A DNA stretch of 64,000 nt. Source: Acidimicrobiales bacterium (GTDB taxonomy: Bacteria > Actinomycetota > Acidimicrobiia > Acidimicrobiales > SHLQ01). The position numbers and the translations under genes are program-made. The notes beneath the pieces were generated by a model. The model ran no database searches. It was not told where the DNA came from and saw only the letters and a program-made list of their open reading frames with translations. Where the stretch lies: the NCBI GenBank assembly GCA_020628865.1, contig JAHDEJ010000002.1, positions 62,001 through 126,000 of the forward strand. Direction: 5' to 3'. Positions 1 to 64,000 of this stretch are shown one piece after another. Position 1 is the first letter of the stretch; each line of letters starts with the position of its first letter.

Positions 1-911
1 TTGCCGGCGCCGACGTCGCCCTGTAGCAGCCGGTGCATGGGAAAGTTCCGGTGCATGTCGTCGACGATCTCGTCGATGACCCGCTCCTGGGCGCCGGTGA
101 GCGGAAAGCCGAGCGTGTCCAGGAGCGTCTGCGTGAGTTCGCCCGTGCCTGCGTGCTCGACGCCGACCGCCGTGGCCTGCCGGTCCTTCTGGCGCTGCAC
201 GAGTTCGAGCTGAATCGAAAAGAGTTCGTCGAAGACGAGGCGGCGCCGCGCCTCGGTGACGGTGGCCATCGTCTCGGGCTCGTGGATGCTGCTCATCGCC
301 GTCATACGGTCGACGAAACCGTTGGCCTCGACGACGGCCGCCGGGAGGGGGTCGTGCATCGAACGCGGGCGGATCCGCCGCAGCGCCTCCGCATTCCACT
401 TGGCAAGCTCGCTCGACCCGTATCCGGCCTTCTCGGACTGTGGATAGACGGGGACGATGCGTCCGGTCTGGTCGCCGCCGATCACGTCGATCACCGGCGA
501 GGTCATTTGCAGCGAGCCGCGGAAGCTGTCGACCTTGCCGAACAGCACGAGGTCTGTGCCTTCCGGCAGTTGCTTGGCCCGCCATGGCTGGTTGAAGAAC
601 GTGACTTTGATGCGACCGGTGCCGTCGCTCACGGTGAGGGTGATCATGGAACGGTTGCCGCGCACACGCCGGTTCTCGACCCGTTCGACCCGCCCGAGCA
701 CCATCCCCTCTTCGCCCTCGAGCAGTTCGCCGATGCGAGCCTCACGCGTTCGGTCGATGTATCGGCGCGGGTAGGTGCGGAGAAGATCGAGGACCGATTC
801 GATCCCGTTGGAGCGGAGCGCCTTGGCGCGCTTGTCCCCCACGCCGTTCAATCGCTGTACGTCGAGCTGGTCGAGGTCGCGAAGCGTCAGTGGAGGCGGG
901 TCGACGGTCAC
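1..911 (-). CDS. recG: ATP-dependent DNA helicase RecG, N-terminal part (runs off the window)
   Basis: About 303 N-terminal residues of RecG, which remodels stalled replication forks and Holliday junctions. The visible part contains the helix-hairpin-type start (residues about 10-35), the OB-fold wedge domain (about 65-160) and the beginning of the helicase core. The last visible residues form the family motif LLQGDVGAGK, the Walker A loop, at the window edge. A GTG at 909-911 is the most likely start; no good Shine-Dalgarno sequence is visible. It lies about 100 bases downstream of the DAK2/FakA-like gene on the same strand, a common neighbour arrangement for recG. The ATPase motor domains lie outside the window. 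Confidence 0.95.
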   Translation of the reverse strand, partial: MTVDPPPLTLRDLDQLDVQRLNGVGDKRAKALRSNGIESVLDLLRTYPRRYIDRTREARIGELLEGEEGMVLGRVERVENRRVRGNRSMITLTVSDGTGRIKVTFFNQPWRAKQLPEGTDLVLFGKVDSFRGSLQMTSPVIDVIGGDQTGRIVPVYPQSEKAGYGSSELAKWNAEALRRIRPRSMHDPLPAAVVEANGFVDRMTAMSSIHEPETMATVTEARRRLVFDELFSIQLELVQRQKDRQATAVGVEHAGTGELTQTLLDTLGFPLTGAQERVIDEIVDDMHRNFPMHRLLQGDVGAG

Positions 912-924
912 CAGCAGGGGATGC

Positions 925-1014
925 TACCGCGAAGGGCGGAAGGCCGAGTTGGAAGCAGCAAGCGAAGGGCCGAGTTGCGAAGCAACTCGAGTAGTGAGCG
1001 AAGCGAACGGCTTA
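925..1014. repeat. REP-like palindromic element between the fakA-like gene and recG
   Basis: This short spacer contains the hairpin GAGTTGC-gaa-GCAACTC (974-990) followed by AGTGAGCGA and GCGAACGGC. It ends exactly on the TAA stop (1012-1014 on the minus strand) of the upstream gene. Most of these pieces recur, also ending on a TAA stop, at 2801-2873, so this is a repeated family rather than a chance hairpin. It may stabilise mRNA 3' ends or act as a weak terminator; that is inference. Confidence 0.55.
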
Positions 1015-2649
1015 CTCCACGCCGATGATGAACGGGTACAGCGGCTGTCCGCCGACATGCACTTCCGCCTCCAGATCGGGATGCGCCAGCCCGATCTGCG
1101 CCGCGAGGGTCGCGCCTTCGGCTTCGGTGGCGTCTTCACCGATGACGATGGTGACGATCTCGTGGTCGTCGTCGGCCAGCCGGCCGACGACGGCGACCGC
1201 AGCTTCGAGGGGGTCGTCTTCGACCGCCACGATCTTGCCCATGGCAAGGCCGAGCCAGTCCCCTTCGGCAATCTCGAATCCTTCGGCGGTCGTCGCTCGA
1301 ACCGACTGCGTGACTTCACCGGACAGCAGGTGCGACAGCGCCTCCCGCATGCCCTCGAGGTTCGCGTCGAGGTCGGCTTCGGGGTCGTAGGCCACGAGTG
1401 ACGCCATGCCGCCCACGATGCTTCGGCTCGCAACCACGGCCACGTTCTTGGAGCTTTCGGCGTTCACGTGTTCCGCGACCGGGATGATGTTCTTGTTGTT
1501 CGGCAGGATCACCACGTTGTCGGCGGGAAGCGCTTCGACCGCAGAGAGGAGATCGGCCGTGGACGGATTCATCGTCTGCCCACCCTCGACGACGTGCTGG
1601 ACGCCGAACGAACGGAAGATGTCGCCGACCCCGGTGCCCACGGAGACGGCAACGACGGCCGTGGTGCATGGTTCGATCTCGGCCATGGCGCTCTCGGCGG
1701 CCGCCTGCTTCACCCACTCCTGCTCCTCGAGTTCTTCGAGCAGGTCGGTGACACGAATGTCGTGGGGTCGACCGACGGCAATGCCGCACTCGATCGATGC
1801 GCCGATGTAGTCCGTGTGGATGTGGCAGTTGAAGAGACCGTCTCCGCCGACGACCACGATCGAGTCGCCGACCTCGGCCCAGGCAGCCTTGAAGCCCTCG
1901 ATGGAATCGTCCGGGGCGTCGAGGAGGAACATGACCTCGTAGCGAAGATCGGCGATGGAGCCCTGTCCGTGGTCGTCGGGCCGGTCGACGACCTCGATCG
2001 ACGAGACCATGGCGCCGTCCGGGACGACGGGTGCCGGGATGGGCCGGCCGTCGAGAACCTCGAGTGCGGCGTCGAACAGCAGGAGCAGGCCCGTTCCGCC
2101 CGAATCGACCACGCCGGCTTCCGCCAGGACGGGGAGCAGCTGTGGCGTGCGCTCGAGTGCATCGGCGGCGCCGGTGCGGGCGGCGTCCATGGTGGCGAGG
2201 ATGTCGTCTCCGGCGACGGCGGCCGCCGCCTCGCCCGCCTCACGGATGACGGTGAGGATGGTGCCTTCCACCGGGTTGCCGACCGCGCCGTACGCGGACT
2301 CGGCGGCGTCGGTGAGTGCGGCCGAGAAGATCGTGCCGGTGATGGTGTCGTGGTCGCGCAAGCCGGCGGAGAGGCCTCGGAGGATCTGCGACATGATGAC
2401 GCCGCTGTTGCCGCGGGCGCCCATCAGCGAGCCATGGGAAATCGCCTTGCAGACATCGGCCATCGGGGCGCCGGGCTCCGGCAGCCCCTGCACCACCGAC
2501 TCGAGTGTGAGCGACATGTTCGTGCCGGTGTCCCCGTCTGGAACCGGGTAGACGTTGAGTGCGTTGACGACGTCCTTGTGCGCCATCAACGCATCGCGAA
2601 ATCCAACGACGACCGCGCGAAGCGTGTCCGCAGTGAAAGCAGTGCCCAT
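1012..2649 (-). CDS. DAK2 / FakA-family (YloV-like) kinase-domain protein
   Basis: A 545-residue protein of the FakA/YloV type: an N-terminal Dak phosphatase-like ATP-binding domain and a C-terminal DegV/EDD-like region. The motif NVYPVPDGDTGTNM (residues 32-45) is the metal/ATP-binding signature of the Dak2 domain, and a second GNSGV signature follows. In Firmicutes FakA phosphorylates fatty acids presented by a FakB (DegV) partner; no FakB is visible here, so the substrate is unknown. ATG at 2649 is chosen because family members begin near this point; a GTG nine codons upstream (2676) is possible. The gene lies directly upstream of recG, and its stop codon touches a REP-like element. Confidence 0.85.
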   Translation of the reverse strand: MGTAFTADTLRAVVVGFRDALMAHKDVVNALNVYPVPDGDTGTNMSLTLESVVQGLPEPGAPMADVCKAISHGSLMGARGNSGVIMSQILRGLSAGLRDHDTITGTIFSAALTDAAESAYGAVGNPVEGTILTVIREAGEAAAAVAGDDILATMDAARTGAADALERTPQLLPVLAEAGVVDSGGTGLLLLFDAALEVLDGRPIPAPVVPDGAMVSSIEVVDRPDDHGQGSIADLRYEVMFLLDAPDDSIEGFKAAWAEVGDSIVVVGGDGLFNCHIHTDYIGASIECGIAVGRPHDIRVTDLLEELEEQEWVKQAAAESAMAEIEPCTTAVVAVSVGTGVGDIFRSFGVQHVVEGGQTMNPSTADLLSAVEALPADNVVILPNNKNIIPVAEHVNAESSKNVAVVASRSIVGGMASLVAYDPEADLDANLEGMREALSHLLSGEVTQSVRATTAEGFEIAEGDWLGLAMGKIVAVEDDPLEAAVAVVGRLADDDHEIVTIVIGEDATEAEGATLAAQIGLAHPDLEAEVHVGGQPLYPFIIGVE

Positions 2650-2695
2650 AGAACCGCAGAGGCTACCCGCCACCACCCAACAGAGCGAAGCCGAA

Positions 2696-2873
2696 GACGT
2701 TCACTCGGCTGGCGCCTCGCTCACTTCTCGCCTTTCGGCCCTGGAGGGCCGAAACGCGTGCTGCAGCCCCGGGTTGGTACGAGTTCGGGTACTCCGACGA
2801 ACGGCCGAGTTTCGAGCCCCCGGGGCGAGAAACTCGAGGAGTGAGCGAGCCCCCAGGGCGAGCGAACGGCTTA
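2696..2873. repeat. Palindromic REP-like cluster between the cold-shock-like and fakA-like genes
   Basis: This non-coding stretch holds a perfect 9-bp hairpin TTTCGGCCC-TGGA-GGGCCGAAA (2733-2754) and an imperfect palindrome GAGTTTCGAGCCCC / GGGGCGAGAAACTC (2807-2835). After that come AGTGAGCGAG and GCGAACGGC, ending exactly on the TAA stop (2871-2873) of the minus-strand gene. The final segment matches the element at 925-1014. No convincing ORF runs through it. Confidence 0.6.
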
Positions 2874-3101
2874 GTCAGGAAGGAGTTCGGGGGTGTCCAT
2901 GTCGACTTCGGAGCCGAGACGGATCGCGGTGGCGAGACCATCACCATCGACGTCGAACAGGACACGTTGGCCCTGGCGGAGCATCCGAAACACGGAGCCC
3001 TCCAGCGCGTTCGTGGCGAGGTCGTACTCGGCGAACTCGCGGTCGTCCATGACGACACCGTCGCCGGTCGAAGGATCGTAGGACTGAATCACACCCTGCA
3101 T
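2871..3101 (-). CDS. Small cold-shock-domain-like protein
   Basis: A 76-residue protein whose beginning (MQGVIQSYDPSTGDGVVM) has the layout of the cold-shock/S1 OB fold: a G-x-I start, a glycine turn, then a second strand. The RNP1 (KGFGFI) and RNP2 (VFVH) aromatic residues are largely replaced, so nucleic-acid binding is less certain than for classical Csp proteins. It starts 18 bases after the pckA stop on the same strand, so it is probably cotranscribed with pckA. There is no clear Shine-Dalgarno sequence, as expected of a translationally coupled small gene. Confidence 0.7.
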   Translation of the reverse strand: MQGVIQSYDPSTGDGVVMDDREFAEYDLATNALEGSVFRMLRQGQRVLFDVDGDGLATAIRLGSEVDMDTPELLPD

Positions 3102-3119
3102 GGCTGAAACCCTACCGGT

Positions 3120-4772
3120 TCAAATTCGTGCAGTGATGCCGAGTTCGGCGAATCCCTTGTCTTCGAAGGTCTTCTGGAAGAGCCCCTTGAGCGTTGCGGC
3201 GGCCTCGTCGTAGGCCTCCGGGTCGTCCCAGGTGTTCCGAGGATTCAAGATGTTCGAATCGACCCCGTCGACGGCGACCGGAATGCGAAGACCCATCTGC
3301 TCCTGAATCTCGGTTTCTGCGTTGTCGAGTTCGCCGTTGAGCGCAGCATTGAGCAGCGCACGGGTGACCTTCAACGACATGCGCTCGCCCTTGCCGTAGG
3401 CGCCCCCGGACCAGCCGGTGTTGAGCAGGATGCAGCGGGTGTCGTGTTCGGACATCCGCTTGGAGAGCAGGTCGGCGTAGACCGACGGCTTCTGCGACAT
3501 GAAGGGATCGCCGAAGCAGGCCGAGAAGGCCGCCTGCGGCTCGGTGATGCCGACCTCGGTGCCGGCGAGCTTGGAGGTGAAGCCCATGACGAAGTGGTAC
3601 ATGACCTCTTCGGTGTCGAGGATGGAGACCGGCGGGAGGACCCCGAACGCATCGGCAGTGAGCAGCACGATGGTCTCGGGGTGCGGACCCTTGGCTCCCT
3701 CAGCAACGCCGGGGTTGCAGGTGAGCGGATAGGCGAACCTGGTGTTCTCGGTGATCGTGCCGTCGGTGAGGTCGAAGTCCTGCGGGTCGGTTTCCTCGAT
3801 CCGCTTGCCGATGAGCGGCGGGACGTTCTCGATGAGGGTGCCCTTCATGCTCATCGCTGCGGCGATGACGGGCTCGTTCTTCTTGTCGAGGTCGATGAGC
3901 TTGGCGTAGCAGCCGTCTTCGAAGTTGGAGACGCCCGTGTCGGACCACACGTGCTCGTCGTCGCCGATGAGGAGGCGGTCCGGATCGGCGGAAAGGGTGG
4001 TCTTGCCGGTACCGGAGAGTCCGAAGAGGATGGCGCTGTCGCCGTCGCTGCCGACGTTGGCCGAGCAGTGCATGGTGAGCTGGCCGCTCTGGGGCAGCAC
4101 GTAGTTCATGACGGTGAACATGGTCTTCTTGTTCACGCCGCAGTAGTCGGCACGGCCGATGACGAGGGCGACGCGGTTGGCGATGTCCATCATGACGCCG
4201 CGGTCGGAGTTGGTTCCGTCTCGTTCGGGGTCGGCCCGGAAGGACGGCACGTTGATGATGGTCCAGCCGGCTTCGGCGCGGTCGGAGTCGTCGCGGACGT
4301 TCTTCGGGAACATGATGTTGCAGAAGTAGGCGTGGGTCGCATACTCGCCGACGAAGCGGTACGGCTCTGAGTACTCGGGATCCCAGCCGCAGAAGACGTC
4401 GGTCACGTACAGCGTGGATTCGCGTTCGTTGAGGTGTTCGATGACGCGAGGGAGGAGTGCGTCGAACTTGTCGGGGTCGAACTCGGCGAATCCCTTCTTC
4501 CACCACACGGATTCGACGACCTCGGGACGGCCGACGGCGAACGTGTCGGAGGTGGGGCGACCGGTGCAGGTCGGGTCGGTGTAGAAGACGAGCGGTCCGT
4601 CGACGCCGAGGGCGGTCGGATAGGCCTTCTGTTCGTCGTCGCCGCCGTCGAGGCTGACTCGACCGCGGTCGTTCTCGATCGCAGCGTGGAACAACTCGTC
4701 CTGGCTGAGACCGATTCGAAGGTTCGGCGTGGTCAGTCCGAACTGGTTTGCCAGCTGTTCGGCAACGGTCAT
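3120..4772 (-). CDS. pckA: Phosphoenolpyruvate carboxykinase (ATP)
   Basis: A 550-residue enzyme converting oxaloacetate and ATP to PEP, CO2 and ADP at the entry to gluconeogenesis; the length matches the usual 530-550. The kinase P-loop GLSGTGKTT is near residue 251, followed by the LIGDDEH metal/nucleotide motif typical of the ATP-dependent (not GTP) family. The ATG at 4772 has GGAG eight bases upstream. A second in-frame ATG at 4814 with a G-run upstream would add 14 residues. The presence of aceA at 46.5-48.1 kb fits growth on acetate or fatty acids, where PEPCK makes sugar phosphates. Confidence 0.97.
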   Translation of the reverse strand: MTVAEQLANQFGLTTPNLRIGLSQDELFHAAIENDRGRVSLDGGDDEQKAYPTALGVDGPLVFYTDPTCTGRPTSDTFAVGRPEVVESVWWKKGFAEFDPDKFDALLPRVIEHLNERESTLYVTDVFCGWDPEYSEPYRFVGEYATHAYFCNIMFPKNVRDDSDRAEAGWTIINVPSFRADPERDGTNSDRGVMMDIANRVALVIGRADYCGVNKKTMFTVMNYVLPQSGQLTMHCSANVGSDGDSAILFGLSGTGKTTLSADPDRLLIGDDEHVWSDTGVSNFEDGCYAKLIDLDKKNEPVIAAAMSMKGTLIENVPPLIGKRIEETDPQDFDLTDGTITENTRFAYPLTCNPGVAEGAKGPHPETIVLLTADAFGVLPPVSILDTEEVMYHFVMGFTSKLAGTEVGITEPQAAFSACFGDPFMSQKPSVYADLLSKRMSEHDTRCILLNTGWSGGAYGKGERMSLKVTRALLNAALNGELDNAETEIQEQMGLRIPVAVDGVDSNILNPRNTWDDPEAYDEAAATLKGLFQKTFEDKGFAELGITARI

Positions 4773-5120
4773 GTGCGTCTCCTCTGCTCTGAACGCCACA
4801 ACCACATCGGTCATGTGCGCCCCCCTATTGAGCTGAGACCGGTTCCGCCGCCTCAGCGCTCTCTCTTTCTTACCGCCTTGTCGGCATCCTGAAAAGAGAT
4901 GATGAGCAAAAACGTCATCATTGTTTGAGATGGCCAGTTCACTGGTTCCGATGTCGCCCCTCCCCGTCGACCCCGCAGCGTGCTCTCCGGGATGACCCGG
5001 GTCACCCCTACAGACCCCCGGGGCAAATAGGGGTTGCACCCGATTCCCCCCTCTGGCCCGATTCGTACTGTTCATGTCGAGGCCTGCAATGGGCGGGACC
5101 CAAACAAGGAGAAACGCAAA
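4773..5120. other. Divergent intergenic region between pckA and the repeat-protein gene
   Basis: 348 bases without a supported gene. The left half is the 5' region of pckA, including a more AT-rich patch around 4885-4925. The right half holds the regulatory motif and -10 of the gene at 5121 (see 5026-5071). An AATAGGGG also occurs on the minus strand at 4819-4826, but without the conserved CCGAT spacing. Confidence 0.6.
5026..5071 (+). promoter_or_regulatory. Regulon motif site 1 (AATAGGGG-N6-CCGAT) and -10
   Basis: AATAGGGG (5026-5033), six bases, then CCGAT (5040-5044). A -10-like TACTGT starts at 5066, exactly 40 bases after the motif start. The site on the minus strand at 13226-13244 has the same spacing to TAGCGT, and both are preceded by GACCCCCGGGG. 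The motif would sit at about -50 to -32, the position of an activator or repressor site overlapping the -35. It lies 88-95 bases upstream of the start at 5121. Confidence 0.6.
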
Positions 5121-6308
5121 ATGAGCGGATTGGACAAGAACACCGTTGCCGGCTTCACCGACGTCGACATGGACAACGACGTCAACAGCGACAACGTCAC
5201 GACGTTGACGGACACCGACACGAACACCAACACCAACACCGAGACGACCACGACGAACGTCGCGGACACCGATCTCAACTTTGATGCCAGCCAGGACAAC
5301 GACGAGATCAACAGCCGCAACCAGGACAACGACACCACGACGACCCAGATCCAGGACAACGACACCAACGTCGACATCGAGGCCAACCAGGACAACGACA
5401 ACATCCAGGACAACGACGAGATCAACAGTCGCAACCAGGACAACGACACCGAAGTCAACATCGATGCCAGCCAGGACAACGATGACATCGACATCAACAG
5501 CAACAACACCACGACAACCACGACCACCACGAACATCACCGACAACTCCCAGACCGTCGCTGCTGACGACGGTGGCGTTGCCGCCGGCGGCAACATCGAG
5601 GGCCAGGTGAACACCGGCGTGGTCGACGGCGTGATGGGTGGCGACAACCAGACGATCGACGGCAACGTCGGCGACGGCAACATCAGCCTCGACAACGTGT
5701 CCGGCAACGTCGCCATCGGTGGCAACGTCAACGAGGTGTCGGCCGATGGTGGCGGCAACGCCAACCTGGGCGGCGTGCAGAACGTCGTCGACAGCGGCGG
5801 CGGCGACGTGCAGAACGTCCTCGGCGACGGCAACGAGGTCACCGGAGACCAGACGGTCACGATGGAAGGCGGCGCCGGCGGCGGAGGCGACGGCGGCCCG
5901 ACCGCCATCAACTTCGGCGACAACTCCGTCCTGAACACGGTCGAGGACAACTCGGACAACTCGGTCAACGACAGCTTCAACACCGACAACTCGATCAACG
6001 ACTCGTTCAACGATCAGTCCGACAACTCGACGGAGTTCAACGACAGCTTCAACGACAACTCGGACAACTCGATCAACGACTCGCTGAACGACCAGTCCGA
6101 CAACTCGATCAACGACTCCCTCAACGATCAGTCCGACAACTCGATCAACGACTCCCTCAACGAGACGCTGACCGACAACTCGGTCGACATCAACGAGTCC
6201 TTCCAGGACAACTCGGAGGACGTCGACATCGTGGACATCGACTCGGCGATCAGCCAGCAGATCACCGACCTCGACATCGACAACGACGCCATCGACATCG
6301 ACATCTGA
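5121..6308 (+). CDS. Asp/Asn/Ser-rich repeat protein sharing a core module with the IniB-like protein
   Basis: A 395-residue very acidic, low-complexity protein with no Cys, signal peptide or membrane segment. Three zones are visible. The N-terminal third repeats QDNDEINSRNQDND-type units. The middle (about residues 165-260) is Gly/Asn/Val-rich with regularly spaced GG, GDGN and VTGDQT motifs that also occur in the protein at 12277-13173. The C-terminal third has DNSINDSLNDQS repeats and ends in alternating Asp/Ile. The regular polar spacing suggests disordered or beta-solenoid segments. ATG at 5121 has AAGGAG eight bases upstream. Its promoter carries the same motif as the IniB-like and Hsp70-like genes. 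Function unknown; a scaffold or surface role is inference. Confidence 0.85.
   Translation: MSGLDKNTVAGFTDVDMDNDVNSDNVTTLTDTDTNTNTNTETTTTNVADTDLNFDASQDNDEINSRNQDNDTTTTQIQDNDTNVDIEANQDNDNIQDNDEINSRNQDNDTEVNIDASQDNDDIDINSNNTTTTTTTTNITDNSQTVAADDGGVAAGGNIEGQVNTGVVDGVMGGDNQTIDGNVGDGNISLDNVSGNVAIGGNVNEVSADGGGNANLGGVQNVVDSGGGDVQNVLGDGNEVTGDQTVTMEGGAGGGGDGGPTAINFGDNSVLNTVEDNSDNSVNDSFNTDNSINDSFNDQSDNSTEFNDSFNDNSDNSINDSLNDQSDNSINDSLNDQSDNSINDSLNETLTDNSVDINESFQDNSEDVDIVDIDSAISQQITDLDIDNDAIDIDI
6063..6170 (+). repeat. In-frame 36-base tandem repeat (three units)
   Basis: Units begin at 6063, 6099 and 6135 with GACAACTCGATCAACGACTC and encode the 12-residue unit DNSINDSLNDQS. The first two are near identical and the third diverges at its end. 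Shorter DNS/DSFND units precede them. This is likely a site of repeat-number variation. Confidence 0.85.
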
Positions 6309-6337
6309 GTCATCAGTACCTGATCACAATCGACGCT

Positions 6338-6374
6338 TCGGGCCCGGGGATCACCCCGGGCCCGAGCTCGTTTT
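6338..6374 (+). terminator. Rho-independent terminator after the repeat-protein gene
   Basis: Perfect 12-bp GC stem TCGGGCCCGGGG / CCCCGGGCCCGA with loop ATCA (6338-6365), followed by GCTCGTTTT. It starts 30 bases after the stop at 6308. Confidence 0.85.
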
Positions 6375-6392
6375 GCATTACAACTTGATGAC

Positions 6393-6444
6393 GAAGGACA
6401 ACCAGTCGCCTTTTCGGACGCAGAAAGACAACTGGTTGTCTTTC
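6393..6444. promoter_or_regulatory. Two 30-bp-spaced operator-like repeats upstream of the LuxR-type gene
   Basis: GAAGGACAAC at 6393-6402 and GAAAGACAAC at 6423-6432 are exactly 30 bp apart, about three helical turns. The second is completed to a perfect inverted repeat, GAAAGACAAC-TG-GTTGTCTTTC (6423-6444). They lie just upstream of a good promoter for the gene at 6498. An operator, perhaps autoregulatory, is the favoured reading. A terminator is an alternative because a T-rich run follows the palindrome. Confidence 0.55.
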
Positions 6445-6460
6445 TTTTTCCTGTTCCCGC

Positions 6461-6489
6461 TTGAGCCGCCCCGCACCGGTGCATAGGTT
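6461..6489 (+). promoter_or_regulatory. Sigma-70-type promoter of the LuxR-type gene
   Basis: TTGAGC (6461-6466), 17-base spacer, TAGGTT (6484-6489). The GTG start is at 6498, where transcription would begin, so the mRNA is probably leaderless, which fits the absence of a Shine-Dalgarno sequence. Confidence 0.6.
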
Positions 6490-6497
6490 CGCTCTCG

Positions 6498-8960
6498 GTG
6501 GGTACAACACGATTGACGACGTTGCCGGGATTGGACCGGATCGGAACCACGAGCGCTGACGGCGCCGCCGGGACGATCAGCCTGATCATCGGTCCGGGGG
6601 GAAGCGGCAAGACCCGTGTCCTCGACGACCTCGCCGCCCGTGGCGCCGATCGAGGCCACCGTGCACTCGTGTTGGCCGGCTCGATGGTCGGCACGCCGCT
6701 GGCCATTCCCGACACGGTCGAGGCAGATGTCCTTCTCGTCGACGACGCCCATTTCCTCGACGCAGCAGAGACCACCGAACTCCTGCGGCTCGTCGAAGAC
6801 CGCAGCCGGTCCTTCGACATCTGCGTCGCGATGCGCCCGATTCGTGAGCACCTCCTGCTCGGACGGCTCGTCGAAGTCGCCGAGCGCCGCGGCACGCTCA
6901 TCGAGCTCGGCCCCTTCTCCGACGACGAACTGGCCGGTGCGCTCGCCGAGCACGTCACCGACGGCGTCGACGGCGCCGTCTTCGACAAGGTGCGCGAGCT
7001 CACCCATGGTCAGCCCCTCATCGTCGACCGCCTCGTGTCCGGCTGGATGACCGACGGACGCATCGAGCGTGGCCGGCTCGTGGCCGAACCGGACCCGGCG
7101 CCCGTCGCCCTCGAACGAGCCCTGCTCGGGCCCGTCCGTCAGCTCGATGAAGCGGCTCGCCACCAACTCGCCGCCCTCGCCCGGACGACCGTGGACCAGC
7201 CGAACGGCCACACGAGCCCCGCGTTCGACCAAGATCCGACCCAGCTGATCGACCACGGCCTCGTCGGTGCGGACGGCATGCCCCCGGCGGTGGCGCACAC
7301 GGTGCTCCGCCTCCTCTCCCCCGCCGATCTCGCAGCCGGCGAGCTGCTGCTCGCCGAGACCCTCGCTCGGGGCGGCGCCACGCCGCTCGAGATTGCGGAA
7401 CGCTTCTGGGGCACCGCCGAACCCGGCCAGAACGCCACCGCAGCGTGGATCGCCGCCGGCGACGAGCTGCTCGCCACCGATCCGGCCGCTGCGGCGGAAT
7501 GGTACGGCCGAGCCAACCAGACAGAACCAACCTCGGACACGCTGGCACGACGGGCCGTCGCCCTGGCCGCTGCCGGGGACGGCGCGGGCGCCAACCACGC
7601 CATCGCCGACGTGCTCCGCCAGGACCCCCGCAACGCGCTGACCCTCGGCGCCGGCGCCCAGCTGGCAGCCGGGCAGGGCCGCTGGGACGAGGCGGCCGAA
7701 CTCCTCGAAGCGATCGACCATCATCCTCGCTGGCCGCTCGGTCTCGTCGATGCGCTCAACGACGCCACCCTCCTGCTCTCCGGGCGGACCGCGTCCACCT
7801 CGACCAGCAACGCCGGGGCCGACCCGACCGCTTCGCTGGTGCAGGAAGCCGTCGATGCGCTGCGGCTCTCCCTCGAACACATCCCGGACACCACCGCCCT
7901 CACGGACTCCATCCGGGCGCTGGCCACCCGAGCGGGCGACGTGAACGTCACGCCCGACCTTCCGGTCAACCCCTTCGAGATCGGCGCAGCCACTGCGTTG
8001 GCGGCAGGCGAACTCGCCATGGCCGATCTCCTGCTCGATGCTGCCGGAAGCTCCGTATCCGGCAACATCGGGGCGGCGTTGCACGACTGGCTCTCGGTCA
8101 GAGCCGGTGGCACGCCGTCACGTTCGGACCGGGGCGACTCGCTCGCCGAGTCCCCCTATGTCGGCCTGCTCGACCTGGCCGCCGACGCCGTCGACGCTCG
8201 CCGGGCCGGCGACGTGGCCGCAAGCTCCGCTGTGCTGGACAAGCTCCGGCAGGTTGTTGCGCTCGCACCGATCGATGCGCTGACCTTCGACGCTGCCAAC
8301 GAGCTGCTGATCCTCGCAACTCGATTCGGTTCCCGAACGGTGGCCGAGACGCTGCGCCAACGGGTCCTGCGTTTCCTCGCCGATGCCGGCGCTCCGCCCC
8401 TGTGGACGGCCCGCTATCTGTGGTCGCGGATCGAGACGGCTGCCGCCATCCGAGACGTGGACATGGCGAACGAGGCGGCGACGGAGCTGAAGGAGCTCGG
8501 ACCAGTCGGGTCGCGGCTCGACCCGCTCATCACCGCCGCCACCACCTGGGTCGAGATCCTCGAGGAGCGTTGCACCGTCGTCGACGTCAAGGCCGCTGCA
8601 GCCGAGCTCGAGACCAACGGATACCAGTGGGAGGCCGCGCACCTCGTCGGTCAGGCGGCCATCCGCATGCAGAACGCAGCGGAAGCCAAGGACCTGCTCA
8701 ACCACGCTCGAGAGCTTCGGGGCACCACGGCGAGCCCGAGCGGAACCGAAACGGCAAGCCCGTCCGGGCTCTCCGACCGGGAAATCGAGGTCGCCGAGCT
8801 GATTCTCGATGGGCACTCCTACAAGGAGATCGGGTCCCGCTTGTTCATCTCCGCCAAGACCGTTGAGCACCACGTGTCGCACATCCGACGCAAGCTCGAC
8901 GCAACCGGCATCCCCCGGGCCGCCTTCCTCGCAGCACTGCGCAGCGACCTCGGTCGCTGA
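6498..8960 (+). CDS. Large ATP-binding LuxR-family (LAL/STAND-type) transcriptional regulator
   Basis: An 820-residue cytoplasmic regulator. The N-terminal NTPase has Walker A GPGGSGKTR (about residues 33-41) and a Walker B-like VLLVDDAHF. A long alpha-helical Ala/Leu-rich middle resembles TPR-type sensor repeats. The C-terminus is a LuxR/GerE helix-turn-helix (about 757-817) beginning LSDREIEVAELI and including SAKTVEHHVSHIRRKL. The gene converges on the dynamin-like operon, 3 bases from its last stop. In mycobacteria a large AAA/LuxR-type protein (Rv0339c, IniR) lies beside iniBAC and controls it; this is from memory. The shared layout makes this gene the prime candidate for the locus regulator. 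Its binding site is not proven. Confidence 0.9.
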   Translation: MGTTRLTTLPGLDRIGTTSADGAAGTISLIIGPGGSGKTRVLDDLAARGADRGHRALVLAGSMVGTPLAIPDTVEADVLLVDDAHFLDAAETTELLRLVEDRSRSFDICVAMRPIREHLLLGRLVEVAERRGTLIELGPFSDDELAGALAEHVTDGVDGAVFDKVRELTHGQPLIVDRLVSGWMTDGRIERGRLVAEPDPAPVALERALLGPVRQLDEAARHQLAALARTTVDQPNGHTSPAFDQDPTQLIDHGLVGADGMPPAVAHTVLRLLSPADLAAGELLLAETLARGGATPLEIAERFWGTAEPGQNATAAWIAAGDELLATDPAAAAEWYGRANQTEPTSDTLARRAVALAAAGDGAGANHAIADVLRQDPRNALTLGAGAQLAAGQGRWDEAAELLEAIDHHPRWPLGLVDALNDATLLLSGRTASTSTSNAGADPTASLVQEAVDALRLSLEHIPDTTALTDSIRALATRAGDVNVTPDLPVNPFEIGAATALAAGELAMADLLLDAAGSSVSGNIGAALHDWLSVRAGGTPSRSDRGDSLAESPYVGLLDLAADAVDARRAGDVAASSAVLDKLRQVVALAPIDALTFDAANELLILATRFGSRTVAETLRQRVLRFLADAGAPPLWTARYLWSRIETAAAIRDVDMANEAATELKELGPVGSRLDPLITAATTWVEILEERCTVVDVKAAAAELETNGYQWEAAHLVGQAAIRMQNAAEAKDLLNHARELRGTTASPSGTETASPSGLSDREIEVAELILDGHSYKEIGSRLFISAKTVEHHVSHIRRKLDATGIPRAAFLAALRSDLGR

Positions 8961-8963
8961 GGC

Positions 8964-10442
8964 TCAGCCGGCGGCAATCGTCGCAAACAGTCCTTCGCAG
9001 GTCCGCACCGCCACTCGGGCCGCGGACGCCATCGGACGGGGCGACAGCGGGCTCTCGGCCCGCTCGCGCCACTTGCCGAGTTCTTCGAGCACGGCCGCCT
9101 TCTGCTTGTCGGGACCGGAATCCTCCGGTAGCCCGAGCCGACGGTTCACCTGGGTTCCGGATGCGCCGAGGAGCCGTTCCAACTCGGCAAGGCCGTCGCC
9201 GGCGATGTTGAGACTCCCCGAGCGAATGTCGTTGAGTACTCGTAGCTCGGTGAACTCATGGGCGCCGGCGATCGTGCGCTCGATCCGAGCGTCGAGGGCG
9301 TCCGACGTTTGATGTTCGGCCACCAACCGCTGCATGGCGAGGAGCGCCGAGCGCGCCTTCAACGTGTCTCGGCGGGCACCGAAGACATCGAAGAGCGTGC
9401 CTCGGAGCTGATCGATTCCACTCTCCACCCGCAGCATCGACGCCAGGCCCGCGGTGGAGCCGACATCGCCGGTGCGAATCGAGTGGACGGCGAGACGGAC
9501 CCCGAAGAGCCCGAGCCGATGCAGCAGCGCCCGACGCTGGGCCTCGTCGAGGCCGATGTCGGTCGGTGCATTCACGAACCGATCGGTCGTCAACATCAGC
9601 CGGTCGGTTTCGGCCTCTGAGGCCTCAGCCAGCTTCACCAGGCGGCGGTATTCGAGTTCACGCAGCCCGGTCCCCGCCTGGGCAAGGAGCCCGGCCACAG
9701 GAATCACGGTCTGCACCAGGCGCCGAAGTCGCGGGTCGTCGCCGTACCGTCGGGCGATGCGCGCGGCCGAGCTCATGGCGTCGAGGCGGCCCACGGCGAC
9801 CTCGTCGGCCCGGGAGAGCACGGCGACGCAATTGATCGGCGACGGTTGTGCGTACTCGTCCTCGTGGAAGCTGTGCAGAAACGACACGTCCGTGGCGTGC
9901 AGGTGCCGCAGGAGGTAGATGACCGCGTCGGACGGTGTCGACTTCTCGTCGTCGGGCGCGAGGAAGCTGTGGCTTCGAGCGGAGATGTCGGTGGACACGG
10001 ATGCGATACCCGGTGTGTCGATGAGGGTCATCTCTTCGAGGGTCTTGACCGGCCACTCGACCGTGAGCCGTTCGATCTTGGTGATGTCCCGCTCGCCGAG
10101 GTCGACGTCGATGGCGCCGTCTTCCCGCTCGAACGGGAGCTGCGCCGTGCTGCCATCGCGTCCGGTCATCTCGACCCGGTAGACGAGACCATGCTGGTAC
10201 CAGGTGACGAGCTTCGTGCACTCACCTGCATCGGTCGGGGCGAGTTCATCTCCGACGAGCGCGTTGAGGAGTGTCGACTTGCCGGCCTTGACCTTGCCCG
10301 CGATCGCCACACGAAGCGGCTGTTCGGCGCGGCTCGAGATCTCGGCGAGCTCCGGGGCCAACGATGGGACCTCCCTCGCAATCTGCTGACCCAGGTCCAG
10401 AACCTCGGTCAACAGGGCGGAGCGTCGTGGCATCTCACTCAT
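8964..10442 (-). CDS. Dynamin-family GTPase, IniC-like
   Basis: A 492-residue GTPase with P-loop GKVKAGKST (residues 49-57), a conserved Thr/switch region (GECTKL), G3 motif DTPGIAS near residue 141 and a G4-like LSRADE. The C-terminal half is helical, as in bacterial dynamin-like proteins, without an obvious membrane segment. Its ATG overlaps the stop of the preceding dynamin gene by four bases (ATGA), so the two are translationally coupled. The tandem pairing matches IniA/IniC of mycobacteria, where IniA is reported to mediate membrane fission. A heteromeric membrane-remodelling role is inferred from family and pairing. Confidence 0.9.
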   Translation of the reverse strand: MSEMPRRSALLTEVLDLGQQIAREVPSLAPELAEISSRAEQPLRVAIAGKVKAGKSTLLNALVGDELAPTDAGECTKLVTWYQHGLVYRVEMTGRDGSTAQLPFEREDGAIDVDLGERDITKIERLTVEWPVKTLEEMTLIDTPGIASVSTDISARSHSFLAPDDEKSTPSDAVIYLLRHLHATDVSFLHSFHEDEYAQPSPINCVAVLSRADEVAVGRLDAMSSAARIARRYGDDPRLRRLVQTVIPVAGLLAQAGTGLRELEYRRLVKLAEASEAETDRLMLTTDRFVNAPTDIGLDEAQRRALLHRLGLFGVRLAVHSIRTGDVGSTAGLASMLRVESGIDQLRGTLFDVFGARRDTLKARSALLAMQRLVAEHQTSDALDARIERTIAGAHEFTELRVLNDIRSGSLNIAGDGLAELERLLGASGTQVNRRLGLPEDSGPDKQKAAVLEELGKWRERAESPLSPRPMASAARVAVRTCEGLFATIAAG

Positions 10443-12271
10443 CCGGCAGCTCCGATCGCCTCGACCTGGGCCGAAACCTTGGGAATCTCATTCAGGATGT
10501 TCTGCACGATCTTCTTGCGCTTGTCCCGTGACTCCTGGGTGGAGCGAAGCGCCTGCTGGGCCGCAGCCAGCGACTCGGATGTGGACGTACTGAGCTCCTC
10601 GGCCCGTTCCATGAAGTGATCCCGCAGCTGTCGATTGACGTGCCGCAGCGCATCCCGAGCCTCTTTGGAGGCCACGAACTGCGCCTCATCGGTGTACTTG
10701 CGAACCGCCTGCTTGGCCTGCAACCGCCGCTGCGTGAGCGCACGATCGCGCTCTTCCTTGAGCGTCTTGCGACCGACGATTCCCGCCACCGCCGGCGCGA
10801 CCCATGCGGCCAGCGCGATCGGTGCTGCCGCACCGAGCACACCCACCATCACCATGCCGCCCATGCCACCGCGCAGAAGCGTGAAGCTGTTGCCGAGCGC
10901 ACCCTTCTTCTCCGCGATTCCCGAGTCGTCGAACTCCGGCGCGGTGCGGAACGCCGACGGATCGGAGATCTCGAGCCGGTCGGTGATGGCCCGGTGGTCG
11001 GCGTCGAAATGCGAGGAGACCCGCTCGCCCAGCTCGACCGAACGTTGATGCAACAGGGTGTAGTTCTGCACGATTGCGGTGTTCACCCGATCGGAGAGCC
11101 ACGCGCTGAAGTCGTCCCACGTCTTGGCCGGGTCGTTCGCCTCGACCGCCGCCTCGGCGTCCTTCACGATCTCGCGGAAGCGTGCCCGGAGGTCGTGCTC
11201 GACGTCGGAGTTGAGGTCGGTCGTGCCATCGGAGAGCGACTGCTGCCAGCGGGCGGCCTGATTCCGCAGATTCTGCGCTCGCTCCTTCTGCATCTCGAGT
11301 TCCCGCACCTGTCGGGCGGACTCCTCCGGATCGCTCAGTACGGCGAGCTCCGACTCGAGTTGCGGCTTCAGCTCGTTGACGATCTCCCGCAGACTCGACG
11401 AGTACTCCTCGCGTGCCGACGACCGGGTGTTGGCGACGAGCGTGTCCCGCATGTGCGAGATGAGCTCGGAGTAGCCGGACTCGGCGTTCAGTTCTGCGTC
11501 GTTGGACTCGATTGCCATCCGCCGCAGCACGGTCGACACCGGAATGATCGGCACGTCGAGCCCGCGGCGCTCGAGGTGCCCCTTGTTCAGCTCGACGATG
11601 CGTCGCCACTGGGGGTAGAAGTCGATCTTCGGCATCACGAGCGTGACTCGCTGACACATCGAGATGACGACGTCGAGGAAGTCGAGTTCCGGCGCCGTCA
11701 GCTCCTGTGAGGCGTCCGAGACGAACAGCACGGCGTCGGCCGATGGCAACACGCTCATGGTGAGCGCGCTGTGGGTGGATCCGAGTCCGCCGACACCGGG
11801 CGTGTCGATCAGGGCGAGCCCACCAGCAAAGAGCTTGCGCGGGAGCCCGACCCGCACGAGCGCGACCGTGTCGGCGTCGGTTGCCGTGGGCGGCTCGCTC
11901 ACGTAGCTCGGAATGTCCTCGAACTCGATCTCGCGCATCCGGCGCTTGGTCTCGTCTTCCTCGAGCTTGTAGACGACTGCGACCATCGGTTCATCCGCAT
12001 TGCGGATCTCGAGCGGCTTCGCTGTGGCCACGTCGTCGTCGACCGGGCACAACGGGGCGTTGGCGATGGCGTTCACCATCGAGCTCTTGCCCATCTTGAA
12101 CTCGCCGACGACCGCCACCGTGCAGGTCTGATCGGCGAAGCGGTTTGCGGCCGCGTGCGTGCGCTGGTTGAGATCGGGCCGATCCGCCGCGTCGGCGAGG
12201 CGAAGAATCGCCTTCGCCGGCTGCAGGTCGTTGGTGTCGGTCGAACCGCCGGAAGTGGACGTCGCAGTCAT
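10439..12271 (-). CDS. Dynamin-family GTPase with membrane-insertion segment, IniA-like
   Basis: A 610-residue GTPase with P-loop GEFKMGKSS (56-64), G3 motif DTPGVGG near residue 155 and G4-like MPKIDF. Long coiled-coil-forming helices follow. A hydrophobic Gly/Ala/Val segment at about residues 468-498 looks like a membrane-inserting paddle or hairpin, as in bacterial dynamins. A basic helical C-terminus follows it. The gene begins 5 bases after the IniB-like stop and overlaps the IniC-like start, giving the order IniB-like, IniA-like, IniC-like, the same as mycobacterial iniBAC. Likely function: nucleotide-driven membrane remodelling or repair at the cytoplasmic membrane. Confidence 0.92.
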   Translation of the reverse strand: MTATSTSGGSTDTNDLQPAKAILRLADAADRPDLNQRTHAAANRFADQTCTVAVVGEFKMGKSSMVNAIANAPLCPVDDDVATAKPLEIRNADEPMVAVVYKLEEDETKRRMREIEFEDIPSYVSEPPTATDADTVALVRVGLPRKLFAGGLALIDTPGVGGLGSTHSALTMSVLPSADAVLFVSDASQELTAPELDFLDVVISMCQRVTLVMPKIDFYPQWRRIVELNKGHLERRGLDVPIIPVSTVLRRMAIESNDAELNAESGYSELISHMRDTLVANTRSSAREEYSSSLREIVNELKPQLESELAVLSDPEESARQVRELEMQKERAQNLRNQAARWQQSLSDGTTDLNSDVEHDLRARFREIVKDAEAAVEANDPAKTWDDFSAWLSDRVNTAIVQNYTLLHQRSVELGERVSSHFDADHRAITDRLEISDPSAFRTAPEFDDSGIAEKKGALGNSFTLLRGGMGGMVMVGVLGAAAPIALAAWVAPAVAGIVGRKTLKEERDRALTQRRLQAKQAVRKYTDEAQFVASKEARDALRHVNRQLRDHFMERAEELSTSTSESLAAAQQALRSTQESRDKRKKIVQNILNEIPKVSAQVEAIGAAG

Positions 12272-12276
12272 GCAGC

Positions 12277-13173
12277 TCAGGCGTCCAACTCGATCGCCGC
12301 TTCGTCGGCGGCAATCTCCATGGCCTCGGCCTGCAGGTCGGCGCTGTCGACCACCTGCGCTTCGAGCGGCTCGTCGAACACCGGCTCCTCGACGGGAGCG
12401 GCCGTGTTGTTCACGTTGGCCGTCTGATCGCCGGTGACGTCGTTTGCGTCCCCGACGGTGGCCTGGACATCGCCCCCAGCGTCGATTCCGACCTGCGTGC
12501 CGGAGCCGACGTTGGCGTCGCCGCCGGCCTCCACATTGGTCGCATCGCCGCCCACGGCAAGCGCATCGAACTCCGAATCGTTGACGAGCACGTTGCCGTC
12601 GCCGATCGCCGAGTCCTCGATCGCCACGTCGCCGCCGGCCTGCACACCATCGACCTGGCCGGTGTTGACGGCCGAATCGGACACGTCGCCGCCGACCACC
12701 ACTGCGCCGTCGTCGCCGACGTTGGCCGTGTTCGACACTTCCTGGTCGAAGTCGACATCGCCCTCGGCGAGAATCGTCGTGTTCACGCTCTGATCGACGA
12801 ACTGGTCTCCTTCGTCGATGTTGGTCACGTTCGTGACCTCGGTGACGTGTCGGACGACGGTCACCTGGTCCGGGGCGGCAGCTTCCTGCGTGATGATCTG
12901 CTGCACCACGGGTGCCGGCTGATTGGCGATGGCCTCACGCAGCGGCTCGAGTTGTGCCTGCTGTTGCACCGTCAGTGACTCGCTGAGCTGGGCGATCGCC
13001 TGCTGCAGATCCTCGGGCGTCACGCCCTCGTACCCGGCGGACTCGATCGCCTCGAGCGAATCGGCGATCAGATCGACCGCCTCATCCTGTGCCGCATTGG
13101 GATCCGGGACTTCGTCCGTGAGCAGGTCCCAGATGATGTCCCCGATGGCCTCGAGATCTTCCTGTCCAACCAT
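12277..13173 (-). CDS. IniB-like acidic beta-repeat protein, first gene of the dynamin operon
   Basis: A 298-residue acidic protein. Residues 1-60 are helical. Residues about 60-95 are Gln-rich. Residues about 110-270 are Gly/Val/Asp/Asn-rich with regular GGD spacing, including VNTGQVDGV, IGDGN and VTGDQT, closely resembling the middle of the 5121-6308 protein. This looks like a beta-solenoid or adhesive scaffold. There is no signal peptide and no Cys. The ATG at 13173 has GGAGGAG upstream at good spacing. It leads the operon with both dynamin GTPases, in the position of IniB, although sequence similarity to mycobacterial IniB is only in character (repetitive, Gly-rich). Its promoter carries the shared motif. 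Confidence 0.85.
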   Translation of the reverse strand: MVGQEDLEAIGDIIWDLLTDEVPDPNAAQDEAVDLIADSLEAIESAGYEGVTPEDLQQAIAQLSESLTVQQQAQLEPLREAIANQPAPVVQQIITQEAAAPDQVTVVRHVTEVTNVTNIDEGDQFVDQSVNTTILAEGDVDFDQEVSNTANVGDDGAVVVGGDVSDSAVNTGQVDGVQAGGDVAIEDSAIGDGNVLVNDSEFDALAVGGDATNVEAGGDANVGSGTQVGIDAGGDVQATVGDANDVTGDQTANVNNTAAPVEEPVFDEPLEAQVVDSADLQAEAMEIAADEAAIELDA

Positions 13174-13198
13174 GTCGGTCTCCTCCTCGTCACCCCAA

Positions 13199-13244
13199 AC
13201 GCTACGAGTCCGCGTCCCCCATGGAATCGGGGACAACCCCTATT
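13199..13244 (-). promoter_or_regulatory. Regulon motif site 2 and -10 for the dynamin operon
   Basis: On the minus strand, AATAGGGG (13244-13237), TTGTCC, CCGAT (13230-13226). TAGCGT follows with its first base at 13204, 40 bases after the motif start, identical in geometry to site 1. The preceding GACCCCCGGGGG also matches site 1. It lies just upstream of the ATG at 13173. Confidence 0.65.
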
Positions 13245-13273
13245 CCCCCGGGGGTCCAATCGGGCGCCAGCCG

Positions 13274-13909
13274 TCAGTCGAAGGGAACGTCGTCCTCGAA
13301 CGATGTCACATCGTCGAGTTCGGCCACCTCATCGGCGACATCGCCGGTGTGCGGCTCGTCCGCCACAAAGCCGTCATCCAGGTCGATCGGATCGATCGAC
13401 GGCTCGGTCAGCGGATCCGGCATTGGTTCGGGGTACGACTCGTCCAGCTCGAACGCAGGGCTGCCTTCTGGGGCATCAGCACCGTCCAGGGCCTGATCGA
13501 GCGAATCGCCCGGTTCACCGTCGAATTCCAGGGGTTCTGGGGATTCCTCGTCGAGGAACGGGTCGTCGGTGTCGGCCATCTCGTCGAGGGACAGCTCCGG
13601 GGCGCCATGTTCGGCCCACAGGCCCGGCAGCTCGTCGATGTCGATGGAAACGACCGTGTCGAGGCCCGCAGACGGGTCGAGACGGGCGGCCAGCGCCGGC
13701 GGCAGCGCATCGGCGGTCAGCTGCAGCGACATTTCGACATCTGCCGTGTCGAAATCCTCGAAACCGCGTGCGGGCAAGTAGCCCACAGGGTCAGCGAGGT
13801 ACGCCGCCCTCTCGGTGGGTTCTCGCAGAAGGTCCTCCACGAGCCGCAGAAAGCTGGTCACGGTCTGCACGGTACCCACGCACTCCGGAACTGCAATAGG
13901 GGTGTTCAC
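13274..13909 (-). CDS. Acidic protein with IniB-N-terminal-like domain
   Basis: Up to 211 residues. The first part contains VTSFLRLVEDLLREP and then a YLADPVGYLPARGF segment. This matches the pattern of the IniB N-terminal domain (short amphipathic helix, then an A-x-DP-x-G motif) found next to dynamin and Hsp70-like genes in other actinobacteria. The C-terminal 100 residues are very acidic (Asp/Glu/Pro), probably disordered. The GTG at 13909 gives the longest well-spaced start. GTGs at 13870 or 13861 fit IniB family starts better, and regulon site 3 would then lie upstream rather than inside the gene. It is transcribed toward the IniB-like operon but separated from it by that operon's own promoter. 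Confidence 0.75.
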   Translation of the reverse strand: MNTPIAVPECVGTVQTVTSFLRLVEDLLREPTERAAYLADPVGYLPARGFEDFDTADVEMSLQLTADALPPALAARLDPSAGLDTVVSIDIDELPGLWAEHGAPELSLDEMADTDDPFLDEESPEPLEFDGEPGDSLDQALDGADAPEGSPAFELDESYPEPMPDPLTEPSIDPIDLDDGFVADEPHTGDVADEVAELDDVTSFEDDVPFD

Positions 13910-13913
13910 CGAT
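13895..13913 (+). promoter_or_regulatory. Regulon motif site 3 upstream of the first Hsp70-like gene
   Basis: AATAGGGG (13895-13902), TGTTCA, CCGAT (13909-13913). No -10 is seen at the 40-base spacing. A TAGATT at 13963-13968 could serve the gene at 14053. The site also overlaps the longest candidate start of the minus-strand IniB-N-like gene, so it may act on both directions. Confidence 0.5.
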
Positions 13914-14052
13914 CCACCCCCGGTCCCGACGATCCGACTCCACATGGGGCCTTCAGCGCGGCTAGATTCGGCGCCGCGGCCCGCTCCCCACCCCGGGAAA
14001 CGGCCGGAATGGCTGGACCCCGGCACCACGGGGTGGAAAAGGGACGGAACTG

Positions 14053-16143
14053 GTGGGCTATCAGCTGGGAGTGGATCTCGGAACGACGTACTGCGCTGCC
14101 GCAGTGCATCGAAACGACCGGGTGGACATCGTGACGCTCGGAAACCGGGCATCGTCGGTCCCCTCCGTCGCCTATCTGCGCGAAGACGGCGAGATGTTGG
14201 TCGGCGAGTCGGCCGAGCGTCGGGCGGCCGGAGACCCACAGCGGGCCGCCCGGGAGTTCAAGCGCCGGGTCGGCGATCCCGTACCGGTCGTGCTCGGCGG
14301 CGAGACCTTCGCCGCCGAAGAACTGATGGCACGGCAGCTCCCGCCCATCATCCGCATCGTCAGCGAGCGCCAGGGTGCGGCTCCCGATGCGCTCACGCTC
14401 ACCGTTCCTGCGAACTGGAGCGCACATCGCCGTTCGGTGTTCACCGAGGCGCTTCCGACGGAGCAGCTTCCGCCCCTGAACATCATCACCGAGCCCGAAG
14501 CGGCCGCCATCCACTACGCCCAGAACGAGCGCATCGAGCCGGGCGAGGTCGTTGCCGTGTACGACCTCGGTGGCGGCACGTTCGACGCAGCGATCCTGCG
14601 GCGCACGGTCGACGGATTCGAGGTGCTCGGCACCCCGGAAGGGATTGACCGGTTGGGTGGTATCGACTTCGACGCCGCCGTCTTCTCGCACGTCGATCGC
14701 GTGCTCGATGGCGCACTGGCGGAGCTCGATGCGTCCGATCCGATCGTTGCCGCAGGCATCGCCCAGCTGCGGGCCAGCTGTGTCGAGGCGAAGGAAGCGC
14801 TGTCCGAGGAAAGCGACACCGAGATTCCGGTCATGCTCCCCGGTTTGCGGACCGAGATTCGGATGACCCGGGCTGAGCTCGAGGCGATGATCCGCCCGGC
14901 GCTCAACGATTCGGTCGGGGCGCTTCGCCGGGCGCTCTCTTCGGCCGAGGTCCAGCCCGACGAGGTGACCGTGGTCCTGCTGGTGGGGGGAAGCTCGCGC
15001 ATTCCGCTCGTCGCGCAGATGGTCGGTTCCGAACTCGGCCGCCCGGTGGCCGTCGATGCCCACCCGAAGCATGCCATCGCCCTCGGCGCCGCCCTGGCCC
15101 CGCACCCGGCCGTCGGCGCCGCAGCAGCAACACCGACCTCACCCGCTGCACCCGTCATCGAACCGGTCACGCCCACGACCCCGCCGACCGAAACCCCAAC
15201 GGTCACCGCTGCGGCTGCGGACCCCGAACCGAGCCCGGTGGTCCGTCCGGCGAACCCGACACCCACCTCGGCCGCAACGGTCATCTCGAACCCCGCACCC
15301 GAACCGGTGACGCCGGCTCCGGAGCCCGCCGCAGTCGCGCCGACGCCGACGCCGGAACCCGCTCCAACACCCGAACCTGCCGCACCGGCGGCGGCAGAGG
15401 CCCCGACCGCACCGATGGCTGCGACTGTGCCGGAAGCAGCCGGCACACCACCGCCTCAGCAGCCGGTCGAGCCGGTGGTGACACCCGGAGACAACGGAAC
15501 GCCCTTCACGCCGAGCGAACGGAAGCTCCCGATCCCGGCAATCGCCGGCGCGGCAGCTGCACTCGTGGCGCTTGCCGTCATCGCATTCGTCGTCCTGAGC
15601 GGCGGCGACGACGGCAGCACCGACGTCACCACTGCGGCCGAGGAGACCACAGAGACCACGGCGGCGCCCACCACCGAGGCCCCCACCACCACGGCCGCGC
15701 CCACGACCACAGAAGCGCCGACCACAACGACGTCCACGACCACGACGACCACCACAACGACGACGACCACCACGTTGCCGCCGAACCCCTGCGACGAGCT
15801 GGTGGCGCCCTTTGTCTGCATGGACGAGATCACGAACGTCGACGGCCGCCTGTCGGTTGCGTTCACGGCCAACGGGTTCACGCCGAACACGAGCGTCGAC
15901 CACATCCACTTCTACTTCAACGTCGGTGTGATGGCGGACAACCCGCTCAACGCCGGCAACAGCGGCCCGGCGCCCGGAAACTGGGTCATCTGGGACGCCC
16001 CGAACCCGGCCACGCCATACACGGTGCAGCAGGCCATCGACGCCGGAGCCACCGAACTCTGTGCGCTCATGGCGGGGTCCATCCACACCGTGAACCTCGG
16101 AACCGGCCACTGCACCAACATCGAGGACCTGCTCGCCGGCTGA
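14053..16143 (+). CDS. Membrane-anchored Hsp70-family ATPase with small Cys-containing ectodomain
   Basis: A 696-residue protein. Residues 1 to about 355 form a complete Hsp70/actin-fold nucleotide-binding domain: phosphate-1 DLGTTYCAAAV, phosphate-2 VYDLGGGTFDAAIL, adenosine motif LVGGSSRIPLV. No substrate-binding domain follows. Instead there is a Pro/Ala/Thr linker (about 360-490), one membrane helix (about 492-517), a Thr-rich stalk and a C-terminal domain of about 115 residues with four Cys that I do not recognise. The predicted topology puts the ATPase inside and the C-terminus outside. Start GTG 14053. It differs from the next two genes in lacking the SUMF1 and lectin-like parts. Role in envelope sensing or tethering is inference. 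Confidence 0.88.
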   Translation: MGYQLGVDLGTTYCAAAVHRNDRVDIVTLGNRASSVPSVAYLREDGEMLVGESAERRAAGDPQRAAREFKRRVGDPVPVVLGGETFAAEELMARQLPPIIRIVSERQGAAPDALTLTVPANWSAHRRSVFTEALPTEQLPPLNIITEPEAAAIHYAQNERIEPGEVVAVYDLGGGTFDAAILRRTVDGFEVLGTPEGIDRLGGIDFDAAVFSHVDRVLDGALAELDASDPIVAAGIAQLRASCVEAKEALSEESDTEIPVMLPGLRTEIRMTRAELEAMIRPALNDSVGALRRALSSAEVQPDEVTVVLLVGGSSRIPLVAQMVGSELGRPVAVDAHPKHAIALGAALAPHPAVGAAAATPTSPAAPVIEPVTPTTPPTETPTVTAAAADPEPSPVVRPANPTPTSAATVISNPAPEPVTPAPEPAAVAPTPTPEPAPTPEPAAPAAAEAPTAPMAATVPEAAGTPPPQQPVEPVVTPGDNGTPFTPSERKLPIPAIAGAAAALVALAVIAFVVLSGGDDGSTDVTTAAEETTETTAAPTTEAPTTTAAPTTTEAPTTTTSTTTTTTTTTTTTTLPPNPCDELVAPFVCMDEITNVDGRLSVAFTANGFTPNTSVDHIHFYFNVGVMADNPLNAGNSGPAPGNWVIWDAPNPATPYTVQQAIDAGATELCALMAGSIHTVNLGTGHCTNIEDLLAG

Positions 16144-16156
16144 CCAACAGGGTTCG

Positions 16157-16202
16157 AATAGGGGAAACCACCGATGGGGGTTTCCCGGCCGTCGAAGAGA
16201 CT
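16157..16202 (+). promoter_or_regulatory. Regulon motif site 4 upstream of the Hsp70-SUMF1 operon
   Basis: AATAGGGG (16157-16164), AAACCA, CCGAT (16171-16175). GAGACT begins 40 bases after the motif start and keeps the A2/T6 positions of a -10. Downstream gene starts at 16271. Confidence 0.55.
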
Positions 16203-16270
16203 CTCACCAGGCAAGGTCGCCGTTTTCTGATGCACCGCATCGCGGCGACTGCGGAAATGGGAGAGCGAAC

Positions 16271-19102
16271 GTGTCCTACGACCTGGGGATCGACATCGGT
16301 ACCAGCTACAGCGCGGCGGCGGTCCGGAGGGAGAGCGGCGCGGTCGACGTCGTGGGTCTGGGGTCGATCTCCGACTCGATGCCGTCCGTGGTCTACCTCT
16401 CGACCGACGGCTCCATTCTGATCGGCGACGCAGCGAACCGCCGCTCGGTCACCGATCCGCAAGGCGCCGCCCGCGAGTTCAAGCGGCGCCTCGGTGACTC
16501 GACCCCCATCATTCTGCGGACGTCGCCGTTCTCGGCCGAGCAGCTCTACGCACGCATGCTCGAGCACGTCGTGCAACGGGTCATCGAACGTGAACAGGGT
16601 CCGCCGCGCTCCACGGTCGTCACCCATCCCGCCAACTGGGGTCCCTACAAGCTCGAACTGTTCCAGCAGGCCCTGCGCATGTCGGATCTCCCCGCAACCG
16701 GCCTCACCGAGCCGGCGGCCGCCGCATGGGCCTACGGGGCCGAGGACCGGGTGCCGGTCGGCACCAAGCTCGCCGTTTACGACCTCGGCGGTGGCACCTT
16801 CGATGCGGCCGTTCTGGAGAAGACGTCGACCGGCTTCGAACAGCTCGGTGAAACCACCGGGATCGAGCACCTCGGCGGTGTGGACTTCGATGCAGCCGTG
16901 CTGCAATGGGTCAAGGCGAGCATCGGGGACGACTGGCCGAGCGACCCGGACGATCCGCAGCTGCCGACGTCGATGTTGCACCTGCGTCGCTCGTGCAGCG
17001 AAGCGAAAGAACTGCTGTCCTCAGAACAGGACGTGACCATTCCGGTTCTGCTGCCGGGGGTCGACACGACACTGACGCTGACCCGCCCCGAGTTCGAGAA
17101 CATGATCCGCCCGAAGATCGACGACTCGATCACCTCGCTCGAATCGGCGCTCGCGTCCGCAGGTGTCTCGGGCAGCGAGACGACGATCGTCCTCGTCGGC
17201 GGCTCGTCCCGAATTCCACTGATTCGCGAAGAACTCGAGCACCGGTTCGGTCCCGTCGTGGCCAACGACGTGGACCCGCTGTACGCCATCGCCCGTGGGG
17301 CCGCCGTCGCCGCCAGCGTGCAATCGGGAGCGCATCACCCGACCGGGTCGGCCGCACCGGTTGCACCGGCAGAACCGAGCGCTCCGGAAGTTGTGGACAC
17401 GATCCCACCGGCCGCGGCAGCGCCCGTCCCTGAAGCGGTCGAAGCTCCCGCACCGGCGCCTGCACCTGCGCCTGCGCCCGCTCCCGAGCCGGAACCGTCG
17501 GCCCCGGTCGCCGCGACACCCCCGGTGGACCTCCGTTCCGAGCCTGAAACGGCACCAGCGATGGCGGCCGCATCCGACGGCGCCGGCGGACTGCCCGGCT
17601 GGTTCATCCCGGCTGCTCTGGGCGCCCTCGTCGTGCTGGGTGCGCTCGGCTTCCTGATCTCACAAGGGGGTGGCGACGACGATTCCGACGTGGAGGTCGC
17701 CGGCAACGCCGAAGTTGCCGACGAGACCGGCCTGGACGAGGACGAGACCGAAGACAACGACGATGGCGACGACGCCGCTGCGTCGGACACCGCCATGTCG
17801 GCCGCCTCGGCGGAAGGCATGGTCGAGGTGACCGGCGGCGAGTACACGCTGGGAACCGATCGCCCCGAAGCCAACGATTCCGAGACCATCACCCAAACCG
17901 GGGTGAACGTCTCCCGATTCTTCATCGACACCACCGAGGTCACGAACGACCAGTGGAAGACCTTCGTCGACACCGCCGGCGCTGCGCTCCCCGCCTCCTG
18001 GGGACGATCCGGCTTCGCGGCGGACCGCGGTTCGCATCCGGTGGTCGGCGTGAACTGGGAGTGGGCGGTCGCCTACTGCGAAGCGCTCGACAAGCGACTG
18101 CCGACGGAGACCGAGTGGGAGGTCGCCGCACGCGGTGCCGAAGCTCGCGTCTACCCGTGGGGTGACGACGTCGCCTACGGCGGGCTCCCCGACACCGACG
18201 ACACGTACCCGGTGGCCTCGATTGCGACGAACGTGAGCCCCGTCGGTGCCTTCGACATGGTCGGCAACGCCTGGGAATGGGTGGCCGACACGTACGACGA
18301 TCGGGTCAACCCGGCATTCCGGGTCCTGCGTGGCGGCCAGAACGGCTACCTCCGCGAGACCATGACCCGCCTCCCCGTCGACCCCCAGCGTTCCAATGCG
18401 TTCACGGTCGCCGGCTTCCGGTGTGTGGCCGACGAGGTGGATGCGTCGATCCCGGCGCTCCAGTTCCGGCCGGACTACACGGTCCCGGACGTGTCGAACG
18501 AGCCGATCGAGGTCAACCTTCCCGAAGGCGTCCTCATCCAGGACTCGTTCACGGATTCGACCTCCGGTTGGATCGAGGAGACCCAGGAAGACCGCCGATT
18601 CGGCTACCACCCGAACGAGTTCTTCCATCTCGAGACAAAGGCGCCGAACACCGAGGTCATCGCGATCAGCCCGGTCGCGGCCGAAGCCGGCCGCCCGCTC
18701 GAGGTGCGGGCATCGGCGTTCGTCGAACCGAACAACACGAATCCCGACGGCACGTTCCTGTACGGCGTGATCATCGGCAACGACTCGATGGGCGCCAACG
18801 TGTCCTTCCTCGTCGATCCTCGCCAGAACCTGTTCTCGGTTCGTCAGCGGCAGGCGGACGGAACCTACAGCGTGTTGGAGGACGTCCAGCGGTCGATTCC
18901 CGACGACGTCGAGCTGACCGTGAGCCGGGATGGCGACCGGTTCGAGTTCCGGCTGAACGGTGCCGTGGTCACGACCCGAACCATCCAGAACATCATGGGT
19001 ACGGGAGCCGGGCTGGTGGTCCTCTCGGACGCCGACTCGACGAAGGTGCACATCCACTACGAGGACTTCGCGGTTTCCTATCTCGATGAGGCGGGCTCAT
19101 GA
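16271..19102 (+). CDS. Membrane-anchored Hsp70-family ATPase with SUMF1-fold and beta-sandwich ectodomains
   Basis: A 943-residue protein. The Hsp70-type nucleotide-binding domain (about 1-350) has DIGTSYSAAAV, VYDLGGGTFDAAVL and LVGGSSRIPLI; no substrate-binding domain. Then an Ala/Pro linker, a membrane helix (about 440-462), an acidic linker and a formylglycine-generating-enzyme/SUMF1 fold (about 516-722) with FFIDTTEVTNDQW, RLPTETEWEVAARG, YPWGDD and GNAWEWV. A C-terminal concanavalin-like beta-sandwich (about 755-935) follows. The SUMF1 domain lacks the active-site Cys pair of true FGE: the usual Cys segment reads RGGQNGYLRETMTR. It is probably a binding domain rather than an enzyme. Start GTG. 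Its stop overlaps the next ATG (ATGA). Confidence 0.9.
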   Translation: MSYDLGIDIGTSYSAAAVRRESGAVDVVGLGSISDSMPSVVYLSTDGSILIGDAANRRSVTDPQGAAREFKRRLGDSTPIILRTSPFSAEQLYARMLEHVVQRVIEREQGPPRSTVVTHPANWGPYKLELFQQALRMSDLPATGLTEPAAAAWAYGAEDRVPVGTKLAVYDLGGGTFDAAVLEKTSTGFEQLGETTGIEHLGGVDFDAAVLQWVKASIGDDWPSDPDDPQLPTSMLHLRRSCSEAKELLSSEQDVTIPVLLPGVDTTLTLTRPEFENMIRPKIDDSITSLESALASAGVSGSETTIVLVGGSSRIPLIREELEHRFGPVVANDVDPLYAIARGAAVAASVQSGAHHPTGSAAPVAPAEPSAPEVVDTIPPAAAAPVPEAVEAPAPAPAPAPAPAPEPEPSAPVAATPPVDLRSEPETAPAMAAASDGAGGLPGWFIPAALGALVVLGALGFLISQGGGDDDSDVEVAGNAEVADETGLDEDETEDNDDGDDAAASDTAMSAASAEGMVEVTGGEYTLGTDRPEANDSETITQTGVNVSRFFIDTTEVTNDQWKTFVDTAGAALPASWGRSGFAADRGSHPVVGVNWEWAVAYCEALDKRLPTETEWEVAARGAEARVYPWGDDVAYGGLPDTDDTYPVASIATNVSPVGAFDMVGNAWEWVADTYDDRVNPAFRVLRGGQNGYLRETMTRLPVDPQRSNAFTVAGFRCVADEVDASIPALQFRPDYTVPDVSNEPIEVNLPEGVLIQDSFTDSTSGWIEETQEDRRFGYHPNEFFHLETKAPNTEVIAISPVAAEAGRPLEVRASAFVEPNNTNPDGTFLYGVIIGNDSMGANVSFLVDPRQNLFSVRQRQADGTYSVLEDVQRSIPDDVELTVSRDGDRFEFRLNGAVVTTRTIQNIMGTGAGLVVLSDADSTKVHIHYEDFAVSYLDEAGS

Positions 19103-21840
19103 ACCATCAACTCGGTATCGACCTCGGTACCACCTTCACGTCGGTCGCCCGGGCGGAGGGCGGCTCGATCGAGGTGGTGTCGCTGGGCGAACGCCAGGCG
19201 GCGCCACCAGCCATGATCTTCGTGGAGCCGGACGGCACGTTCATCCACGGCGACATGGCCTACCGTCGGGGCGCGGCGGAGCCCGACCGGCTGATCTCGG
19301 ACATCAAGCGCCGGCTCGGCACATCGACGCCGTTCCTGGTCGATGGCACGAACCACCGGGCGGAGACGCTCATGGCCGCACACCTACAGTGGGCCTATGA
19401 CCGGGCCGTGGATGGCCGCAGCGCGCCCGACGCCGTGGTGCTGACGCAGCCCGCATGCTGGTCGGACAAGCAGTTGCTGGCCTTCCGTCGGGCGGTCGAG
19501 TCCACAACGGTGCCGAACGTCTCGTATCTGACCGAGCCCCATGCTGCCGGCGCGTTCTACAGCCGCCAAGCTGCGCACAACGTCGGTGACGTCGTCGGCG
19601 TGTACGACCTCGGAGGTGGCACGTTCGACGCGGCGGTGCTTCGCCGAACACCATCCGGCTACGAGATCCTCGGAGCGCCGGCGGGCGAATCCCACCTCGG
19701 CGGGCTCGACCTCGACCTGACCATGCAGCACCTGGTCCAGACGAAGCTCGGACGAGCGTGGACGGAAGCAGAACTGGCCGGCGGACCCGCCTTCGAACGC
19801 TCGCTCCTCGCCTTGCAGCGTGAATGCACGGCAGCGAAGGAGATGCTCTCCGATGCGGAGTCGACGGTGCTCCCGCTCGTGTTGCCCTCCGGAGCGATGG
19901 ACGTCGAAGTGACCCGACGAGAGTTCGAGCAGTACATCGACGACGCCATCACGGAATCCGTCGGCGTGTTTCGCCGGGTGCTGCAGTCGGCCGACGTCGC
20001 ACCCTCCGAGCTCTCCGCAGTGCTGATGGTCGGCGGTTCGACCGCCGTTCCCCTGGTCCAGCAACGGGTGCGATCCCTGGTCGGTGACGACGTACTCATG
20101 TTCACGACCGATCCCCGCAATGCGGTGGCCAAGGGCGCGGCGATCACGGCGAACGAACTCGTCGGCGGCGTTGCTGCGGCCGCGGCAGCGCCCGCAGCAG
20201 CCCCGGCAGAGCCGGTGCCCGCTCCTGCACCCGAGCTCGATCTCCGAGCTCCCGCAGCGGCTGCGGCAGCTGCTCCGGTGACCGAGTCCGGCTCCAACCC
20301 CCTGGCGATGCGCGGCGTGCAGGTGCTGCTCGGCGTGCTGGTTCTCGGCGTGCTCGGTTTTCTCCTGTTCCGTGGCGGCGACGACGATCCCGCCACGACC
20401 GCAGACGCCGCAGTCGACCAGACGGACGTCGCCGGCGCGGTGGAGACGACCGCGGCGGCCAACCCGTCCGCCGCAGAACTGCTCGAAGAGGTCGAGGTCG
20501 AGATCCCCCTCGCTTCCGCCGAAGGCATGTCGGCCATCCCGGCCGGCGATTGGACGCTTGGCGTGGAGACCCCGGGTCGGGAAGCGCTGTCGACCCGAAC
20601 GGTGTCGCTGGGCGCCTTCAGCATCGACACCACCGAGGTCACCAACGCGGCCTACCTGCCATTCGTGCAGCTCGAGGGCGCACCGGCTCCCTCCGGCTGG
20701 TCGGGCGGACAGTTCGCCGACGGAGAAGAGGACTTTCCCGTCGTCGGCGTCGAGTGGGCCTGGTCGCAGGCGTACTGCGCTGCACTGGGCAAGCGACTTC
20801 CGACCGAGGCGGAATGGGAAGCGGCAGCCCGCGGCACCGAAGCCGGCCTCTATCCCTGGGGTTCCGACGAACCGCTGGTGGACTTCGATGCCCGAGGGCG
20901 CGAACCGGTGGGCACGGTCGAGGCCAATGTCAGCTCGCTCGGCGTTCAGGACACGGTGGGCAGCGTCTGGGAATGGGTGGGCGACCCGATCGAGCTCACC
21001 CCAGAAGCCTCACAGGTCGTCCGCAAGGGCGGCGAGAACGGCCGGGTCGACGAAGACCTCGGCGCGGCGATCCGTCAGGTCGTGCAGCAAACCAACCAGG
21101 CGACCATCGATCAGACCGGCTTTCGGTGTGCGGCCGACGAGACCGACCCCGACACGCCAGCGGGCGAGTTCATCAATGACCTCGTCGCCCCCAGAGAGCT
21201 CGCGGCAGCCACCCGCTCCAGCGAGGTCAACGACAGCTTCGTCGAGGACGAGTTCGAAGACGTCAACAGCGGCTGGTTCGACGTGACCGCAGATGGCTGG
21301 CGCATCGGTTACCACGCCCCGACCTGGTATCACGTCGAGGCCACCACCCCGAACGCACAGGTCATGGCCCTCGGCGGGTACAGCTACGACAACGTCGCCG
21401 TCGAGACGTCGGTGTTCGTCGAGAGCACGGACACCTCGGATGGCCAGTTCCGCTACGGCCTGGTCTTCCGGGCGAGCGGTGGCCTCGAGCCGTCCGCGAC
21501 CGGCTACGGCAACGCCCGACCCATCGACTTCTACGCCTTCGTCATCAACCCCCGCAGCCAGACCTGGCAGCTGATCCACGAGGACGAGCTCCCCTACCGG
21601 GTGATCGCCGAGGGCCCGCTGCCCCCGGGAGTCAACGGGTTCGACCCGAACCGTCCGGACACGATTCGGGCGGAGATGGTCGACGTGACCATCACGTTGT
21701 GGGTGAACGGGCAGGAGATCACGAGCGTCGACACCCGGGGATTCCACCCCGCCGGCGACGTCGGGTTCTTCCTGGAGACCTTCGACGAGACGAAGGCCCA
21801 CATCCACTACGAGAACATGTTGATCACCCCGCTCGGCTGA
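19099..21840 (+). CDS. Second Hsp70-TM-SUMF1-beta-sandwich protein, paralogue of the preceding gene
   Basis: A 913-residue protein with the same architecture: nucleotide-binding domain (about 1-355; DLGTTFTSVAR, VYDLGGGTFDAAVL, LMVGGSTAVPLV), Ala/Pro linker, membrane helix (about 405-427), SUMF1 fold (about 473-680; IDTTEVTNAAY, KRLPTEAEWEAAARG, YPWGSDE, GSVWEWV) and a C-terminal beta-sandwich (about 710-913) ending near AHIHYENM. The SUMF1 active-site Cys pair is again missing. The ATG overlaps the previous stop by four bases, so the paralogues are made together and may form a complex. The ectodomain beta-sandwich is of the type seen after receptor kinases and other surface sensors; ligand unknown. 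Confidence 0.9.
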   Translation: MNHQLGIDLGTTFTSVARAEGGSIEVVSLGERQAAPPAMIFVEPDGTFIHGDMAYRRGAAEPDRLISDIKRRLGTSTPFLVDGTNHRAETLMAAHLQWAYDRAVDGRSAPDAVVLTQPACWSDKQLLAFRRAVESTTVPNVSYLTEPHAAGAFYSRQAAHNVGDVVGVYDLGGGTFDAAVLRRTPSGYEILGAPAGESHLGGLDLDLTMQHLVQTKLGRAWTEAELAGGPAFERSLLALQRECTAAKEMLSDAESTVLPLVLPSGAMDVEVTRREFEQYIDDAITESVGVFRRVLQSADVAPSELSAVLMVGGSTAVPLVQQRVRSLVGDDVLMFTTDPRNAVAKGAAITANELVGGVAAAAAAPAAAPAEPVPAPAPELDLRAPAAAAAAAPVTESGSNPLAMRGVQVLLGVLVLGVLGFLLFRGGDDDPATTADAAVDQTDVAGAVETTAAANPSAAELLEEVEVEIPLASAEGMSAIPAGDWTLGVETPGREALSTRTVSLGAFSIDTTEVTNAAYLPFVQLEGAPAPSGWSGGQFADGEEDFPVVGVEWAWSQAYCAALGKRLPTEAEWEAAARGTEAGLYPWGSDEPLVDFDARGREPVGTVEANVSSLGVQDTVGSVWEWVGDPIELTPEASQVVRKGGENGRVDEDLGAAIRQVVQQTNQATIDQTGFRCAADETDPDTPAGEFINDLVAPRELAAATRSSEVNDSFVEDEFEDVNSGWFDVTADGWRIGYHAPTWYHVEATTPNAQVMALGGYSYDNVAVETSVFVESTDTSDGQFRYGLVFRASGGLEPSATGYGNARPIDFYAFVINPRSQTWQLIHEDELPYRVIAEGPLPPGVNGFDPNRPDTIRAEMVDVTITLWVNGQEITSVDTRGFHPAGDVGFFLETFDETKAHIHYENMLITPLG

Positions 21841-21864
21841 GCGGGCCGCCAACCCGGCTCTGGT

Positions 21865-21893
21865 CTGACAACCAGGGCGAATTTTCCTAGAAT
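21865..21893 (+). promoter_or_regulatory. Sigma-70-type promoter of the ECF sigma gene
   Basis: CTGACA (21865-21870), 17-base spacer, TAGAAT (21888-21893): one mismatch from consensus in each hexamer. Transcription would start near 21900. That rules out the GTG at 21895 as a start and favours the ATG at 21934. Confidence 0.7.
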
Positions 21894-21933
21894 CGTGCAT
21901 CTGCGGGGCGACCTGCGGGCGTATCCCTGGGGA

Positions 21934-22512
21934 ATGGCACTCTTGGCAACTTCTGAACTGAGAACCGAGGACACGGCGCACTCGCTGGCCGTGGCAGAGC
22001 TCGAGCGAGCCTTTGCCACTGGTCCCGAGTCGTTGTTGCGTGACGCGTACGACCTGTTCGGGTCGCTCGTGTACTCGCTGTGTCGCCGATCCGTCGACGA
22101 CGCGGCTGCGGCCGACATCACCCAGGAAGTCTTCATCGCTGCGTGGAAGAACCGTCACCGGTTCGACCCTGCCCGCGGTGGTTTGGCTCCCTGGCTGACC
22201 GGCATTGCTCGGAACAAGGTCATCGATCACTTCCGAGCGCGGGGGCGGGAAGATCGACGTGTGGAACAAGCCAAGCACGCCTTCATCGAAAGCCCGGGGG
22301 AACTCGAGGACGTTGCCTTGCGCATGCTCCTTGTGGACGCCATCGACACGCTTCCTGAGCGTGCGCAGACCATCATCTCGATGGCGTTCTTCGAAGATCT
22401 CACTCACGTCGAAATCTCGGCACGGACCGGCATTCCGCTCGGCACCGTGAAGAGCGACATTCGCCGAAGCCTCGAACGGCTTCGCCACGGACTGGGGTAT
22501 GCCCATGGCTGA
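21934..22512 (+). CDS. ECF-type RNA polymerase sigma factor
   Basis: A 192-residue sigma-70 family protein with region 2 (DITQEVFIAAWKN through WLTGIARNKVIDHFR) and region 4 (LPERAQTIISMAFFEDLTHVEI and GTVKSDIRRSLERLR), and no regions 1 or 3. The length is typical of ECF sigma factors. The ATG at 21934 is chosen because the promoter just upstream would start transcription at about 21900. The last codons overlap the start of an RskA-like anti-sigma gene. The pair sits directly behind the Hsp70-SUMF1 genes, suggesting but not proving that it reads envelope status for this locus. Confidence 0.93.
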   Translation: MALLATSELRTEDTAHSLAVAELERAFATGPESLLRDAYDLFGSLVYSLCRRSVDDAAAADITQEVFIAAWKNRHRFDPARGGLAPWLTGIARNKVIDHFRARGREDRRVEQAKHAFIESPGELEDVALRMLLVDAIDTLPERAQTIISMAFFEDLTHVEISARTGIPLGTVKSDIRRSLERLRHGLGYAHG

Positions 22513-23167
22513 CATCGAACTGAAGGACTGGGTCGAACTCAGTCGTTCCGTCACGGATGAGGATCGAGAGCGAACGGCTCCGCCTCCAGACCTCTGGACC
22601 CGCATCGAGGCGGGCTTGGGCGACGCCACCGCGCCGTCGGCCACGTCCGAAACGCTCACGGCCGACGACCACGCCCTGCCGTCCGAGCCGACCCCGGTGA
22701 TCGACCTCACCCAGGAACGCACCCGGCGCGCACCCCGTGCTCGCCGTCGGGTTCGCCGATACGCGGCCATGGCCGCAGCGGCGGCGGCCACCGTCGTCGT
22801 GCTCGGCGTCTCGGCCATCATCGGCCAGGAAGACACGAGCTCCTACATCGCGCAGGCCACCAATGCCGAGCTGCCGGAAGCCTTCGAGGGCACTGCGGTG
22901 GCCTCGGTGAATTCCGATGCCACACAGATCTCGCTCGAGTTCTCGTCCGACCTGCCGTCGGCCGAACCGGTCGAGCTGTGGCTGATCAAGCCGGACCTGT
23001 CCGACATGGTTTCGCTCGGCCTCGTGCAGGACGACGGCACCTTCGTCGTTCCCGAGGGCTTCGACGTCAGCGAGTACTCGGTCGTCGATCTCTCGATCGA
23101 GCCGAACGATGGGGATCCGACCCACAGCGGCCGCAGCATCCTGCGCGGTCAGCTGCAGTCCACCTGA
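22499..23167 (+). CDS. RskA-like membrane anti-sigma factor
   Basis: A 222-residue single-pass protein. The N-terminal cytoplasmic segment (1-85) includes a short helical region beginning DWVELSRSV and a basic patch before a membrane helix (about 87-110). The outer part (about 115-220) matches the anti-sigma-K (RskA) C-terminal domain, ending with LSIEPNDGDPTHSG-type spacing. A classical zinc HxxxCxxC anti-sigma motif is absent. It overlaps the ECF gene by 14 bases, as usual for sigma/anti-sigma pairs. Release would presumably need regulated proteolysis in the membrane; this is family knowledge, not shown here. Confidence 0.88.
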   Translation: MPMADIELKDWVELSRSVTDEDRERTAPPPDLWTRIEAGLGDATAPSATSETLTADDHALPSEPTPVIDLTQERTRRAPRARRRVRRYAAMAAAAAATVVVLGVSAIIGQEDTSSYIAQATNAELPEAFEGTAVASVNSDATQISLEFSSDLPSAEPVELWLIKPDLSDMVSLGLVQDDGTFVVPEGFDVSEYSVVDLSIEPNDGDPTHSGRSILRGQLQST

Positions 23168-23181
23168 TCCGTTCCAGGTCG

Positions 23182-23544
23182 TCAGCCGGGTAAGGCGTTG
23201 ATTGTCATCGCTCGGATGCCGAGTCCCATGATGAAGAGTCCGCCGAGGCCGTAGAGCAGGTAGCGGTACTGGGCGAGTTGGCGGTAGCCGATGATCAGGC
23301 CGACGGCGAGCAGCGTCAGGAACCCGTAGAACATGTGGGTCTGGTCGACGTCGACGTCTGAGCCGGCCACGAGCAACGCCCCCAGGGTGACCTGGATCGC
23401 AACGACGGCGTGAGCGATGTGCACGGCGATCCACATCGCCCGGGATCGGACGCCCTCGACCCAGTTCGCGGCGAGCACCCAGGCCCCGGTCAACCCGTTG
23501 GCGATGACGGCGACCCACGCAAGGATGTCGTGGAGGCGGGCCAT
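23182..23544 (-). CDS. Small four-helix membrane protein of unknown function
   Basis: A 120-residue protein with about four hydrophobic helices (around 7-27, 38-62, 70-90 and 95-115) and conserved-looking His residues (HIAHAV, THMFYG). I cannot assign a family with confidence. The ATG at 23544 lies two bases beyond the stop of the upstream CoA-transferase-family gene, so it ends that three-gene minus-strand operon. Confidence 0.75.
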   Translation of the reverse strand: MARLHDILAWVAVIANGLTGAWVLAANWVEGVRSRAMWIAVHIAHAVVAIQVTLGALLVAGSDVDVDQTHMFYGFLTLLAVGLIIGYRQLAQYRYLLYGLGGLFIMGLGIRAMTINALPG

Positions 23545-23545
23545 G

Positions 23546-24691
23546 TCAGGCGATGGCCTCGCCGTCCCGCAACGCGGTGATCTCGTCTTCGCCGAAGCCC
23601 CAACGGGCGAGTGCTTCGTCGGTGTGCTGGCCGGCGTGGGCGGGCGGGGTGGGCACGGCCGGCGGTGTGCGACTGAACCGCGGTGCCGGCGCGGGCTGGT
23701 CGACGCCGGCGACGTTGACGAACGTGGAGCGAGCCTGGTTGTGCGGATGCACGATGGCTTCCTCGGGTTCGAGCACCGGTGCGTAGCAGGCATCGGAGCC
23801 TTCGAACACCACGTCCCACTCGTCACGGGTTCGTTCGGCGATTCGGGCAGCGATCCGATCCTTGGCCGCCGGCCACGCCGCACGGTCGTGCTGATGGTCG
23901 AAGTCGGCGGGGTCGAGTTCGAGCCGTTCGAAGAGCTCCGCGTAGAACTGCGGTTCGATGCTGCCGATGCTGACGAACTTGTTGTCGGCTGTTTCGTACA
24001 CTTCGTAGAAGTGCGCGCCGGTGTCGAGGGTGTTGCCACCTCGTCCGCCGTCCCAGAGGCCCATGGCCTTGAACGAGTACATCATCGCGGCGAGCAGGGC
24101 GGAACCATCGACCATGGCGGCGTCGACGACCTGGCCGGTTCCCGATGTGCGGGCCTCGGTCAGCGCGGCCAGGACACCGACGGCGAGCAGCATGCCGCCG
24201 CCGCCGAAGTCGCCGACGAGGTTGACGGGTGGGACCGGGCGTTCGCCGGCCCGACCGATCATCGAGAGCGTGCCGGAGAGGGCGATGTAGTTGATGTCGT
24301 GCCCGGCACGGGGTGCCATGGGACCGTCCTGCCCCCAGCCGGTCATGCGGCCGTAGACCAGCGCCGGATTGCGGGCGAGGCAATCGTCGGGTCCGACGCC
24401 GAGGCGTTCGACGACGCCGGGCCGGTACCCCTCGATGAGCACATCTGCCTGTTCGACGAGCCGGAGCACGGTCTCGACGCCAGCCGGGTGCTTCATGTCG
24501 ACGGCGATGGACTGTCGGTTCCGGTTGAGGATGTCGGCGGGCGGTGCGTCGGGGTCACCGCCGCGGGCGGCGCTGGCGCGATCGACGCGGAGCACGTCGG
24601 CGCCGAGGTCGGCCAACACCATGGCGCAGAACGGCCCGGGCCCGATCCCGGCGAGTTCGATGATGCGGACGCCTTCGAGTGGCCCGGGCAT
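23546..24691 (-). CDS. CaiB/BaiF CoA-transferase family protein, alpha-methylacyl-CoA racemase-like
   Basis: A 381-residue class III CoA-transferase-fold protein. It begins [19 protein letters not shown] and contains [28 protein letters not shown] and [11 protein letters not shown]; the His in GHDIN and the Asp in VGDFGGGG match the catalytic residues of alpha-methylacyl-CoA racemase (Mcr/AMACR). The likely role is epimerising 2-methyl branched acyl-CoA for beta-oxidation. The ATG at 24691 shares one base with the stop of the upstream hydrolase gene, so the two are coupled. The abundant acyl-CoA enzymes elsewhere in the window fit this role. Confidence 0.9.
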
Positions 24692-25527
24692 CACGCCACC
24701 CCCTGGCTTGCGCTGACGGCGAGGCTCGTCACTGCGGAGACGACCATCGGCATCTCGGTGATCGGGATGTCGTGGCCCATGCCCTCGACCTCGATGTACT
24801 GGGCTCCCGCAATGAGCTCCGCCGTGTGGCGTCCGCCGCTGGCCGCAATGAGCGTGTCGGCGTCGCCGTGGATCACGAGCGTCGGCCGTTGGATCGTGGC
24901 GACGGCACCGGAGCGATCTCCCGAAGCGGCGATGGCGGCGAACTGCCGGTCTCCGCCGCCGTCGGGGTGGGAGCGGTCCCAGTTCGTCCCACACAGCTCT
25001 GCGAACTCGTCGGGATCCCACGTGTCTTTGGTGCCCCACATGTGTTTGCCGGCGACACCGGCGGCGATGGCCTCTTCTCGGGTCGTGGGCGCCGGCGCCG
25101 TGAGGAGTTCCCAGGCTTCCGGGGTCGGCATGCCGACATCGGGATGACCGGTCGTGGAGGCGTACGAGGTCATCGAGGCGACGAGTTCGGGACGTTCTGC
25201 GGCAAGCGTCTGAACGATCATCCCGCCCATCGAGATCCCGAAGATGTGCGCCGGCTCGTCGCTCAGGTGTTGGATCAGCTCGGCGGCATCGTCGGCCATG
25301 TCGGACAGCGTGTACTTGGCGTCCGCCGGAAAGATGGTGGACAGGCCGCAGTCGCGGTTGTCGTAGCGGACGACGTGGAACCCGCGGTCGACAAAGGCCT
25401 CACAGAACTCCACCGGATACATCGTCAACTGCGAGGTGAGCCCGTTGACCAGCAGCAGAAGTGGGTCTTCCGGGTTGCCGAAGGTCTCGTGATAGATCGA
25501 CCGGTCGGCGAGTTCCAGTACGGGCAT
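24691..25527 (-). CDS. Alpha/beta hydrolase
   Basis: A 278-residue alpha/beta-hydrolase fold with nucleophile elbow GISMGG (about residues 96-101), acid Asp in HGDADTL and catalytic His in EGMGHD near the C-terminus. A cap insertion lies between about 140 and 190. The substrate is unknown; resemblance is to esterase/peroxidase-type hydrolases. It is the first gene of a minus-strand operon with the racemase-family gene. Confidence 0.88.
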
Positions 25528-25571
25528 TGGTCACCTCTTCGCAACGGATACGCGGAGGTAGAGTCTTGCCG

Positions 25572-26024
25572 ATGTGCACTGCCGACGCCCGATCAGAACT
25601 CGATTTCGTCGACCGCCGGTTCGGCGAGCTGACCGTCGATCAGCTGCACGAGATCTACTGGCTCCGCTCGCTCGTGTTCGTCGTGGAGCAGGCCTGCATC
25701 TACAACGACGTCGACGGCCGTGATGCGGAGCCGGGCACGACCCACCACTGGTTGCCCGCCGGTGAGCGGATCGCCACCTATGCCCGCTCGCTCGACGACG
25801 GCGACGGGGTCCTGCGGATCGGACGCGTCGTGACCCATCCGGAGCATCGGGGTGCTGGCCTTGCGGCCGCGGTGGTCCGCCACATCGGCGATGCGCACAC
25901 CGGAACGATCATGCTCGACGCCCAGAGCCATCTGGTCCCCTGGTACGAGTCGCTCGGCTACGTGGTTGCCGGGGCCGAGTTTCTCGACGACGGCATCCCA
26001 CACAAGCCGATGCGCCGCAACTGA
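25572..26024 (+). CDS. GNAT acetyltransferase, ElaA-like
   Basis: A 150-residue acetyltransferase. The N-terminus has LHEIYWLRSLVFVVEQACIY, typical of ElaA. The acetyl-CoA-binding RIGRVVTHPEHRGAGLAAAV segment is at about residues 80-100, and the C-terminus has the conserved WYESLGY. The ATG at 25572 fits the family length. It is monocistronic between convergent and divergent neighbours; acceptor unknown. Confidence 0.88.
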   Translation: MCTADARSELDFVDRRFGELTVDQLHEIYWLRSLVFVVEQACIYNDVDGRDAEPGTTHHWLPAGERIATYARSLDDGDGVLRIGRVVTHPEHRGAGLAAAVVRHIGDAHTGTIMLDAQSHLVPWYESLGYVVAGAEFLDDGIPHKPMRRN

Positions 26025-26028
26025 CGGC

Positions 26029-26670
26029 TTACATCCGACGAAGGAGCTCTGCCTTCTTCGTTTCGAACTCGGCGTCGGTGAGTACGCCCTGCCGACGGAG
26101 TTCGTCGAGCTTCGCAATCTGTTCGGGGATGCCGGCGGCCTCTCGGGCGCCGGCGCTCGCGGCGCCGATGCGGTCGAGGCGTCGATCCTCGAACGCCTCC
26201 TTCTGCGCGTAGATCTCCGCCTGTACCCGATTGGGCTTCCGTACGTTCGTGAAGGTCTGCCGGCCACCCTCGCCGGCGGATTCGATGCCGAGATCCCCGG
26301 AGCCGGCGAGCCGCTCGAAGACGGACTGATTGAAGAACACGGTGTTGATCCGGTCGAGGGGGATTTCGATTCCCTCCTTGGAGAGCACGCCGGACCGCGA
26401 GATGACGCGCTCGGTCGTCACCACGAACTCGGTGGTGGTCCAGCGGGCGTAGCGGATGCCGAACACGACCAGGGTGGCGAGCACGGCGATTCCCGCAAGC
26501 GACTGGAGGATCAGCCACCCGGTTCCGTCGCCGGCCATGACCACGATGGCGAGCCCGGCGATGACGACCGCAGCCAGCAATGCACTGATCGGGGCGATGG
26601 TCCACCAGTGTGGATGCATGTCCACGATGATGTCTTCGTCGTCGCTGAGGAGGTCGGGGGGAAAGCCCAT
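26029..26670 (-). CDS. Membrane protein with bacterial PH domain and C-terminal SHOCT motif
   Basis: A 213-residue protein. Two hydrophobic helices (about 25-70) precede a bacterial PH (YdbS/DUF304-like) domain (about 75-150) with FVVTTERVISRSGVLSKEG and IPLDRINTVFFNQS. The C-terminus is a SHOCT module (IAKLDELRRQGVLTDAEF). Such proteins are membrane-associated and of unknown role. ATG at 26670; divergent from uvrD2 and convergent with the ElaA-like gene. Confidence 0.88.
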   Translation of the reverse strand: MGFPPDLLSDDEDIIVDMHPHWWTIAPISALLAAVVIAGLAIVVMAGDGTGWLILQSLAGIAVLATLVVFGIRYARWTTTEFVVTTERVISRSGVLSKEGIEIPLDRINTVFFNQSVFERLAGSGDLGIESAGEGGRQTFTNVRKPNRVQAEIYAQKEAFEDRRLDRIGAASAGAREAAGIPEQIAKLDELRRQGVLTDAEFETKKAELLRRM

Positions 26671-26743
26671 GAGCGTCGAGCCTAAGGCGCAGTGTGCGAC
26701 GGAGCAATGACGCACCAGACGAGCGGCTCGATAGTGTCGCGGT

Positions 26744-28732
26744 GTGCCTGAGGTCGACCCCGAGCAGATTCTGGCCGGCCTGAACGCCGAGCAGTACGAG
26801 GCGGTCACGGTCGACGCGCCTGCAGTCGTGATTCGTGCCGGCGCCGGATCGGGCAAGACGCGGGTGTTGACCCGCCGCATCGCCTACGGGGCGGCCACGG
26901 ATCGCCTCGACCCTCGGCGTGCGCTCGCCCTCACCTTCACCCGCAAGGCGGCCGGTGAGCTCAATCAACGGCTGCGGCAATTGGGCCTTCGCCAATCGGC
27001 GGCGGCCGGGACGTTCCACTCGATTGCCCTGGCGCAGCTGCGTCAGCGCTGGGAGGAACAGGGGCGCAAGCCGCCAACGCTGCTGGAACGCAAATACTCG
27101 TTCATCACAAAGATGCTTCCCGGCACGCACGATCGCACCACTCCCCTCGACGTGATTTCCGAGATCGAATGGGCCAAGGCTCGGCGCATCACGCCGGACA
27201 AGTACCAGGTGACCGCCACCCGGGCGGGCCGGACCCCGCCGCTCGATCCGGCGACCATCGCCGAGTTGTACGACCGGTACGAGCAGACGAAGACACAGCG
27301 CCATCTGATCGACTTCGACGACATCCTCATTCAGTGCGGTCGTCACCTGCAGCGCGACAGCGGCGCCGCGTCGGCGTTCCGGTGGAAGTTCCGCCACGTC
27401 TTCGTCGACGAGTTCCAGGACGTGAACCCGCTGCAGTTTGCGTTGTTGAAGGTGTTCACCGGCAGCGAGCCTGACCTGTGCGCCGTCGGCGACGGCCGTC
27501 AGGCGATCTATGCGTGGAACGGGGCGGACTCGGGATTCCTCGACAACTTCGAGGAGCACTTCCCCAACGCTGTCTCGGTGGCGTTGCAGCAGAACTATCG
27601 GTCCTCGCCGGAGATCCTCGCTGCGGCGAGCGCCATGCTGCCCGATCATGGAAGTCTGGTCCCCACGCAGGCCAGCGGCGACGCACCCTCGATCACCGCA
27701 CACGCGACGGATCAGGCCGAGGCGGAAGCGATCGCGAGATCGCTTCGGTTGACGCAGTCCTCTCGCCGCAAATGGGCGGACATGGCCGTTCTCGTGCGAA
27801 CCAACGCTCAGGTCGTACTGCTCTCCGATGTGTTGGGGCGCTACGACGTCCCGGTCAACGCGCGGACGGAGACCCGGCTGTTGGAGCGGCCCGAGGTGCA
27901 GGATGCCCTCGATCGGATGCGGCCCGAGAGCCAGCGGCTCGGCCCGGCGCTCGATGACCTGTCGCTGCAGCTCGGCGAACAGGAGGATCCCGAGTCTCCC
28001 ACCGACCTCGACCGACGCTCCGTGCTCGAAGCGTTCGTTCGCAGTGGTCGGGACCATCTGGCTGTCGATCCGAACGCCACGGTCGAGTCGTTCCTGATCG
28101 CGCTGAAGGCGGGCAACGCCGACGGCGGCGGGCATCGGCGGAACGCGGTGGACGTCACCACGTTCCACGCGGCGAAGGGCCTCGAGTGGGACATCGTCCA
28201 CATCGCCGGACTCGAACGTGGTCTGGCGCCGATTGCACACGCCACGTCGGCGGACGGTGTGGCCGAAGAGCACCGACTCATGTACGTGGCGCTGACCCGC
28301 GCCCGGCGAAGCCTCCACCTGCATTGGGCGGCGGAGCGTTCGTTCGGTGATCGTGTATCGAGTCGGAGTCCATCGCCGTTCCTCGACGACATTGCCGCCG
28401 CCACGCCCACCCGATCCACGTCCGAACGACTCACGGAAGCGACCCGTCAGGTACGAAGCGCCCGGTCATCGCTTCGCCCCGATGGCGGCCGCCCGGCCCC
28501 TCCCGAGCCGGCCCATGAACCGACGGCCGAACGTCTCCGTGAATGGCGGTCATCGGTGGCGCGGGCCAACGGCGTTCCCGCCCACGTCGTGCTGCACGAC
28601 GACGTGGTCCACGCGCTCGCACAGCTCCGTCCGACGACGAAGGACGGGCTGGCCGAAGTGACCGGACTCGGTCCGATCAAGGTCGCGCAGTACGGCGACG
28701 ATCTGTTGCGGTTGATCTCTGAGCCGGTCTGA
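26744..28732 (+). CDS. uvrD2: ATP-dependent DNA helicase UvrD2 (superfamily I, HRDC domain)
   Basis: A 662-residue 3'-5' helicase. Motif I is AGAGSGKTR (about 32-40), with motif Ia (ALTFTRKAA), motif II (FVDEFQDVNPLQ), motif III (AVGDGRQAIYAWNGA), motif IV (QQNYRSSPEI) and motif VI (YVALTRARRSLHL). A C-terminal HRDC domain (about 593-660) identifies the UvrD2 type of actinobacteria. The Cys4 zinc motif that I recall between the helicase and HRDC parts of mycobacterial UvrD2 is absent. GTG start at 26744. It acts in DNA repair or replication; convergent with kgd, 6 bases apart. Confidence 0.92.
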   Translation: MPEVDPEQILAGLNAEQYEAVTVDAPAVVIRAGAGSGKTRVLTRRIAYGAATDRLDPRRALALTFTRKAAGELNQRLRQLGLRQSAAAGTFHSIALAQLRQRWEEQGRKPPTLLERKYSFITKMLPGTHDRTTPLDVISEIEWAKARRITPDKYQVTATRAGRTPPLDPATIAELYDRYEQTKTQRHLIDFDDILIQCGRHLQRDSGAASAFRWKFRHVFVDEFQDVNPLQFALLKVFTGSEPDLCAVGDGRQAIYAWNGADSGFLDNFEEHFPNAVSVALQQNYRSSPEILAAASAMLPDHGSLVPTQASGDAPSITAHATDQAEAEAIARSLRLTQSSRRKWADMAVLVRTNAQVVLLSDVLGRYDVPVNARTETRLLERPEVQDALDRMRPESQRLGPALDDLSLQLGEQEDPESPTDLDRRSVLEAFVRSGRDHLAVDPNATVESFLIALKAGNADGGGHRRNAVDVTTFHAAKGLEWDIVHIAGLERGLAPIAHATSADGVAEEHRLMYVALTRARRSLHLHWAAERSFGDRVSSRSPSPFLDDIAAATPTRSTSERLTEATRQVRSARSSLRPDGGRPAPPEPAHEPTAERLREWRSSVARANGVPAHVVLHDDVVHALAQLRPTTKDGLAEVTGLGPIKVAQYGDDLLRLISEPV

Positions 28733-28738
28733 GACCGC

Positions 28739-31700
28739 TCAGGTCGCCGGCAGCACGCTCTCGAGCAGCAACTGCTGCTCCTGGGCGTGGATGCGAGCGG
28801 AGCCGCACGAGGGTGACCCGGATTCCGGTCGGGAGTGACGCTGAATCAGGTGGGTGGTGCCGTGGTTCTCGTAGAGCCGGCCCTTCACGAAGTTCCAGGC
28901 GCCCATGTTCTCCGGCTCTTCCTGGAGCCAGATGATGCGCTTGGCGTTCGGATGGGCGGCCACGACCTCGGCCACCTGTGCCTTCGGCCACGGGTAGAGC
29001 TGCTCGACCCTCGTGATCAGCGCCGGCGAACCGATCTCGTCGCGTCGGGCGATGGCGTCGAGCGCGACCTTGCCCGTAGCGAAGATGAGGTCGGTGACCT
29101 GATCGGCGGCGGGCGGGTTCGGATCTTCGAGCGTCTCGTGGAATCGACCGTTCACGAGCGAGTCCACCGGCGAGATGGAGGACTTCGCCCGCAGCAACGA
29201 CTTCGGGGTGAATACGACGAGCGGCTTGAGGACGTCGTGCTTCATCTGCCGGCGAAGCAGGTGGAAGAACTGTGATGCGGTGGTCGCGTTGGCGATCTGC
29301 ACGTTGTCTTCCGCACACGACAACAGGAATCGTTCGACGCGGGCCGAGGAGTGCTCGGGGCCCTGGCCCTCGTACCCGTGCGGCAGGAGCATCACGAGGC
29401 CGGAGCGCTGGTTCCACTTGTCTTCGGCGGCCATGATGAACTGGTCGATCACGATCTGGGCGCCGTTGACGAAGTCGCCGAACTGGGCTTCCCACATGGT
29501 GAGGACTTCGGGGCGCTCCACCGAGTAGCCGTACTCGAAGCCGAGGGCGGCGTATTCGGACAGCAGCGAGTCGTAGGCCCAGAAGTTCGACGGCCGGTCG
29601 GATGCGACCGTGTCGAGCGGGACGACCTCGTCGCCGTTCTCGTAGTCGAACAGGGTCGAATGTCGATGCGAGAACGTGCCGCGGCGGCTGTCCTGTCCGG
29701 CGAGGCGAACACTGATTCCCTCGTGCAGCAGCGTGGCGAACGCAAGTGCTTCGCCGAGGGCCCAGTCGACCTCGCCGCCCTCGTACATCTTGTCCCGGCT
29801 GGCGAACTGACGGTCGAGCTTCGGGTGGATGGTGAAGCCGTCGGGCCGGTGAGAGAGCCTTTGGTAGATCTCGTCGAGCACCGGCTTGGTGACCCCGGTC
29901 TCGACTGCCGGCAACACGCCCACGGGCTCGGGCGGGAGCGCCGCCTTGAGGTCCGGGTCGGGGGCATCGGAACGGGTGGAGTCCAGCGCAACCTGCAGGC
30001 GGCTGCGGAAGTCGTCGAGTGCCTGCTCGGCTTCCTCGACGGTGAGATCGCCTCGCTTGATGAGCGCCTCGGTGTAGAGCTTGCGGACGGAGCGACGTCC
30101 TTCGATCGCCCGGTACATGAGCGGCTGTGTGTAGCTCGGATCGTCACCTTCGTTGTGGCCGTGACGGCGATAGCCGATCAGGTCGATGACCACGTCCTTG
30201 TTGAACTGCTGGCGGTACTCGAACGCCAGCTCGGCGACCCGTACGCAGGCTTCCGGATCGTCGGCGTTGACGTGGAAGATCGGCGCCTGCACCAGCTTGG
30301 CGACGTCGGTCGAGTATTCGCTCGAACGTGCGGCGTGCGGGGCCGTGGTGAATCCGAGCTGGTTGTTGATGATCAGGTGGATCGTGCCACCGACCTTGTA
30401 ACCCCGAATCTGGGAGAGGTTGAGGGTTTCGGTGACGACGCCCTGACCGGCGAAGGCCGCATCCCCGTGGATGAGGACCGGGAGGACCGGGAACTTGCGC
30501 TGCTCGTCACGTTCGATCTGGTCCATCTTTGCCCGGGCCATGCCCAACACGACCGGATCGACCGCTTCGAGGTGCGACGGGTTCGCCGCCAACTCGACGT
30601 TGATGCTGTTGCCGGAGTGGGACGTGAACGTGCCGTTCTGTCCGAGGTGGTACTTCACATCGCCCGAGCCCTGGACGGAATCGGGGGTGATGGCGCCTTC
30701 GAACTCCTCGAACAGCTGGTTGTACGCCTTGCCGACGATGTTGACCAGCACGTTGAGGCGGCCGCGGTGGGCCATGCCGATGACGACGTCGGCCATGTTG
30801 TTGTCCGCCGCCTTGGACAGGACCTTATCCAGCACGGGGATGGTGCTCTCGGCGCCTTCGATCCCGAATCGCTTCTGGCCGATGTACTTGGTGCCGAGGA
30901 ACTTCTCGAGGGCCTCCGCCGCGTTCAGGCGGGCGAGGATGTGTCGCTGGGATTCGCTGTCGAGCGTGACCGGGTGGCCCTCGACGTTCTCCTGGATCCA
31001 GCGCTTCTCTTCGGGATCGGCGATGTGCATGTATTCGACGCCGGTGGTCCGGGCGTACGCGTCGCGCACGGTGCCCAGAATGTCGGAGAGCTTCATCCGG
31101 CTGCGACCGGCGGCGGCCTTGGGCCCGAGCAGGCCCTCCACCATGAACTCGCGCTCGAGATCCCAAATGGTGAGTCCGTAGCTGGCCGGGTCGAGCTCGG
31201 GGTGCATGCCGCGTTCCATCAGACCGAGCGGGTCGAGGTTGGCGATCAGGTGACCGCGGACCCGGTAGGCGTTGATGAGGCTGGTGACCTTGACCTGGCG
31301 ATCGACGGCCGCTTCGGCGTTGTCGACCGGGTTGACGTCACGGCGCCAGCGAACCGCCTCGTAGGGAACGCCGAGCGAACCGAGCACGCCCTCGTAGAAG
31401 CCGTCCTCCCCCATCAGGAGCTGCTGGACCTTCTGCAGGAAGAGGCCGCTCTCGGCGCCCTGGATGATCCGGTGGTCGTAGGTCGAGGTGATCGTGACGA
31501 CCTTCGACACGCCGATTTCTGCGAGCTTGGCCGGGTCGGCGGCGGCGAAGGCGGTCGGGTAGGCGATGCTGCCGAGCCCGATGATGGCCCCCTGGCCCGG
31601 CATGAGGCGGGGCACGGACTGCACGGTGCCGATGCCGCCGGGGTTCGTGAGGCTCACCGTGATGCCCGAGTAGTCGTCGAGCGTGAGCTTGCCGTTCCGG

Positions 31701-32380
31701 GCACGACGGATGAGATCGTCGTAGACGTCCACGAAGCCGGCGAAGTCGAGCGTGTTGGCGTCCTTGATCACGGGAACGACGAGCGATCGGCTGCCGTCGT
31801 CCTTCGGGAGGTCGATGGCGATGCCGAGACCGACGTTGTCGCGCCGCATGACGTGCGGCTTGCCGTCGTCGCCCTCGATGAAGCCGTTGTTCATCGCCGG
31901 AACGGTGTCGGCGACGGCGCGCACGACGGCGTACCCGATCAGGTGGGTGAAGCTGATCTTTCCACCGCGGGTGCGGCCGAGGTGGCCGTTGATGATCTTG
32001 CGGTTCACCTCGAGCAGGCGGGCGGGAACATCGCGGAAGCTCGTGGCCGTCGGGACGTCGAGGCTCTTCTCCATGTTCTGCACGATGCGGGCGGCGACGC
32101 CGCGCAGCGGCTCGGCATCGGCCGGCAGCTTCGACGCAGACGCGGTCGAACCGTTCGACGACGACGGCGCATCGCCGTTCGTTGCTGCGGGAGGCGGAGT
32201 CGGCGGCGCTGCCGTGGGTGCGGGCGCGGCAGGGCTCGGGTTGGCACCGCTCCCCGGTCGATAGTCACTGAAGAATTCCCGCCAGCTCTCCGACACGCTG
32301 GCCGGATTGCTTAGATAGTCACGGTACATCTCATCCACGAGCCAGGAATTTGCTCCGAGCTGTGCTTCGGCGTTCTGCAT
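28739..32380 (-). CDS. kgd: Multifunctional 2-oxoglutarate dehydrogenase E1 with fused E2 acyltransferase domain (Kgd type)
   Basis: A 1213-residue fusion characteristic of actinobacteria. The N-terminal E1 helix segment (residues 1-40) is followed by a Pro/Ala linker and an E2 succinyltransferase catalytic domain (about 90-330) without lipoyl domain; STYDHRIIQGAESG carries its catalytic His. The ThDP-dependent E1 follows (about 350-1210), with GMAHRGRLNVLVN and the ThDP/Mg segment GDAAFAGQGVV. It oxidatively decarboxylates 2-oxoglutarate in the TCA cycle; in mycobacteria such proteins are regulated by GarA and acetyl-CoA. AAGGAG lies eight bases before the ATG at 32380. Confidence 0.96.
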   Translation of the reverse strand: MQNAEAQLGANSWLVDEMYRDYLSNPASVSESWREFFSDYRPGSGANPSPAAPAPTAAPPTPPPAATNGDAPSSSNGSTASASKLPADAEPLRGVAARIVQNMEKSLDVPTATSFRDVPARLLEVNRKIINGHLGRTRGGKISFTHLIGYAVVRAVADTVPAMNNGFIEGDDGKPHVMRRDNVGLGIAIDLPKDDGSRSLVVPVIKDANTLDFAGFVDVYDDLIRRARNGKLTLDDYSGITVSLTNPGGIGTVQSVPRLMPGQGAIIGLGSIAYPTAFAAADPAKLAEIGVSKVVTITSTYDHRIIQGAESGLFLQKVQQLLMGEDGFYEGVLGSLGVPYEAVRWRRDVNPVDNAEAAVDRQVKVTSLINAYRVRGHLIANLDPLGLMERGMHPELDPASYGLTIWDLEREFMVEGLLGPKAAAGRSRMKLSDILGTVRDAYARTTGVEYMHIADPEEKRWIQENVEGHPVTLDSESQRHILARLNAAEALEKFLGTKYIGQKRFGIEGAESTIPVLDKVLSKAADNNMADVVIGMAHRGRLNVLVNIVGKAYNQLFEEFEGAITPDSVQGSGDVKYHLGQNGTFTSHSGNSINVELAANPSHLEAVDPVVLGMARAKMDQIERDEQRKFPVLPVLIHGDAAFAGQGVVTETLNLSQIRGYKVGGTIHLIINNQLGFTTAPHAARSSEYSTDVAKLVQAPIFHVNADDPEACVRVAELAFEYRQQFNKDVVIDLIGYRRHGHNEGDDPSYTQPLMYRAIEGRRSVRKLYTEALIKRGDLTVEEAEQALDDFRSRLQVALDSTRSDAPDPDLKAALPPEPVGVLPAVETGVTKPVLDEIYQRLSHRPDGFTIHPKLDRQFASRDKMYEGGEVDWALGEALAFATLLHEGISVRLAGQDSRRGTFSHRHSTLFDYENGDEVVPLDTVASDRPSNFWAYDSLLSEYAALGFEYGYSVERPEVLTMWEAQFGDFVNGAQIVIDQFIMAAEDKWNQRSGLVMLLPHGYEGQGPEHSSARVERFLLSCAEDNVQIANATTASQFFHLLRRQMKHDVLKPLVVFTPKSLLRAKSSISPVDSLVNGRFHETLEDPNPPAADQVTDLIFATGKVALDAIARRDEIGSPALITRVEQLYPWPKAQVAEVVAAHPNAKRIIWLQEEPENMGAWNFVKGRLYENHGTTHLIQRHSRPESGSPSCGSARIHAQEQQLLLESVLPAT

Positions 32381-32491
32381 GGAAACCACTCCTTGAGACT
32401 AGGTGCCCATCGGAGCCACCGGGTGGCCCTTTACCGGATGTTGATGTCAAGGCTGCGACGAAATCCCCGTCGCCGATAGGGTCGGGTCGCT

Positions 32492-33265
32492 ATGCGAATC
32501 GTCACCTGGAACGTCAACTCCCTCAATGCCCGGATGGAACGGGTCACCGAGTGGCTCCCGCAGCTGCAGCCCGATGTGCTCTGCATGCAGGAAACCAAGA
32601 TGGGCAACGAGGACTTTCCGCACGACGTGTTCAACGATCTCGGCTACGAAACCGCTCATCACGGCCAGGGCCAGTGGAACGGCGTGGCCATCCTCTCTCG
32701 TGTCGGACTGGACGACGTCCACATGGACTTCGGCGACGGCGGCGAACCAGATCGCGACGCACGCATCATCTGGGCAACCTGTGGCGGTGTTCGTGTCGCC
32801 AGCTGTTACGTGCCCAACGGCCGTTCGCTCGACGACGAGCACTACACCTACAAGCTCGCCTGGCTCGATCGGCTGCGCGCCGACCTGGAGGCGAACACCG
32901 ATCCGGGCGACGACATCTGCGTCGTCGGCGACTTCAACATCGCCCCGGACGAGCGCGACGTCTACGACGAAGCGTCGCTCGTGGGGGCGACCCACGTGTC
33001 CGATGCGGAACGGCAGAAACTCCACGACCTGGCCGAGTGGGGCCTGACCGACGTGTTCCGGGACCATCACGACGAGGCCGGGCTGTACTCCTGGTGGGAC
33101 TACCGCGACGGCAACTTCCACAAGCGACGGGGCCTGCGAATCGACCTCCTGCTGGCAAGCGAATCCGTTCGCGCGGCGACGACGCGCGTCTTCGTCGACC
33201 GCAACGCCCGCAAGGGCAAGTCCCCGAGCGACCATGCACCGGTGATCGCCGACATCGACCGGTAA
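32492..33265 (+). CDS. xthA: Exodeoxyribonuclease III
   Basis: A 257-residue AP endonuclease/3'-exonuclease of the EEP superfamily. Visible motifs are RIVTWNVNSLNARM (start), CMQETKMG (metal-binding Glu), GDFNIAPDERDV and the C-terminal SDHAPV carrying the catalytic Asp/His. It acts in base excision repair. Divergent from kgd with 111 bases between starts. Confidence 0.94.
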   Translation: MRIVTWNVNSLNARMERVTEWLPQLQPDVLCMQETKMGNEDFPHDVFNDLGYETAHHGQGQWNGVAILSRVGLDDVHMDFGDGGEPDRDARIIWATCGGVRVASCYVPNGRSLDDEHYTYKLAWLDRLRADLEANTDPGDDICVVGDFNIAPDERDVYDEASLVGATHVSDAERQKLHDLAEWGLTDVFRDHHDEAGLYSWWDYRDGNFHKRRGLRIDLLLASESVRAATTRVFVDRNARKGKSPSDHAPVIADIDR

Positions 33266-33323
33266 CGGTTGTCCGGTAGGGCGGTTCGCTAGACTTCGGT
33301 CTCGCCTGATCCCAGGGGTACGT

Positions 33324-35087
33324 GTGATTCCAGTCCTTGCGTCGGAGAGCCAGCTCCCGCTCACCATCGCCATCATCCTGACACTCGGTGTCGGCGGCCA
33401 GTGGTTGGCCAACCGCCTCCGAATCCCCGGCGTGCTGTTGTTGTTGACGAGCGGCATCCTCGTCGGCCCGGTGTTCGACATCATCCACCCCGAGGAAGAG
33501 TTCGGGGCGGACGTGCTCTTCCCGGTCGTGTCGCTTGCCGTCGGGCTGTTGCTCTACGAAGGCGGATTGGGTCTCAAGATCGACCGCCTCACCGATGGAC
33601 GGTCCGTGATTCTGCGGTTGGTCACCGTGGGCGCCTTCGTCACCTGGTTGATCGGCTGGGGTACCGCCCAGCTCCTCTTCGATGTCTCCACTTCTGGCGC
33701 TGCGCTGATCGGCGCCGTGTTGGTCGTCTCCGGACCGACCGTCGTCATCCCGCTGCTGCATCTGAGCCGACCCCGGGAACCAACCGGTTCGATCCTCCGT
33801 TGGGAAGGCATCGTGATCGATCCCGTCGGGGCCACGCTTGCCATCGTCGTGCTCGACGCCACACTCAACGATTCGGATCCGGCCGAGGCTGCACTGCAGA
33901 TCGGCATCACACTCGGCGCAGGTGCCCTTGCCGGGGCCATCGTCGCCGGACTGGCCCTCGTCGCCCTGCATCGTCACTGGATCCCGGATCACCTCCTCAA
34001 CCCGGCAATGCTCGCCGCTGCCATCGTCGCCTTCGCCTCCGCCAACCTGATCGCGGCAGAGGCAGGCCTGATGGCGACCACGATGCTCGGTCTGGTGCTC
34101 GCCAACCAGCACCTGGTCCCCAACCAGGAGCTCACGGCGTTCAGCGAGGACGTCGGCTATCTGATCCTCGGCACGTTGTTCATCGTGCTCGGCGCACTCG
34201 TCGATCTCGACGAACTCATCGCCGTGATGCCCGAAGCGCTGATCCTCATCGCCGTGCTGGTGCTCATCGCCCGGCCGTTTGCCGTCTGGATCTCCACGAT
34301 CGGTTCCGGGCTCGCCCGCAACGACCGGCAGTTCCTTGCGTGGATGGCACCGCGCGGCATCGTCGCCGCGTCCGTGGCGACGGTCTTCTCACGCTCGCTG
34401 GCCGAAGCCGGCCAGGAACTTCCCGAGCTCGTGCCGATCGTGTTCGCCACGGTCATCGTCACCGTCGCCCTCTACGGCCTCACGGCAACGCCGGTCGCCC
34501 GCAAGACGCGAGTTGCGAAGACCGAGCCGAATGGCATCGCCATCGTCAGCAATCGACGGTTCGCCGTGGACCTCGCCGACCAGTTGGCCAGCGCAGAAGT
34601 GCCCGTGCTGGTGGTTTCGACCTCGACCGAGGTCCAGCGCGCGGCCTTCTCTCGTGGCCTGCTCGCCTACGACCGACCGATCGACAGCCACGACCTCGAC
34701 CTCACGCTCGACGGCGTCGGCATCAAGAAGGCGATCCTGCTCACGGACGACGAGAACTTCGCCAGCCACGCCGCCCACCACCTGACCGAGCACCTCGGCC
34801 GGGCCAACCTCTACCAGGTCCAACCTGACGAGGACGACGACGATTTCGAGATGCGTGGCCGCCGGGCATTCGGCGAGCTCGCGTTCCGTCAGCTCACGAC
34901 GCTGGCGCGGGGTGGCGGTTTCGTCACCGCAACCGTGGACGAGCTTCCGGAAGGTGCGGTACCGCTCTTCCGCCTTCCCGGCGATCACACCGCGCTGATG
35001 ATCGACGGCGCCGCTCCCGGCGAGGGCACTGTGATTGCTGCGATCCGCGAGCCCGTGGTCGACCGTCGGTCGCAGCCCGCCGACTGA
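33324..35087 (+). CDS. Cation/proton antiporter (CPA family) with C-terminal RCK/TrkA-N-like domain
   Basis: A 587-residue inner-membrane protein. About 12 membrane helices (residues 10-395) include ILVGPVFDIIHPEE and LVVSGPTVVIPLL, resembling NhaP/CvrA sodium or potassium/proton antiporters. It is followed by a cytoplasmic nucleotide-binding RCK-like domain (about 405-500, starting IAIVSNRRFAVDLADQL) that has lost the canonical GxGxxG. The gating ligand is unknown. GTG start. Likely pH or cation homeostasis; ion specificity cannot be read from sequence. Confidence 0.88.
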   Translation: MIPVLASESQLPLTIAIILTLGVGGQWLANRLRIPGVLLLLTSGILVGPVFDIIHPEEEFGADVLFPVVSLAVGLLLYEGGLGLKIDRLTDGRSVILRLVTVGAFVTWLIGWGTAQLLFDVSTSGAALIGAVLVVSGPTVVIPLLHLSRPREPTGSILRWEGIVIDPVGATLAIVVLDATLNDSDPAEAALQIGITLGAGALAGAIVAGLALVALHRHWIPDHLLNPAMLAAAIVAFASANLIAAEAGLMATTMLGLVLANQHLVPNQELTAFSEDVGYLILGTLFIVLGALVDLDELIAVMPEALILIAVLVLIARPFAVWISTIGSGLARNDRQFLAWMAPRGIVAASVATVFSRSLAEAGQELPELVPIVFATVIVTVALYGLTATPVARKTRVAKTEPNGIAIVSNRRFAVDLADQLASAEVPVLVVSTSTEVQRAAFSRGLLAYDRPIDSHDLDLTLDGVGIKKAILLTDDENFASHAAHHLTEHLGRANLYQVQPDEDDDDFEMRGRRAFGELAFRQLTTLARGGGFVTATVDELPEGAVPLFRLPGDHTALMIDGAAPGEGTVIAAIREPVVDRRSQPAD

Positions 35088-35184
35088 ACGACCGGGCAAA
35101 TCTGCCCGAATGATCCACCGGGTGGACAAGCGCTGCTGACCGCGGAAGACTGCCCGTCGGGGCGGCAGTGAAAGGGCATTCCCA

Positions 35185-37476
35185 GTGCACACGATCTTCA
35201 GAACCCGCAAGGGTCCCCTCGCGCTCCTCGTTGTCGCGTTCGCTCTCCTGGTGGGCGCCGCCGGAGCAGCCGCCATCGAAAGTGAGGGCGAATCGTTCGT
35301 TCGCGGTCGCATGGTGGGCAACCTTGGTGTCGCCTACGCCAACGTCGGCGTCTACCCCGATCGTGGCCCGGATCCCGTGCCCGAACGCACCTCTGCGGCC
35401 ACCAGCGTCTCCGTGCCCGCCGGGTCCGAGATCGTCGAGTCGCTGATCTACTGGGCCGGTCGTGGCCCGGGCTGGTCCGATCCGGAGATCGAGGTGAACC
35501 AGCAGAGCGTCGCCTTCGACACCGACTATTCGTGGACCTGGCCCGGCTTCACCCAGACGACCTACGTCGCCGACCTGGCCGACGCCGGCATCGAACTCGT
35601 GGCGGGAGCCAACCTGCTCACGCTCGACGGCCTCGATCACAACGGTGGCCGGTTCTACGGCGTGGGTGTGTTGGTCGTGTACTCCCACCCGGATCTGCCA
35701 GAGGTGGAGCTCGAGTTGCTCGAAGGCAACGAGTTCGCCTTCAAGGGTGAGACCTTCTTCGACGAGATCGGCAACGGCGGCACGCACTCGTCCGTCGTGT
35801 GCTCGGAGTTCGCTCCTGCACTCGAGGATCGTTCACTCACCGTCACTGCCCGAGTCATGGGCATCGACGCTGGCCGCAACGACGGGCCGCCCCGCTCCCA
35901 GCGGTACGAGTGGTGGACCGACACCGCCGCCGTGGTCGCCCCGATCGAGAACGGTCTGGTGGGTATCCCGGCGCAGCCCGCGGACGGCTCGATCGACAAC
36001 CCCGTGACGCCTCGGGTGGCGGCCACCGCCGAATGGGGTTCCGAGACCTTCACCACCGCCGAGCCGACGCTCGCCGCCGGAGAATCGCACTTCTGCGGCC
36101 AGATGCAGTCCGTCGACATCGGTGACGGCATCGGGGCAAGCCTTTCCCTGAGCGACCACGCCGTAGCTGCAAGCTCGATCTACCGGCTCGGCAACCTCGT
36201 GTGGGTCGACGTCAACGAGAACGGTCTCGCCGATCCCGGCGAACCGGGCATCGACGGCGTCACCGTCGAGCTTCGTCGAGTGGGCTCGGCCGACCCGATC
36301 GCGGTGACCGCCACGAGCGACGATGGCGCCTACCTGTTCGAGGGACTGACCTGCGGCGAGTACACGGTGTCGATCCCCGGCGGACAGGCAGAGTGGACGG
36401 TTGCCGGTGAGGCAATCGATCCGGCCGATCTCGCTCCGGGAGCCATCGTCAGTTCCACGCCCGACGACGATGCCGACAACGACAACAACGGCATCGTGGA
36501 CGGCGCCACCATCACGTCCGGACCGATCACGATCGGCGACTGCGGCGAGGATGGCGACTTCTCGAACGGCGCGTCAGCCGAGCCGACGAACGAGACGGAC
36601 CGTGTCGGTGGACCGGACGACGACCCGGACGACCTGTCGCCGGCCGAAGGCAACTACGACGATGTCCGGTCGAACACCACCATCGACTTCTCGTTCACCC
36701 CGGACGGCGTGACGGTCGAGGTCGACGGGGACGTCGAATGCGCCGACGACGAGGAAGGCGCAGCCGACGGCGACGCCGACACGGTGGAGCCGGGCGAATC
36801 CTGCGACGACCCCGCCCCTTGTGAGGATCACGACGGCGCTGCGGCCGACGCCGAGGACGGCAACGACACCGCTGACGAAGACGCTGGAGCTGCAGACGAT
36901 GCCGACGCAGCCGTCTGCGAGGATGAAACCGGCAACGACCCCTGCGCCGACGATGACGGCGCGATGGCCGACGACGACGCTGATCCCGCCGAGGGCGACG
37001 CCGGTGACGCGGCCGTCTGCAACGACCCGTGCGCCGACATCGACGGCGACGCGGGCGACGTAGCCGATGCCGACGGTGCTGACGCAGCCGACGAGGCCGT
37101 CTGTGAAGACGAGACCGGCGACGATCCCTGCGGCGACGACGGCACGACGACCGACGGCGACGCAGCCGACGGGGACGCCGCTGCGGACGAGACCGACTGC
37201 GACGACGAGACCGGCACCGACCCGAAGGACCCGACTCCGGGCACCAACGACGACCTCACGAACCCGGAGGATCCGGCCGACGTCACCCCGGAAGATCCGG
37301 CTGACGTCGACGTCGAGGTGCTCGGTGAGGTCGAGGTGAACGAGGAGGCGCAGGTCGACCCCGACCTCGCAGTCACGGGTTCATCCTCGACGTTGCTGCT
37401 CCTGGCTGCGTTGATGACGCTCGTCCTCGGAATCTGGTTCGCCGTGGCGGGCATCTGGATGCGTCCCAGCAGATAG
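35185..37476 (+). CDS. Secreted Asp-rich surface protein with SdrD-B domain and sortase-type LAVTG anchor
   Basis: A 763-residue exported protein. A signal peptide (1-33, LLVVAFALLVGAAGAAA) precedes a beta-rich DUF11-like N-terminal domain (about 35-330) and one SdrD-B-type repeat (about 335-410, LGNLVWVDVNENGLADPG). A long Asp/Ala/Glu region (about 420-720) follows, with regularly spaced Cys in CEDETGxDPC-type units. The C-terminus has LAVTG (about residue 727), a hydrophobic helix and a basic tail, matching the LAxTG class E sortase signal. Probably a cell-wall-anchored, cation-binding surface protein. GTG start with AAAGGG upstream. The Cys-rich acidic repeats are unusual for such proteins. 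Confidence 0.85.
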   Translation: MHTIFRTRKGPLALLVVAFALLVGAAGAAAIESEGESFVRGRMVGNLGVAYANVGVYPDRGPDPVPERTSAATSVSVPAGSEIVESLIYWAGRGPGWSDPEIEVNQQSVAFDTDYSWTWPGFTQTTYVADLADAGIELVAGANLLTLDGLDHNGGRFYGVGVLVVYSHPDLPEVELELLEGNEFAFKGETFFDEIGNGGTHSSVVCSEFAPALEDRSLTVTARVMGIDAGRNDGPPRSQRYEWWTDTAAVVAPIENGLVGIPAQPADGSIDNPVTPRVAATAEWGSETFTTAEPTLAAGESHFCGQMQSVDIGDGIGASLSLSDHAVAASSIYRLGNLVWVDVNENGLADPGEPGIDGVTVELRRVGSADPIAVTATSDDGAYLFEGLTCGEYTVSIPGGQAEWTVAGEAIDPADLAPGAIVSSTPDDDADNDNNGIVDGATITSGPITIGDCGEDGDFSNGASAEPTNETDRVGGPDDDPDDLSPAEGNYDDVRSNTTIDFSFTPDGVTVEVDGDVECADDEEGAADGDADTVEPGESCDDPAPCEDHDGAAADAEDGNDTADEDAGAADDADAAVCEDETGNDPCADDDGAMADDDADPAEGDAGDAAVCNDPCADIDGDAGDVADADGADAADEAVCEDETGDDPCGDDGTTTDGDAADGDAAADETDCDDETGTDPKDPTPGTNDDLTNPEDPADVTPEDPADVDVEVLGEVEVNEEAQVDPDLAVTGSSSTLLLLAALMTLVLGIWFAVAGIWMRPSR

Positions 37477-37486
37477 CCTCAGCGCC

Positions 37487-39160
<1,674 letters not shown>

Positions 39161-39162
39161 TC

Positions 39163-39795
39163 ATGACGTTGGGGCTGGCGGTCGCAGCGATCGCCGCCCT
39201 CGCCGACTGGTGGGCGGTTTTCCGCGGGCGAGAGTCGGTCGAGGCGGTGGCGAAGCCGTTGGTCATGGTGGGGCTCGCCCTGGCCGTCCTCGGTGGCGGC
39301 GACGTCACCGAGGTTCAGCATCTGCTCCTCCTGGGTGCGGTGTTGATGTCCCTGCTTGGCGACGTGTTGCTCCTCCCCCGGTTCGACACCTTCATCGGTG
39401 GTCTCGCCGCGTTCCTCGTCGGCCACGTGTTCTACGTGGCGGCGCTCGTTCCGGAGTACTCCTCCACACCGATGGCGACGGTCGGTGCCGTCCTCGCCGT
39501 CGTGCTGGTGGCCGTGGCGGGTCGGCGGATCATTGCCTGCGCAGCGCGTCGCAACCGGTCACTTCGCCCGGCCGTGAGCGCATACATGGCGGCACTCGTT
39601 GCGTTGCTCACGGTCGGCTTCGGGTCGGGAGCGGCGCTCATCGCCGGTGGGGCTGCGCTCTTCGTGCTGTCCGACACGGTGCTCGGCTGGAATCGCTTCG
39701 TGGGCGCACTCGCGCACGGGCGACTTCGCACGCACGTGCTCTACCACCTCGGTCAGGCGGCACTTGTGGTGGGAATCGTCTCTACGGGCGGCTGA
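39163..39795 (+). CDS. YhhN/TMEM86-family membrane protein (lysoplasmalogenase-like)
   Basis: A 210-residue protein with about seven or eight hydrophobic helices and the family motifs FLVGHVFYVAAL and LFVLSDTVLGWNRF, ending HVLYHLGQ. TMEM86/YhhN proteins hydrolyse lysoplasmalogens in animals; the bacterial substrate is uncertain. ATG two bases after the ettA stop, probably cotranscribed. Confidence 0.85.
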   Translation: MTLGLAVAAIAALADWWAVFRGRESVEAVAKPLVMVGLALAVLGGGDVTEVQHLLLLGAVLMSLLGDVLLLPRFDTFIGGLAAFLVGHVFYVAALVPEYSSTPMATVGAVLAVVLVAVAGRRIIACAARRNRSLRPAVSAYMAALVALLTVGFGSGAALIAGGAALFVLSDTVLGWNRFVGALAHGRLRTHVLYHLGQAALVVGIVSTGG

Positions 39796-39798
39796 CCG

Positions 39799-40584
39799 TC
39801 AGGCTTCCGCTGCGATGATCGCAACGTTGTCCTGTCCGCCCGGATTCCCATCCACGCCGGTGAGCGCCAGGCGGGTCAACCCGTCGACGGTGGCGAGCGG
39901 GTCCAACCCGGCGCCAGTTGCAACTGCGGTCACATGCGCCGGGCGAATCGAGGTCTTCGGCTGGCGGTAGTGGCACTCGTCGACACCATCGGTGTACGTC
40001 AACAGCAGGTCGCCATGGTTCGCCTGGAATCGAAATGCGGAACCGTGCAGGAGGGACGAGCGGTCTGCGGCGGTGACGTAGCGGCCATCACGTCGGTTGA
40101 TCGGCTCGGCGCTGTGGCCGGGGCCAACGAGCACGAACGACGAGTCCCCGAACGAGATGCCGTATCCCTCTCGGGTGGCCCGGTCGTAGACCACGACGAG
40201 CAGGGTCGTTTCGGACTCGGTCGTGGGCAGATCGCCGTTGCGGAGGAACTCGATCATCTGACCGAGATGGTTCACGTCCGTCGGCTGGATCTTCGACCAG
40301 ATCGTGTGCAGCCGCGAAATCAGCATGTGGCTGGATTCCGGCCCGTAGTGCGCGTCAGCGACGGCGTAGCCGGCCCACGAGCCCGCTTCCATCACGCACA
40401 GGGCGTCCTCGTTGGACGTGTTGGGATCGTATTTGAACTGTTGACTCGGCGAGTCGGGGTCGCTGCCCACGCTGATGGCGGCAGCAGCACGCGAGCCGAC
40501 GATGGTGGACGCGATCGCGCCGTATTCGCCGTAGTCCTCTCCGAGCAGCAGCAGCTTGCCAACTGCGGGATCGTGCGCGTTCAC
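39799..40584 (-). CDS. PP2C-like serine/threonine phosphatase-domain protein
   Basis: A 261-residue cytoplasmic protein with PP2C-type landmarks: SNEDAL near residue 50, AVADAHYG (metal-binding Asp), GDSSFVLV, YTDGVDEC and GGQDNVAII. The first motif is relaxed compared with canonical DG(M/V)GG, so activity or metal use may differ. The GTG at 40584 follows a TAGAAT -10 by 7 bases, consistent with a leaderless mRNA. Substrate unknown. Confidence 0.8.
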   Translation of the reverse strand: MNAHDPAVGKLLLLGEDYGEYGAIASTIVGSRAAAAISVGSDPDSPSQQFKYDPNTSNEDALCVMEAGSWAGYAVADAHYGPESSHMLISRLHTIWSKIQPTDVNHLGQMIEFLRNGDLPTTESETTLLVVVYDRATREGYGISFGDSSFVLVGPGHSAEPINRRDGRYVTAADRSSLLHGSAFRFQANHGDLLLTYTDGVDECHYRQPKTSIRPAHVTAVATGAGLDPLATVDGLTRLALTGVDGNPGGQDNVAIIAAEA

Positions 40585-40591
40585 GGGCGGG

Positions 40592-40597
40592 ATTCTA
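40592..40597 (-). promoter_or_regulatory. -10 element of a leaderless promoter for the PP2C-like gene
   Basis: TAGAAT on the minus strand, seven bases before the GTG at 40584. The -35 is poor (CCGACC at 17-bp spacing). Confidence 0.45.
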
Positions 40598-40703
40598 GAA
40601 CGGCCCACCTCTGTGGTCGGTGAGGCTGCGCGAATCGACCACGGAGCGGCCTGGGACGCCAAAGAAGTGAGCGTCTCTGCGAGATCTGGCGACGGGTTGG
40701 GCG

Positions 40704-40955
40704 TCAGTCGAGCGGAGCGCCGAACGGCTCTTTGGCCGTGCCGTAGCACTCGGCGTGGAAGTGCTCCACCCGGACCCACTTGCCCTTCTCGTACACGTTG
40801 CAGATCACCTGCTGGTGGCGCATCTTGGCCTGGAACTTCACCCGCTCGCCGCAGTGCATGCAGTCGACCTGGCTTCCTGGCTCAACCAGTCGGGTGACCG
40901 CACGGCTCACCTTCTTGATCTTCTCGGTTTTCACAGCAGTTGCAGATTTCGCCAT
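40704..40955 (-). CDS. Small zinc-ribbon-like protein
   Basis: An 83-residue basic protein with CMHCGERVKF and, later, EHFHAECYG, giving a CxxC plus H/C set that could hold one zinc ion. The N-terminus is Lys-rich. I do not recognise a named family. ATG at 40955; a TTG three codons upstream is also in frame. Confidence 0.75.
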   Translation of the reverse strand: MAKSATAVKTEKIKKVSRAVTRLVEPGSQVDCMHCGERVKFQAKMRHQQVICNVYEKGKWVRVEHFHAECYGTAKEPFGAPLD

Positions 40956-41017
40956 GTCGTCCAATCGGCAGCGCCGATGACGACTTGAGGTTTCCGGGCC
41001 GTTCCCGGCCGAATTGC

Positions 41018-41632
41018 TCAGCGAAGCAGGCCGTTTTCGCCCAACATCTCGAGCACCATGTGGGCCATGGCCTTCGGCCGCCCCATCCCGGGTTCGAGCA
41101 CGAGGTCCGGGTCGACCGGAGCTTCGTACGGGTCGGAGATGCCGGTGAAGTTCTCGATCTTGCCCGCGCGAGCCAGCTTGTAGAGGCCCTTCGGGTCCCG
41201 GGACTCGGCCACGTCGAGCGGCGTGTCCATGTAGACCTCGAAGAACGGCACGTCGGCCGCCTTGTGGATTTCTCGGGCCCGTTCGCGGCCGGCCCGATAC
41301 GGGCTGACGAGCGGGACGAGGGCCATCACGCCGGCGTCGGCGAAGAGCCGGGCCACCTCGGAGACACGGCGCACGTTCTCGTTGCGATCCTCGGCGGTGA
41401 AGCCGAGGTCGCCGTTGAGTCCGTGACGCAGGTTGTCGCCGTCGAGCATGTACGTCGGTTGCTTGCGGTCGACGAGCAGCCGTTCGACTTCAACCGCCAC
41501 GGTGGACTTTCCGGAACCGGACAGGCCGGTGAACCAGATCGTCGCGCCGTGGAGACCGAGGTGATCCCATCGTTCGGCCCGGTCGTAGTGACCGGCGTGC
41601 CAGACGACGTTTTCGCTGGTGGCTTCAGCCAT
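41018..41632 (-). CDS. cysC: Adenylylsulfate kinase
   Basis: A 204-residue APS kinase forming PAPS from APS and ATP. P-loop GLSGSGKST (about 36-44), then LDGDNLRHGLNGDLGF and the FVEV/DTPLDVAESRDPKGLYK region of the family. Third gene of the minus-strand cysD-cysN-cysC set, six bases after cysN. PAPS may serve assimilation or sulfation; no PAPS reductase is in the window. Confidence 0.96.
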   Translation of the reverse strand: MAEATSENVVWHAGHYDRAERWDHLGLHGATIWFTGLSGSGKSTVAVEVERLLVDRKQPTYMLDGDNLRHGLNGDLGFTAEDRNENVRRVSEVARLFADAGVMALVPLVSPYRAGRERAREIHKAADVPFFEVYMDTPLDVAESRDPKGLYKLARAGKIENFTGISDPYEAPVDPDLVLEPGMGRPKAMAHMVLEMLGENGLLR

Positions 41633-41638
41633 GTGGCC

Positions 41639-42901
41639 TCAGCCTGCGGTCTCGCCGAGGATCATGCCGGCAGCAACGGTGGCGTTGGACGCCTCGTCGA
41701 TGAGCACGAAGCTTCCGGTCTCGCGGTTGCGACGGTACTCGTCGACGAAGAGCGGCAGCGTCGAACGGAAGCTGATGCGACCGATCTCGTTGAGCTTGAT
41801 CTCCGTGGCCTCTTCGTCCCGGTGCAACGTGTTGATGTCGAGTCGGTAGTTGATGTCCTTGATCATCACGCGGGCCGCACGGCTCGTGTGCTTGATCGCG
41901 TACTTCTTGCGGGGCGACAGCGACTGGGTCTCGTCCATCCAACAGATCATGGCGTCGACGTCCTGGGTGACGATCGGCTGGTTGTTCGGCCGGCAGATCA
42001 TGTCGCCACGGCTGATGTCGATCTCGTCGTTCAACCGGACGGTGACCGCCATCGGAGCGAACGCCTCGTCGACGGGACCCTCGAACGTGTCGATCGACTT
42101 GATGATCGACTCGAAGCCACTCGGAAGCACGACGACGTCGTCACCGGGCTTCATGACGCCGCCGGCGACCGTGCCGGCGTAGCCGCGGTAGTCGTGGTAC
42201 TCGTCGCTCATCGGACGGATCACATACTGCACGGGGAAGCGGACGTCGACCATGTTGCGGTCGGACGCGGTGTGGATGGTCTCGAGGTGCGTCAGCAGCG
42301 ACGGGCCTTCGTACCACGGCATGTTGGCCGACTTGTCGACGACGTTGTCGCCGACGAGCGCCGACACGGGAATGAAGGAGAGGTCGGGAACCTCGAGCCG
42401 CATGGCGAACTCGCGGAACTCTTCCTTGACCTTGTTGAAGGCCTCCTCGTCGTAGTCGACGAGGTCCATCTTGTTCACGCAGACGACGATGTGCGGGATG
42501 CGCAGCAGCGATGCGATGAAGCTGTGGCGACGGCTCTGCTCGATGACACCGTTGCGGGCATCGACGAGGATCAGGGCAACGTCGGCGGTCGACGCACCGG
42601 TGACCATGTTGCGGGTGTACTGGGTGTGGCCCGGCGTGTCCGCAATGATGAACTTGCGCTTCGGTGTGGCGAAGTAGCGATAGGCGACATCGATGGTGAT
42701 GCCCTGCTCGCGCTCAGCGCGCAGGCCGTCGGTGAGCAGCGCCAGGTTGACGTGCTCGGTGCCCATCTTCTCGGAGGTCCGCTCGACGGCCTCCATCTGG
42801 TCCTCGAAGATCGACTTCGTGTCGTAGAGGAGCCGGCCGATGAGGGTGGACTTGCCGTCGTCGACGGAGCCCGCAGTTGCGAATCGGAGAATCTCGGACA
42901 T
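41639..42901 (-). CDS. cysN: Sulfate adenylyltransferase subunit 1 (GTPase)
   Basis: A 420-residue EF-Tu-like GTPase that drives sulfate adenylylation by CysD. G1 GSVDDGKSTLIGRLLYD (about 11-27), AYRYFATPKRKFIIADTPGH (G3) and NKMDL (G4), followed by two beta-barrel domains. Its ATG shares one base with the cysD stop (TAATG), indicating translational coupling and stoichiometric production. Confidence 0.96.
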   Translation of the reverse strand: MSEILRFATAGSVDDGKSTLIGRLLYDTKSIFEDQMEAVERTSEKMGTEHVNLALLTDGLRAEREQGITIDVAYRYFATPKRKFIIADTPGHTQYTRNMVTGASTADVALILVDARNGVIEQSRRHSFIASLLRIPHIVVCVNKMDLVDYDEEAFNKVKEEFREFAMRLEVPDLSFIPVSALVGDNVVDKSANMPWYEGPSLLTHLETIHTASDRNMVDVRFPVQYVIRPMSDEYHDYRGYAGTVAGGVMKPGDDVVVLPSGFESIIKSIDTFEGPVDEAFAPMAVTVRLNDEIDISRGDMICRPNNQPIVTQDVDAMICWMDETQSLSPRKKYAIKHTSRAARVMIKDINYRLDINTLHRDEEATEIKLNEIGRISFRSTLPLFVDEYRRNRETGSFVLIDEASNATVAAGMILGETAG

Positions 42902-43806
42902 TAGAAGTAGCCCTCTTTCTTACGGTCTTCCATGGCGGCCTCGGACACTCGGTCGTCGGCTCGGGTTGCGCCACGCTCGGTCTGGCGGGTGGCAGCAACC
43001 TCTTCGATGATCTTCTCGACGGTGTCGGCACCAGACTCGACGGCGCCGGTGATGGTGATGTCGCCGACCGTGCGGTAGCGGACGACCTCTTCGTACACGT
43101 TCTCGCCTTCCATGCGCTCGACGAAGTCGTTCTCGGCGAGGAGCATGCCATCACGTTCGAACACGTTGCGCTTGTGGGCGAAGTAGATGGAGGGAATCTC
43201 GATGCCGTCATCGGCGATGTACTGCCAGATGTCGAGCTCGGTCCAGTTCGAGATCGGGAACACGCGGATGTGCTCGCCCATCTTGATGCGACCGTTGTAG
43301 AGGTTCCAGAGCTCAGGGCGCTGGGCCTTGGGGTCCCACTGACCGAAGTCGTCGCGGAACGAGTAGACGCGCTCCTTGGCGCGGGCCTTCTCTTCGTCGC
43401 GGCGGGCGCCGCCGAAGAGGGCGTCGAAGCGATGCTCTTCGATCGCATCGAGCAGCGTCGTGGTCTGGAGACGGTTGCGGGACGCACGCGCCCCGGTCTC
43501 TTCCACGACCCGGCCGGCGTTGATGGTGTCCTGCACGGAGGCGACGATGAGTCGAGCGCCGACCTCTGCGGTGCGGCGGTCACGGAAGTCGATCACCTCG
43601 GGGAAGTTGTGCCCCGTGTCGACGTGCAGAACGGGATACGGGATCTTCGCCGGGGCGAAGGCCTTCTCGGCGAGTCGCAACATCACGATGGAGTCTTTGC
43701 CTCCAGAGAACATGAGCGCGGGGTTTTCAAACTCCGCTGCCACTTCTCGCATGATGTGAATGGATTCCGCTTCGAGTTCCCTCAGATGGGACAGCTCGTA
43801 GGTCAT
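42901..43806 (-). CDS. cysD: Sulfate adenylyltransferase subunit 2
   Basis: A 301-residue PP-loop ATP pyrophosphatase forming APS from sulfate and ATP. The PP-loop is SGGKDS (about 34-39), and RDEEKARAKERVYSFRD is diagnostic of CysD. First gene of the cysDNC operon. GAGGAG lies upstream of the ATG at 43806. Divergent from the cysQ-like gene. Confidence 0.96.
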   Translation of the reverse strand: MTYELSHLRELEAESIHIMREVAAEFENPALMFSGGKDSIVMLRLAEKAFAPAKIPYPVLHVDTGHNFPEVIDFRDRRTAEVGARLIVASVQDTINAGRVVEETGARASRNRLQTTTLLDAIEEHRFDALFGGARRDEEKARAKERVYSFRDDFGQWDPKAQRPELWNLYNGRIKMGEHIRVFPISNWTELDIWQYIADDGIEIPSIYFAHKRNVFERDGMLLAENDFVERMEGENVYEEVVRYRTVGDITITGAVESGADTVEKIIEEVAATRQTERGATRADDRVSEAAMEDRKKEGYF

Positions 43807-43942
43807 GATGCTGGTAGCTCCTCTGCACCGAATGTTCATGGTCTTCATCGGCTGACCGATACAGACCCTTAGCAAACACTCCGTCGAATCGGCTGGTTGA
43901 TGTACCCGCCCGTCCGGCACGAATCCTAGGTTGGAAATACGC

Positions 43943-44707
43943 ATGACTGTTGTGACCCATGACGACCATCTCGAGGCAGCGCGCCTCGCGACCGCAGCGG
44001 GTGAACTTCTCGTTCGAATCCGCGCGGAATTGACCGCCGAGGGTGCCGACGCGAGCACGCTGAAGGACGAGGGCGATCGCCGGTCACACGAGTTCCTGAT
44101 GGAGGAACTGCGCAAGGTTCGCCCCGACGACGCGATTCTCTCCGAAGAGGGCAAGGACGATCTGGCCCGCCTCGATGCTGAACGCGTGTGGATCATCGAT
44201 CCCGTCGACGGCACCCGCGAGTTCTCCGAGGTGCCTCGCACCGACTGGGCTGTGCATGTCGCAATGGTCGTTGCCGGCGAGCCGGTCGTGGGCGCAGTTG
44301 CGCTTCCCGGCCTGGAGCTCACCTTGTCGACCGCCAACCCGCCGACGATCCCGGCAGTCGGTGCCACTCCCCCGCGGATGATCGTGAGCCGCAGCCGTCC
44401 CCCGGCCGCTGCGACCCTGGTCGCCGAGAAGCTCGGCGCTGAGCTCGTCGAGATGGGCTCGGCCGGCGCCAAGGCAATGTCCGTGGTGCGCGGCGAATCC
44501 GAAATGTACGCCCACTCCGGCGGCCAGTACGAGTGGGACTCGTGCGCCCCGGTCGCTGTGGCTCTCGCCGCCGGCCTCCACTGCAGCCGCGCCGACGGCT
44601 CGCCGATGACCTACAACCACGAGAACCCGTACCTGCCCGATCTGCTCATTTGCCGCAAGGAATATGCCCAGGCCGCTCTCGCAGCATTGGCCGAGGCCGA
44701 CGAATAA
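43943..44707 (+). CDS. cysQ: 3'(2'),5'-bisphosphate nucleotidase / inositol monophosphatase family (CysQ-like)
   Basis: A 254-residue lithium-sensitive phosphatase-fold protein with metal-binding LSEEG and IDPVDGTREF, and a C-terminal WDSCAPVAVALAAG segment. Placement opposite cysDNC supports a CysQ role, recycling PAP to AMP. The ATG at 43943 is preferred over the TTG at 43931. Confidence 0.88.
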   Translation: MTVVTHDDHLEAARLATAAGELLVRIRAELTAEGADASTLKDEGDRRSHEFLMEELRKVRPDDAILSEEGKDDLARLDAERVWIIDPVDGTREFSEVPRTDWAVHVAMVVAGEPVVGAVALPGLELTLSTANPPTIPAVGATPPRMIVSRSRPPAAATLVAEKLGAELVEMGSAGAKAMSVVRGESEMYAHSGGQYEWDSCAPVAVALAAGLHCSRADGSPMTYNHENPYLPDLLICRKEYAQAALAALAEADE

Positions 44708-44760
44708 CCTACGAAGTACATCGACGCGTTCAATGGCGAGCGCAAGAGGTGACAACCAAC

Positions 44761-46047
44761 ATGCCAACGCGACGCTCGCAGGACACCGATGCCGGTGACG
44801 CCCTGTTCGAAACGGCGGTCGAGCAGTTCGATGCTGCCGCCGACCTGATCGGGCTCGACGACAAGATTCGCACGATCCTTCGTTCACCGAAGAACGAGAT
44901 CATCGTGAGCTTTCCGGTGGAGATGGACGACGGCACACTCCGGATGTTCCGGGGTTACCGCGTCCAGCACAGCGACATCCTCGGTCCGTTCAAGGGCGGG
45001 CTGCGGTTCAGCCCCGACGTCGATCTCGGTGAGGTCAAGGCGCTGGCCATGTGGATGACGTGGAAGACGTCGCTGGCCAACGTGCCGTTCGGCGGGGCCA
45101 AGGGCGGAATCGCCTTCAACCCACGCGAACACAGCGATGGCGAGCTGCAGCGCATCGTGCGTCGCTTCACCCATGCGCTTGGTTCCAACATCGGTCCAGA
45201 GCACGACATCCCGGCGCCAGACATCGGTTCCAACGCCCAGGCGATGGTCTGGATGATGGACACCTATCTGAACGCCGGAGGCATGGGCGACCGCCAGAAC
45301 ACGCGCCGGGTCGTGACCGGAAAGACGATCGAGACGGGCGGTTCCGTCGGACGCGACAAGGCAACCGGTCAGGGTGCGGCCTTCGTGCTTGCCCATCACT
45401 TCGAACAGATCAATCGGGATCTCCGTGGGACAACGGCGGCGATCCAGGGCTTCGGCAACGTGGGCGAGCATTGCGCTCGCGCGATGGCCCGCATGGGCGT
45501 CACGATGACCCATGTTGCCGATCACACCGGCGCAATCATGAACGGCCACGGCATCGACCCGGAGCGGCTGTGGGAACACACCTCGCGCCACGGCGGTGTG
45601 GCCGGTTTCGGCGACGCAGATGAGATCGACGTTGAGGAGTTCTTCTCCGCCGACGTGGACATCCTCGTCCCAGCCGCGATCGAGAATCAGATCACGGAAG
45701 AGCGTGCGCCGAACGTGAAGGCGTCGGTCGTGGTCGAAGGCGCCAACGGCCCGACGAGCGTTCGTGGTGAGGAGATCCTCATCGATCGGGGCATCGAGAT
45801 CCTCCCCGACGTGCTCGCCAACGCCGGTGGCGTCACGGTCTCGTACTTCGAATGGCTGCAGAACAAGATGAGCGCCCGCTGGCGCCTCGCCCAGGTGGAC
45901 GACGAACTGCGCCGCTACCTCTGGGAAGCCGCCGACCAGATCGAAGAAGAGAAGAAGCGCCTCGCCTGCAGTCGCCGCGAAGCCGCCTACGCCGTCGCTC
46001 TGAACCGCATCGGCACCGTCTTCGCCCAACGAGGCATCTGGCCGTAA
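44761..46047 (+). CDS. gdhA: Glutamate dehydrogenase
   Basis: A 428-residue Glu/Leu/Phe/Val dehydrogenase. GPFKGGLRFSPDVDL and PFGGAKGG (substrate Lys residues) lie in the first half. A Rossmann domain (GFGNVGEHCARAM, about 225-240) and the late VVEGANGPTS complete the family set. It interconverts 2-oxoglutarate and glutamate. The cofactor cannot be told from the sequence with confidence. AGAGGTGA precedes the ATG. Confidence 0.95.
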   Translation: MPTRRSQDTDAGDALFETAVEQFDAAADLIGLDDKIRTILRSPKNEIIVSFPVEMDDGTLRMFRGYRVQHSDILGPFKGGLRFSPDVDLGEVKALAMWMTWKTSLANVPFGGAKGGIAFNPREHSDGELQRIVRRFTHALGSNIGPEHDIPAPDIGSNAQAMVWMMDTYLNAGGMGDRQNTRRVVTGKTIETGGSVGRDKATGQGAAFVLAHHFEQINRDLRGTTAAIQGFGNVGEHCARAMARMGVTMTHVADHTGAIMNGHGIDPERLWEHTSRHGGVAGFGDADEIDVEEFFSADVDILVPAAIENQITEERAPNVKASVVVEGANGPTSVRGEEILIDRGIEILPDVLANAGGVTVSYFEWLQNKMSARWRLAQVDDELRRYLWEAADQIEEEKKRLACSRREAAYAVALNRIGTVFAQRGIWP

Positions 46048-46056
46048 CGCGCCGAC

Positions 46057-46262
46057 AATCGTCGCTCCGCTCCTCTGCGGACTGCCGGAGGCCCCGTTCC
46101 GTCGCTCGTCCCTCGCTCCTGGGGAGCTGGCGATCCCTCCATGCGTATACCTGCTCCGCGTTGACTCGCCTCCCACCGCTGACGCACCGCAATCGCCGGC
46201 AATCGTCGCTCCGCTCCTCTGCGGATCGCCGGAGGCCGCTGCCCGTCGCTCGCTCCTTTGCG
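46057..46262. repeat. Pair of degenerate direct repeats, 144 bp apart, after gdhA
   Basis: The sequence AATCGTCGCTCCGCTCCTCT begins at 46057 and again at 46201, each followed by GCGG, an imperfect GCCGGAGG and a GTCGCTCG stretch. Each copy is about 60 bp with internal CCGC/GCGG complementarity. No coding potential is supported. Confidence 0.65.
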
Positions 46263-46263
46263 A

Positions 46264-46418
46264 AGGTGCCTGGCACCTACCGCGCCACGTTCCGCGCGCA
46301 TCTCGGCGCGAACTGCTGATTTTCATGGAGAAATTCAGACGCGTTCCGTGAAGTGACCTGGCACCTATTGCCCGCTTAGGTGCCAGGCACCATTCGTCAC
46401 GGGTGGTGCCAGGCACCT
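46264..46418. repeat. Cluster of AGGTGCC(T/A)GGCACCT palindromes
   Basis: Copies at 46264-46278 (perfect), 46353-46366 (degenerate), 46378-46392 and 46404-46418. The 15-base unit is self-complementary around its centre and recurs in the intergenic region at 62607-62743. Together with the preceding repeats it fills 46048-46420, where I see no gene. Confidence 0.8.
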
Positions 46419-46420
46419 TG

Positions 46421-46458
46421 AAAACGTCGAGGGCCCCGACCGTTCGGTCGGGGCCCTC
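46421..46458 (-). terminator. Rho-independent terminator of aceA
   Basis: Perfect 13-bp stem GAGGGCCCCGACC / GGTCGGGGCCCTC with a GTTC loop (46429-46458). In the aceA direction it is followed by TCGACGTTTT. It begins about 43 bases after the aceA stop. Confidence 0.8.
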
Positions 46459-46500
46459 TCGTCATTCAGCGTCGCTGCTGGTGGTTGCAGCAGCCTCGCC

Positions 46501-48108
46501 TCAGAATTGGTTCATCGTGTTCTTTCCGCCGCCGGCCTTGAGGGCCTGGTCGCCGGAGAAGTACTCCTTGTGGTCATCGCCCATGTTCGAGCCGGCCATG
46601 TCCTGATGCTTCACCGTGGCGATGCCCTGACGAATCTCCTGACGCTGCACGCCGGCCACGTAGGCCAGCATGCCTTCCTTGCCGAAGTAGCCCTTGGCAA
46701 GGTTGTCGGTGGAGAGCGCAGCCGTGTGGTACGTCGGCAGCGTGATCAGGTGATGGAACATGCCGGCGTCGCGGGACGCATCGCTCTGGAACGACTGGAT
46801 CTTGGCGTCGGCCTCGATGGCCAGCGGCGAATCGTCGTATGCAGCGGCCATGAGCTCGGAGCGGTCGTAGTCCGCCATGTCCTTGCCCTCGGCCTCCCAG
46901 GCGTCGTAGACCTGCTCACGGAAGTTCAGCGTCCAGTTGAACGACGGCGAGTTGTTGTAGACGAGCTTGGCGTCTGGGACGACCTCGCGGACCCGGTTCA
47001 CCATCCCGGCGATCTCGGCGACGTCCGGCGTCGCCGTCTCGATCCACAGCAGGTCGGCGCCGTGCTGCAGCGACGTGATGCAGTCGAGCACGACCCGGTC
47101 TTCACCGGTGTTCGGCTTGAAGGCGTAGAGGCCGTTGGGCATCCGCACCGGGCGGGTGAGCTTGCCGTCCGTCTTGATGAGGACTTCGCCGTCCTTCACA
47201 TCGTCGATGGAGACCTCTTCGGTCTCGAGGTAGGCGATGTACTGGCTGGCCAGATCTCCGGGCTCCTGCGAGACGGGGATCTTCTGGGTGAGGCCGGCGC
47301 CGAGGCTGTCGGTGCGGGCCACGATGACTCCGTCGTCGACGCCCAGCTCGAGGAAGGCGTAGCGCACGGCGTTGATCTTGGCGAGGAAGTCCTCGTGAGG
47401 AACGGTGACCTTGCCGTCCTGGTGGCCGCACTGCTTGGCGTCGGACACCTGGTTTTCGATCTGGATGGCGCAGGCGCCGGCGAGGATCATCTCCTTCGCG
47501 AGCAGGTAGGTGGCCTCTTCGTTTCCGAACCCGGCGTCGATGTCGGCGATGATCGGCACGACGTGGGTTTCGAAGTTGTCGATGGCGTCCATCAGCTTCG
47601 CTTCGGCATCGGCGTCGCCAGAGGCACGGGCGGCGTCGAGGTCGCGGAAGAGATGGTTGAGCTCGCGGGCATCGGCCTGCTTGAGGAAGGTGTAGAGCTC
47701 TTCGATGAGTGCCGGAACCGTCGTCTTCTCGTGCATCGACTGATCGGGCAGCGGGCCGAACTCGGAACGGAGGGCCGCAACCATCCAGCCGGAGAGGTAG
47801 AGGTAGCGCTTGTCGGTGGTGCCCTGGTGCTTCTTCACCGAGATCATCTTCTGCTGACCGATGAAGCCGTGCCAGCAGCCGAGGCTCTGCGTGTAGCGGG
47901 TGTTGTCGGCGTCGTACTCAGCCATGTCCTTGCGCATGATGGCGGCCGTGTACTTGGCGATGTCGAGACCGGTGTGGAACCGGTTCTGGAGACGCATCCG
48001 CGCCGCCGACTCGGGGTTGATGGCATTCCACGACGAACCGTTCGCCGAACGAAGATCGGCGAAGTTGGCGGTGGCGTCGGAGTAGGTCGTGTCCATGTGG
48101 GGGGTCAT
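46501..48108 (-). CDS. aceA: Isocitrate lyase
   Basis: A 535-residue enzyme of the longer (Pseudomonas-type) isocitrate lyase group, splitting isocitrate into glyoxylate and succinate. Metal-binding DIDAGFGNE and the catalytic KQCGH (variant of KKCGH) with flexible loop are present, as is WIETATPD. It allows growth on C2 units with pckA supplying gluconeogenesis. ATG at 48108; a second ATG four codons later is possible. A small gene with a strong ribosome binding site lies 46 bases upstream on the same strand. Confidence 0.95.
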   Translation of the reverse strand: MTPHMDTTYSDATANFADLRSANGSSWNAINPESAARMRLQNRFHTGLDIAKYTAAIMRKDMAEYDADNTRYTQSLGCWHGFIGQQKMISVKKHQGTTDKRYLYLSGWMVAALRSEFGPLPDQSMHEKTTVPALIEELYTFLKQADARELNHLFRDLDAARASGDADAEAKLMDAIDNFETHVVPIIADIDAGFGNEEATYLLAKEMILAGACAIQIENQVSDAKQCGHQDGKVTVPHEDFLAKINAVRYAFLELGVDDGVIVARTDSLGAGLTQKIPVSQEPGDLASQYIAYLETEEVSIDDVKDGEVLIKTDGKLTRPVRMPNGLYAFKPNTGEDRVVLDCITSLQHGADLLWIETATPDVAEIAGMVNRVREVVPDAKLVYNNSPSFNWTLNFREQVYDAWEAEGKDMADYDRSELMAAAYDDSPLAIEADAKIQSFQSDASRDAGMFHHLITLPTYHTAALSTDNLAKGYFGKEGMLAYVAGVQRQEIRQGIATVKHQDMAGSNMGDDHKEYFSGDQALKAGGGKNTMNQF

Positions 48109-48154
48109 CGTTCTCAGTTCTCAGTTCGTTGCGTTCGGGGTGTTGCGGTTGGAT

Positions 48155-48325
48155 TCAGTCGAGGGCAGACAGGTCGAGGCCCATCTGCATGCTCATGGGA
48201 AGCTCACGAAGCTCATCGAGCGTCAGGTCACAGAGGTCGTCCTGCAGTACCGCCTGGGATGCCATCGAACGCTCCGCTGCGAGCGGGCTGATCGTCGTGG
48301 TGGTCATCATGTGTGGGGGATTCAT
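48155..48325 (-). CDS. Small 56-residue protein upstream of aceA
   Basis: A short ORF whose ATG at 48325 has an almost perfect GGAGG eight bases upstream, better than most genes here. The protein begins MNPPHMMTTTT and ends in an acidic leucine-rich segment (DLTLDELRELPMSM). I do not recognise it. It is cotranscribable with aceA (46 bases apart) and could be a regulatory small protein or leader peptide; that is inference. Confidence 0.55.
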   Translation of the reverse strand: MNPPHMMTTTTISPLAAERSMASQAVLQDDLCDLTLDELRELPMSMQMGLDLSALD

Positions 48326-48595
48326 CGCCTGTACCTCCGTGGTTCCGGTCGGGTCGACCGCTTCGTGGAACAACAATCGCCTCGTTTTTCGGCGAAGGCG
48401 AGGCCCAAATCCGAACAATTCGATCCATATTTCGCGTGAATCTGCAACTACGGCGCTTTTTGTGCCTCGACCATCGTCGCAAGAATCAACATATTTCTGT
48501 GTTTTGGGTAGTTCCGCCTGTCTACGCTACTGACGGGCGGAGTCTGGGGTGCGAACTTCTTGCGTCCTTTCCGAATCCTCTAGCGTCGGGGGACG

Positions 48596-49489
48596 ATGAC
48601 CGATGCGGCCGTGCGCCCCCACATTCACACGACAGCCGACGGGCTCCGCCTCACCGCCGATGTCTGGCCCGGCGGTGAGGGGCACACGGTGCTCCTGCTT
48701 CACGGCGGTGGTCAGACCCGCCACGCCTGGACCGACACCGCCCGGGCGTTGGTCCGCCACGGACACACCGCAGTTCCCGTCGATCTCCGGGGGCACGGCG
48801 ATAGCGGCTGGTCCACGGATGGCGACTACGAGCTGTCGGCGATCGCCGCCGACATCGCGTCGCTGTGTGACGACTTCGACCAGAAGCCTGTCCTGGTCGG
48901 GGCGAGCCTCGGGGGCATCACCGGACTGATGCTCGAGGGCGCGGTGGCTCCGGGTTCCCTCAGCGCCCTCGTGCTGGTCGACATCGTGCCGCGCATGAAC
49001 ATCGTCGGAGCGAACCGGGTGGTCGACTTCATGGCAGATCGGATGGAGGAGGGTTTCGCGGATCTCGACGAGGTCGCTGACGCCATCGCAGCCTTCAATC
49101 CGAATCGCCCCCGACCGTCCGAGCTCTCCGGCCTCACGAAGAACCTCCGCCAACGGGACGGCCGCTGGTTCTGGCATTGGGACCCGGCCTTCATACGAGC
49201 CGCCCGTGGCGGTTCCGAGGACCGTCAGATCCGCAACCCGCAGTTGCTCACCGACACGCTGCAGAACGTCGACGTGCCGGTGATGCTGGTCCGTGGACGA
49301 CAGAGCGACCTCGTCACCGACACCGAGGTGGAGGAGTTTCGTCGGGAGTTTCCAGCTGCAGAGTTTGCCGATGTCGCCGGCGCCGGTCACATGGTGGCCG
49401 GTGACCGCAACGACAAGTTCTCCGAGGCCGTGGTGAACTTCATCTCCCGGCTGGATCCACCAAACACCGAACCGTCAGCACACCCTTAG
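48596..49489 (+). CDS. Alpha/beta hydrolase
   Basis: A 297-residue hydrolase-fold protein with HGGGQTR oxyanion region, nucleophile GASLGG (about 100-105), VRGRQSDLV acid region and catalytic His in GAGHMV (about 263). It heads a run of plus-strand catabolic genes, 8 bases before an SDR. Substrate unknown. Confidence 0.88.
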   Translation: MTDAAVRPHIHTTADGLRLTADVWPGGEGHTVLLLHGGGQTRHAWTDTARALVRHGHTAVPVDLRGHGDSGWSTDGDYELSAIAADIASLCDDFDQKPVLVGASLGGITGLMLEGAVAPGSLSALVLVDIVPRMNIVGANRVVDFMADRMEEGFADLDEVADAIAAFNPNRPRPSELSGLTKNLRQRDGRWFWHWDPAFIRAARGGSEDRQIRNPQLLTDTLQNVDVPVMLVRGRQSDLVTDTEVEEFRREFPAAEFADVAGAGHMVAGDRNDKFSEAVVNFISRLDPPNTEPSAHP

Positions 49490-49497
49490 GAGCACGA

Positions 49498-50274
49498 ATG
49501 ACACTTCAGGATCCGACCGCCGCCTTCCGTCTCGACGACAAGGTCGTGATCGTGACCGGTGCGTCCTCCGGGCTCGGTGAGCGCTTCGCCCGCGTTTGCA
49601 GCGCGGCCGGAGCAAAGGTGGTGGTCTCCGCCCGGCGAAAGGAGCGGCTCGACACGCTCGCGGCCGACCTCACCGACGCACTCGCCGTTCAGGCGGACTT
49701 CGCCACCGACGAGGCTGCACCCCATGTCGTGGAGCAGACGTTGGAGCGGTTCGGCGCGATCGATGTCGTCGTCAACAACGCCGGAATCTCCCGGATCGTG
49801 CCGGCGATCGAGGACGACGTCGCCGACTTCCGGCGCGAGATCCAGGTCGACCTCGTCGCTCCGTACGACCTGGCCGCCCGGAGCGCACGCTGGATGATCG
49901 AGAACGAGCGCGGCGGGAGCATCATCAACATCGCATCGATCCTCGGACGGGTTGCCGCCGGCCCGCTCCCCCTCCCCGGCTACGCAGCAGCCAAGGGTGG
50001 CTTGATCAACCTGACCCGCGGGTTGGCGGCGGAGTGGGCTCGACACGACATCCGGGTCAATGCGATCGGCCCGGGTTGGTTCAAGAGCGAAATGACCGAG
50101 GACTCGATGTTCGATGACGACCGGGGTCGCCGGTTCATCGAGAAGGGTGCGCCCATGCGCCGGGCCGGCAACGAAGACGAGCTCGATGGTGCACTGCTGT
50201 TCCTCGCAAGTGGCGCCTCCAGCTACATCACCGGTCAGACGCTGTTCGTCGACGGCGGCTGGACCATCATCTGA
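49498..50274 (+). CDS. Short-chain dehydrogenase/reductase (classical SDR)
   Basis: A 258-residue NAD(P)-dependent oxidoreductase. TGASSGLGE cofactor motif (about 19-27), VVNNAGIS, and catalytic Ser with Tyr-Lys in YAAAKGG (about 161). The C-terminal LFVDGGWTI is typical of FabG-like SDRs. It probably works in lipid or CoA-ester metabolism with its neighbours. Confidence 0.9.
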   Translation: MTLQDPTAAFRLDDKVVIVTGASSGLGERFARVCSAAGAKVVVSARRKERLDTLAADLTDALAVQADFATDEAAPHVVEQTLERFGAIDVVVNNAGISRIVPAIEDDVADFRREIQVDLVAPYDLAARSARWMIENERGGSIINIASILGRVAAGPLPLPGYAAAKGGLINLTRGLAAEWARHDIRVNAIGPGWFKSEMTEDSMFDDDRGRRFIEKGAPMRRAGNEDELDGALLFLASGASSYITGQTLFVDGGWTII

Positions 50275-50300
50275 TCGCCACCCAGCGGTACGCTCCCGCC

Positions 50301-51869
50301 ATGGTCTCCCCGTCGCTCGAACACGCACGTGCCGCCGTGACCGTTGCCGAAGCGGTGGTCGACCAGGCGTGCGATCACCTGCGGTCCCAGGGCGCAGCCG
50401 CCCACGACGATCAGGCCACCCTGTATGCCGTGTCGCACGCCGCTGCTGCGCTGGCGATGGCGACGAGCGCGTTGGATCGGGCCGAATCACCCGCCGAGTC
50501 CCACCTGGCCCATGTCCTCATCGGACGGGTGCTGGCCGACCTGGCGGGGACGGTCTGGAGTCAATACGAACGATGGGGTGCGACCGCCGACGTTCTCGAC
50601 CCGGTTCGGGAGTACGTGGCGGCATCGACGGACCCGGCCTTCGTCGCAGCGGCTGCGTCGCTTCGGGCGGATGCCGGACTCGCTGATGACCTCGGCCTCG
50701 TGGCTGACACCTTTCGGCGATTCGCCGCCGAACAGATCGCGCCTCGAGCCGAACACATCCACCGCACCGACGCAGACATCCCGGACGACCTCATCGCAGG
50801 CGTTGCCGAACTCGGATGTTTCGGCCTGTCGATCCCCGAGGCCTATGGCGGCTTTGCGTCCGGAACACAGGACGATCAGCTCGCCATGGTGATCGCGACG
50901 GAGGAACTGTCGCGTGCGTCGCTCGGCGCAGGCGGCTCGCTCATCACCCGGCCGGAGATCCTCGCTCGTGCGCTCGAGGCGGGCGGCACGGAGGAGCAGA
51001 AGCGCCGGTGGTTGCCGAGCATCGCCAGCGGAGAAACGCTCTGTGCCGTCGCCGTGACCGAACCCGATCATGGCAGCGACGTCGCTGGGCTTAAGGTAGC
51101 GGCGACACCCGTGGAGGGTGGCTGGATGCTCAACGGCACCAAGACCTGGTGCACCTTCGCCGGCAAAGCGGAGGCGCTGATGGTGCTGGCCCGCACCGAC
51201 CCCGACCCGTCCGCCGGTCACCGCGGACTCAGCATTCTGATCGTCGAGAAGCCAGCCGATGCCGGCCACGCCTTTCGCCATGGTGTCGACGGCGGGGTCT
51301 TGGAAGGGCGAGCGATCCCCACGCTCGGCTATCGCGGCATGCACAGCTTCGAGGTCAGCTTCACCGACTGGTTCGTTCCGGAGGCGAACCTGATCGGCGG
51401 CGAGGACGGTTTGGGCCGGGGTTTCTATCTGCAGATGGCCGGTTTCGAGAACGGCCGAATCCAGACTGCCGCCCGCGCCGTGGGTGTCATGGATCGGGCG
51501 TTCGAGTTGGCCACAGACTACGCCACCGAGCGTTCGGTCTTCGGAGCGCCACTGATCGACACCCAACTGACGCAGGTGAAGCTCGGGCTCATGAACGCCG
51601 TCATCTGGGCGAGCCGCCAATACACCTACGAGGTGGCCCGCCGTCTCGCTCGCAGCGAGGGAGCGCTCGACGCTGCGATGGCGAAAGCCTTCGTCTGCAA
51701 GTGGGCCGAGTGGGTGACCCGGGAATCGCTCCAGATCCACGGCGGGATGGGCTACGCCGAGGAGTACGAGATCTCCCGCCTGTTCGTCGATGCCCGGGTG
51801 CTCTCGATCTTCGAGGGTGCTGACGAGACCCTCTGCCTCAAGCTCATCGCCCGCCGACTGCTGGCCTGA
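50301..51869 (+). CDS. Acyl-CoA dehydrogenase with N-terminal extension, (2S)-methylsuccinyl-CoA dehydrogenase-like
   Basis: A 522-residue flavoprotein. An extra helical N-terminal region (about 1-125) precedes the ACAD core. ELGCFGLSIPEAYGGFASG, AVTEPDHGSDVAGL, KTWCTFAGKAE and QIHGGMGYAEEYEISR fit the family, and SIFEGADET carries the catalytic Glu. The extension, the HIHRTDADIP segment and the TWCTF segment resemble Mcd of the ethylmalonyl-CoA pathway, as I recall it. Other pathway genes are not in the window, and aceA is present, so the substrate stays open. Confidence 0.85.
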   Translation: MVSPSLEHARAAVTVAEAVVDQACDHLRSQGAAAHDDQATLYAVSHAAAALAMATSALDRAESPAESHLAHVLIGRVLADLAGTVWSQYERWGATADVLDPVREYVAASTDPAFVAAAASLRADAGLADDLGLVADTFRRFAAEQIAPRAEHIHRTDADIPDDLIAGVAELGCFGLSIPEAYGGFASGTQDDQLAMVIATEELSRASLGAGGSLITRPEILARALEAGGTEEQKRRWLPSIASGETLCAVAVTEPDHGSDVAGLKVAATPVEGGWMLNGTKTWCTFAGKAEALMVLARTDPDPSAGHRGLSILIVEKPADAGHAFRHGVDGGVLEGRAIPTLGYRGMHSFEVSFTDWFVPEANLIGGEDGLGRGFYLQMAGFENGRIQTAARAVGVMDRAFELATDYATERSVFGAPLIDTQLTQVKLGLMNAVIWASRQYTYEVARRLARSEGALDAAMAKAFVCKWAEWVTRESLQIHGGMGYAEEYEISRLFVDARVLSIFEGADETLCLKLIARRLLA

Positions 51870-51883
51870 CCCCGGAGCCTTCC

Positions 51884-52630
51884 ATGCCCCTCACCAACGA
51901 GACTGTCGCCGTCGTCACCGGAGCATCGAGCGGCATCGGCGAGGCCTGCGTCCGAGCGCTCCGCGCCAACGACGTGATCGTGCACGCGCTGGCCCGCCGG
52001 AGCGACCGGGTGGATCGACTCGCCGACGAAACCGGTTGCATCCCACACACGTTCGACGTTCGGGATCGAGACGCTGTCGCCGACCTCGGCGCCACGGTCC
52101 CGGCGGATGTGCTGATCAACAATGCCGGGCTGGGTCGAGCGATGGGCTCGCTGTGGACGGCCGAGTTGGACGACATCGAGCGAACGGTCGACACCAACGT
52201 CACCGCAGCCATCCTCATGATTCGGGCACTCGTCCCCGGGATGGTCGAGCGTCGGCAGGGCCACCTCGTGAACATCAGCTCGACCATGGCCGTCTACCCC
52301 GGTGGCGCGGCGCTCTATGGAGCAACGAAGGGGGCGATCCACAAGCTCTCGCGGGACCTCCGACTCGAGCTGAAGGGAACCGGCGTGCGCGTCAGCGAGA
52401 TCAATCCCGGCCGGGTCGCCACCGAGTTCTACGACGTCGCCATCGACGATGCCGCCGAGCGGGCGAAGGCGACGGACCACGGCATCACGGAGCTCTCCCC
52501 CGGCGATGTGGCGGATTCGATCCTGCACGTCTTGAACGCTCCCCGTCACGTCAGCATCAACCAGCTCGAGCTCACCCCGACCGAGCAGGTGTACGGCGGC
52601 TACGCGTTCGCCCCGATCTGGAGCGACTGA
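51884..52630 (+). CDS. Short-chain dehydrogenase/reductase (YdfG-like)
   Basis: A 248-residue SDR with TGASSGIGE, LINNAGLG and catalytic YGATKGA, followed by INPGRVATEFY. The pattern is that of YdfG/serine 3-dehydrogenase-type SDRs acting on small hydroxy acids. Fourteen bases after the ACAD stop; part of the same plus-strand run. Confidence 0.88.
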   Translation: MPLTNETVAVVTGASSGIGEACVRALRANDVIVHALARRSDRVDRLADETGCIPHTFDVRDRDAVADLGATVPADVLINNAGLGRAMGSLWTAELDDIERTVDTNVTAAILMIRALVPGMVERRQGHLVNISSTMAVYPGGAALYGATKGAIHKLSRDLRLELKGTGVRVSEINPGRVATEFYDVAIDDAAERAKATDHGITELSPGDVADSILHVLNAPRHVSINQLELTPTEQVYGGYAFAPIWSD

Positions 52631-52670
52631 CGCTGCGTCACCGAGGCCGGGCCGGGTAAGGTCCCGAGCC

Positions 52671-53327
52671 ATGAACGTGAGTGACGCCGTGGCCAACCGG
52701 AAGTCGATTCGAGCCTTTCTCGACGACCCAATCGAGGACGAGACGATCGCCGAACTGCTTCGCAAGGCGAGTCGAGCCCCGTCCGGCGGCAACGTCCAGC
52801 CGTGGCGCATCTACGTGGTCGGCAGCGGCGCGATGCCGTCGTTCAAGGAGTTCCTGGCGAGTCGCGACCCGGAGGAAGCCGAGTACGAGATCTATCCGCC
52901 CAAGCTCTGGGAGCCCTACCGGACGAACCGCTTCGCGTTGGGCGAAGCCATGTACGAGCTGCTCGGCATCGCCCGGGACGACAAGGCCGGCCGCTACGCC
53001 CGCCTCGCCGAGAACTACAACTTCTTCGGCGCACCGGCCGCCATCTTCTGTTTCATCGATCGGCGGATGGGCCCTCCGCAGTGGTCGGATCTCGGCATGT
53101 TCCTCCAGACCTTCATGTTGTTGGCTGAGGAGGCCGGCCTCGGGACCTGCGCGCAGGAGTCCTGGTCGGCGTGGCCGCAGACCGTGCAGGAGTTCGTCGG
53201 CGCCCCAGAGGACGAAATGCTGTTCTGCGGCATTGCGATCGGCCATCCCGATCCTGCGGCGAAGGTCAACGAGCTCGAGAGCGCACGGATGCCGCTCGAG
53301 GAGTGGGCGACGTTCGTTTCTTCGTGA
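52671..53327 (+). CDS. Nitroreductase-family FMN oxidoreductase
   Basis: A 218-residue nitroreductase fold. The N-terminal NRKSIRAFLDDPIEDETI and RAPSGGNVQPWRIYV bind FMN, and the C-terminal GIAIGHPDPAAKVN is typical. It likely reduces quinones, nitro compounds or an enone; the true substrate is unknown. Confidence 0.9.
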   Translation: MNVSDAVANRKSIRAFLDDPIEDETIAELLRKASRAPSGGNVQPWRIYVVGSGAMPSFKEFLASRDPEEAEYEIYPPKLWEPYRTNRFALGEAMYELLGIARDDKAGRYARLAENYNFFGAPAAIFCFIDRRMGPPQWSDLGMFLQTFMLLAEEAGLGTCAQESWSAWPQTVQEFVGAPEDEMLFCGIAIGHPDPAAKVNELESARMPLEEWATFVSS

Positions 53328-53400
53328 TCCGGTCGGAGACGGCTGGATGCCATTTGCCATGATGTGAACGACCGGGACACCGGACCGAGGGGGAATCGAC

Positions 53401-54192
53401 GTGGACGTCACCGAAGTAGCCAACGACCTGTTCGCCGAGCAGGCGGATCTGGACGCAATGTGTGCAGTGATGGACGTTGCCGATTGGGAGCTGGCAACAC
53501 CGAGCCCCGGCTGGGCGATCCGCGACCAAATCGGCCATCTGGCGTACTTCGATGACGCTGCGGCGATTGCGATCACGGACGAGCCCGGCTTCGCCGATCT
53601 GAAGCGAACGTTGTTGGCGGCCTACGGCAGCGATGGCGCCACGGAGGAGATGACGCTCGGCCGCTACCGGGCCATGAGCGGTGGCGAGCTGCTCGAGGCG
53701 TGGCGAGCCGATCGGAACCGCCTGGCCGAAGCCGCTGCCACACTCAGCAACGAGAGCCGGGTCGAATGGTTCGGCCCCTCGATGGGTTCGAAGAGCTTCC
53801 TCACCGCTCGCCTGATGGAGGTCTGGGCCCACGGGCAGGACGTTGCCGACACGCTTGGTGCGTCTCGCACCCCGTCCGATCGCCTTCGACACATCGCCCA
53901 ACTCGGGTTCATCACCCGGGGCTGGTCGTACATCAATCGTGGGCTCCCGGTTCCCGAGTCGGCGCTCCGGGTGGAGCTCACCGCACCTTCGGGCGACCGG
54001 TGGACGTTCGGACCCGACGACGCCACCGAGCACGTGGTCGGGCCTGCCGAGGACTTCTGCCTCGTCGTCACTCAGCGGCGCCACGTGGACGACACCGGCC
54101 TCGAGCTTCAGGGCGACGATGCTCGGGCCTGGATGGAGATCGCCCAGGCATTTGCCGGTGGTGCCAGCGATGGCCCGGCTGCGAAGGGCTGA
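53401..54192 (+). CDS. TIGR03084-type DinB/maleylpyruvate isomerase-like metal-binding protein
   Basis: A 263-residue protein with an N-terminal DinB/MDMPI-like four-helix bundle. TPSPGWAIRDQIGHLAYFD and the later MEVWAHGQDVAD supply the three metal-binding His residues. A C-terminal SCP2-like region follows. Members often sit beside acyl-CoA and enoyl-CoA genes in actinobacteria, as here. Likely thiol-dependent chemistry (mycothiol or bacillithiol); inference. GTG start. Confidence 0.82.
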   Translation: MDVTEVANDLFAEQADLDAMCAVMDVADWELATPSPGWAIRDQIGHLAYFDDAAAIAITDEPGFADLKRTLLAAYGSDGATEEMTLGRYRAMSGGELLEAWRADRNRLAEAAATLSNESRVEWFGPSMGSKSFLTARLMEVWAHGQDVADTLGASRTPSDRLRHIAQLGFITRGWSYINRGLPVPESALRVELTAPSGDRWTFGPDDATEHVVGPAEDFCLVVTQRRHVDDTGLELQGDDARAWMEIAQAFAGGASDGPAAKG

Positions 54193-54195
54193 GTC

Positions 54196-54963
54196 GTGGG
54201 CGAACGTGTCACCACCACATTGGACGAGCGCGGTGTCTTCACCATCACCCTCGACGACCCGGACAATCGGAATGCGCTCAGCCAACACCTCTGCCGCGAG
54301 CTCATCGATGCCCTGCGGGACGCGGCGGAACGTCCCGAGATCCGGGTCGTGGTGCTCACCAACACCGGACGGATCTTCTGTGCCGGGGCCGATCTGAGCG
54401 AGCGGTCCAGCGGGACCGACCCGGATGGGCCGGCCCCCGTGGATCCGCTCGACATCTTCGGCGGCATTCGTGACCTTCCCAAGCCGGTCGTCGGTCGGAT
54501 CGCCGGCCATGCCGTCGCCGGCGGAATGGGCCTCGCCGCATCCTGCGACCTCTCCGTGGCCGTCCACGGCACGAAGTTCGGGTTCACCGAGGTTCGTGTC
54601 GGCGTCGCTCCGGCCATCATCTCCGTGATCTGCCTTCCCAAGATGCGTCATGCCGACGCCGCCGACGCCTTCCTCCGCGGCAACCGTTTCCCCGCCGAGG
54701 AGGCAGCCCGGCTCGGGCTCATCAATGAGGCGGTCGAGGAGGCGGAGCTCGACGACGCGGTCGAGCGCATCGTCGCCGATCTACTGCTCGGCGGGCCCGC
54801 CGCGCTCGCAGCGACGAAGTCTCTGTTGCAACAGGTGCCATCCCGATCCTTCGCCGACGGTCTCACGTGGGCGGCAGCGCTGTCCGCCGAGCTGTTCGAA
54901 TCCGACGAGGCCCAGGAGGGCATGCGTTCCTTCCTGGAGAAGCGCCCGCCGAACTGGGCCTGA
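54196..54963 (+). CDS. Enoyl-CoA hydratase/isomerase family protein
   Basis: A 255-residue crotonase-fold protein: CAGADLSE oxyanion-hole region (about 62), AGHAVAGGMGLAASCDL (about 103-120) and FTEVRVGVAPAI. The segment that normally carries the second catalytic Glu reads GVAPAIIS, so hydratase chemistry is not assured. It may be an isomerase- or lyase-type crotonase. GTG start three bases after the preceding stop. Confidence 0.88.
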   Translation: MGERVTTTLDERGVFTITLDDPDNRNALSQHLCRELIDALRDAAERPEIRVVVLTNTGRIFCAGADLSERSSGTDPDGPAPVDPLDIFGGIRDLPKPVVGRIAGHAVAGGMGLAASCDLSVAVHGTKFGFTEVRVGVAPAIISVICLPKMRHADAADAFLRGNRFPAEEAARLGLINEAVEEAELDDAVERIVADLLLGGPAALAATKSLLQQVPSRSFADGLTWAAALSAELFESDEAQEGMRSFLEKRPPNWA

Positions 54964-55047
54964 TCCACGCGTCGCCCGGACGACCTCGACTCCGGCCGAC
55001 GTCCGCGGCCGGATAGGGTGACGTTTCCCGAGCGATTGGAGGCAACC

Positions 55048-56088
55048 ATGGGCGACGAATACGCACCGCGTCTCACCCAGTTCAGCCACGGCGCCGGTTG
55101 AGGCTGCAAGCTCGCCCCGGGCGAGTTGGCGCACGTGGTGCGCCAGTTGGACAACGCCATTCCTCCTGAGCTGCTCGTGGGTGCCGCCACTGGCGATGAC
55201 GCCGCCGTGTGGCAGATCGACGCGGATCGAGCGCTCGTGGCCACCGCCGACTTCATCACGCCGGTGGTCGACGATGCGCGCACATGGGGCCGCGTCGCGG
55301 CAGCCAACAGCGTGTCCGATGTGTACGCCATGGGCGGCCGTCCGCTGTTCGCCCTGAACCTTGTCGGCTGGAACGTCGAGGCGCTCCCCACCGAGCTCTT
55401 GGGCGACGTCCTCGCCGGTGGGCAGGACATCGCGACCGAGGGCGGGTTCTTCGTGGTCGGCGGCCACACGATCGACGACCCCGAGCCGAAGTACGGGATG
55501 ACGGTGATCGGCGAGGTCCACCCGGATCGCATCCTCACCAACGCCGGCCTACGCCCCGACCAGGATCTCATTCTGACCAAGCCGCTCGGGGTGGGCGTCA
55601 TCACCACGGCGATCAAGGCTGATGTGGCGACCGCAGAGACGGCACAGGCGGCGATCGACTCGATGACGATGCTCAATGCCGAGGCCGCCCGCATCGCCGT
55701 CGACGCCGGGGCCACCGGCTGCACCGATGTCACCGGCTTCGGGCTGCTCGGGCACCTCGGCCGCATGGCGGTGGAATCCGGCGTGCAGTGCACGGTGGAA
55801 TTCGACGCCCTGCCGTTCCTTCCAGAGGCGATCGCCCACGCAACCGACGGGATCATGCCCGGCGGGAGCCGGCGAAACCTCACCAACGGGCTCCAATGGC
55901 TCGACGACGGTGGACACGACGAGCTCCACCAGTTGATGGTCGCCGATGCGCAGACCTCGGGCGGCCTGGTGTTCGGCGTGGACCCGGAGCACACCGAGTC
56001 CGTGCTTTCGCAGCTGTCCGCGTCCGGCCACACCGCTGGTCGGATCGGCCGCACAGCCGCCGGAGAGCCCGGTTTCCTTCTGCGCTGA
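55048..56088 (+). CDS. selD: Selenide, water dikinase with in-frame UGA (selenocysteine) at the active site
   Basis: A 346-residue SelD making selenophosphate from selenide and ATP. The ATG at 55048 has GGAGG six bases upstream. The frame continues to 56088 through a single TGA at 55099-55101 (codon 18). The context SHGAG-UGA-GCK aligns with SHGAGCGCK of E. coli SelD, so the UGA replaces the catalytic Cys and is probably read as selenocysteine. Downstream, DDAAVW, VSDVYAMGGRPL and VGGHTIDDPEPKYG are typical SelD motifs. Ordinary gene calling would start wrongly after the UGA. It implies selenocysteine machinery (selA, selB, selC) elsewhere in the genome. Confidence 0.95.
55111..55145 (+). promoter_or_regulatory. 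Candidate bacterial SECIS element in selD
   Basis: Two adjacent hairpins follow the UGA. CTCGCC-CCG-GGCGAG spans 55111-55125. A perfect 8-bp stem TGGCGCAC-GTG-GTGCGCCA spans 55127-55145. The second has a G at the start of its apical loop, 33 bases after the UGA, within the usual bacterial SECIS distance. Which hairpin SelB would use is undetermined. Confidence 0.55.
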
Positions 56089-56126
56089 TCGATCAAGCCG
56101 CACTCGCCGCGCGTCGATGAAACGAC

Positions 56127-56801
56127 ATGCGGTGGTTCTTCTGCGCGCTCTTCAGTTTTCTTCTGGCCGGTGCCGGGGTGCTCTTCGCCCCGCCTGAGCT
56201 CTTCCGCGCCTCCGCTTCGCCAGAACTGGATTCGGTCACCACCGCCATCGTGTTCGGCTTCGGCTTCGAAGAGGACGCCGACGGCAACATGGAGCCGGGC
56301 GCTGCCAACTCGTTCTTGCTCGACCATGTCCTGACGGAACACCCGCAGGTCGACACCATTTTCGTCCAGGAAGGGATCTGGGTTGACCGCTGCGAGCGGG
56401 AGGACCTGACCTGCGAGGTCGACGGTGTCCGGCTGCTCCGCGTCGACTGGCACGACGAACGCTTCGATCTCAACACCTTGGAGATCTCTGCCTGCGTCCT
56501 CGAACGGATGGAGCTCTTCGAACTCGACGAGGCGATCGTCGTGGCTCATGACATGCAGTTGGCCCGAGCGGTCAGCACACTCGAGCGCGTGCAGGCCGGT
56601 GGCCTGTGCCCCGAGTGCAACCTCCTCGTGGACCTCGTGCCCGACACGCCCTACCCGGAGGAGTCCACCCAGCTCCGCACGAGGTCGGAGTCGGTCTGGC
56701 GGTTCGTGGACCTGGCCGCGCGCCTGCGGGACTCGCCGTTGCTCACGTGGGACACGCCCGACACCTGCGCCGTACCGACGCCGAGAACGACCAGGTACTG
56801 A
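56127..56801 (+). CDS. YdcF/DUF218-like protein with N-terminal membrane anchor
   Basis: A 224-residue protein. The N-terminal hydrophobic helix (3-22) is probably a signal anchor. A Rossmann-like domain with AIVFGFGFEEDADG (about 40-54) and VVAHDMQLARAV (about 138-149) resembles the DUF218/SanA/YdcF family. Four or more Cys residues in the second half are unusual for the family. Function unknown; some relatives affect the cell envelope. Confidence 0.65.
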   Translation: MRWFFCALFSFLLAGAGVLFAPPELFRASASPELDSVTTAIVFGFGFEEDADGNMEPGAANSFLLDHVLTEHPQVDTIFVQEGIWVDRCEREDLTCEVDGVRLLRVDWHDERFDLNTLEISACVLERMELFELDEAIVVAHDMQLARAVSTLERVQAGGLCPECNLLVDLVPDTPYPEESTQLRTRSESVWRFVDLAARLRDSPLLTWDTPDTCAVPTPRTTRY

Positions 56802-56819
56802 CGCGCGCCTGCGCCCGGT

Positions 56820-58049
56820 TCAGTTCTTGGGCAGCTCGGAGAACGGCGTCTCCTTGGCCGGACCCGGTTCACGCGGAAGTCCGAGCCCACGCTCGCCGAT
56901 GATGTTGCGCTGCACCTGATCGGTTCCGCCGTAGATGGCGGGGCCGGGCGAGAACATGACGAGTTCCTGCACCGCCGACTCGAAATCGCCGCGGGTGGCG
57001 AGCGTCGCGTCCATTCCGATGACGGCCGCACCGAGTTCACGGGCCGAGCGGTAGAGCTCGCTCATCATCAGCTTCGAGATGTTCGGGGATGCGGAGCTGG
57101 CGCCCTTGGCCCGGCCGCGCATGGCGGTGAGGCGGTTGACTTCGGCGAGGCTCCAGAAGCGGACGATCTGATCGCGCAGGACAGGATCGTCGAGGCGCCC
57201 CTGTTCCCGCGCCACCTCGACGAGACGACCCCAGTAGGCAAGGTTCGGCGCAGGCACGCCGTCTTCCCCGCCACGGCCGGCCGAGACGATGTCGCCGGCA
57301 CGGCGTTCCAGGTTCCCGGCGATCGATCCGGGCGAGCAGCTTCGCAGCGGCACCGGGTTGGCCCCGAGCGACATGCGTTCGAACATGAGCGTGTCGTTGG
57401 CGACCCGCCAGCCGTTGCCCATGTCGCCGATCAGGTCGTCGGCGTGCACGCGGCAGTCGTCGAGGAAGACCTCGTTGAAGATCGCACGGCCGGTCATCTC
57501 GGTGAGCGGGCGAACGTCGACACCGTCCTGCTCCATCTCGAACGCAAAGTAGGAGATGCCGGCGTGCTTCGGCTGCTGCGGATCGGTGCGGGCGATGAGC
57601 ATGCCCATGTCGGCGATCTTGCCGCCCGACGTCCACACCTTCTGCCCGTTCACGACGAACTCGTCACCATCAGCGATGGCCGAGGTCTGCAGGCTCGCCA
57701 GGTCCGAGCCGGCGTTGGGCTCGGAGAACAGCTGACACCAGGCGTGCTGCCCGTTGGTGATCGGCTTGACCAGGCGGTCGATCTGCTCCTGTGTGCCATG
57801 GGCGGCGATGGTCGGAGCGGCCAGCATCATGCCGAGTCCGGTGGGCGGACCCATGGCGCCGGCATCCTTGATCACCGTGCGAACCGCGGCGTTGCCGGCA
57901 CGGTTGTAGCCGCGACCACCGGCCGTTTCCGGCAGCGTCGGATGGCTGTAGCCCGCGTCTGCGAGCCGTTGCCACCATTCGCCCACGGTCAGATCAGGGT
58001 CCCAGTTCTGCTCGACCCAGCTGGCTGCTTCGTTGGTGATGTCGCTCAT
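56820..58049 (-). CDS. Acyl-CoA dehydrogenase
   Basis: A 409-residue ACAD. FSEPNAGSDLASLQTSA and QKVWTSGGKIADMGMLIARTD are FAD/acyl-binding segments, followed by FNEVFLDDCRV. The C-terminus has IYGGTDQVQRNIIGERGLGLPREP. The position of the usual catalytic Glu before GT reads Gly (IYGGTDQ), as in FadE subgroups where the base is elsewhere or the partner subunit supplies it. ATG at 58049; the gene follows RNase E/G by 45 bases on the same strand. Confidence 0.88.
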   Translation of the reverse strand: MSDITNEAASWVEQNWDPDLTVGEWWQRLADAGYSHPTLPETAGGRGYNRAGNAAVRTVIKDAGAMGPPTGLGMMLAAPTIAAHGTQEQIDRLVKPITNGQHAWCQLFSEPNAGSDLASLQTSAIADGDEFVVNGQKVWTSGGKIADMGMLIARTDPQQPKHAGISYFAFEMEQDGVDVRPLTEMTGRAIFNEVFLDDCRVHADDLIGDMGNGWRVANDTLMFERMSLGANPVPLRSCSPGSIAGNLERRAGDIVSAGRGGEDGVPAPNLAYWGRLVEVAREQGRLDDPVLRDQIVRFWSLAEVNRLTAMRGRAKGASSASPNISKLMMSELYRSARELGAAVIGMDATLATRGDFESAVQELVMFSPGPAIYGGTDQVQRNIIGERGLGLPREPGPAKETPFSELPKN

Positions 58050-58094
58050 GATGGAACGAGTGTAGATCGGCGAGCGCACGCGCTCGCAGCCCAC

Positions 58095-59903
58095 TCAGAT
58101 CTCGAGCAGCGCGTTCTCCAGAATATGGCCCGGGCCTTCGCACGTCTCGCAGCGGACGGACAACGACTCGACGAGTCCTTCACCGATTCGTTTGCGGGTC
58201 ATCTCGACCAGACCGAGCTCGGAGATGTCGAAGACCTGGGTGCGTGTTTTGTCCTGTGCGAGCGCTTCGCGGAACACGCGGGTGACCTCTTCGCGGTTCT
58301 TCTTGATCTCCATGTCGACGAAGTCGATCACGATGATGCCGCCGATGTCTCGCAGCCGGAGCTGTCGGGCAATCTCGCGGGCCGCTTCGAGGTTGTTGCG
58401 GTACACGGTTTCTTCGAGGCTCGAGCTGCCGACGTTCTTGCCGGTGTTCACGTCGATCACCGTGAGCGCTTCGGTCTGCTCGATGATGAGCGAGCCGCCC
58501 GATGGCAGCCACACCTTCGGGTCGACGGCCTTGCGGAGCTGATCGGTGACGTGGTGACGTTCGAACAGCGAGAGCGGCTCGGCGTCTCGGTCGTAGTACA
58601 TGACTCGATCGGCGAGGGCGGGGGTGATGGACTCGACGTAGCTCTTCACGTCTTCGTAGAGGGCACGATCGTCGATGACGATGCCGCGGTAGTCCTTGTT
58701 GAACTCTTCTCGGATGACCCGGACGGCCATCTCGGGCTCCCGGTAGAGGAGGGCCGGAGAGCCGCTGTTCTTTGCGAGCTTCTCGATGGCTTCCCACTGG
58801 TCGGCCAGACGCTTCACGTCGTTGACGATCTCGTCCTCGGTCACGTTCTCGGCTGCGGTCCGGACGATGATGCCGGCGCCCTTGGGCTTGACCCGGTCGA
58901 GGATCTTTCGGAGGCGCTTGCGTTCCTTGTCGGGCAGACGCTTGGAGATGCCGTAGGTGTCGGAGTTCGGCACGAGCACGACGAAGCGGCCGGGCAGGGA
59001 GATTTCCTGGGTGAGTCGGGCGCCCTTGTGGGCGATCGGGTTCTTGGTGACCTGGCAGAGGATGTTCTGCTTGGGCTTCAGGAGCTGTTCGATGCGCGGG
59101 TTGCGGGCTTCGACGTCGTCCTTGTCGAACTGCACGTCGCCCCGGTAGAGCACGGCGTTCTTGGGGGTGGTGATGTCGACGAAGGCGGCTTCCATGCCCG
59201 GAAGGACGTTCTGGACCTTGCCCATGTAGATGTTGCCGTGAATCTGCGCGATGTCGTCGGCCGGGCGAGATACGTAGTGCTCGATCAGCTGGCGACCTTC
59301 GAGGATGGCGATCTGGGTGGCCTGATCTCGGACGGACACGCACATGAGGTAGCGGCCGGCCGGCTTGCCCTTGCGCTCGCGTCCCTTGCGAAGGGCGAGG
59401 GTCTCTTCGTCGAGTTCGACCGCTTCACCGGTGAGTGCGGTGACCGGCTGCGGGTTGTTGCCGCCCTGTCCCCCACCGCCACCGTTGCCGCCGCCTCCGC
59501 CACGGCCTCGGCCGCCGCGACGACGCCGCTTGCGCTGGCCGTCGCCGTCCTGGCCACCGCCGTTGTTCTGGCCGTCGTTGTTGTTGTTCTGGCCGCCGCG
59601 GTTCTGGCCACCATGGTCCTGGTTGCCGCCGCCGTTGTTGGCATTGTTCTGGCCGTGCTGACCGTTCTGGCCGCCGCCTCCCCCGCCACGGCGACGACGA
59701 CGTCGTCCGCCACCTCCGTTGCCGGAGTCGGGGTTGTTGTCGGATGTGGTGACCGGAGCCGGTCGAGAGTCGCCGATTTTCGGCTTGGGGGCGGAGCCGG
59801 TCTGGCCCGCACCGCTCGCGTTTGGCGGCGTTGCCGCCGGCTTCTGCTCAGGAGCGGAGCGGCCGCCCCCTTGGCGTGATGACGCCTGTTGTTCGTCGGA
59901 CAT
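58095..59903 (-). CDS. rne: Ribonuclease E/G family endoribonuclease
   Basis: A 602-residue single-strand endoribonuclease for mRNA decay and rRNA maturation. Residues 1 to about 165 are Gly/Asn/Gln/Arg-rich and disordered, as in actinobacterial RNase E. The S1 domain follows (about 185-270, NIYMGKVQNVLPGMEAAFVDI). The catalytic DNase I-like part has LTVIDVNTGKNVG and DIGGIIVIDFVDM with metal-binding Asp residues. The zinc-link Cys pair is in CETCEGPGHI. The rplU/rpmA genes that often follow are not here. Confidence 0.94.
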   Translation of the reverse strand: MSDEQQASSRQGGGRSAPEQKPAATPPNASGAGQTGSAPKPKIGDSRPAPVTTSDNNPDSGNGGGGRRRRRRGGGGGGQNGQHGQNNANNGGGNQDHGGQNRGGQNNNNDGQNNGGGQDGDGQRKRRRRGGRGRGGGGGNGGGGGQGGNNPQPVTALTGEAVELDEETLALRKGRERKGKPAGRYLMCVSVRDQATQIAILEGRQLIEHYVSRPADDIAQIHGNIYMGKVQNVLPGMEAAFVDITTPKNAVLYRGDVQFDKDDVEARNPRIEQLLKPKQNILCQVTKNPIAHKGARLTQEISLPGRFVVLVPNSDTYGISKRLPDKERKRLRKILDRVKPKGAGIIVRTAAENVTEDEIVNDVKRLADQWEAIEKLAKNSGSPALLYREPEMAVRVIREEFNKDYRGIVIDDRALYEDVKSYVESITPALADRVMYYDRDAEPLSLFERHHVTDQLRKAVDPKVWLPSGGSLIIEQTEALTVIDVNTGKNVGSSSLEETVYRNNLEAAREIARQLRLRDIGGIIVIDFVDMEIKKNREEVTRVFREALAQDKTRTQVFDISELGLVEMTRKRIGEGLVESLSVRCETCEGPGHILENALLEI

Positions 59904-59915
59904 TGTGTTCCCTTC

Positions 59916-60623
59916 TCATGACGCACCCACGTTCGGGTGCGCTGCACGGGACACGTCAGCCTCATGGGGCTCGATTCGTGTGTCGCCATGCGAAATCCAT
60001 TGGTGTGTCCGCCGCACGCGTGTGACCTCGAACGATGGTTCGAGGGCCCCCAGGAATTCGGCTGGACGGAGCGACCGGCCCTCAGTGCTGAGTTCAGCAG
60101 TGATGCGGGCGGTCGAGGTTTCGGGGTTCATTGACACTTTCAGTGAGAGCAGATCGGGGCGGATGTTGTCTTCCACCGTCTTCCCTTTGCGCTCTCTCGT
60201 TATCACTACTCTATCGGCTGCGATCATCGCATCTACAGATGCTCGGACCGCGGCCTCGTCGTCGGTGGCAAGATCGATCACCCATTCGCAGCTGGTGACC
60301 GCCTCCATGAGCGAGTTGGCGTGGCGGTCGATCTCGCCCACTTCGAGCAGGTCGAGGCCGGCGGGAAGGGCGGCGGTGAGCCGATTCGCCACGTCTTCGA
60401 GGTCTTCCGGTTGGGCGAGGACCACGTCGAGGTATTCGTTGTCGCTCTCGTACCCGACCGACAGGGCGAGCCCGAATGCGACCTTGGGGCGGGGAGAGAA
60501 TCCCTCGCTGTAGGCGACGGCCAGCCCGGCCGTTCGCAGGGCGCGTTCGAAGATCCGGGCGACGTCGCGATGCCCGATGAAGCGGATCTTGCCGTTCTTC
60601 GTGAATCTGAGGCGGACGATCAC
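59916..60623 (-). CDS. TIGR03936-family radical SAM-linked protein (DUF2344)
   Basis: A 235-residue protein beginning IVRLRFTKNGKIRFIGHRDV, then SEGFSPRPKVAFGLALSVGYES, both diagnostic of the DUF2344 family that accompanies or is fused to the TIGR03960 radical SAM protein. The GTG start overlaps the radical SAM stop (GTGA). The family sits between radical SAM and RNase E/G genes in many bacteria; biochemical role unknown. Confidence 0.9.
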   Translation of the reverse strand: MIVRLRFTKNGKIRFIGHRDVARIFERALRTAGLAVAYSEGFSPRPKVAFGLALSVGYESDNEYLDVVLAQPEDLEDVANRLTAALPAGLDLLEVGEIDRHANSLMEAVTSCEWVIDLATDDEAAVRASVDAMIAADRVVITRERKGKTVEDNIRPDLLSLKVSMNPETSTARITAELSTEGRSLRPAEFLGALEPSFEVTRVRRTHQWISHGDTRIEPHEADVSRAAHPNVGAS

Positions 60624-62560
60624 CCGACGACGGCACCCGACTTCGAAAGGAGTTCGACCGGCACCGCGCCGCCGACGGCGAGGTTCTGGCCGGTGCCCTG
60701 GCTGCCTCCGGCCGGTGGTGTCGCCGACGCGACGACGTGTTCGATTCCGTAGCCGGTGCACGCGCCGCAGTCGTAGCACGGCGTCCACCGGCAGTCCTCG
60801 AGCCCGACCTCGTCGAGGGCGTCTCGCCATTCCTGCCAGAGAAAGTCCTTGTGCAGGCCGGCGGAGAGGTGGTCCCACGGGAACACCTCGTCCTCGGTCC
60901 GGTGGCGGTACACGTACCACTCGATGTCGACGTCGTGGCGCTCACAGGCGTCGAGCCAGCGCTGGAGGTCGAAGTGTTCGCTCCACTCCTGGAAGACGCC
61001 GCCGTTGCGCCAGACGTCTTCGATGACGGGTCCGAGCCGCCGATCGCCGCGGCTCATGAGCCCTTCGACGAGGGTGGCTTCGGGGTCGTGCCACTTGAAC
61101 TGCACGCCCCGTGAGATCTTGTTCTGTTCGAGCAGCACGCCGACCTTGCGCCGGAGCTCCTCCACCGTGTTCTGACCGAACCACTGGAACGGGGTGAATG
61201 GTTTGGGAACGAAGCCGCCCACGGAAACGGTGACCGACGCTCCGCCCGTGTACTTCTTGCCGATCTTCACGCAGTTGCGGGCGAGTTCGAAGATGCCTTC
61301 GGTGTCCTCGTCGGTTTCGGTGGGGAGCCCGGTCAGGAAGTAGAGCTTTGACCGACGCCACCCCTGCGAGAATGCGGAGTCCACGGCGCCGTACAGGTCT
61401 TCCTCGAGGATCAGCTTGTTGATGACCTGGCGCATGCGCCAGGTTCCCGCCTCGGGGGCGAAGGTGAGGCCGCTGCGGCGGCCTCGCTGCAGTTCGGCGG
61501 CGATGCCGACCCCGAAGGCGTCGACCCGCAGCGATGGCAGCGAGATGGACACCTGACTGCACGAGGGGTCGTCCATCGTGTCCTTGATGACGTCTTCGAT
61601 TCCGCTGAAGTCGGCGGTGGACAGCGAGGTGAGTGCGACCTCGTCGTACCCGCTGCGCTTGATTCCCTCGGCGATCATCGTGCGCACCTGTTCGGCGGGC
61701 CGCTCGCGGACGGGGCGGGTGATCATGCCCGCCTGGCAGAAGCGGCAACCCCGGGTGCATCCACGGAAGACCTCGACGTTGAGCCGGTCGTGGACCACAT
61801 CGGTCAACGGCACCAGCTGGTGCTTGGGGTACGGCCAGTCGGCGAGGTCGGCGACGGTTCGTTTCTCGACCCGCTCGGGCACGTCGTCGCATTTGGGCAG
61901 CACCGAGACGAGTGTCTGCCCGTCGTAGGTGGCCTCGTACAGCGAGGGGATGTAGACGCCTTCGAGCTGGCTGAGCTGCCGAAGCACGGCCTCCCGACCG
62001 CCGGCGCGGTCGTTGTTCTTCCACGCGTGGACGACGTCGGTGATCTCTCCGATGACCTCTTCGCCGTCGCCGAGGACGACGGCGTCGATGAAGTCGGCGA
62101 TGGGCTCGGGGTTGTAGGTGCAGTGTCCGCCGACGATGACGAGAAGGTCCTCCGGGGTGCGGTCGGCGGCCCGGACGGGAGCGCCGGCGAGGTCAACGCA
62201 GTTGAGCAGGTTCGTGTAGGTCAGCTCGGCGGAGAGGTTGAAGGCGATGATGTCGAACGCGTCGGCGGGCTTGTGGGTGTCGACGGAGAAGAGTGGCAGG
62301 CCTGCGGCGCGGAGCTGTTCTTCCATGTCGGTCCACGGGGCGTAGGACCGTTCGGCGACGGCATCGTCGCGTTCGTTCACGATCTCGTAGAGGATCTGCA
62401 GGCCCTGGTTGGGCAGCCCGACCTCGTACGTGTCCGGGTAGGTGAGCAGCCAGGCGACCTTGTCGGACGCATGCTCAGGTTCTTGGGCACCGCCTTCGCC
62501 ACCGATGTAGCGCGCCGGCTTCTGCACATTGTCCAGCAGCGGTTCGATCTCGGTCCACAT
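60620..62560 (-). CDS. TIGR03960-family radical SAM protein with B12-binding-like N-terminus
   Basis: A 646-residue protein. The N-terminal cobalamin-binding-like domain has YPDTYEVGLPNQGLQILYE and VIVGGHCTYNPEP. The radical SAM 4Fe-4S motif is in RGCTRGCRFCQAG (CxxxCxxC), followed by a TIM-barrel domain and C-terminal Cys residues (CRWTPCYDCGACTG) that could bind a second cluster. Usually linked to RNase E/G and ribosomal genes, suggesting RNA or ribosome modification; unproven. Confidence 0.92.
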   Translation of the reverse strand: MWTEIEPLLDNVQKPARYIGGEGGAQEPEHASDKVAWLLTYPDTYEVGLPNQGLQILYEIVNERDDAVAERSYAPWTDMEEQLRAAGLPLFSVDTHKPADAFDIIAFNLSAELTYTNLLNCVDLAGAPVRAADRTPEDLLVIVGGHCTYNPEPIADFIDAVVLGDGEEVIGEITDVVHAWKNNDRAGGREAVLRQLSQLEGVYIPSLYEATYDGQTLVSVLPKCDDVPERVEKRTVADLADWPYPKHQLVPLTDVVHDRLNVEVFRGCTRGCRFCQAGMITRPVRERPAEQVRTMIAEGIKRSGYDEVALTSLSTADFSGIEDVIKDTMDDPSCSQVSISLPSLRVDAFGVGIAAELQRGRRSGLTFAPEAGTWRMRQVINKLILEEDLYGAVDSAFSQGWRRSKLYFLTGLPTETDEDTEGIFELARNCVKIGKKYTGGASVTVSVGGFVPKPFTPFQWFGQNTVEELRRKVGVLLEQNKISRGVQFKWHDPEATLVEGLMSRGDRRLGPVIEDVWRNGGVFQEWSEHFDLQRWLDACERHDVDIEWYVYRHRTEDEVFPWDHLSAGLHKDFLWQEWRDALDEVGLEDCRWTPCYDCGACTGYGIEHVVASATPPAGGSQGTGQNLAVGGAVPVELLSKSGAVVG

Positions 62561-62606
62561 GCCGCCAGTCTACGCCACCCCTCCACCCCAGCTCTCGAAC
62601 ACGCCC

Positions 62607-62743
62607 AGGTGCCCAAACACGCCCAGGTGCCTGGCACCTAAGACGCCGTTAGGTGCCAGGCACCTCAGAACGGAAACGTTGAGAAATCAACGATCTTGCT
62701 CCAGAACAACTCCTTAGGTGCCAGGCACCTGGTGTCGGCACCT
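62607..62743. repeat. Second cluster of AGGTGCC palindromes between radical SAM gene and rodA
   Basis: Full copies at 62625-62639, 62651-62665 and 62716-62730, a half copy near 62607 and a degenerate one at 62731-62743. Same unit as at 46264-46418. The clusters lie only in intergenic DNA. Confidence 0.85.
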
Positions 62744-62747
62744 GTTG

Positions 62748-63890
62748 TCAGCGGAGGCGGTGGGCGTGGACGTTCTGGACGAGTCCGAGGCAGATCAGGT
62801 TCGTGATCATCGACGAACCGCCGGCGCTGATCAGTGGTAGCGGAATACCGGTCACCGGCATCATGCCCATGTTCATGCCGACGCTCTGGAACGCCTGGAA
62901 GAGGAACATGGAGAACACCCCGACAGCGATGAGCCGCCCGAAATCGTTCTCCGCCAGATGGGCGATGCGCCAGATCCGCATGAGCAGCAGCCCGAACAGG
63001 ACCAGCAGAGTGGCCCCGCCGACGAACCCGAGCTCCTCCCCGACCACGCTGAAGATGAAGTCGGTTTCCTTTTCCGGCACGAGGGAGCTGTTGTTCTGCG
63101 TTCCCTCGAAGAGGCCGGTGCCGGTCATGCCGCCATTGCCGATGGCGATCTCCGCCTGGTTCACGTTGTAGCGGGAGGCGCTGGCCGGGTCGGCGAAGGC
63201 CGTGAAGCGATTGAGCTGTGTCTGGCGAAGGAAGCCGCCAGTCACCATGGCCCACACGGCGGCGACGAGCAGACCGAGCACGATGAGGACGTGCCGGACG
63301 GACACGCCGGCCACGATGACGATGCCGGCAACGATTGCGCCATAGACCATCACCGTGCCGAAGTCGGGCTGCAGCAGCACGAGACCGGACAGGAGCCCGG
63401 CGATCGCCAAGCCGATCATGACGTTGACGAACTCGAGCCGCTCCCGGGACTGCACGGTCGAGAACCAGGCGGCCAGCACGAGAATCATCACCGGTTTGGC
63501 GAGCTCGGATGGCTGGAAGTCGGCGAATCCGGTGGAGAACCAGGAGCGGGCGCCGTTGCGTTCGGTGCCGAACAGCAGCACGGCGACGAGCAGGATGACG
63601 GAGAAGCCATACAGCACGGGCACGAGGGCGCGGGCCTTGCGATAGTCCACAGCCGCCGTGATGCCTCCGGCCACCAGGCCGACGACGATGAAGATGATCT
63701 GGCGGTCGAGGAAGCTGCGGTCGGGAACGTCGCCTTCACGAAGCACGCCGCGGGTGGCGCTGTAGACCACGACGAGGCCCATCGCGAGCAAGCCGATGGA
63801 GAGAAGGATCACGGAGATGTCGATGCGGATCCAGAGCGGACCCTCTTCCTTGCGATCGAAGTCGGCGGTTCCGGCGCGAAGGGCGGTCAT
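62748..63890 (-). CDS. rodA: Rod shape-determining protein RodA (SEDS peptidoglycan polymerase)
   Basis: A 380-residue SEDS protein with about ten membrane helices. LRQTQLNRFTAFADP, YNVNQAEIAIGNGGMTGTGL and DFIFSVVGEELGF carry the conserved Asp of SEDS glycosyltransferases, and the end has GIPLPLISAGGSSM. It polymerises lipid II in cell elongation with PBP2. Its start overlaps the stop of the preceding gene (ATGA), whose product is probably that PBP2. Confidence 0.95.
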   Translation of the reverse strand: MTALRAGTADFDRKEEGPLWIRIDISVILLSIGLLAMGLVVVYSATRGVLREGDVPDRSFLDRQIIFIVVGLVAGGITAAVDYRKARALVPVLYGFSVILLVAVLLFGTERNGARSWFSTGFADFQPSELAKPVMILVLAAWFSTVQSRERLEFVNVMIGLAIAGLLSGLVLLQPDFGTVMVYGAIVAGIVIVAGVSVRHVLIVLGLLVAAVWAMVTGGFLRQTQLNRFTAFADPASASRYNVNQAEIAIGNGGMTGTGLFEGTQNNSSLVPEKETDFIFSVVGEELGFVGGATLLVLFGLLLMRIWRIAHLAENDFGRLIAVGVFSMFLFQAFQSVGMNMGMMPVTGIPLPLISAGGSSMITNLICLGLVQNVHAHRLR

Positions 63891-64000
63891 CCGTCGGCTC
63901 CTTCCACCGGCGCTTCGGCCGGGCCCTGCTCGGGGTCCCCGATCTCGCCGATGTTGGTGACGCCGTAGAACTCGTCGATCTCCTCCTGGCGGAGCGCCTT
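63887..64000 (-). CDS. mrdA: C-terminal end of a gene upstream of rodA, probably penicillin-binding protein 2
   Basis: Only the last 37 codons are inside the window; they are acidic and unstructured-looking (ending VEGADG), with no domain motif. The four-base overlap with rodA and the usual mrdA-rodA order suggest PBP2, a peptidoglycan transpeptidase. The assignment rests on gene order alone. Confidence 0.55.
   Translation of the reverse strand, partial: KALRQEEIDEFYGVTNIGEIGDPEQGPAEAPVEGADG

Follow-up and report, generated by a model that had tools for sequence, protein, structure and literature searches.

Membrane-spanning Hsp70 genes recurrently linked to iniBAC-type dynamin genes in actinobacteria

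Among the closest described counterparts of the locus reported here is the mycobacterial iniBAC system. According to the available part of PMC6715688, membrane fission is a published activity of IniA from Mycobacterium smegmatis; according to the available part of PMC5760070, iniBAC is activated by IniR, and no other promoter responds to ethambutol and isoniazid as strongly and specifically as that of iniBAC. On a neighbourhood of iniBAC and Hsp70 genes we found one remark in the literature, in that same part of PMC5760070.

The window (the whole 64,000-nucleotide stretch of DNA analysed) contains a block in which a first-pass annotation had recognised two dynamin GTPases, IniB-like proteins, a LuxR-type regulator and three Hsp70-type ATPases crossing the membrane. 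All of these are present: the dynamins are IniA and IniC, the regulator is IniR-like, and each of the three ATPases joins an Hsp70 domain to a transmembrane (TM) segment and an ectodomain. The composition given there stands, except that the first gene begins at the ATG at 5121, inside a longer ORF. The features of the block are as follows.

5026..5044, + strand: 19-bp element AATAGGGGWNNNNMCCGAT, copy 1, 76 bp 5' of the ATG of iniB-like gene 1
5121..6308, + strand: iniB-like gene 1, Asn/Asp-rich repeat protein; neighbour family in 26/66 loci
6498..8960, + strand: IniR-like STAND ATPase with LuxR/GerE DNA-binding domain (GerE 8e-15); family in 29/66 loci
8964..10442, - strand: IniC-like dynamin GTPase (Pfam Dynamin_N 1.5e-11)
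10439..12271, - strand: IniA-like dynamin GTPase (Pfam Dynamin_N 3e-20), 4-bp overlap with iniC
12277..13173, - strand: iniB-like gene 2, helical N-terminal part, then GDGAV/GGDV repeats; ATG at 13173 inferred
13226..13244, - strand: 19-bp element, copy 2, 52 bp 5' of iniB-like gene 2 (iniB2-iniA-iniC)
13274..13864, - strand: acidic protein with IniB_N domain; putative start, ORF extends to 14239
13895..13913, + strand: 19-bp element, copy 3, in the divergent region, 139 bp 5' of Hsp70a
14053..16143, + strand: Hsp70a, nucleotide-binding domain (NBD; HSP70 6e-55), Pro/Ala linker, TM 497-515, Thr-rich stalk, small HxHF ectodomain
16157..16175, + strand: 19-bp element, copy 4, 95 bp 5' of Hsp70b
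16271..19102, + strand: Hsp70b, NBD (HSP70 3e-50), TM 445-463, FGE/SUMF1-like domain (FGE 3e-38), C-terminal domain
19099..21840, + strand: Hsp70c, architecture as Hsp70b (HSP70 2e-40, FGE 9e-29), TM 406-424, 4-bp overlap with Hsp70b
21895..22512, + strand: ECF sigma factor, adjoining the block, probably peripheral
22499..23167, + strand: RskA-type anti-sigma factor (RskA_C 5e-14), adjoining the block, probably peripheral

The IniA-like dynamin belongs to iniBAC by full-length homology to mycobacterial IniA: a profile of 10 IniA relatives matched M. smegmatis IniA (6j72) over positions 3-580 at E 3.8e-171. The IniC-like protein, the second dynamin of iniBAC next to IniA, shares 43-53% identity with nine relatives encoded beside IniA. 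The ORF at 13274-14239(-) matched IniB_NTERM (NF038175) with E 5e-5 and 23.1 bits, under the cut-off of 40. iniB-like 1 and iniB-like 2 had no NCBIfam match of their own, and iniB-like 1 had no Pfam match; both grouped with relatives in neighbour clustering. In an alignment of 17 IniB-type members that includes two window proteins, 12 matched IniB_NTERM and 7 the Rv0340 IniB-related family. The predicted structure of iniB-like 2 had a mean pLDDT of 56.6 and was usable just for the helices at its N terminus, up to about residue 90. For the regulator at 6498-8960 the closest family was IniR (NF038181), to which it is related at a score (131.7 bits) under the curated equivalog cut-off of 750.

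Hsp70a, b and c each have one hydrophobic segment beside the Hsp70 NBD, and the catalytic residues D8, K70, E147, D171, T176 and D178 are intact in all three. The HSP70 stretches stop at profile positions 371-379 of 599 and give way to the TM segment and other domains; with no Pfam match to a substrate-binding domain, we rejected an identity as ordinary chaperones. Basic residues point to an N-in topology (158 K/R before the TM segment versus 47 after, with before exceeding after in 43/48). Among 56 Hsp70 relatives the six catalytic residues were intact in 36 and the NBD was degenerate in 19, so ATP hydrolysis cannot be universally essential; the mycobacterial relatives have lost the ATPase residues.

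The ectodomains vary among the Hsp70 relatives. FGE/SUMF1 domains are present in two of the three window proteins (Hsp70b and Hsp70c), and the proposal that SUMF1 ectodomains define the system was not supported, since ectodomains vary. The closest solved structures to the FGE domain of Hsp70b were SUMF2/SUMF1. Reading both domains by eye in what we take to be the region of the catalytic cysteine motif, we saw the last Cys only; the catalytic pair was not seen there. We doubt that these are active enzymes: on account of the missing cysteines they are probably not catalytic. The small HxHF ectodomain of Hsp70a belongs to a family of 9 members, none of which had a Pfam match, and had no PDB match at E<=0.001; its AlphaFold2 model had a mean pLDDT of 78.0 and a pTM of 0.68.

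We counted linkage from profile hits and not from the Hsp70 neighbour cluster, which included six DnaK genes, missed some Hsp70s and had false members in L103 and L107 via low-complexity or WD40 parts. A non-DnaK Hsp70 gene lay within about 10 kb in 53 of 65 IniA/IniC loci. Where at least 6 kb was available on both sides, 38 of 42 loci carried one, the four without being L030, L099, L103 and L107. Left out of the 65 are two contig stubs of G103 (L036 and L081), L090, which shares its contig with L030, L080, a flank of G123, four loci with weak IniA relatives only and no Hsp70 (L076-L079), and L115-L125, which have other GTPases; the same-genus loci L148-L155 were added later and stand outside the 65. 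None of the 11 loci with other GTPases matched the Hsp70 profile, and iterating the profile added a single weak match of 35 bits, in L122. Gene order differed among loci (divergent, convergent or co-directional) while the link between dynamin and Hsp70 stayed. Seven Hsp70 genes lay on the dynamin strand at most 60 bp away, four of them with 4-bp overlaps.

In neighbour clustering, only five families exceeded 8 of 66 loci: IniA, IniC, Hsp70, IniR and IniB. A gene set for IniA/IniC, IniB-family proteins, single-pass membrane Hsp70s and an IniR-like regulator recurs in actinobacteria. The join of the two halves, thought at first to be special to this locus, is usual in the sampled actinobacteria, including Mycobacterium-type loci (L062-L068, L109). 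The ECF/RskA pair had also been counted as a defining part; we take it as probably peripheral because only one relative, the near-identical L153, showed the pair in this position. Other ECF-like matches lie next to iniC in L037 (E 1e-9) and about 9 kb off iniC in L059, and no RskA was found beside either.

The first-pass annotation had proposed that the dynamin and Hsp70-TM genes belong together, and had named their independent occurrence in related genomes, with no regulation in common, as the result that would speak against this; the opposite was found. Among 100 genomes of the class, 11 had both IniA and Hsp70, 3 IniA only, 1 Hsp70 only and 85 neither (Fisher 3e-11); with IniA matches of at least 300 bits only, the counts were 7, 0, 5 and 88 (p 5e-8); and among 19 genomes of the family they were 7, 0, 1 and 11 (p 1.6e-4), in tests that take no account of shared ancestry. 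Four of the 11 genomes of the class that had both families gave weak IniA matches (56-93 bits). In the same-genus genomes G516, G518 and G520, the Hsp70 lay off the IniA contig (contigs 7-14 kb). This strong co-occurrence, the linkage and a common cis element make it well supported that dynamin and TM-Hsp70 genes form one functional module.

One cis element marks the promoters of both the dynamin and the Hsp70 halves in the window. The 19-mer, a pattern derived from its own four sites, has exactly four copies in the 5.36-Mb genome, all inside the block: 5' of iniB-like 1, of iniB-like 2–iniA–iniC, of Hsp70a and of Hsp70b. No copy with one mismatch was found in the genome, and the iniR and ECF genes have no element upstream. 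In genomes of the same genus, exact copies mark two promoters in G523, one in G520 and three in the near-identical G519; before Hsp70a of G523 there was no copy, with up to two mismatches allowed. G517 and G518 have mismatched copies only, one of those in G518 lying within the iniR gene. Outside the genus, the loci L035, L081 and L108 contain a 16-bp core of the element, each time upstream in the iniB/Hsp70 region. Of the 26 divergent Hsp70 genes, the window's included, 21 had a TAGGGG box upstream, versus 10 of 189 other genes of the same loci; the core of the box was derived from the same upstream set that was later counted, which contains close relatives. L054 and L072 were left out of this count (NBD start not recognised), and L081 falls outside the divergent class (no dynamin profile hit). 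Since the convergent and co-directional Hsp70 genes go without the box (1 site against 0.6 expected and 3 against 1.25, respectively), shared regulation is not general.

We consider it fairly probable that the block is an iniBAC-type module for envelope stress, extended by membrane Hsp70s that are coupled to the IniA/IniC dynamins. In the reading that we favour, a membrane-spanning Hsp70-type switch with interchangeable ectodomains is a core part of iniBAC-type membrane-fission systems. Envelope damage would be sensed and the putative IniR-like activator would bind the 19-bp element, switching on iniB, iniA-iniC and the Hsp70 genes together. The cytoplasmic Hsp70 domain, apparently without a substrate-binding domain, would be tied by a single TM helix to an exchangeable domain on the outside, which may bind components of the wall or envelope. 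By binding and hydrolysing ATP, the Hsp70 would make the state of its ectodomain decide whether IniA/IniC are recruited, assembled or released on the inner membrane, and the dynamins would then tether or cut that membrane, leading to repair or vesicle shedding. Hsp70s that have lost the ATPase residues, such as those of the mycobacterial relatives, would serve only as anchors or scaffolds.

It seems to us unlikely that the TM-Hsp70s sense the envelope or act as scaffolds on their own, belonging to one stress regulon with iniBAC but making no physical or functional contact with the dynamins. Such independence would agree with the element common to both halves, with the variable ectodomains and with G004, where IniA and Hsp70 are both present on different contigs; the persistence of adjacency despite rearrangement, the several 4-bp gene overlaps and the co-presence of IniA and Hsp70 across genomes argue against it. 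A conflict or anti-phage system, in which dynamin GTPases, Hsp70 and a STAND regulator would act together with recognition domains that vary, is a poorer candidate still. In PADLOC the IniA-like protein matched LeoBC (3e-22) and LeoA (7.5e-16), the IniC-like protein LeoA (4e-11) and the IniR-like protein mad8 (1e-6); actinobacterial GTPase-HSP70 conflict systems are described in the available part of PMC7159879; and within the genus the distribution is patchy, 7 of 11 genomes being positive with the window's own counted. However, LeoA and LeoBC are themselves dynamins, so the Leo matches may be merely family-level, and the IniA-like match probably reflects dynamin-level similarity. The IniA profile is far nearer to IniA 6j72, the Hsp70 and IniB proteins had no PADLOC match at E<=0.001, no effector family recurs among the neighbours, and the word dynamin is absent from the available text of PMC7159879. 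Neutral conserved synteny, with the genes together by descent and no functional link, is very improbable: old synteny does exist there, with DnaK itself near iniA-iniC in 6 of 65 loci, and IniC and Hsp70 co-diverge (r 0.69, 49 loci), a value that we left out as evidence because shared species descent predicts the same, but order and strand have changed repeatedly, neighbour families other than the five never exceed 8 of 66 loci, and the 19-bp element is confined to the block.

Within the coupled-module reading, a bolder version can be offered only tentatively: a transmembrane Hsp70 motor would control dynamin assembly directly, an outside ligand setting the nucleotide state inside and IniA/IniC being loaded or stripped, and the isoniazid-response system of mycobacteria would have derived from this, its Hsp70 having become an ATPase-dead scaffold. 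If true, ATP- and GTP-driven machines would be coupled across the envelope.

For the control of the iniBAC dynamins, a conserved membrane-spanning partner, which in the window has the promoter element in common with them, is a concrete candidate for a missing sensor or anchor. If the switch is real, the Hsp70 ATPase domain would serve as a receptor-linked switch rather than a chaperone. Hsc70 acts in eukaryotic membrane traffic, to which such a switch would be parallel yet distinct. Many actinobacteria, mycobacterial relatives among them, have this partnership, which suggests that a component of a little-understood envelope-stress system has been overlooked.

Like mycobacterial iniBAC with IniR, the window has the order IniB, IniA, IniC, overlapping iniA-iniC genes and a STAND/LuxR regulator nearby. 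It differs in its three TM-Hsp70 genes, its three IniB-type genes and the element common to both halves, and its regulator is a remote homologue of IniR (131.7 bits, cut-off 750). An Hsp70-family gene in the iniBAC region is also known from M. smegmatis, where a dnaK-like gene adjoins iniR by a single remark in PMC5760070; the available part of that paper does not mention a TM segment, ectodomain, co-occurrence or regulation for it. The GTPase-HSP70 conflict systems, as described in the available part of PMC7159879, likewise have neighbouring GTPase and Hsp70 genes, and some of their Hsp70s are without a peptide-binding domain, but their GTPases are of the GAP1-N type with GrpE/DnaJ/FNIII, unlike the dynamins of the window. 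With DnaK/Hsp70 chaperones the window proteins have in common the nucleotide-binding domain and its catalytic residues; they differ in carrying a TM helix and an ectodomain and in having no substrate-binding domain matched. The FGE domain is like that of FGE/SUMF1-type sulfatase-modifying enzymes, and in the window it is anchored to an Hsp70 domain.

The window is G000:C106:62001-126000 within its own 5.36-Mb genome. The first-pass annotation had listed dynamin, Hsp70 and regulatory genes here, and our Pfam and NCBIfam scans of the window bore that list out:

3120-5075, minus strand: PEPCK, leftmost gene listed, before iniB-like 1
5121-6308, plus strand: iniB-like 1
6498-8960, plus strand: IniR-like STAND/LuxR regulator
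8964-10442, minus strand: IniC
10439-12271, minus strand: IniA
12277-13173, minus strand: iniB-like 2
about 13274-13864, minus strand: IniB_N acidic protein
14053-21840, plus strand: Hsp70a, Hsp70b and Hsp70c
21895-23167, plus strand: ECF sigma factor and RskA

A profile of IniA relatives matched the solved M. smegmatis IniA (6j72) with an E-value of 3.8e-171. The gap separating iniB-like 1 from the IniR-like gene contains a GC-rich, terminator-like hairpin (6335-6365), and positions 58001-60000 have an AT skew of -0.277, marked against the remainder of the window. Of 17 IniB-type proteins, 2 have N-terminal regions that matched a family of NHLP-related RiPP peptides (best 5e-4), a hint of possible common ancestry between the IniB head and RiPP leader domains.

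Dynamin and membrane Hsp70 genes are linked in other genomes. At E≤1e-5, 18 of 148 class genomes held IniA relatives; at E≤1e-20, 22 of 396 phylum genomes held IniC relatives. From these matches and a scan of named genomes (44 loci) we assembled a set of 65 loci, not counting the window, at which profiles recognise IniA, IniC or both. A non-DnaK Hsp70 lay within about 10 kb of IniA/IniC at 53 of the 65 loci, and at 38 of the 42 having at least 6 kb on either side; a membrane segment was called at 46 of the 65. The full-context loci lacking it were L030, L099 (Cellulomonas terrae), L103 (Frankia) and L107 (Parafrankia). Hsp70 was also absent near four weak IniA relatives (L076-L079), and the same profile found none at eleven loci of other GTPases (L115-L125). 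Twenty-two chosen genomes with IniA or IniC held 69 Hsp70 profile matches at E≤1e-15. By score, DnaK accounts for roughly one of these in each genome, and on that footing we estimate the chance of a non-DnaK match in a 20-kb stretch at about 1%.

Unbiased neighbour clustering of 66 loci returned IniA (57 loci), IniC (53), Hsp70 (53), IniR (29) and IniB (26), and no other family in more than eight. Since the Hsp70 cluster is impure and incomplete (it includes six DnaK genes, has false members in L103 and L107 and misses other Hsp70s), we relied on the profile counts. The link persists while Hsp70 orientation varies (divergent from iniB, same strand or convergent). Seven Hsp70 genes share a dynamin gene's strand at a distance of at most 60 bp, four of them with 4-bp overlaps (L037, L052, L074, L075).

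The two families also occur together. Among 100 class genomes, taken to fall within the 148 searched for IniA, 11 had both, 3 IniA only, 1 Hsp70 only and 85 neither (Fisher p 3e-11, uncorrected for descent). The three IniA-only genomes have weak IniA matches, the Hsp70-only genome (G001, 256 bits) scores close to DnaK, and four IniA matches among the 11 reach only 56-93 bits. With IniA at 300 bits or more, the counts were 7, 0, 5 and 88 (p 5e-8, likewise uncorrected). Among 19 family genomes (IniA E≤1e-60; non-DnaK Hsp70 >300 bits), 7 had both, 1 Hsp70 only (G521, 73% complete) and 11 neither (p 1.6e-4, again uncorrected for descent). The genes adjoin in G000, G519 and G523 and are about 8 kb apart in G517; they lie on separate contigs in G516, G518 and G520, where the IniA contigs are 7-14 kb long, and likewise in G004. 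Dynamin and Hsp70 genes very probably form one functional module.

A promoter element is shared as well. Ahead of those relatives' Hsp70 genes that diverge from iniBAC, TAGGGG occurred 46 times, spread over 21 of 26 regions; 200 shuffles averaged 3.46 sites and never exceeded 8. Among regions upstream of other genes at the same loci, 10 of 189 contained it. These figures flatter the hexamer, which was first spotted in this very set of sequences, some of them from closely related loci. There was no clear excess at convergent (1 vs 0.6 expected) or co-directional Hsp70 genes (3 vs 1.25), nor a significant one over the whole window (8 vs 5.4). Five of the eight window sites fall between block genes, by inferred starts, and four of these intergenic sites align as AATAGGGGWNNNNMCCGAT:

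5026, plus strand: before iniB-like 1
13226, minus strand: before iniB-like 2-iniA-iniC
13895, plus strand: before Hsp70a
16157, plus strand: before Hsp70b

Every copy is on its gene's strand, 52-139 bp from the start. The genome holds these four exact copies, none with one mismatch and ten with two, a uniqueness that is descriptive because the pattern was read off the same sites; relatives provide the independent test. In G523 (IniA 83% identical), iniB2-iniA-iniC and Hsp70b are each preceded by an exact copy and Hsp70a by none; G520 (54%) carries one exact copy, ahead of iniB_N-iniB2-iniA-iniC, and near-identical G519 carries three. In G517 every copy has two mismatches, one of these copies lying before iniB-like 1; G518 has a copy with two mismatches near iniB-like 1 and another, with a single mismatch, within iniR. 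The 16-bp core TAGGGGNNNNNMCCGA was present at 16 of 155 loci, 13 from the same genome or genus plus L035, L081 and L108, each with it upstream in the Hsp70/iniB region. IniR would be the natural candidate to bind the element. A further Hsp70 of block type (375 bits) lies away from the block at G000:C73:22659-23717, on a contig where the 19-bp element was not found even when two mismatches were allowed.

All three Hsp70 proteins share one layout: a nucleotide-binding domain about 350 residues long is followed by a Pro/Ala-rich linker, a single hydrophobic segment (from residue 497, 445 and 406 in Hsp70a, b and c) and an outside part; the Pfam scan matched no substrate-binding domain. In 48 related proteins, Lys/Arg residues numbered 158 before the membrane segment and 47 after it, with an excess before it in 43, which therefore places the ATPase domain inside. 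D8, K70, E147, D171, T176 and D178 are all kept in the window's three proteins; among 56 relatives these six are intact in 36 and changed in 19, and one has an incomplete start.

The relatives' outside part is variable: an HxHF domain, propeller-like repeats, RCC1-like repeats or Pro/Thr-rich tails, labels assigned by eye except for the FGE and HxHF cases. The small HxHF ectodomain (window 15739-16140; L029, L031, L052, L053, L055, L056, L082, L084) has an invariant HxHF, one further His, a Trp and two Cys in nine aligned members. Nothing in Pfam, and nothing in the PDB at E≤0.001, matched it; it possibly binds metal. The structures nearest to the FGE domain of Hsp70b are SUMF2/SUMF1. Read by eye, the FGE domains of Hsp70b and Hsp70c both appear to lack the catalytic cysteines.

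On balance we favour a membrane-remodelling stress module in which the membrane Hsp70 would read or anchor to the envelope outside and control the dynamins inside. What the data show directly are gene identity, architecture, linkage, co-occurrence and the shared element; sensing, contact with the dynamins and a role for ATP hydrolysis are inferred, and direct control of the dynamins by Hsp70 is a tentative proposal. We read the module as membrane remodelling because IniA performs GTP-dependent membrane fission in vitro (PMC6715688) and, in M. tuberculosis, the release of vesicles has been linked with IniA/IniC (Gupta 2023, as cited in PMC11832169).

Boot et al. 2017 (PMC5760070) report that IniR activates iniBAC, describe an iniB* gene and remark in passing on a dnaK-like gene next to iniR in M. 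smegmatis. Beyond that paper, searches of open-licence literature, with passages from PMC13413693, PMC11832169, PMC6715688 and PMC7159879, turned up no Hsp70 partner of iniBAC; the words iniB and DnaK both occur in PMC2883559 and PMC6391361. Genuine DnaK, 82-100% identical to that of L065, lies about 1.5-7 kb from iniA-iniC at 6 of the 65 loci, all six of mycobacterial, Nocardia or Williamsia type (L061, L065, L066, L102, L108, L113); its nearness may be meaningful or old synteny.

IniA of L062-L065, L067 and L068 is 67-81% identical to that of L109 (Mycobacterium sp.), the next best loci reaching 47%, and membrane Hsp70 genes adjoin iniAC in all seven. Yet ATPase residues are altered (D8, K70, T176 and others) in 14 Hsp70 proteins encoded at these seven loci and at those of Nocardia, Williamsia and allied genera (L062-L068, L097, L104, L106, L108, L109, L113), and likewise at L060, L098, L105 (two proteins) and L112. 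The membrane Hsp70s of mycobacteria and their relatives are therefore likely pseudo-ATPases.

Follow-up and report, generated by a model that had tools for sequence, protein, structure and literature searches.

The selD gene found in the window (the whole stretch of 64,000 nucleotides that was analysed, from an Acidimicrobiales bacterium) almost certainly encodes a selenocysteine-containing selenophosphate synthetase, as judged from its sequence and that of its relatives, and the same genome carries at least 12 further genes with UGA at a redox position. Read directly, the selD frame opens at the ATG at 55048-55050, and translation meets only one in-frame stop before the end of the gene, a TGA, around which it reads MGDEYAPRLTQFSHGAG-U-GCKLAPGELAHVV. 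The gene and its TGA had been reported in an earlier note, the coordinates of which proved exact to the base, and the ribosome binding site described there corresponds to a Shine-Dalgarno-like GGAGG (Table 1). When the UGA is translated as an amino acid, the product matches the curated models TIGR00476 (365.3 bits, cut-off 125) and PRK00943 (355.6 bits, cut-off 299) and has both an AIRS and an AIRS_C domain. Residues 4-334 align with the solved structure 3u0o (251 bits), and residue 18 falls on its catalytic Cys, the position that the earlier note had proposed. The catalytic motif, SHGAGUGCK in the window and SHGAGCGCK in 3u0o, has the GAG-(C/U)-xxK form of the family. When the whole window was scanned for coding potential, the selD TGA ranked first among in-frame TGAs with coding-like flanks.

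Table 1. Features of selD in the window, and genes elsewhere in the genome with UGA at a redox position
Feature	Position	Strand	Basis or remark
selD, selenide,water dikinase (selenophosphate synthetase)	55048..56088	+	346 aa, predicted Sec at codon 18
Putative Sec UGA codon, catalytic position of selD	55099..55101	+	aligned to Cys of 3u0o
Shine-Dalgarno-like GGAGG, 5 nt upstream of selD ATG	55038..55042	+	read directly
True stop codon of selD, also TGA	56086..56088	+	frame read directly
Hairpin 1, putatively accessory, CUCGCC-CCG-GGCGAG, between UGA and hairpin 2	55111..55125	+	pairing across relatives
Hairpin 2, putative bSECIS core	55128..55144	+	covariation, synonymous-codon shuffles, chance scan
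fdhA, CNRTUH at catalytic position	contig C62 (L062) 7569-9695	-	Fdh-alpha family
BCP-type peroxiredoxins, two genes			TPGU; TPLU
Peroxiredoxin-like protein, one gene			WUPYC
TlpA/ResA-like proteins, four genes			WUPTC; WUPNC; WUPFU; WAPYUGC
TlpA-like WUPFU	contig C105:80353-80661 (L153)	+	active site with two in-frame UGAs
AhpD-like proteins, three genes			CPTU; CHYU; CVYU
SelW-like protein, one gene			YCVPU

A SelD with exactly one TGA was present in 31 of 78 related genomes, the genome under study being counted among them. All 31 have a tRNA-Sec above the gathering score, and TGA-selD is absent from each of the 22 genomes among the 78 that lack tRNA-Sec. When the UGA site was aligned, TGA was found in 24 of 26 loci and TGC in the other two. 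A collection of 80 named loci, mainly from Acidimicrobiales and Ilumatobacteraceae assemblies and overlapping partly with the genomes of the first set, gave TGA in 69 of the 74 readable loci and TGC in five. The earlier note had drawn attention to the conserved surroundings of the UGA; in these relatives the stretch leading up to the codon is conserved, as is the UGA, with TGC in the exceptions, and the codon is therefore not there by chance. It has two properties by which bacterial selenoproteins are recognized, namely that it stands at the Cys of homologues and that it is kept among relatives. Four genomes (G002, G012, G015 and G072) have a tRNA-Sec with no SelD match, for which assembly gaps may be responsible.

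Two hairpins follow the UGA, and both were also predicted independently. Hairpin 2 has a 7 bp stem (GGCGCAC/GUGCGCC, extendable to 11 bp) closed by a triloop GUG at 55135-55137, a GU(N) loop 33 nt downstream of the UGA. The published bSECIS model calls for a stem of 4-16 bp, a loop of 3-9 nt, a distance of 16-37 nt from the UGA, a G in the first two loop positions and an energy of -7.5 kcal/mol or lower (PMC13188914); hairpin 2, with its GUG loop, its spacing of 33 and an energy of -12.9 kcal/mol, falls within these rules. Of the 1473 TGA triplets in the window, 11.8% are followed by a hairpin obeying the same rules and 1.8% by one as strong as that of selD, and none was found after the selD stop codon. 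Across 24 sequences, the 13 pairs of the two hairpins were paired in 92% of cells, as against 32-51% when the partners were slid, and seven pairs had changed on both sides, with 25 double-change cells versus 6.4 in shuffles. Hairpin 1 taken alone was paired in 88% of cells, three of its pairs having changed on both sides.

Folding of the whole region was not exceptional against dinucleotide shuffles (z -1.57), but such folding is uninformative in GC-rich DNA, so synonymous-codon shuffles were used; as the region is coding, the null model for hairpin 2 was synonymous recoding with each gene's own codons. Among 24 Sec genes, hairpin 2 was stronger than this null in 20 (p<0.05), and neither of two Cys genes reached that level. 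In the named collection, z<-1.64 was reached by 49 of the 69 Sec genes and by none of five Cys genes. For the selD of the window the corresponding value is only p = 0.038, and the case for hairpin 2 rests on the family and not on this gene alone. The comparison with Cys homologues of SelD, which the earlier note had recommended, thus places the UGA on their catalytic Cys and finds them without hairpin 2. Given the compensatory changes, the strength beyond synonymous recoding and the absence from Cys homologues, hairpin 2 is very likely a bacterial SECIS. It could be argued that it instead follows from the encoded peptides (LAHVVR, LAQVLR) together with GC-rich codons, and that the real SelB signal lies elsewhere, for instance in hairpin 1, SelD still being a selenoprotein. 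Several hairpin bases are indeed fixed by invariant residues, hairpin 1 pairs in most sequences too, and four of the 24 sequences do not reach p<0.05; however, the excess over synonymous recoding in the remaining 20, not shared by the Cys genes, makes this explanation unlikely. A covariance model of the selD hairpins, searched against the genome, returned only selD itself at a meaningful score; the model is selD-specific and cannot reveal other selenoprotein genes.

The genome, a 113-contig assembly that is 96% complete with 3% estimated contamination, has all four components of the Sec-decoding trait, tRNA-Sec, SelA, SelB and SelD. A tRNA-Sec was found on contig C13 (65.1 bits, gathering score 47), with the anticodon TCA (UCA) assigned by ARAGORN, while selA and selB adjoin each other on contig C64. 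SelA scored 380 bits (cut-off 267.9) and SelB 298 bits (cut-off 242.25) against curated models, and SelB has the SelB-wing_3 winged-helix domain. selD, selAB and tRNA-Sec lie on separate contigs; in relatives TGA-selD and tRNA-Sec co-occur. It had been suggested that this organism very likely makes selenocysteine, and that the absence of selB and tRNA-Sec would overturn the suggestion; both genes are present, and together with the adjacent selA they support it. A gene for the selenouridine enzyme MnmH/SelU was sought in the genome and not found, and no selenouridine trait was detected; the main selenium output is therefore probably Sec for SelD and at least 12 other redox selenoproteins.

The expectation that other UGA-containing genes exist in this genome was likewise confirmed. 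Searches of four families (Fdh-alpha, AhpC-TSA, CMD and Rdx) recovered 12 further genes outside the window, each with UGA on a redox position, several of them assigned on family match and motif position alone (Table 1). With selD this gives 13 genes and 14 UGA codons, a minimum, since only these four families were searched. Next to fdhA are encoded an NADH-binding (Nuo51-like) subunit and, as a protein of its own, an Fe-S subunit with a Molybdop_Fe4S4 domain, and 18 nt downstream of the fdhA UGA lies a GGUCU loop, the loop of E. coli fdhF. The U of the TPGU peroxiredoxin aligns to the Cys of the STPGCT motif in solved BCPs, that of the CHYU AhpD-like protein aligns to the second Cys of the solved 3c1l, and the WAPYUGC protein corresponds to NF041054 (501 bits); the CVYU match (contig C18) lies below the Pfam cut-off. 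In the WUPFU protein the two U residues would make the active site a UxxU motif. No second convincing UGA gene emerged when the window and the surroundings of tRNA-Sec and selAB were scanned for coding potential. As a control, the AhpC-TSA matches listed for relatives without tRNA-Sec contained no TGA in any of ten genomes, and those listed for relatives with tRNA-Sec included at least 31 TGA-containing genes in at least nine of ten genomes; 18 of these genes were inspected, and all had UGA at the catalytic position.

These results also bear on how the UGA is read. UGA read-through without Sec is known in nature, and a near-cognate tRNA, or reassignment of the codon to, for example, Trp or Cys, might in principle serve here without selenium. 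Against this, selD itself terminates with TGA, the in-frame TGA of each of the 12 further genes coincides with a redox-active Cys position, AhpC-TSA TGA genes track tRNA-Sec in relatives (among the matches listed), and hairpin 2 is kept in TGA forms only, and we regard such a reading as extremely improbable. That translation really ends at this UGA, or that the codon is a sequencing error, the gene being broken or its product starting at TTG55126 (320 aa), finds some footing in a mechanical ORF from that TTG and in selD being single copy in the genome, but it can practically be dismissed, as the truncated form would have lost the catalytic residue together with the conserved HGAG-x-GCK segment, the genome encodes the Sec machinery, and the same TGA recurs in the 31 genomes and 69 collection loci noted above, many of them independent assemblies, an independent conservation that refutes a sequencing error at this codon.

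Reading the UGA as Sec, we propose a scheme that builds on what is seen directly (the gene, the UGA position, the machinery, the conservation, the covariation of the hairpins and the lack of hairpin 2 in Cys forms) and from which SelB binding, Sec insertion and catalysis are inferred. SelD is predicted to convert selenide and ATP to selenophosphate, which SelA would use to turn Ser-tRNA-Sec into Sec-tRNA-Sec. SelB would then bring the charged tRNA to ribosomes at UGA55099, recognizing the hairpin downstream, and Sec would be inserted there in place of termination, while at the final UGA, without such a hairpin, translation would stop. The synthesis of SelD would thus depend on its own product, a loop known from other bacteria.

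selD is an ordinary, known selenoprotein gene, yet it reveals that Sec is a possible meaning of UGA in this genome, and it pointed the way to a selenoproteome that comprises at least 13 genes and whose size is more notable than selD itself. Selenoprotein-rich organisms have been defined as those with six or more selenoprotein genes, and 78% of those surveyed are anaerobes (PMC5029168); the present genome, with at least 13 UGA genes, lies above that threshold. Acidimicrobiales are not among the lineages named as selenoprotein-rich in the accessible text of that survey, and in literature searches of incomplete coverage no paper joined selenoproteins with Ilumatobacter, and a single paper brought selenocysteine and Acidimicrobiia together, in passing. 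We hold it to be an evenly balanced proposition that this genome and the Acidimicrobiales close to it form a selenoprotein-rich lineage of actinobacteria that has so far gone unnoticed, one that employs Sec in a range of enzymes handling peroxides and disulfides (BCP peroxiredoxins, TlpA/ResA-like proteins including UxxU, AhpD-like and SelW-like proteins) and probably does so in the presence of oxygen, even though the majority of selenoprotein-rich bacteria known are anaerobic. Should the organism be aerobic, it would be a counter-example to the view that selenoproteins are rarely kept by aerobic bacteria (PMC13188914). Where gene prediction takes every UGA for a stop, these antioxidant enzymes would be cut short or overlooked, and the redox biology inferred from such assemblies would consequently be wrong.

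FdhA is given as the most widespread bacterial selenoprotein and Sec-SelD as the second, found in 383 organisms, in PMC5029168. Sec-SelD is thus well known, and the window gene is a further example of an arrangement already described: it shares with the Sec-SelD of other bacteria the family, the Sec position, a bSECIS (here putative) just downstream within the coding sequence and the need for SelA, SelB and tRNA-Sec, and it differs in its lineage, Acidimicrobiales, and in its particular hairpin pair. That pair is common to the Acidimicrobiales relatives and Gemmatimonadetes loci. The SelD of the latter (L118-L136) is 50-55% identical to that of the window, and its gene shares the UGA and closely resembles the window gene in the hairpin region, a likeness across phyla for which horizontal transfer is possible. 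E. coli SelD (3u0o) is homologous over the aligned residues and has Cys17 where the SelD of the window has its predicted Sec. Fusions of an NADH-dehydrogenase-like protein with SelD are also known (PMC4561486) and have the SelD domain in common with the window protein; those in relatives are about 735 aa long, of the Cys form and about 30% identical to the Sec-SelD of the window. In the same-genus genomes G004 and G006 (L143, L144), in which the fusion sequence was read, and in G005, G007, G009 and G010, the fusion replaces free Sec-SelD, and tRNA-Sec was detected in all of them except G007. Within one genus, free Sec-SelD seems to have been exchanged for a Cys-type fusion SelD.
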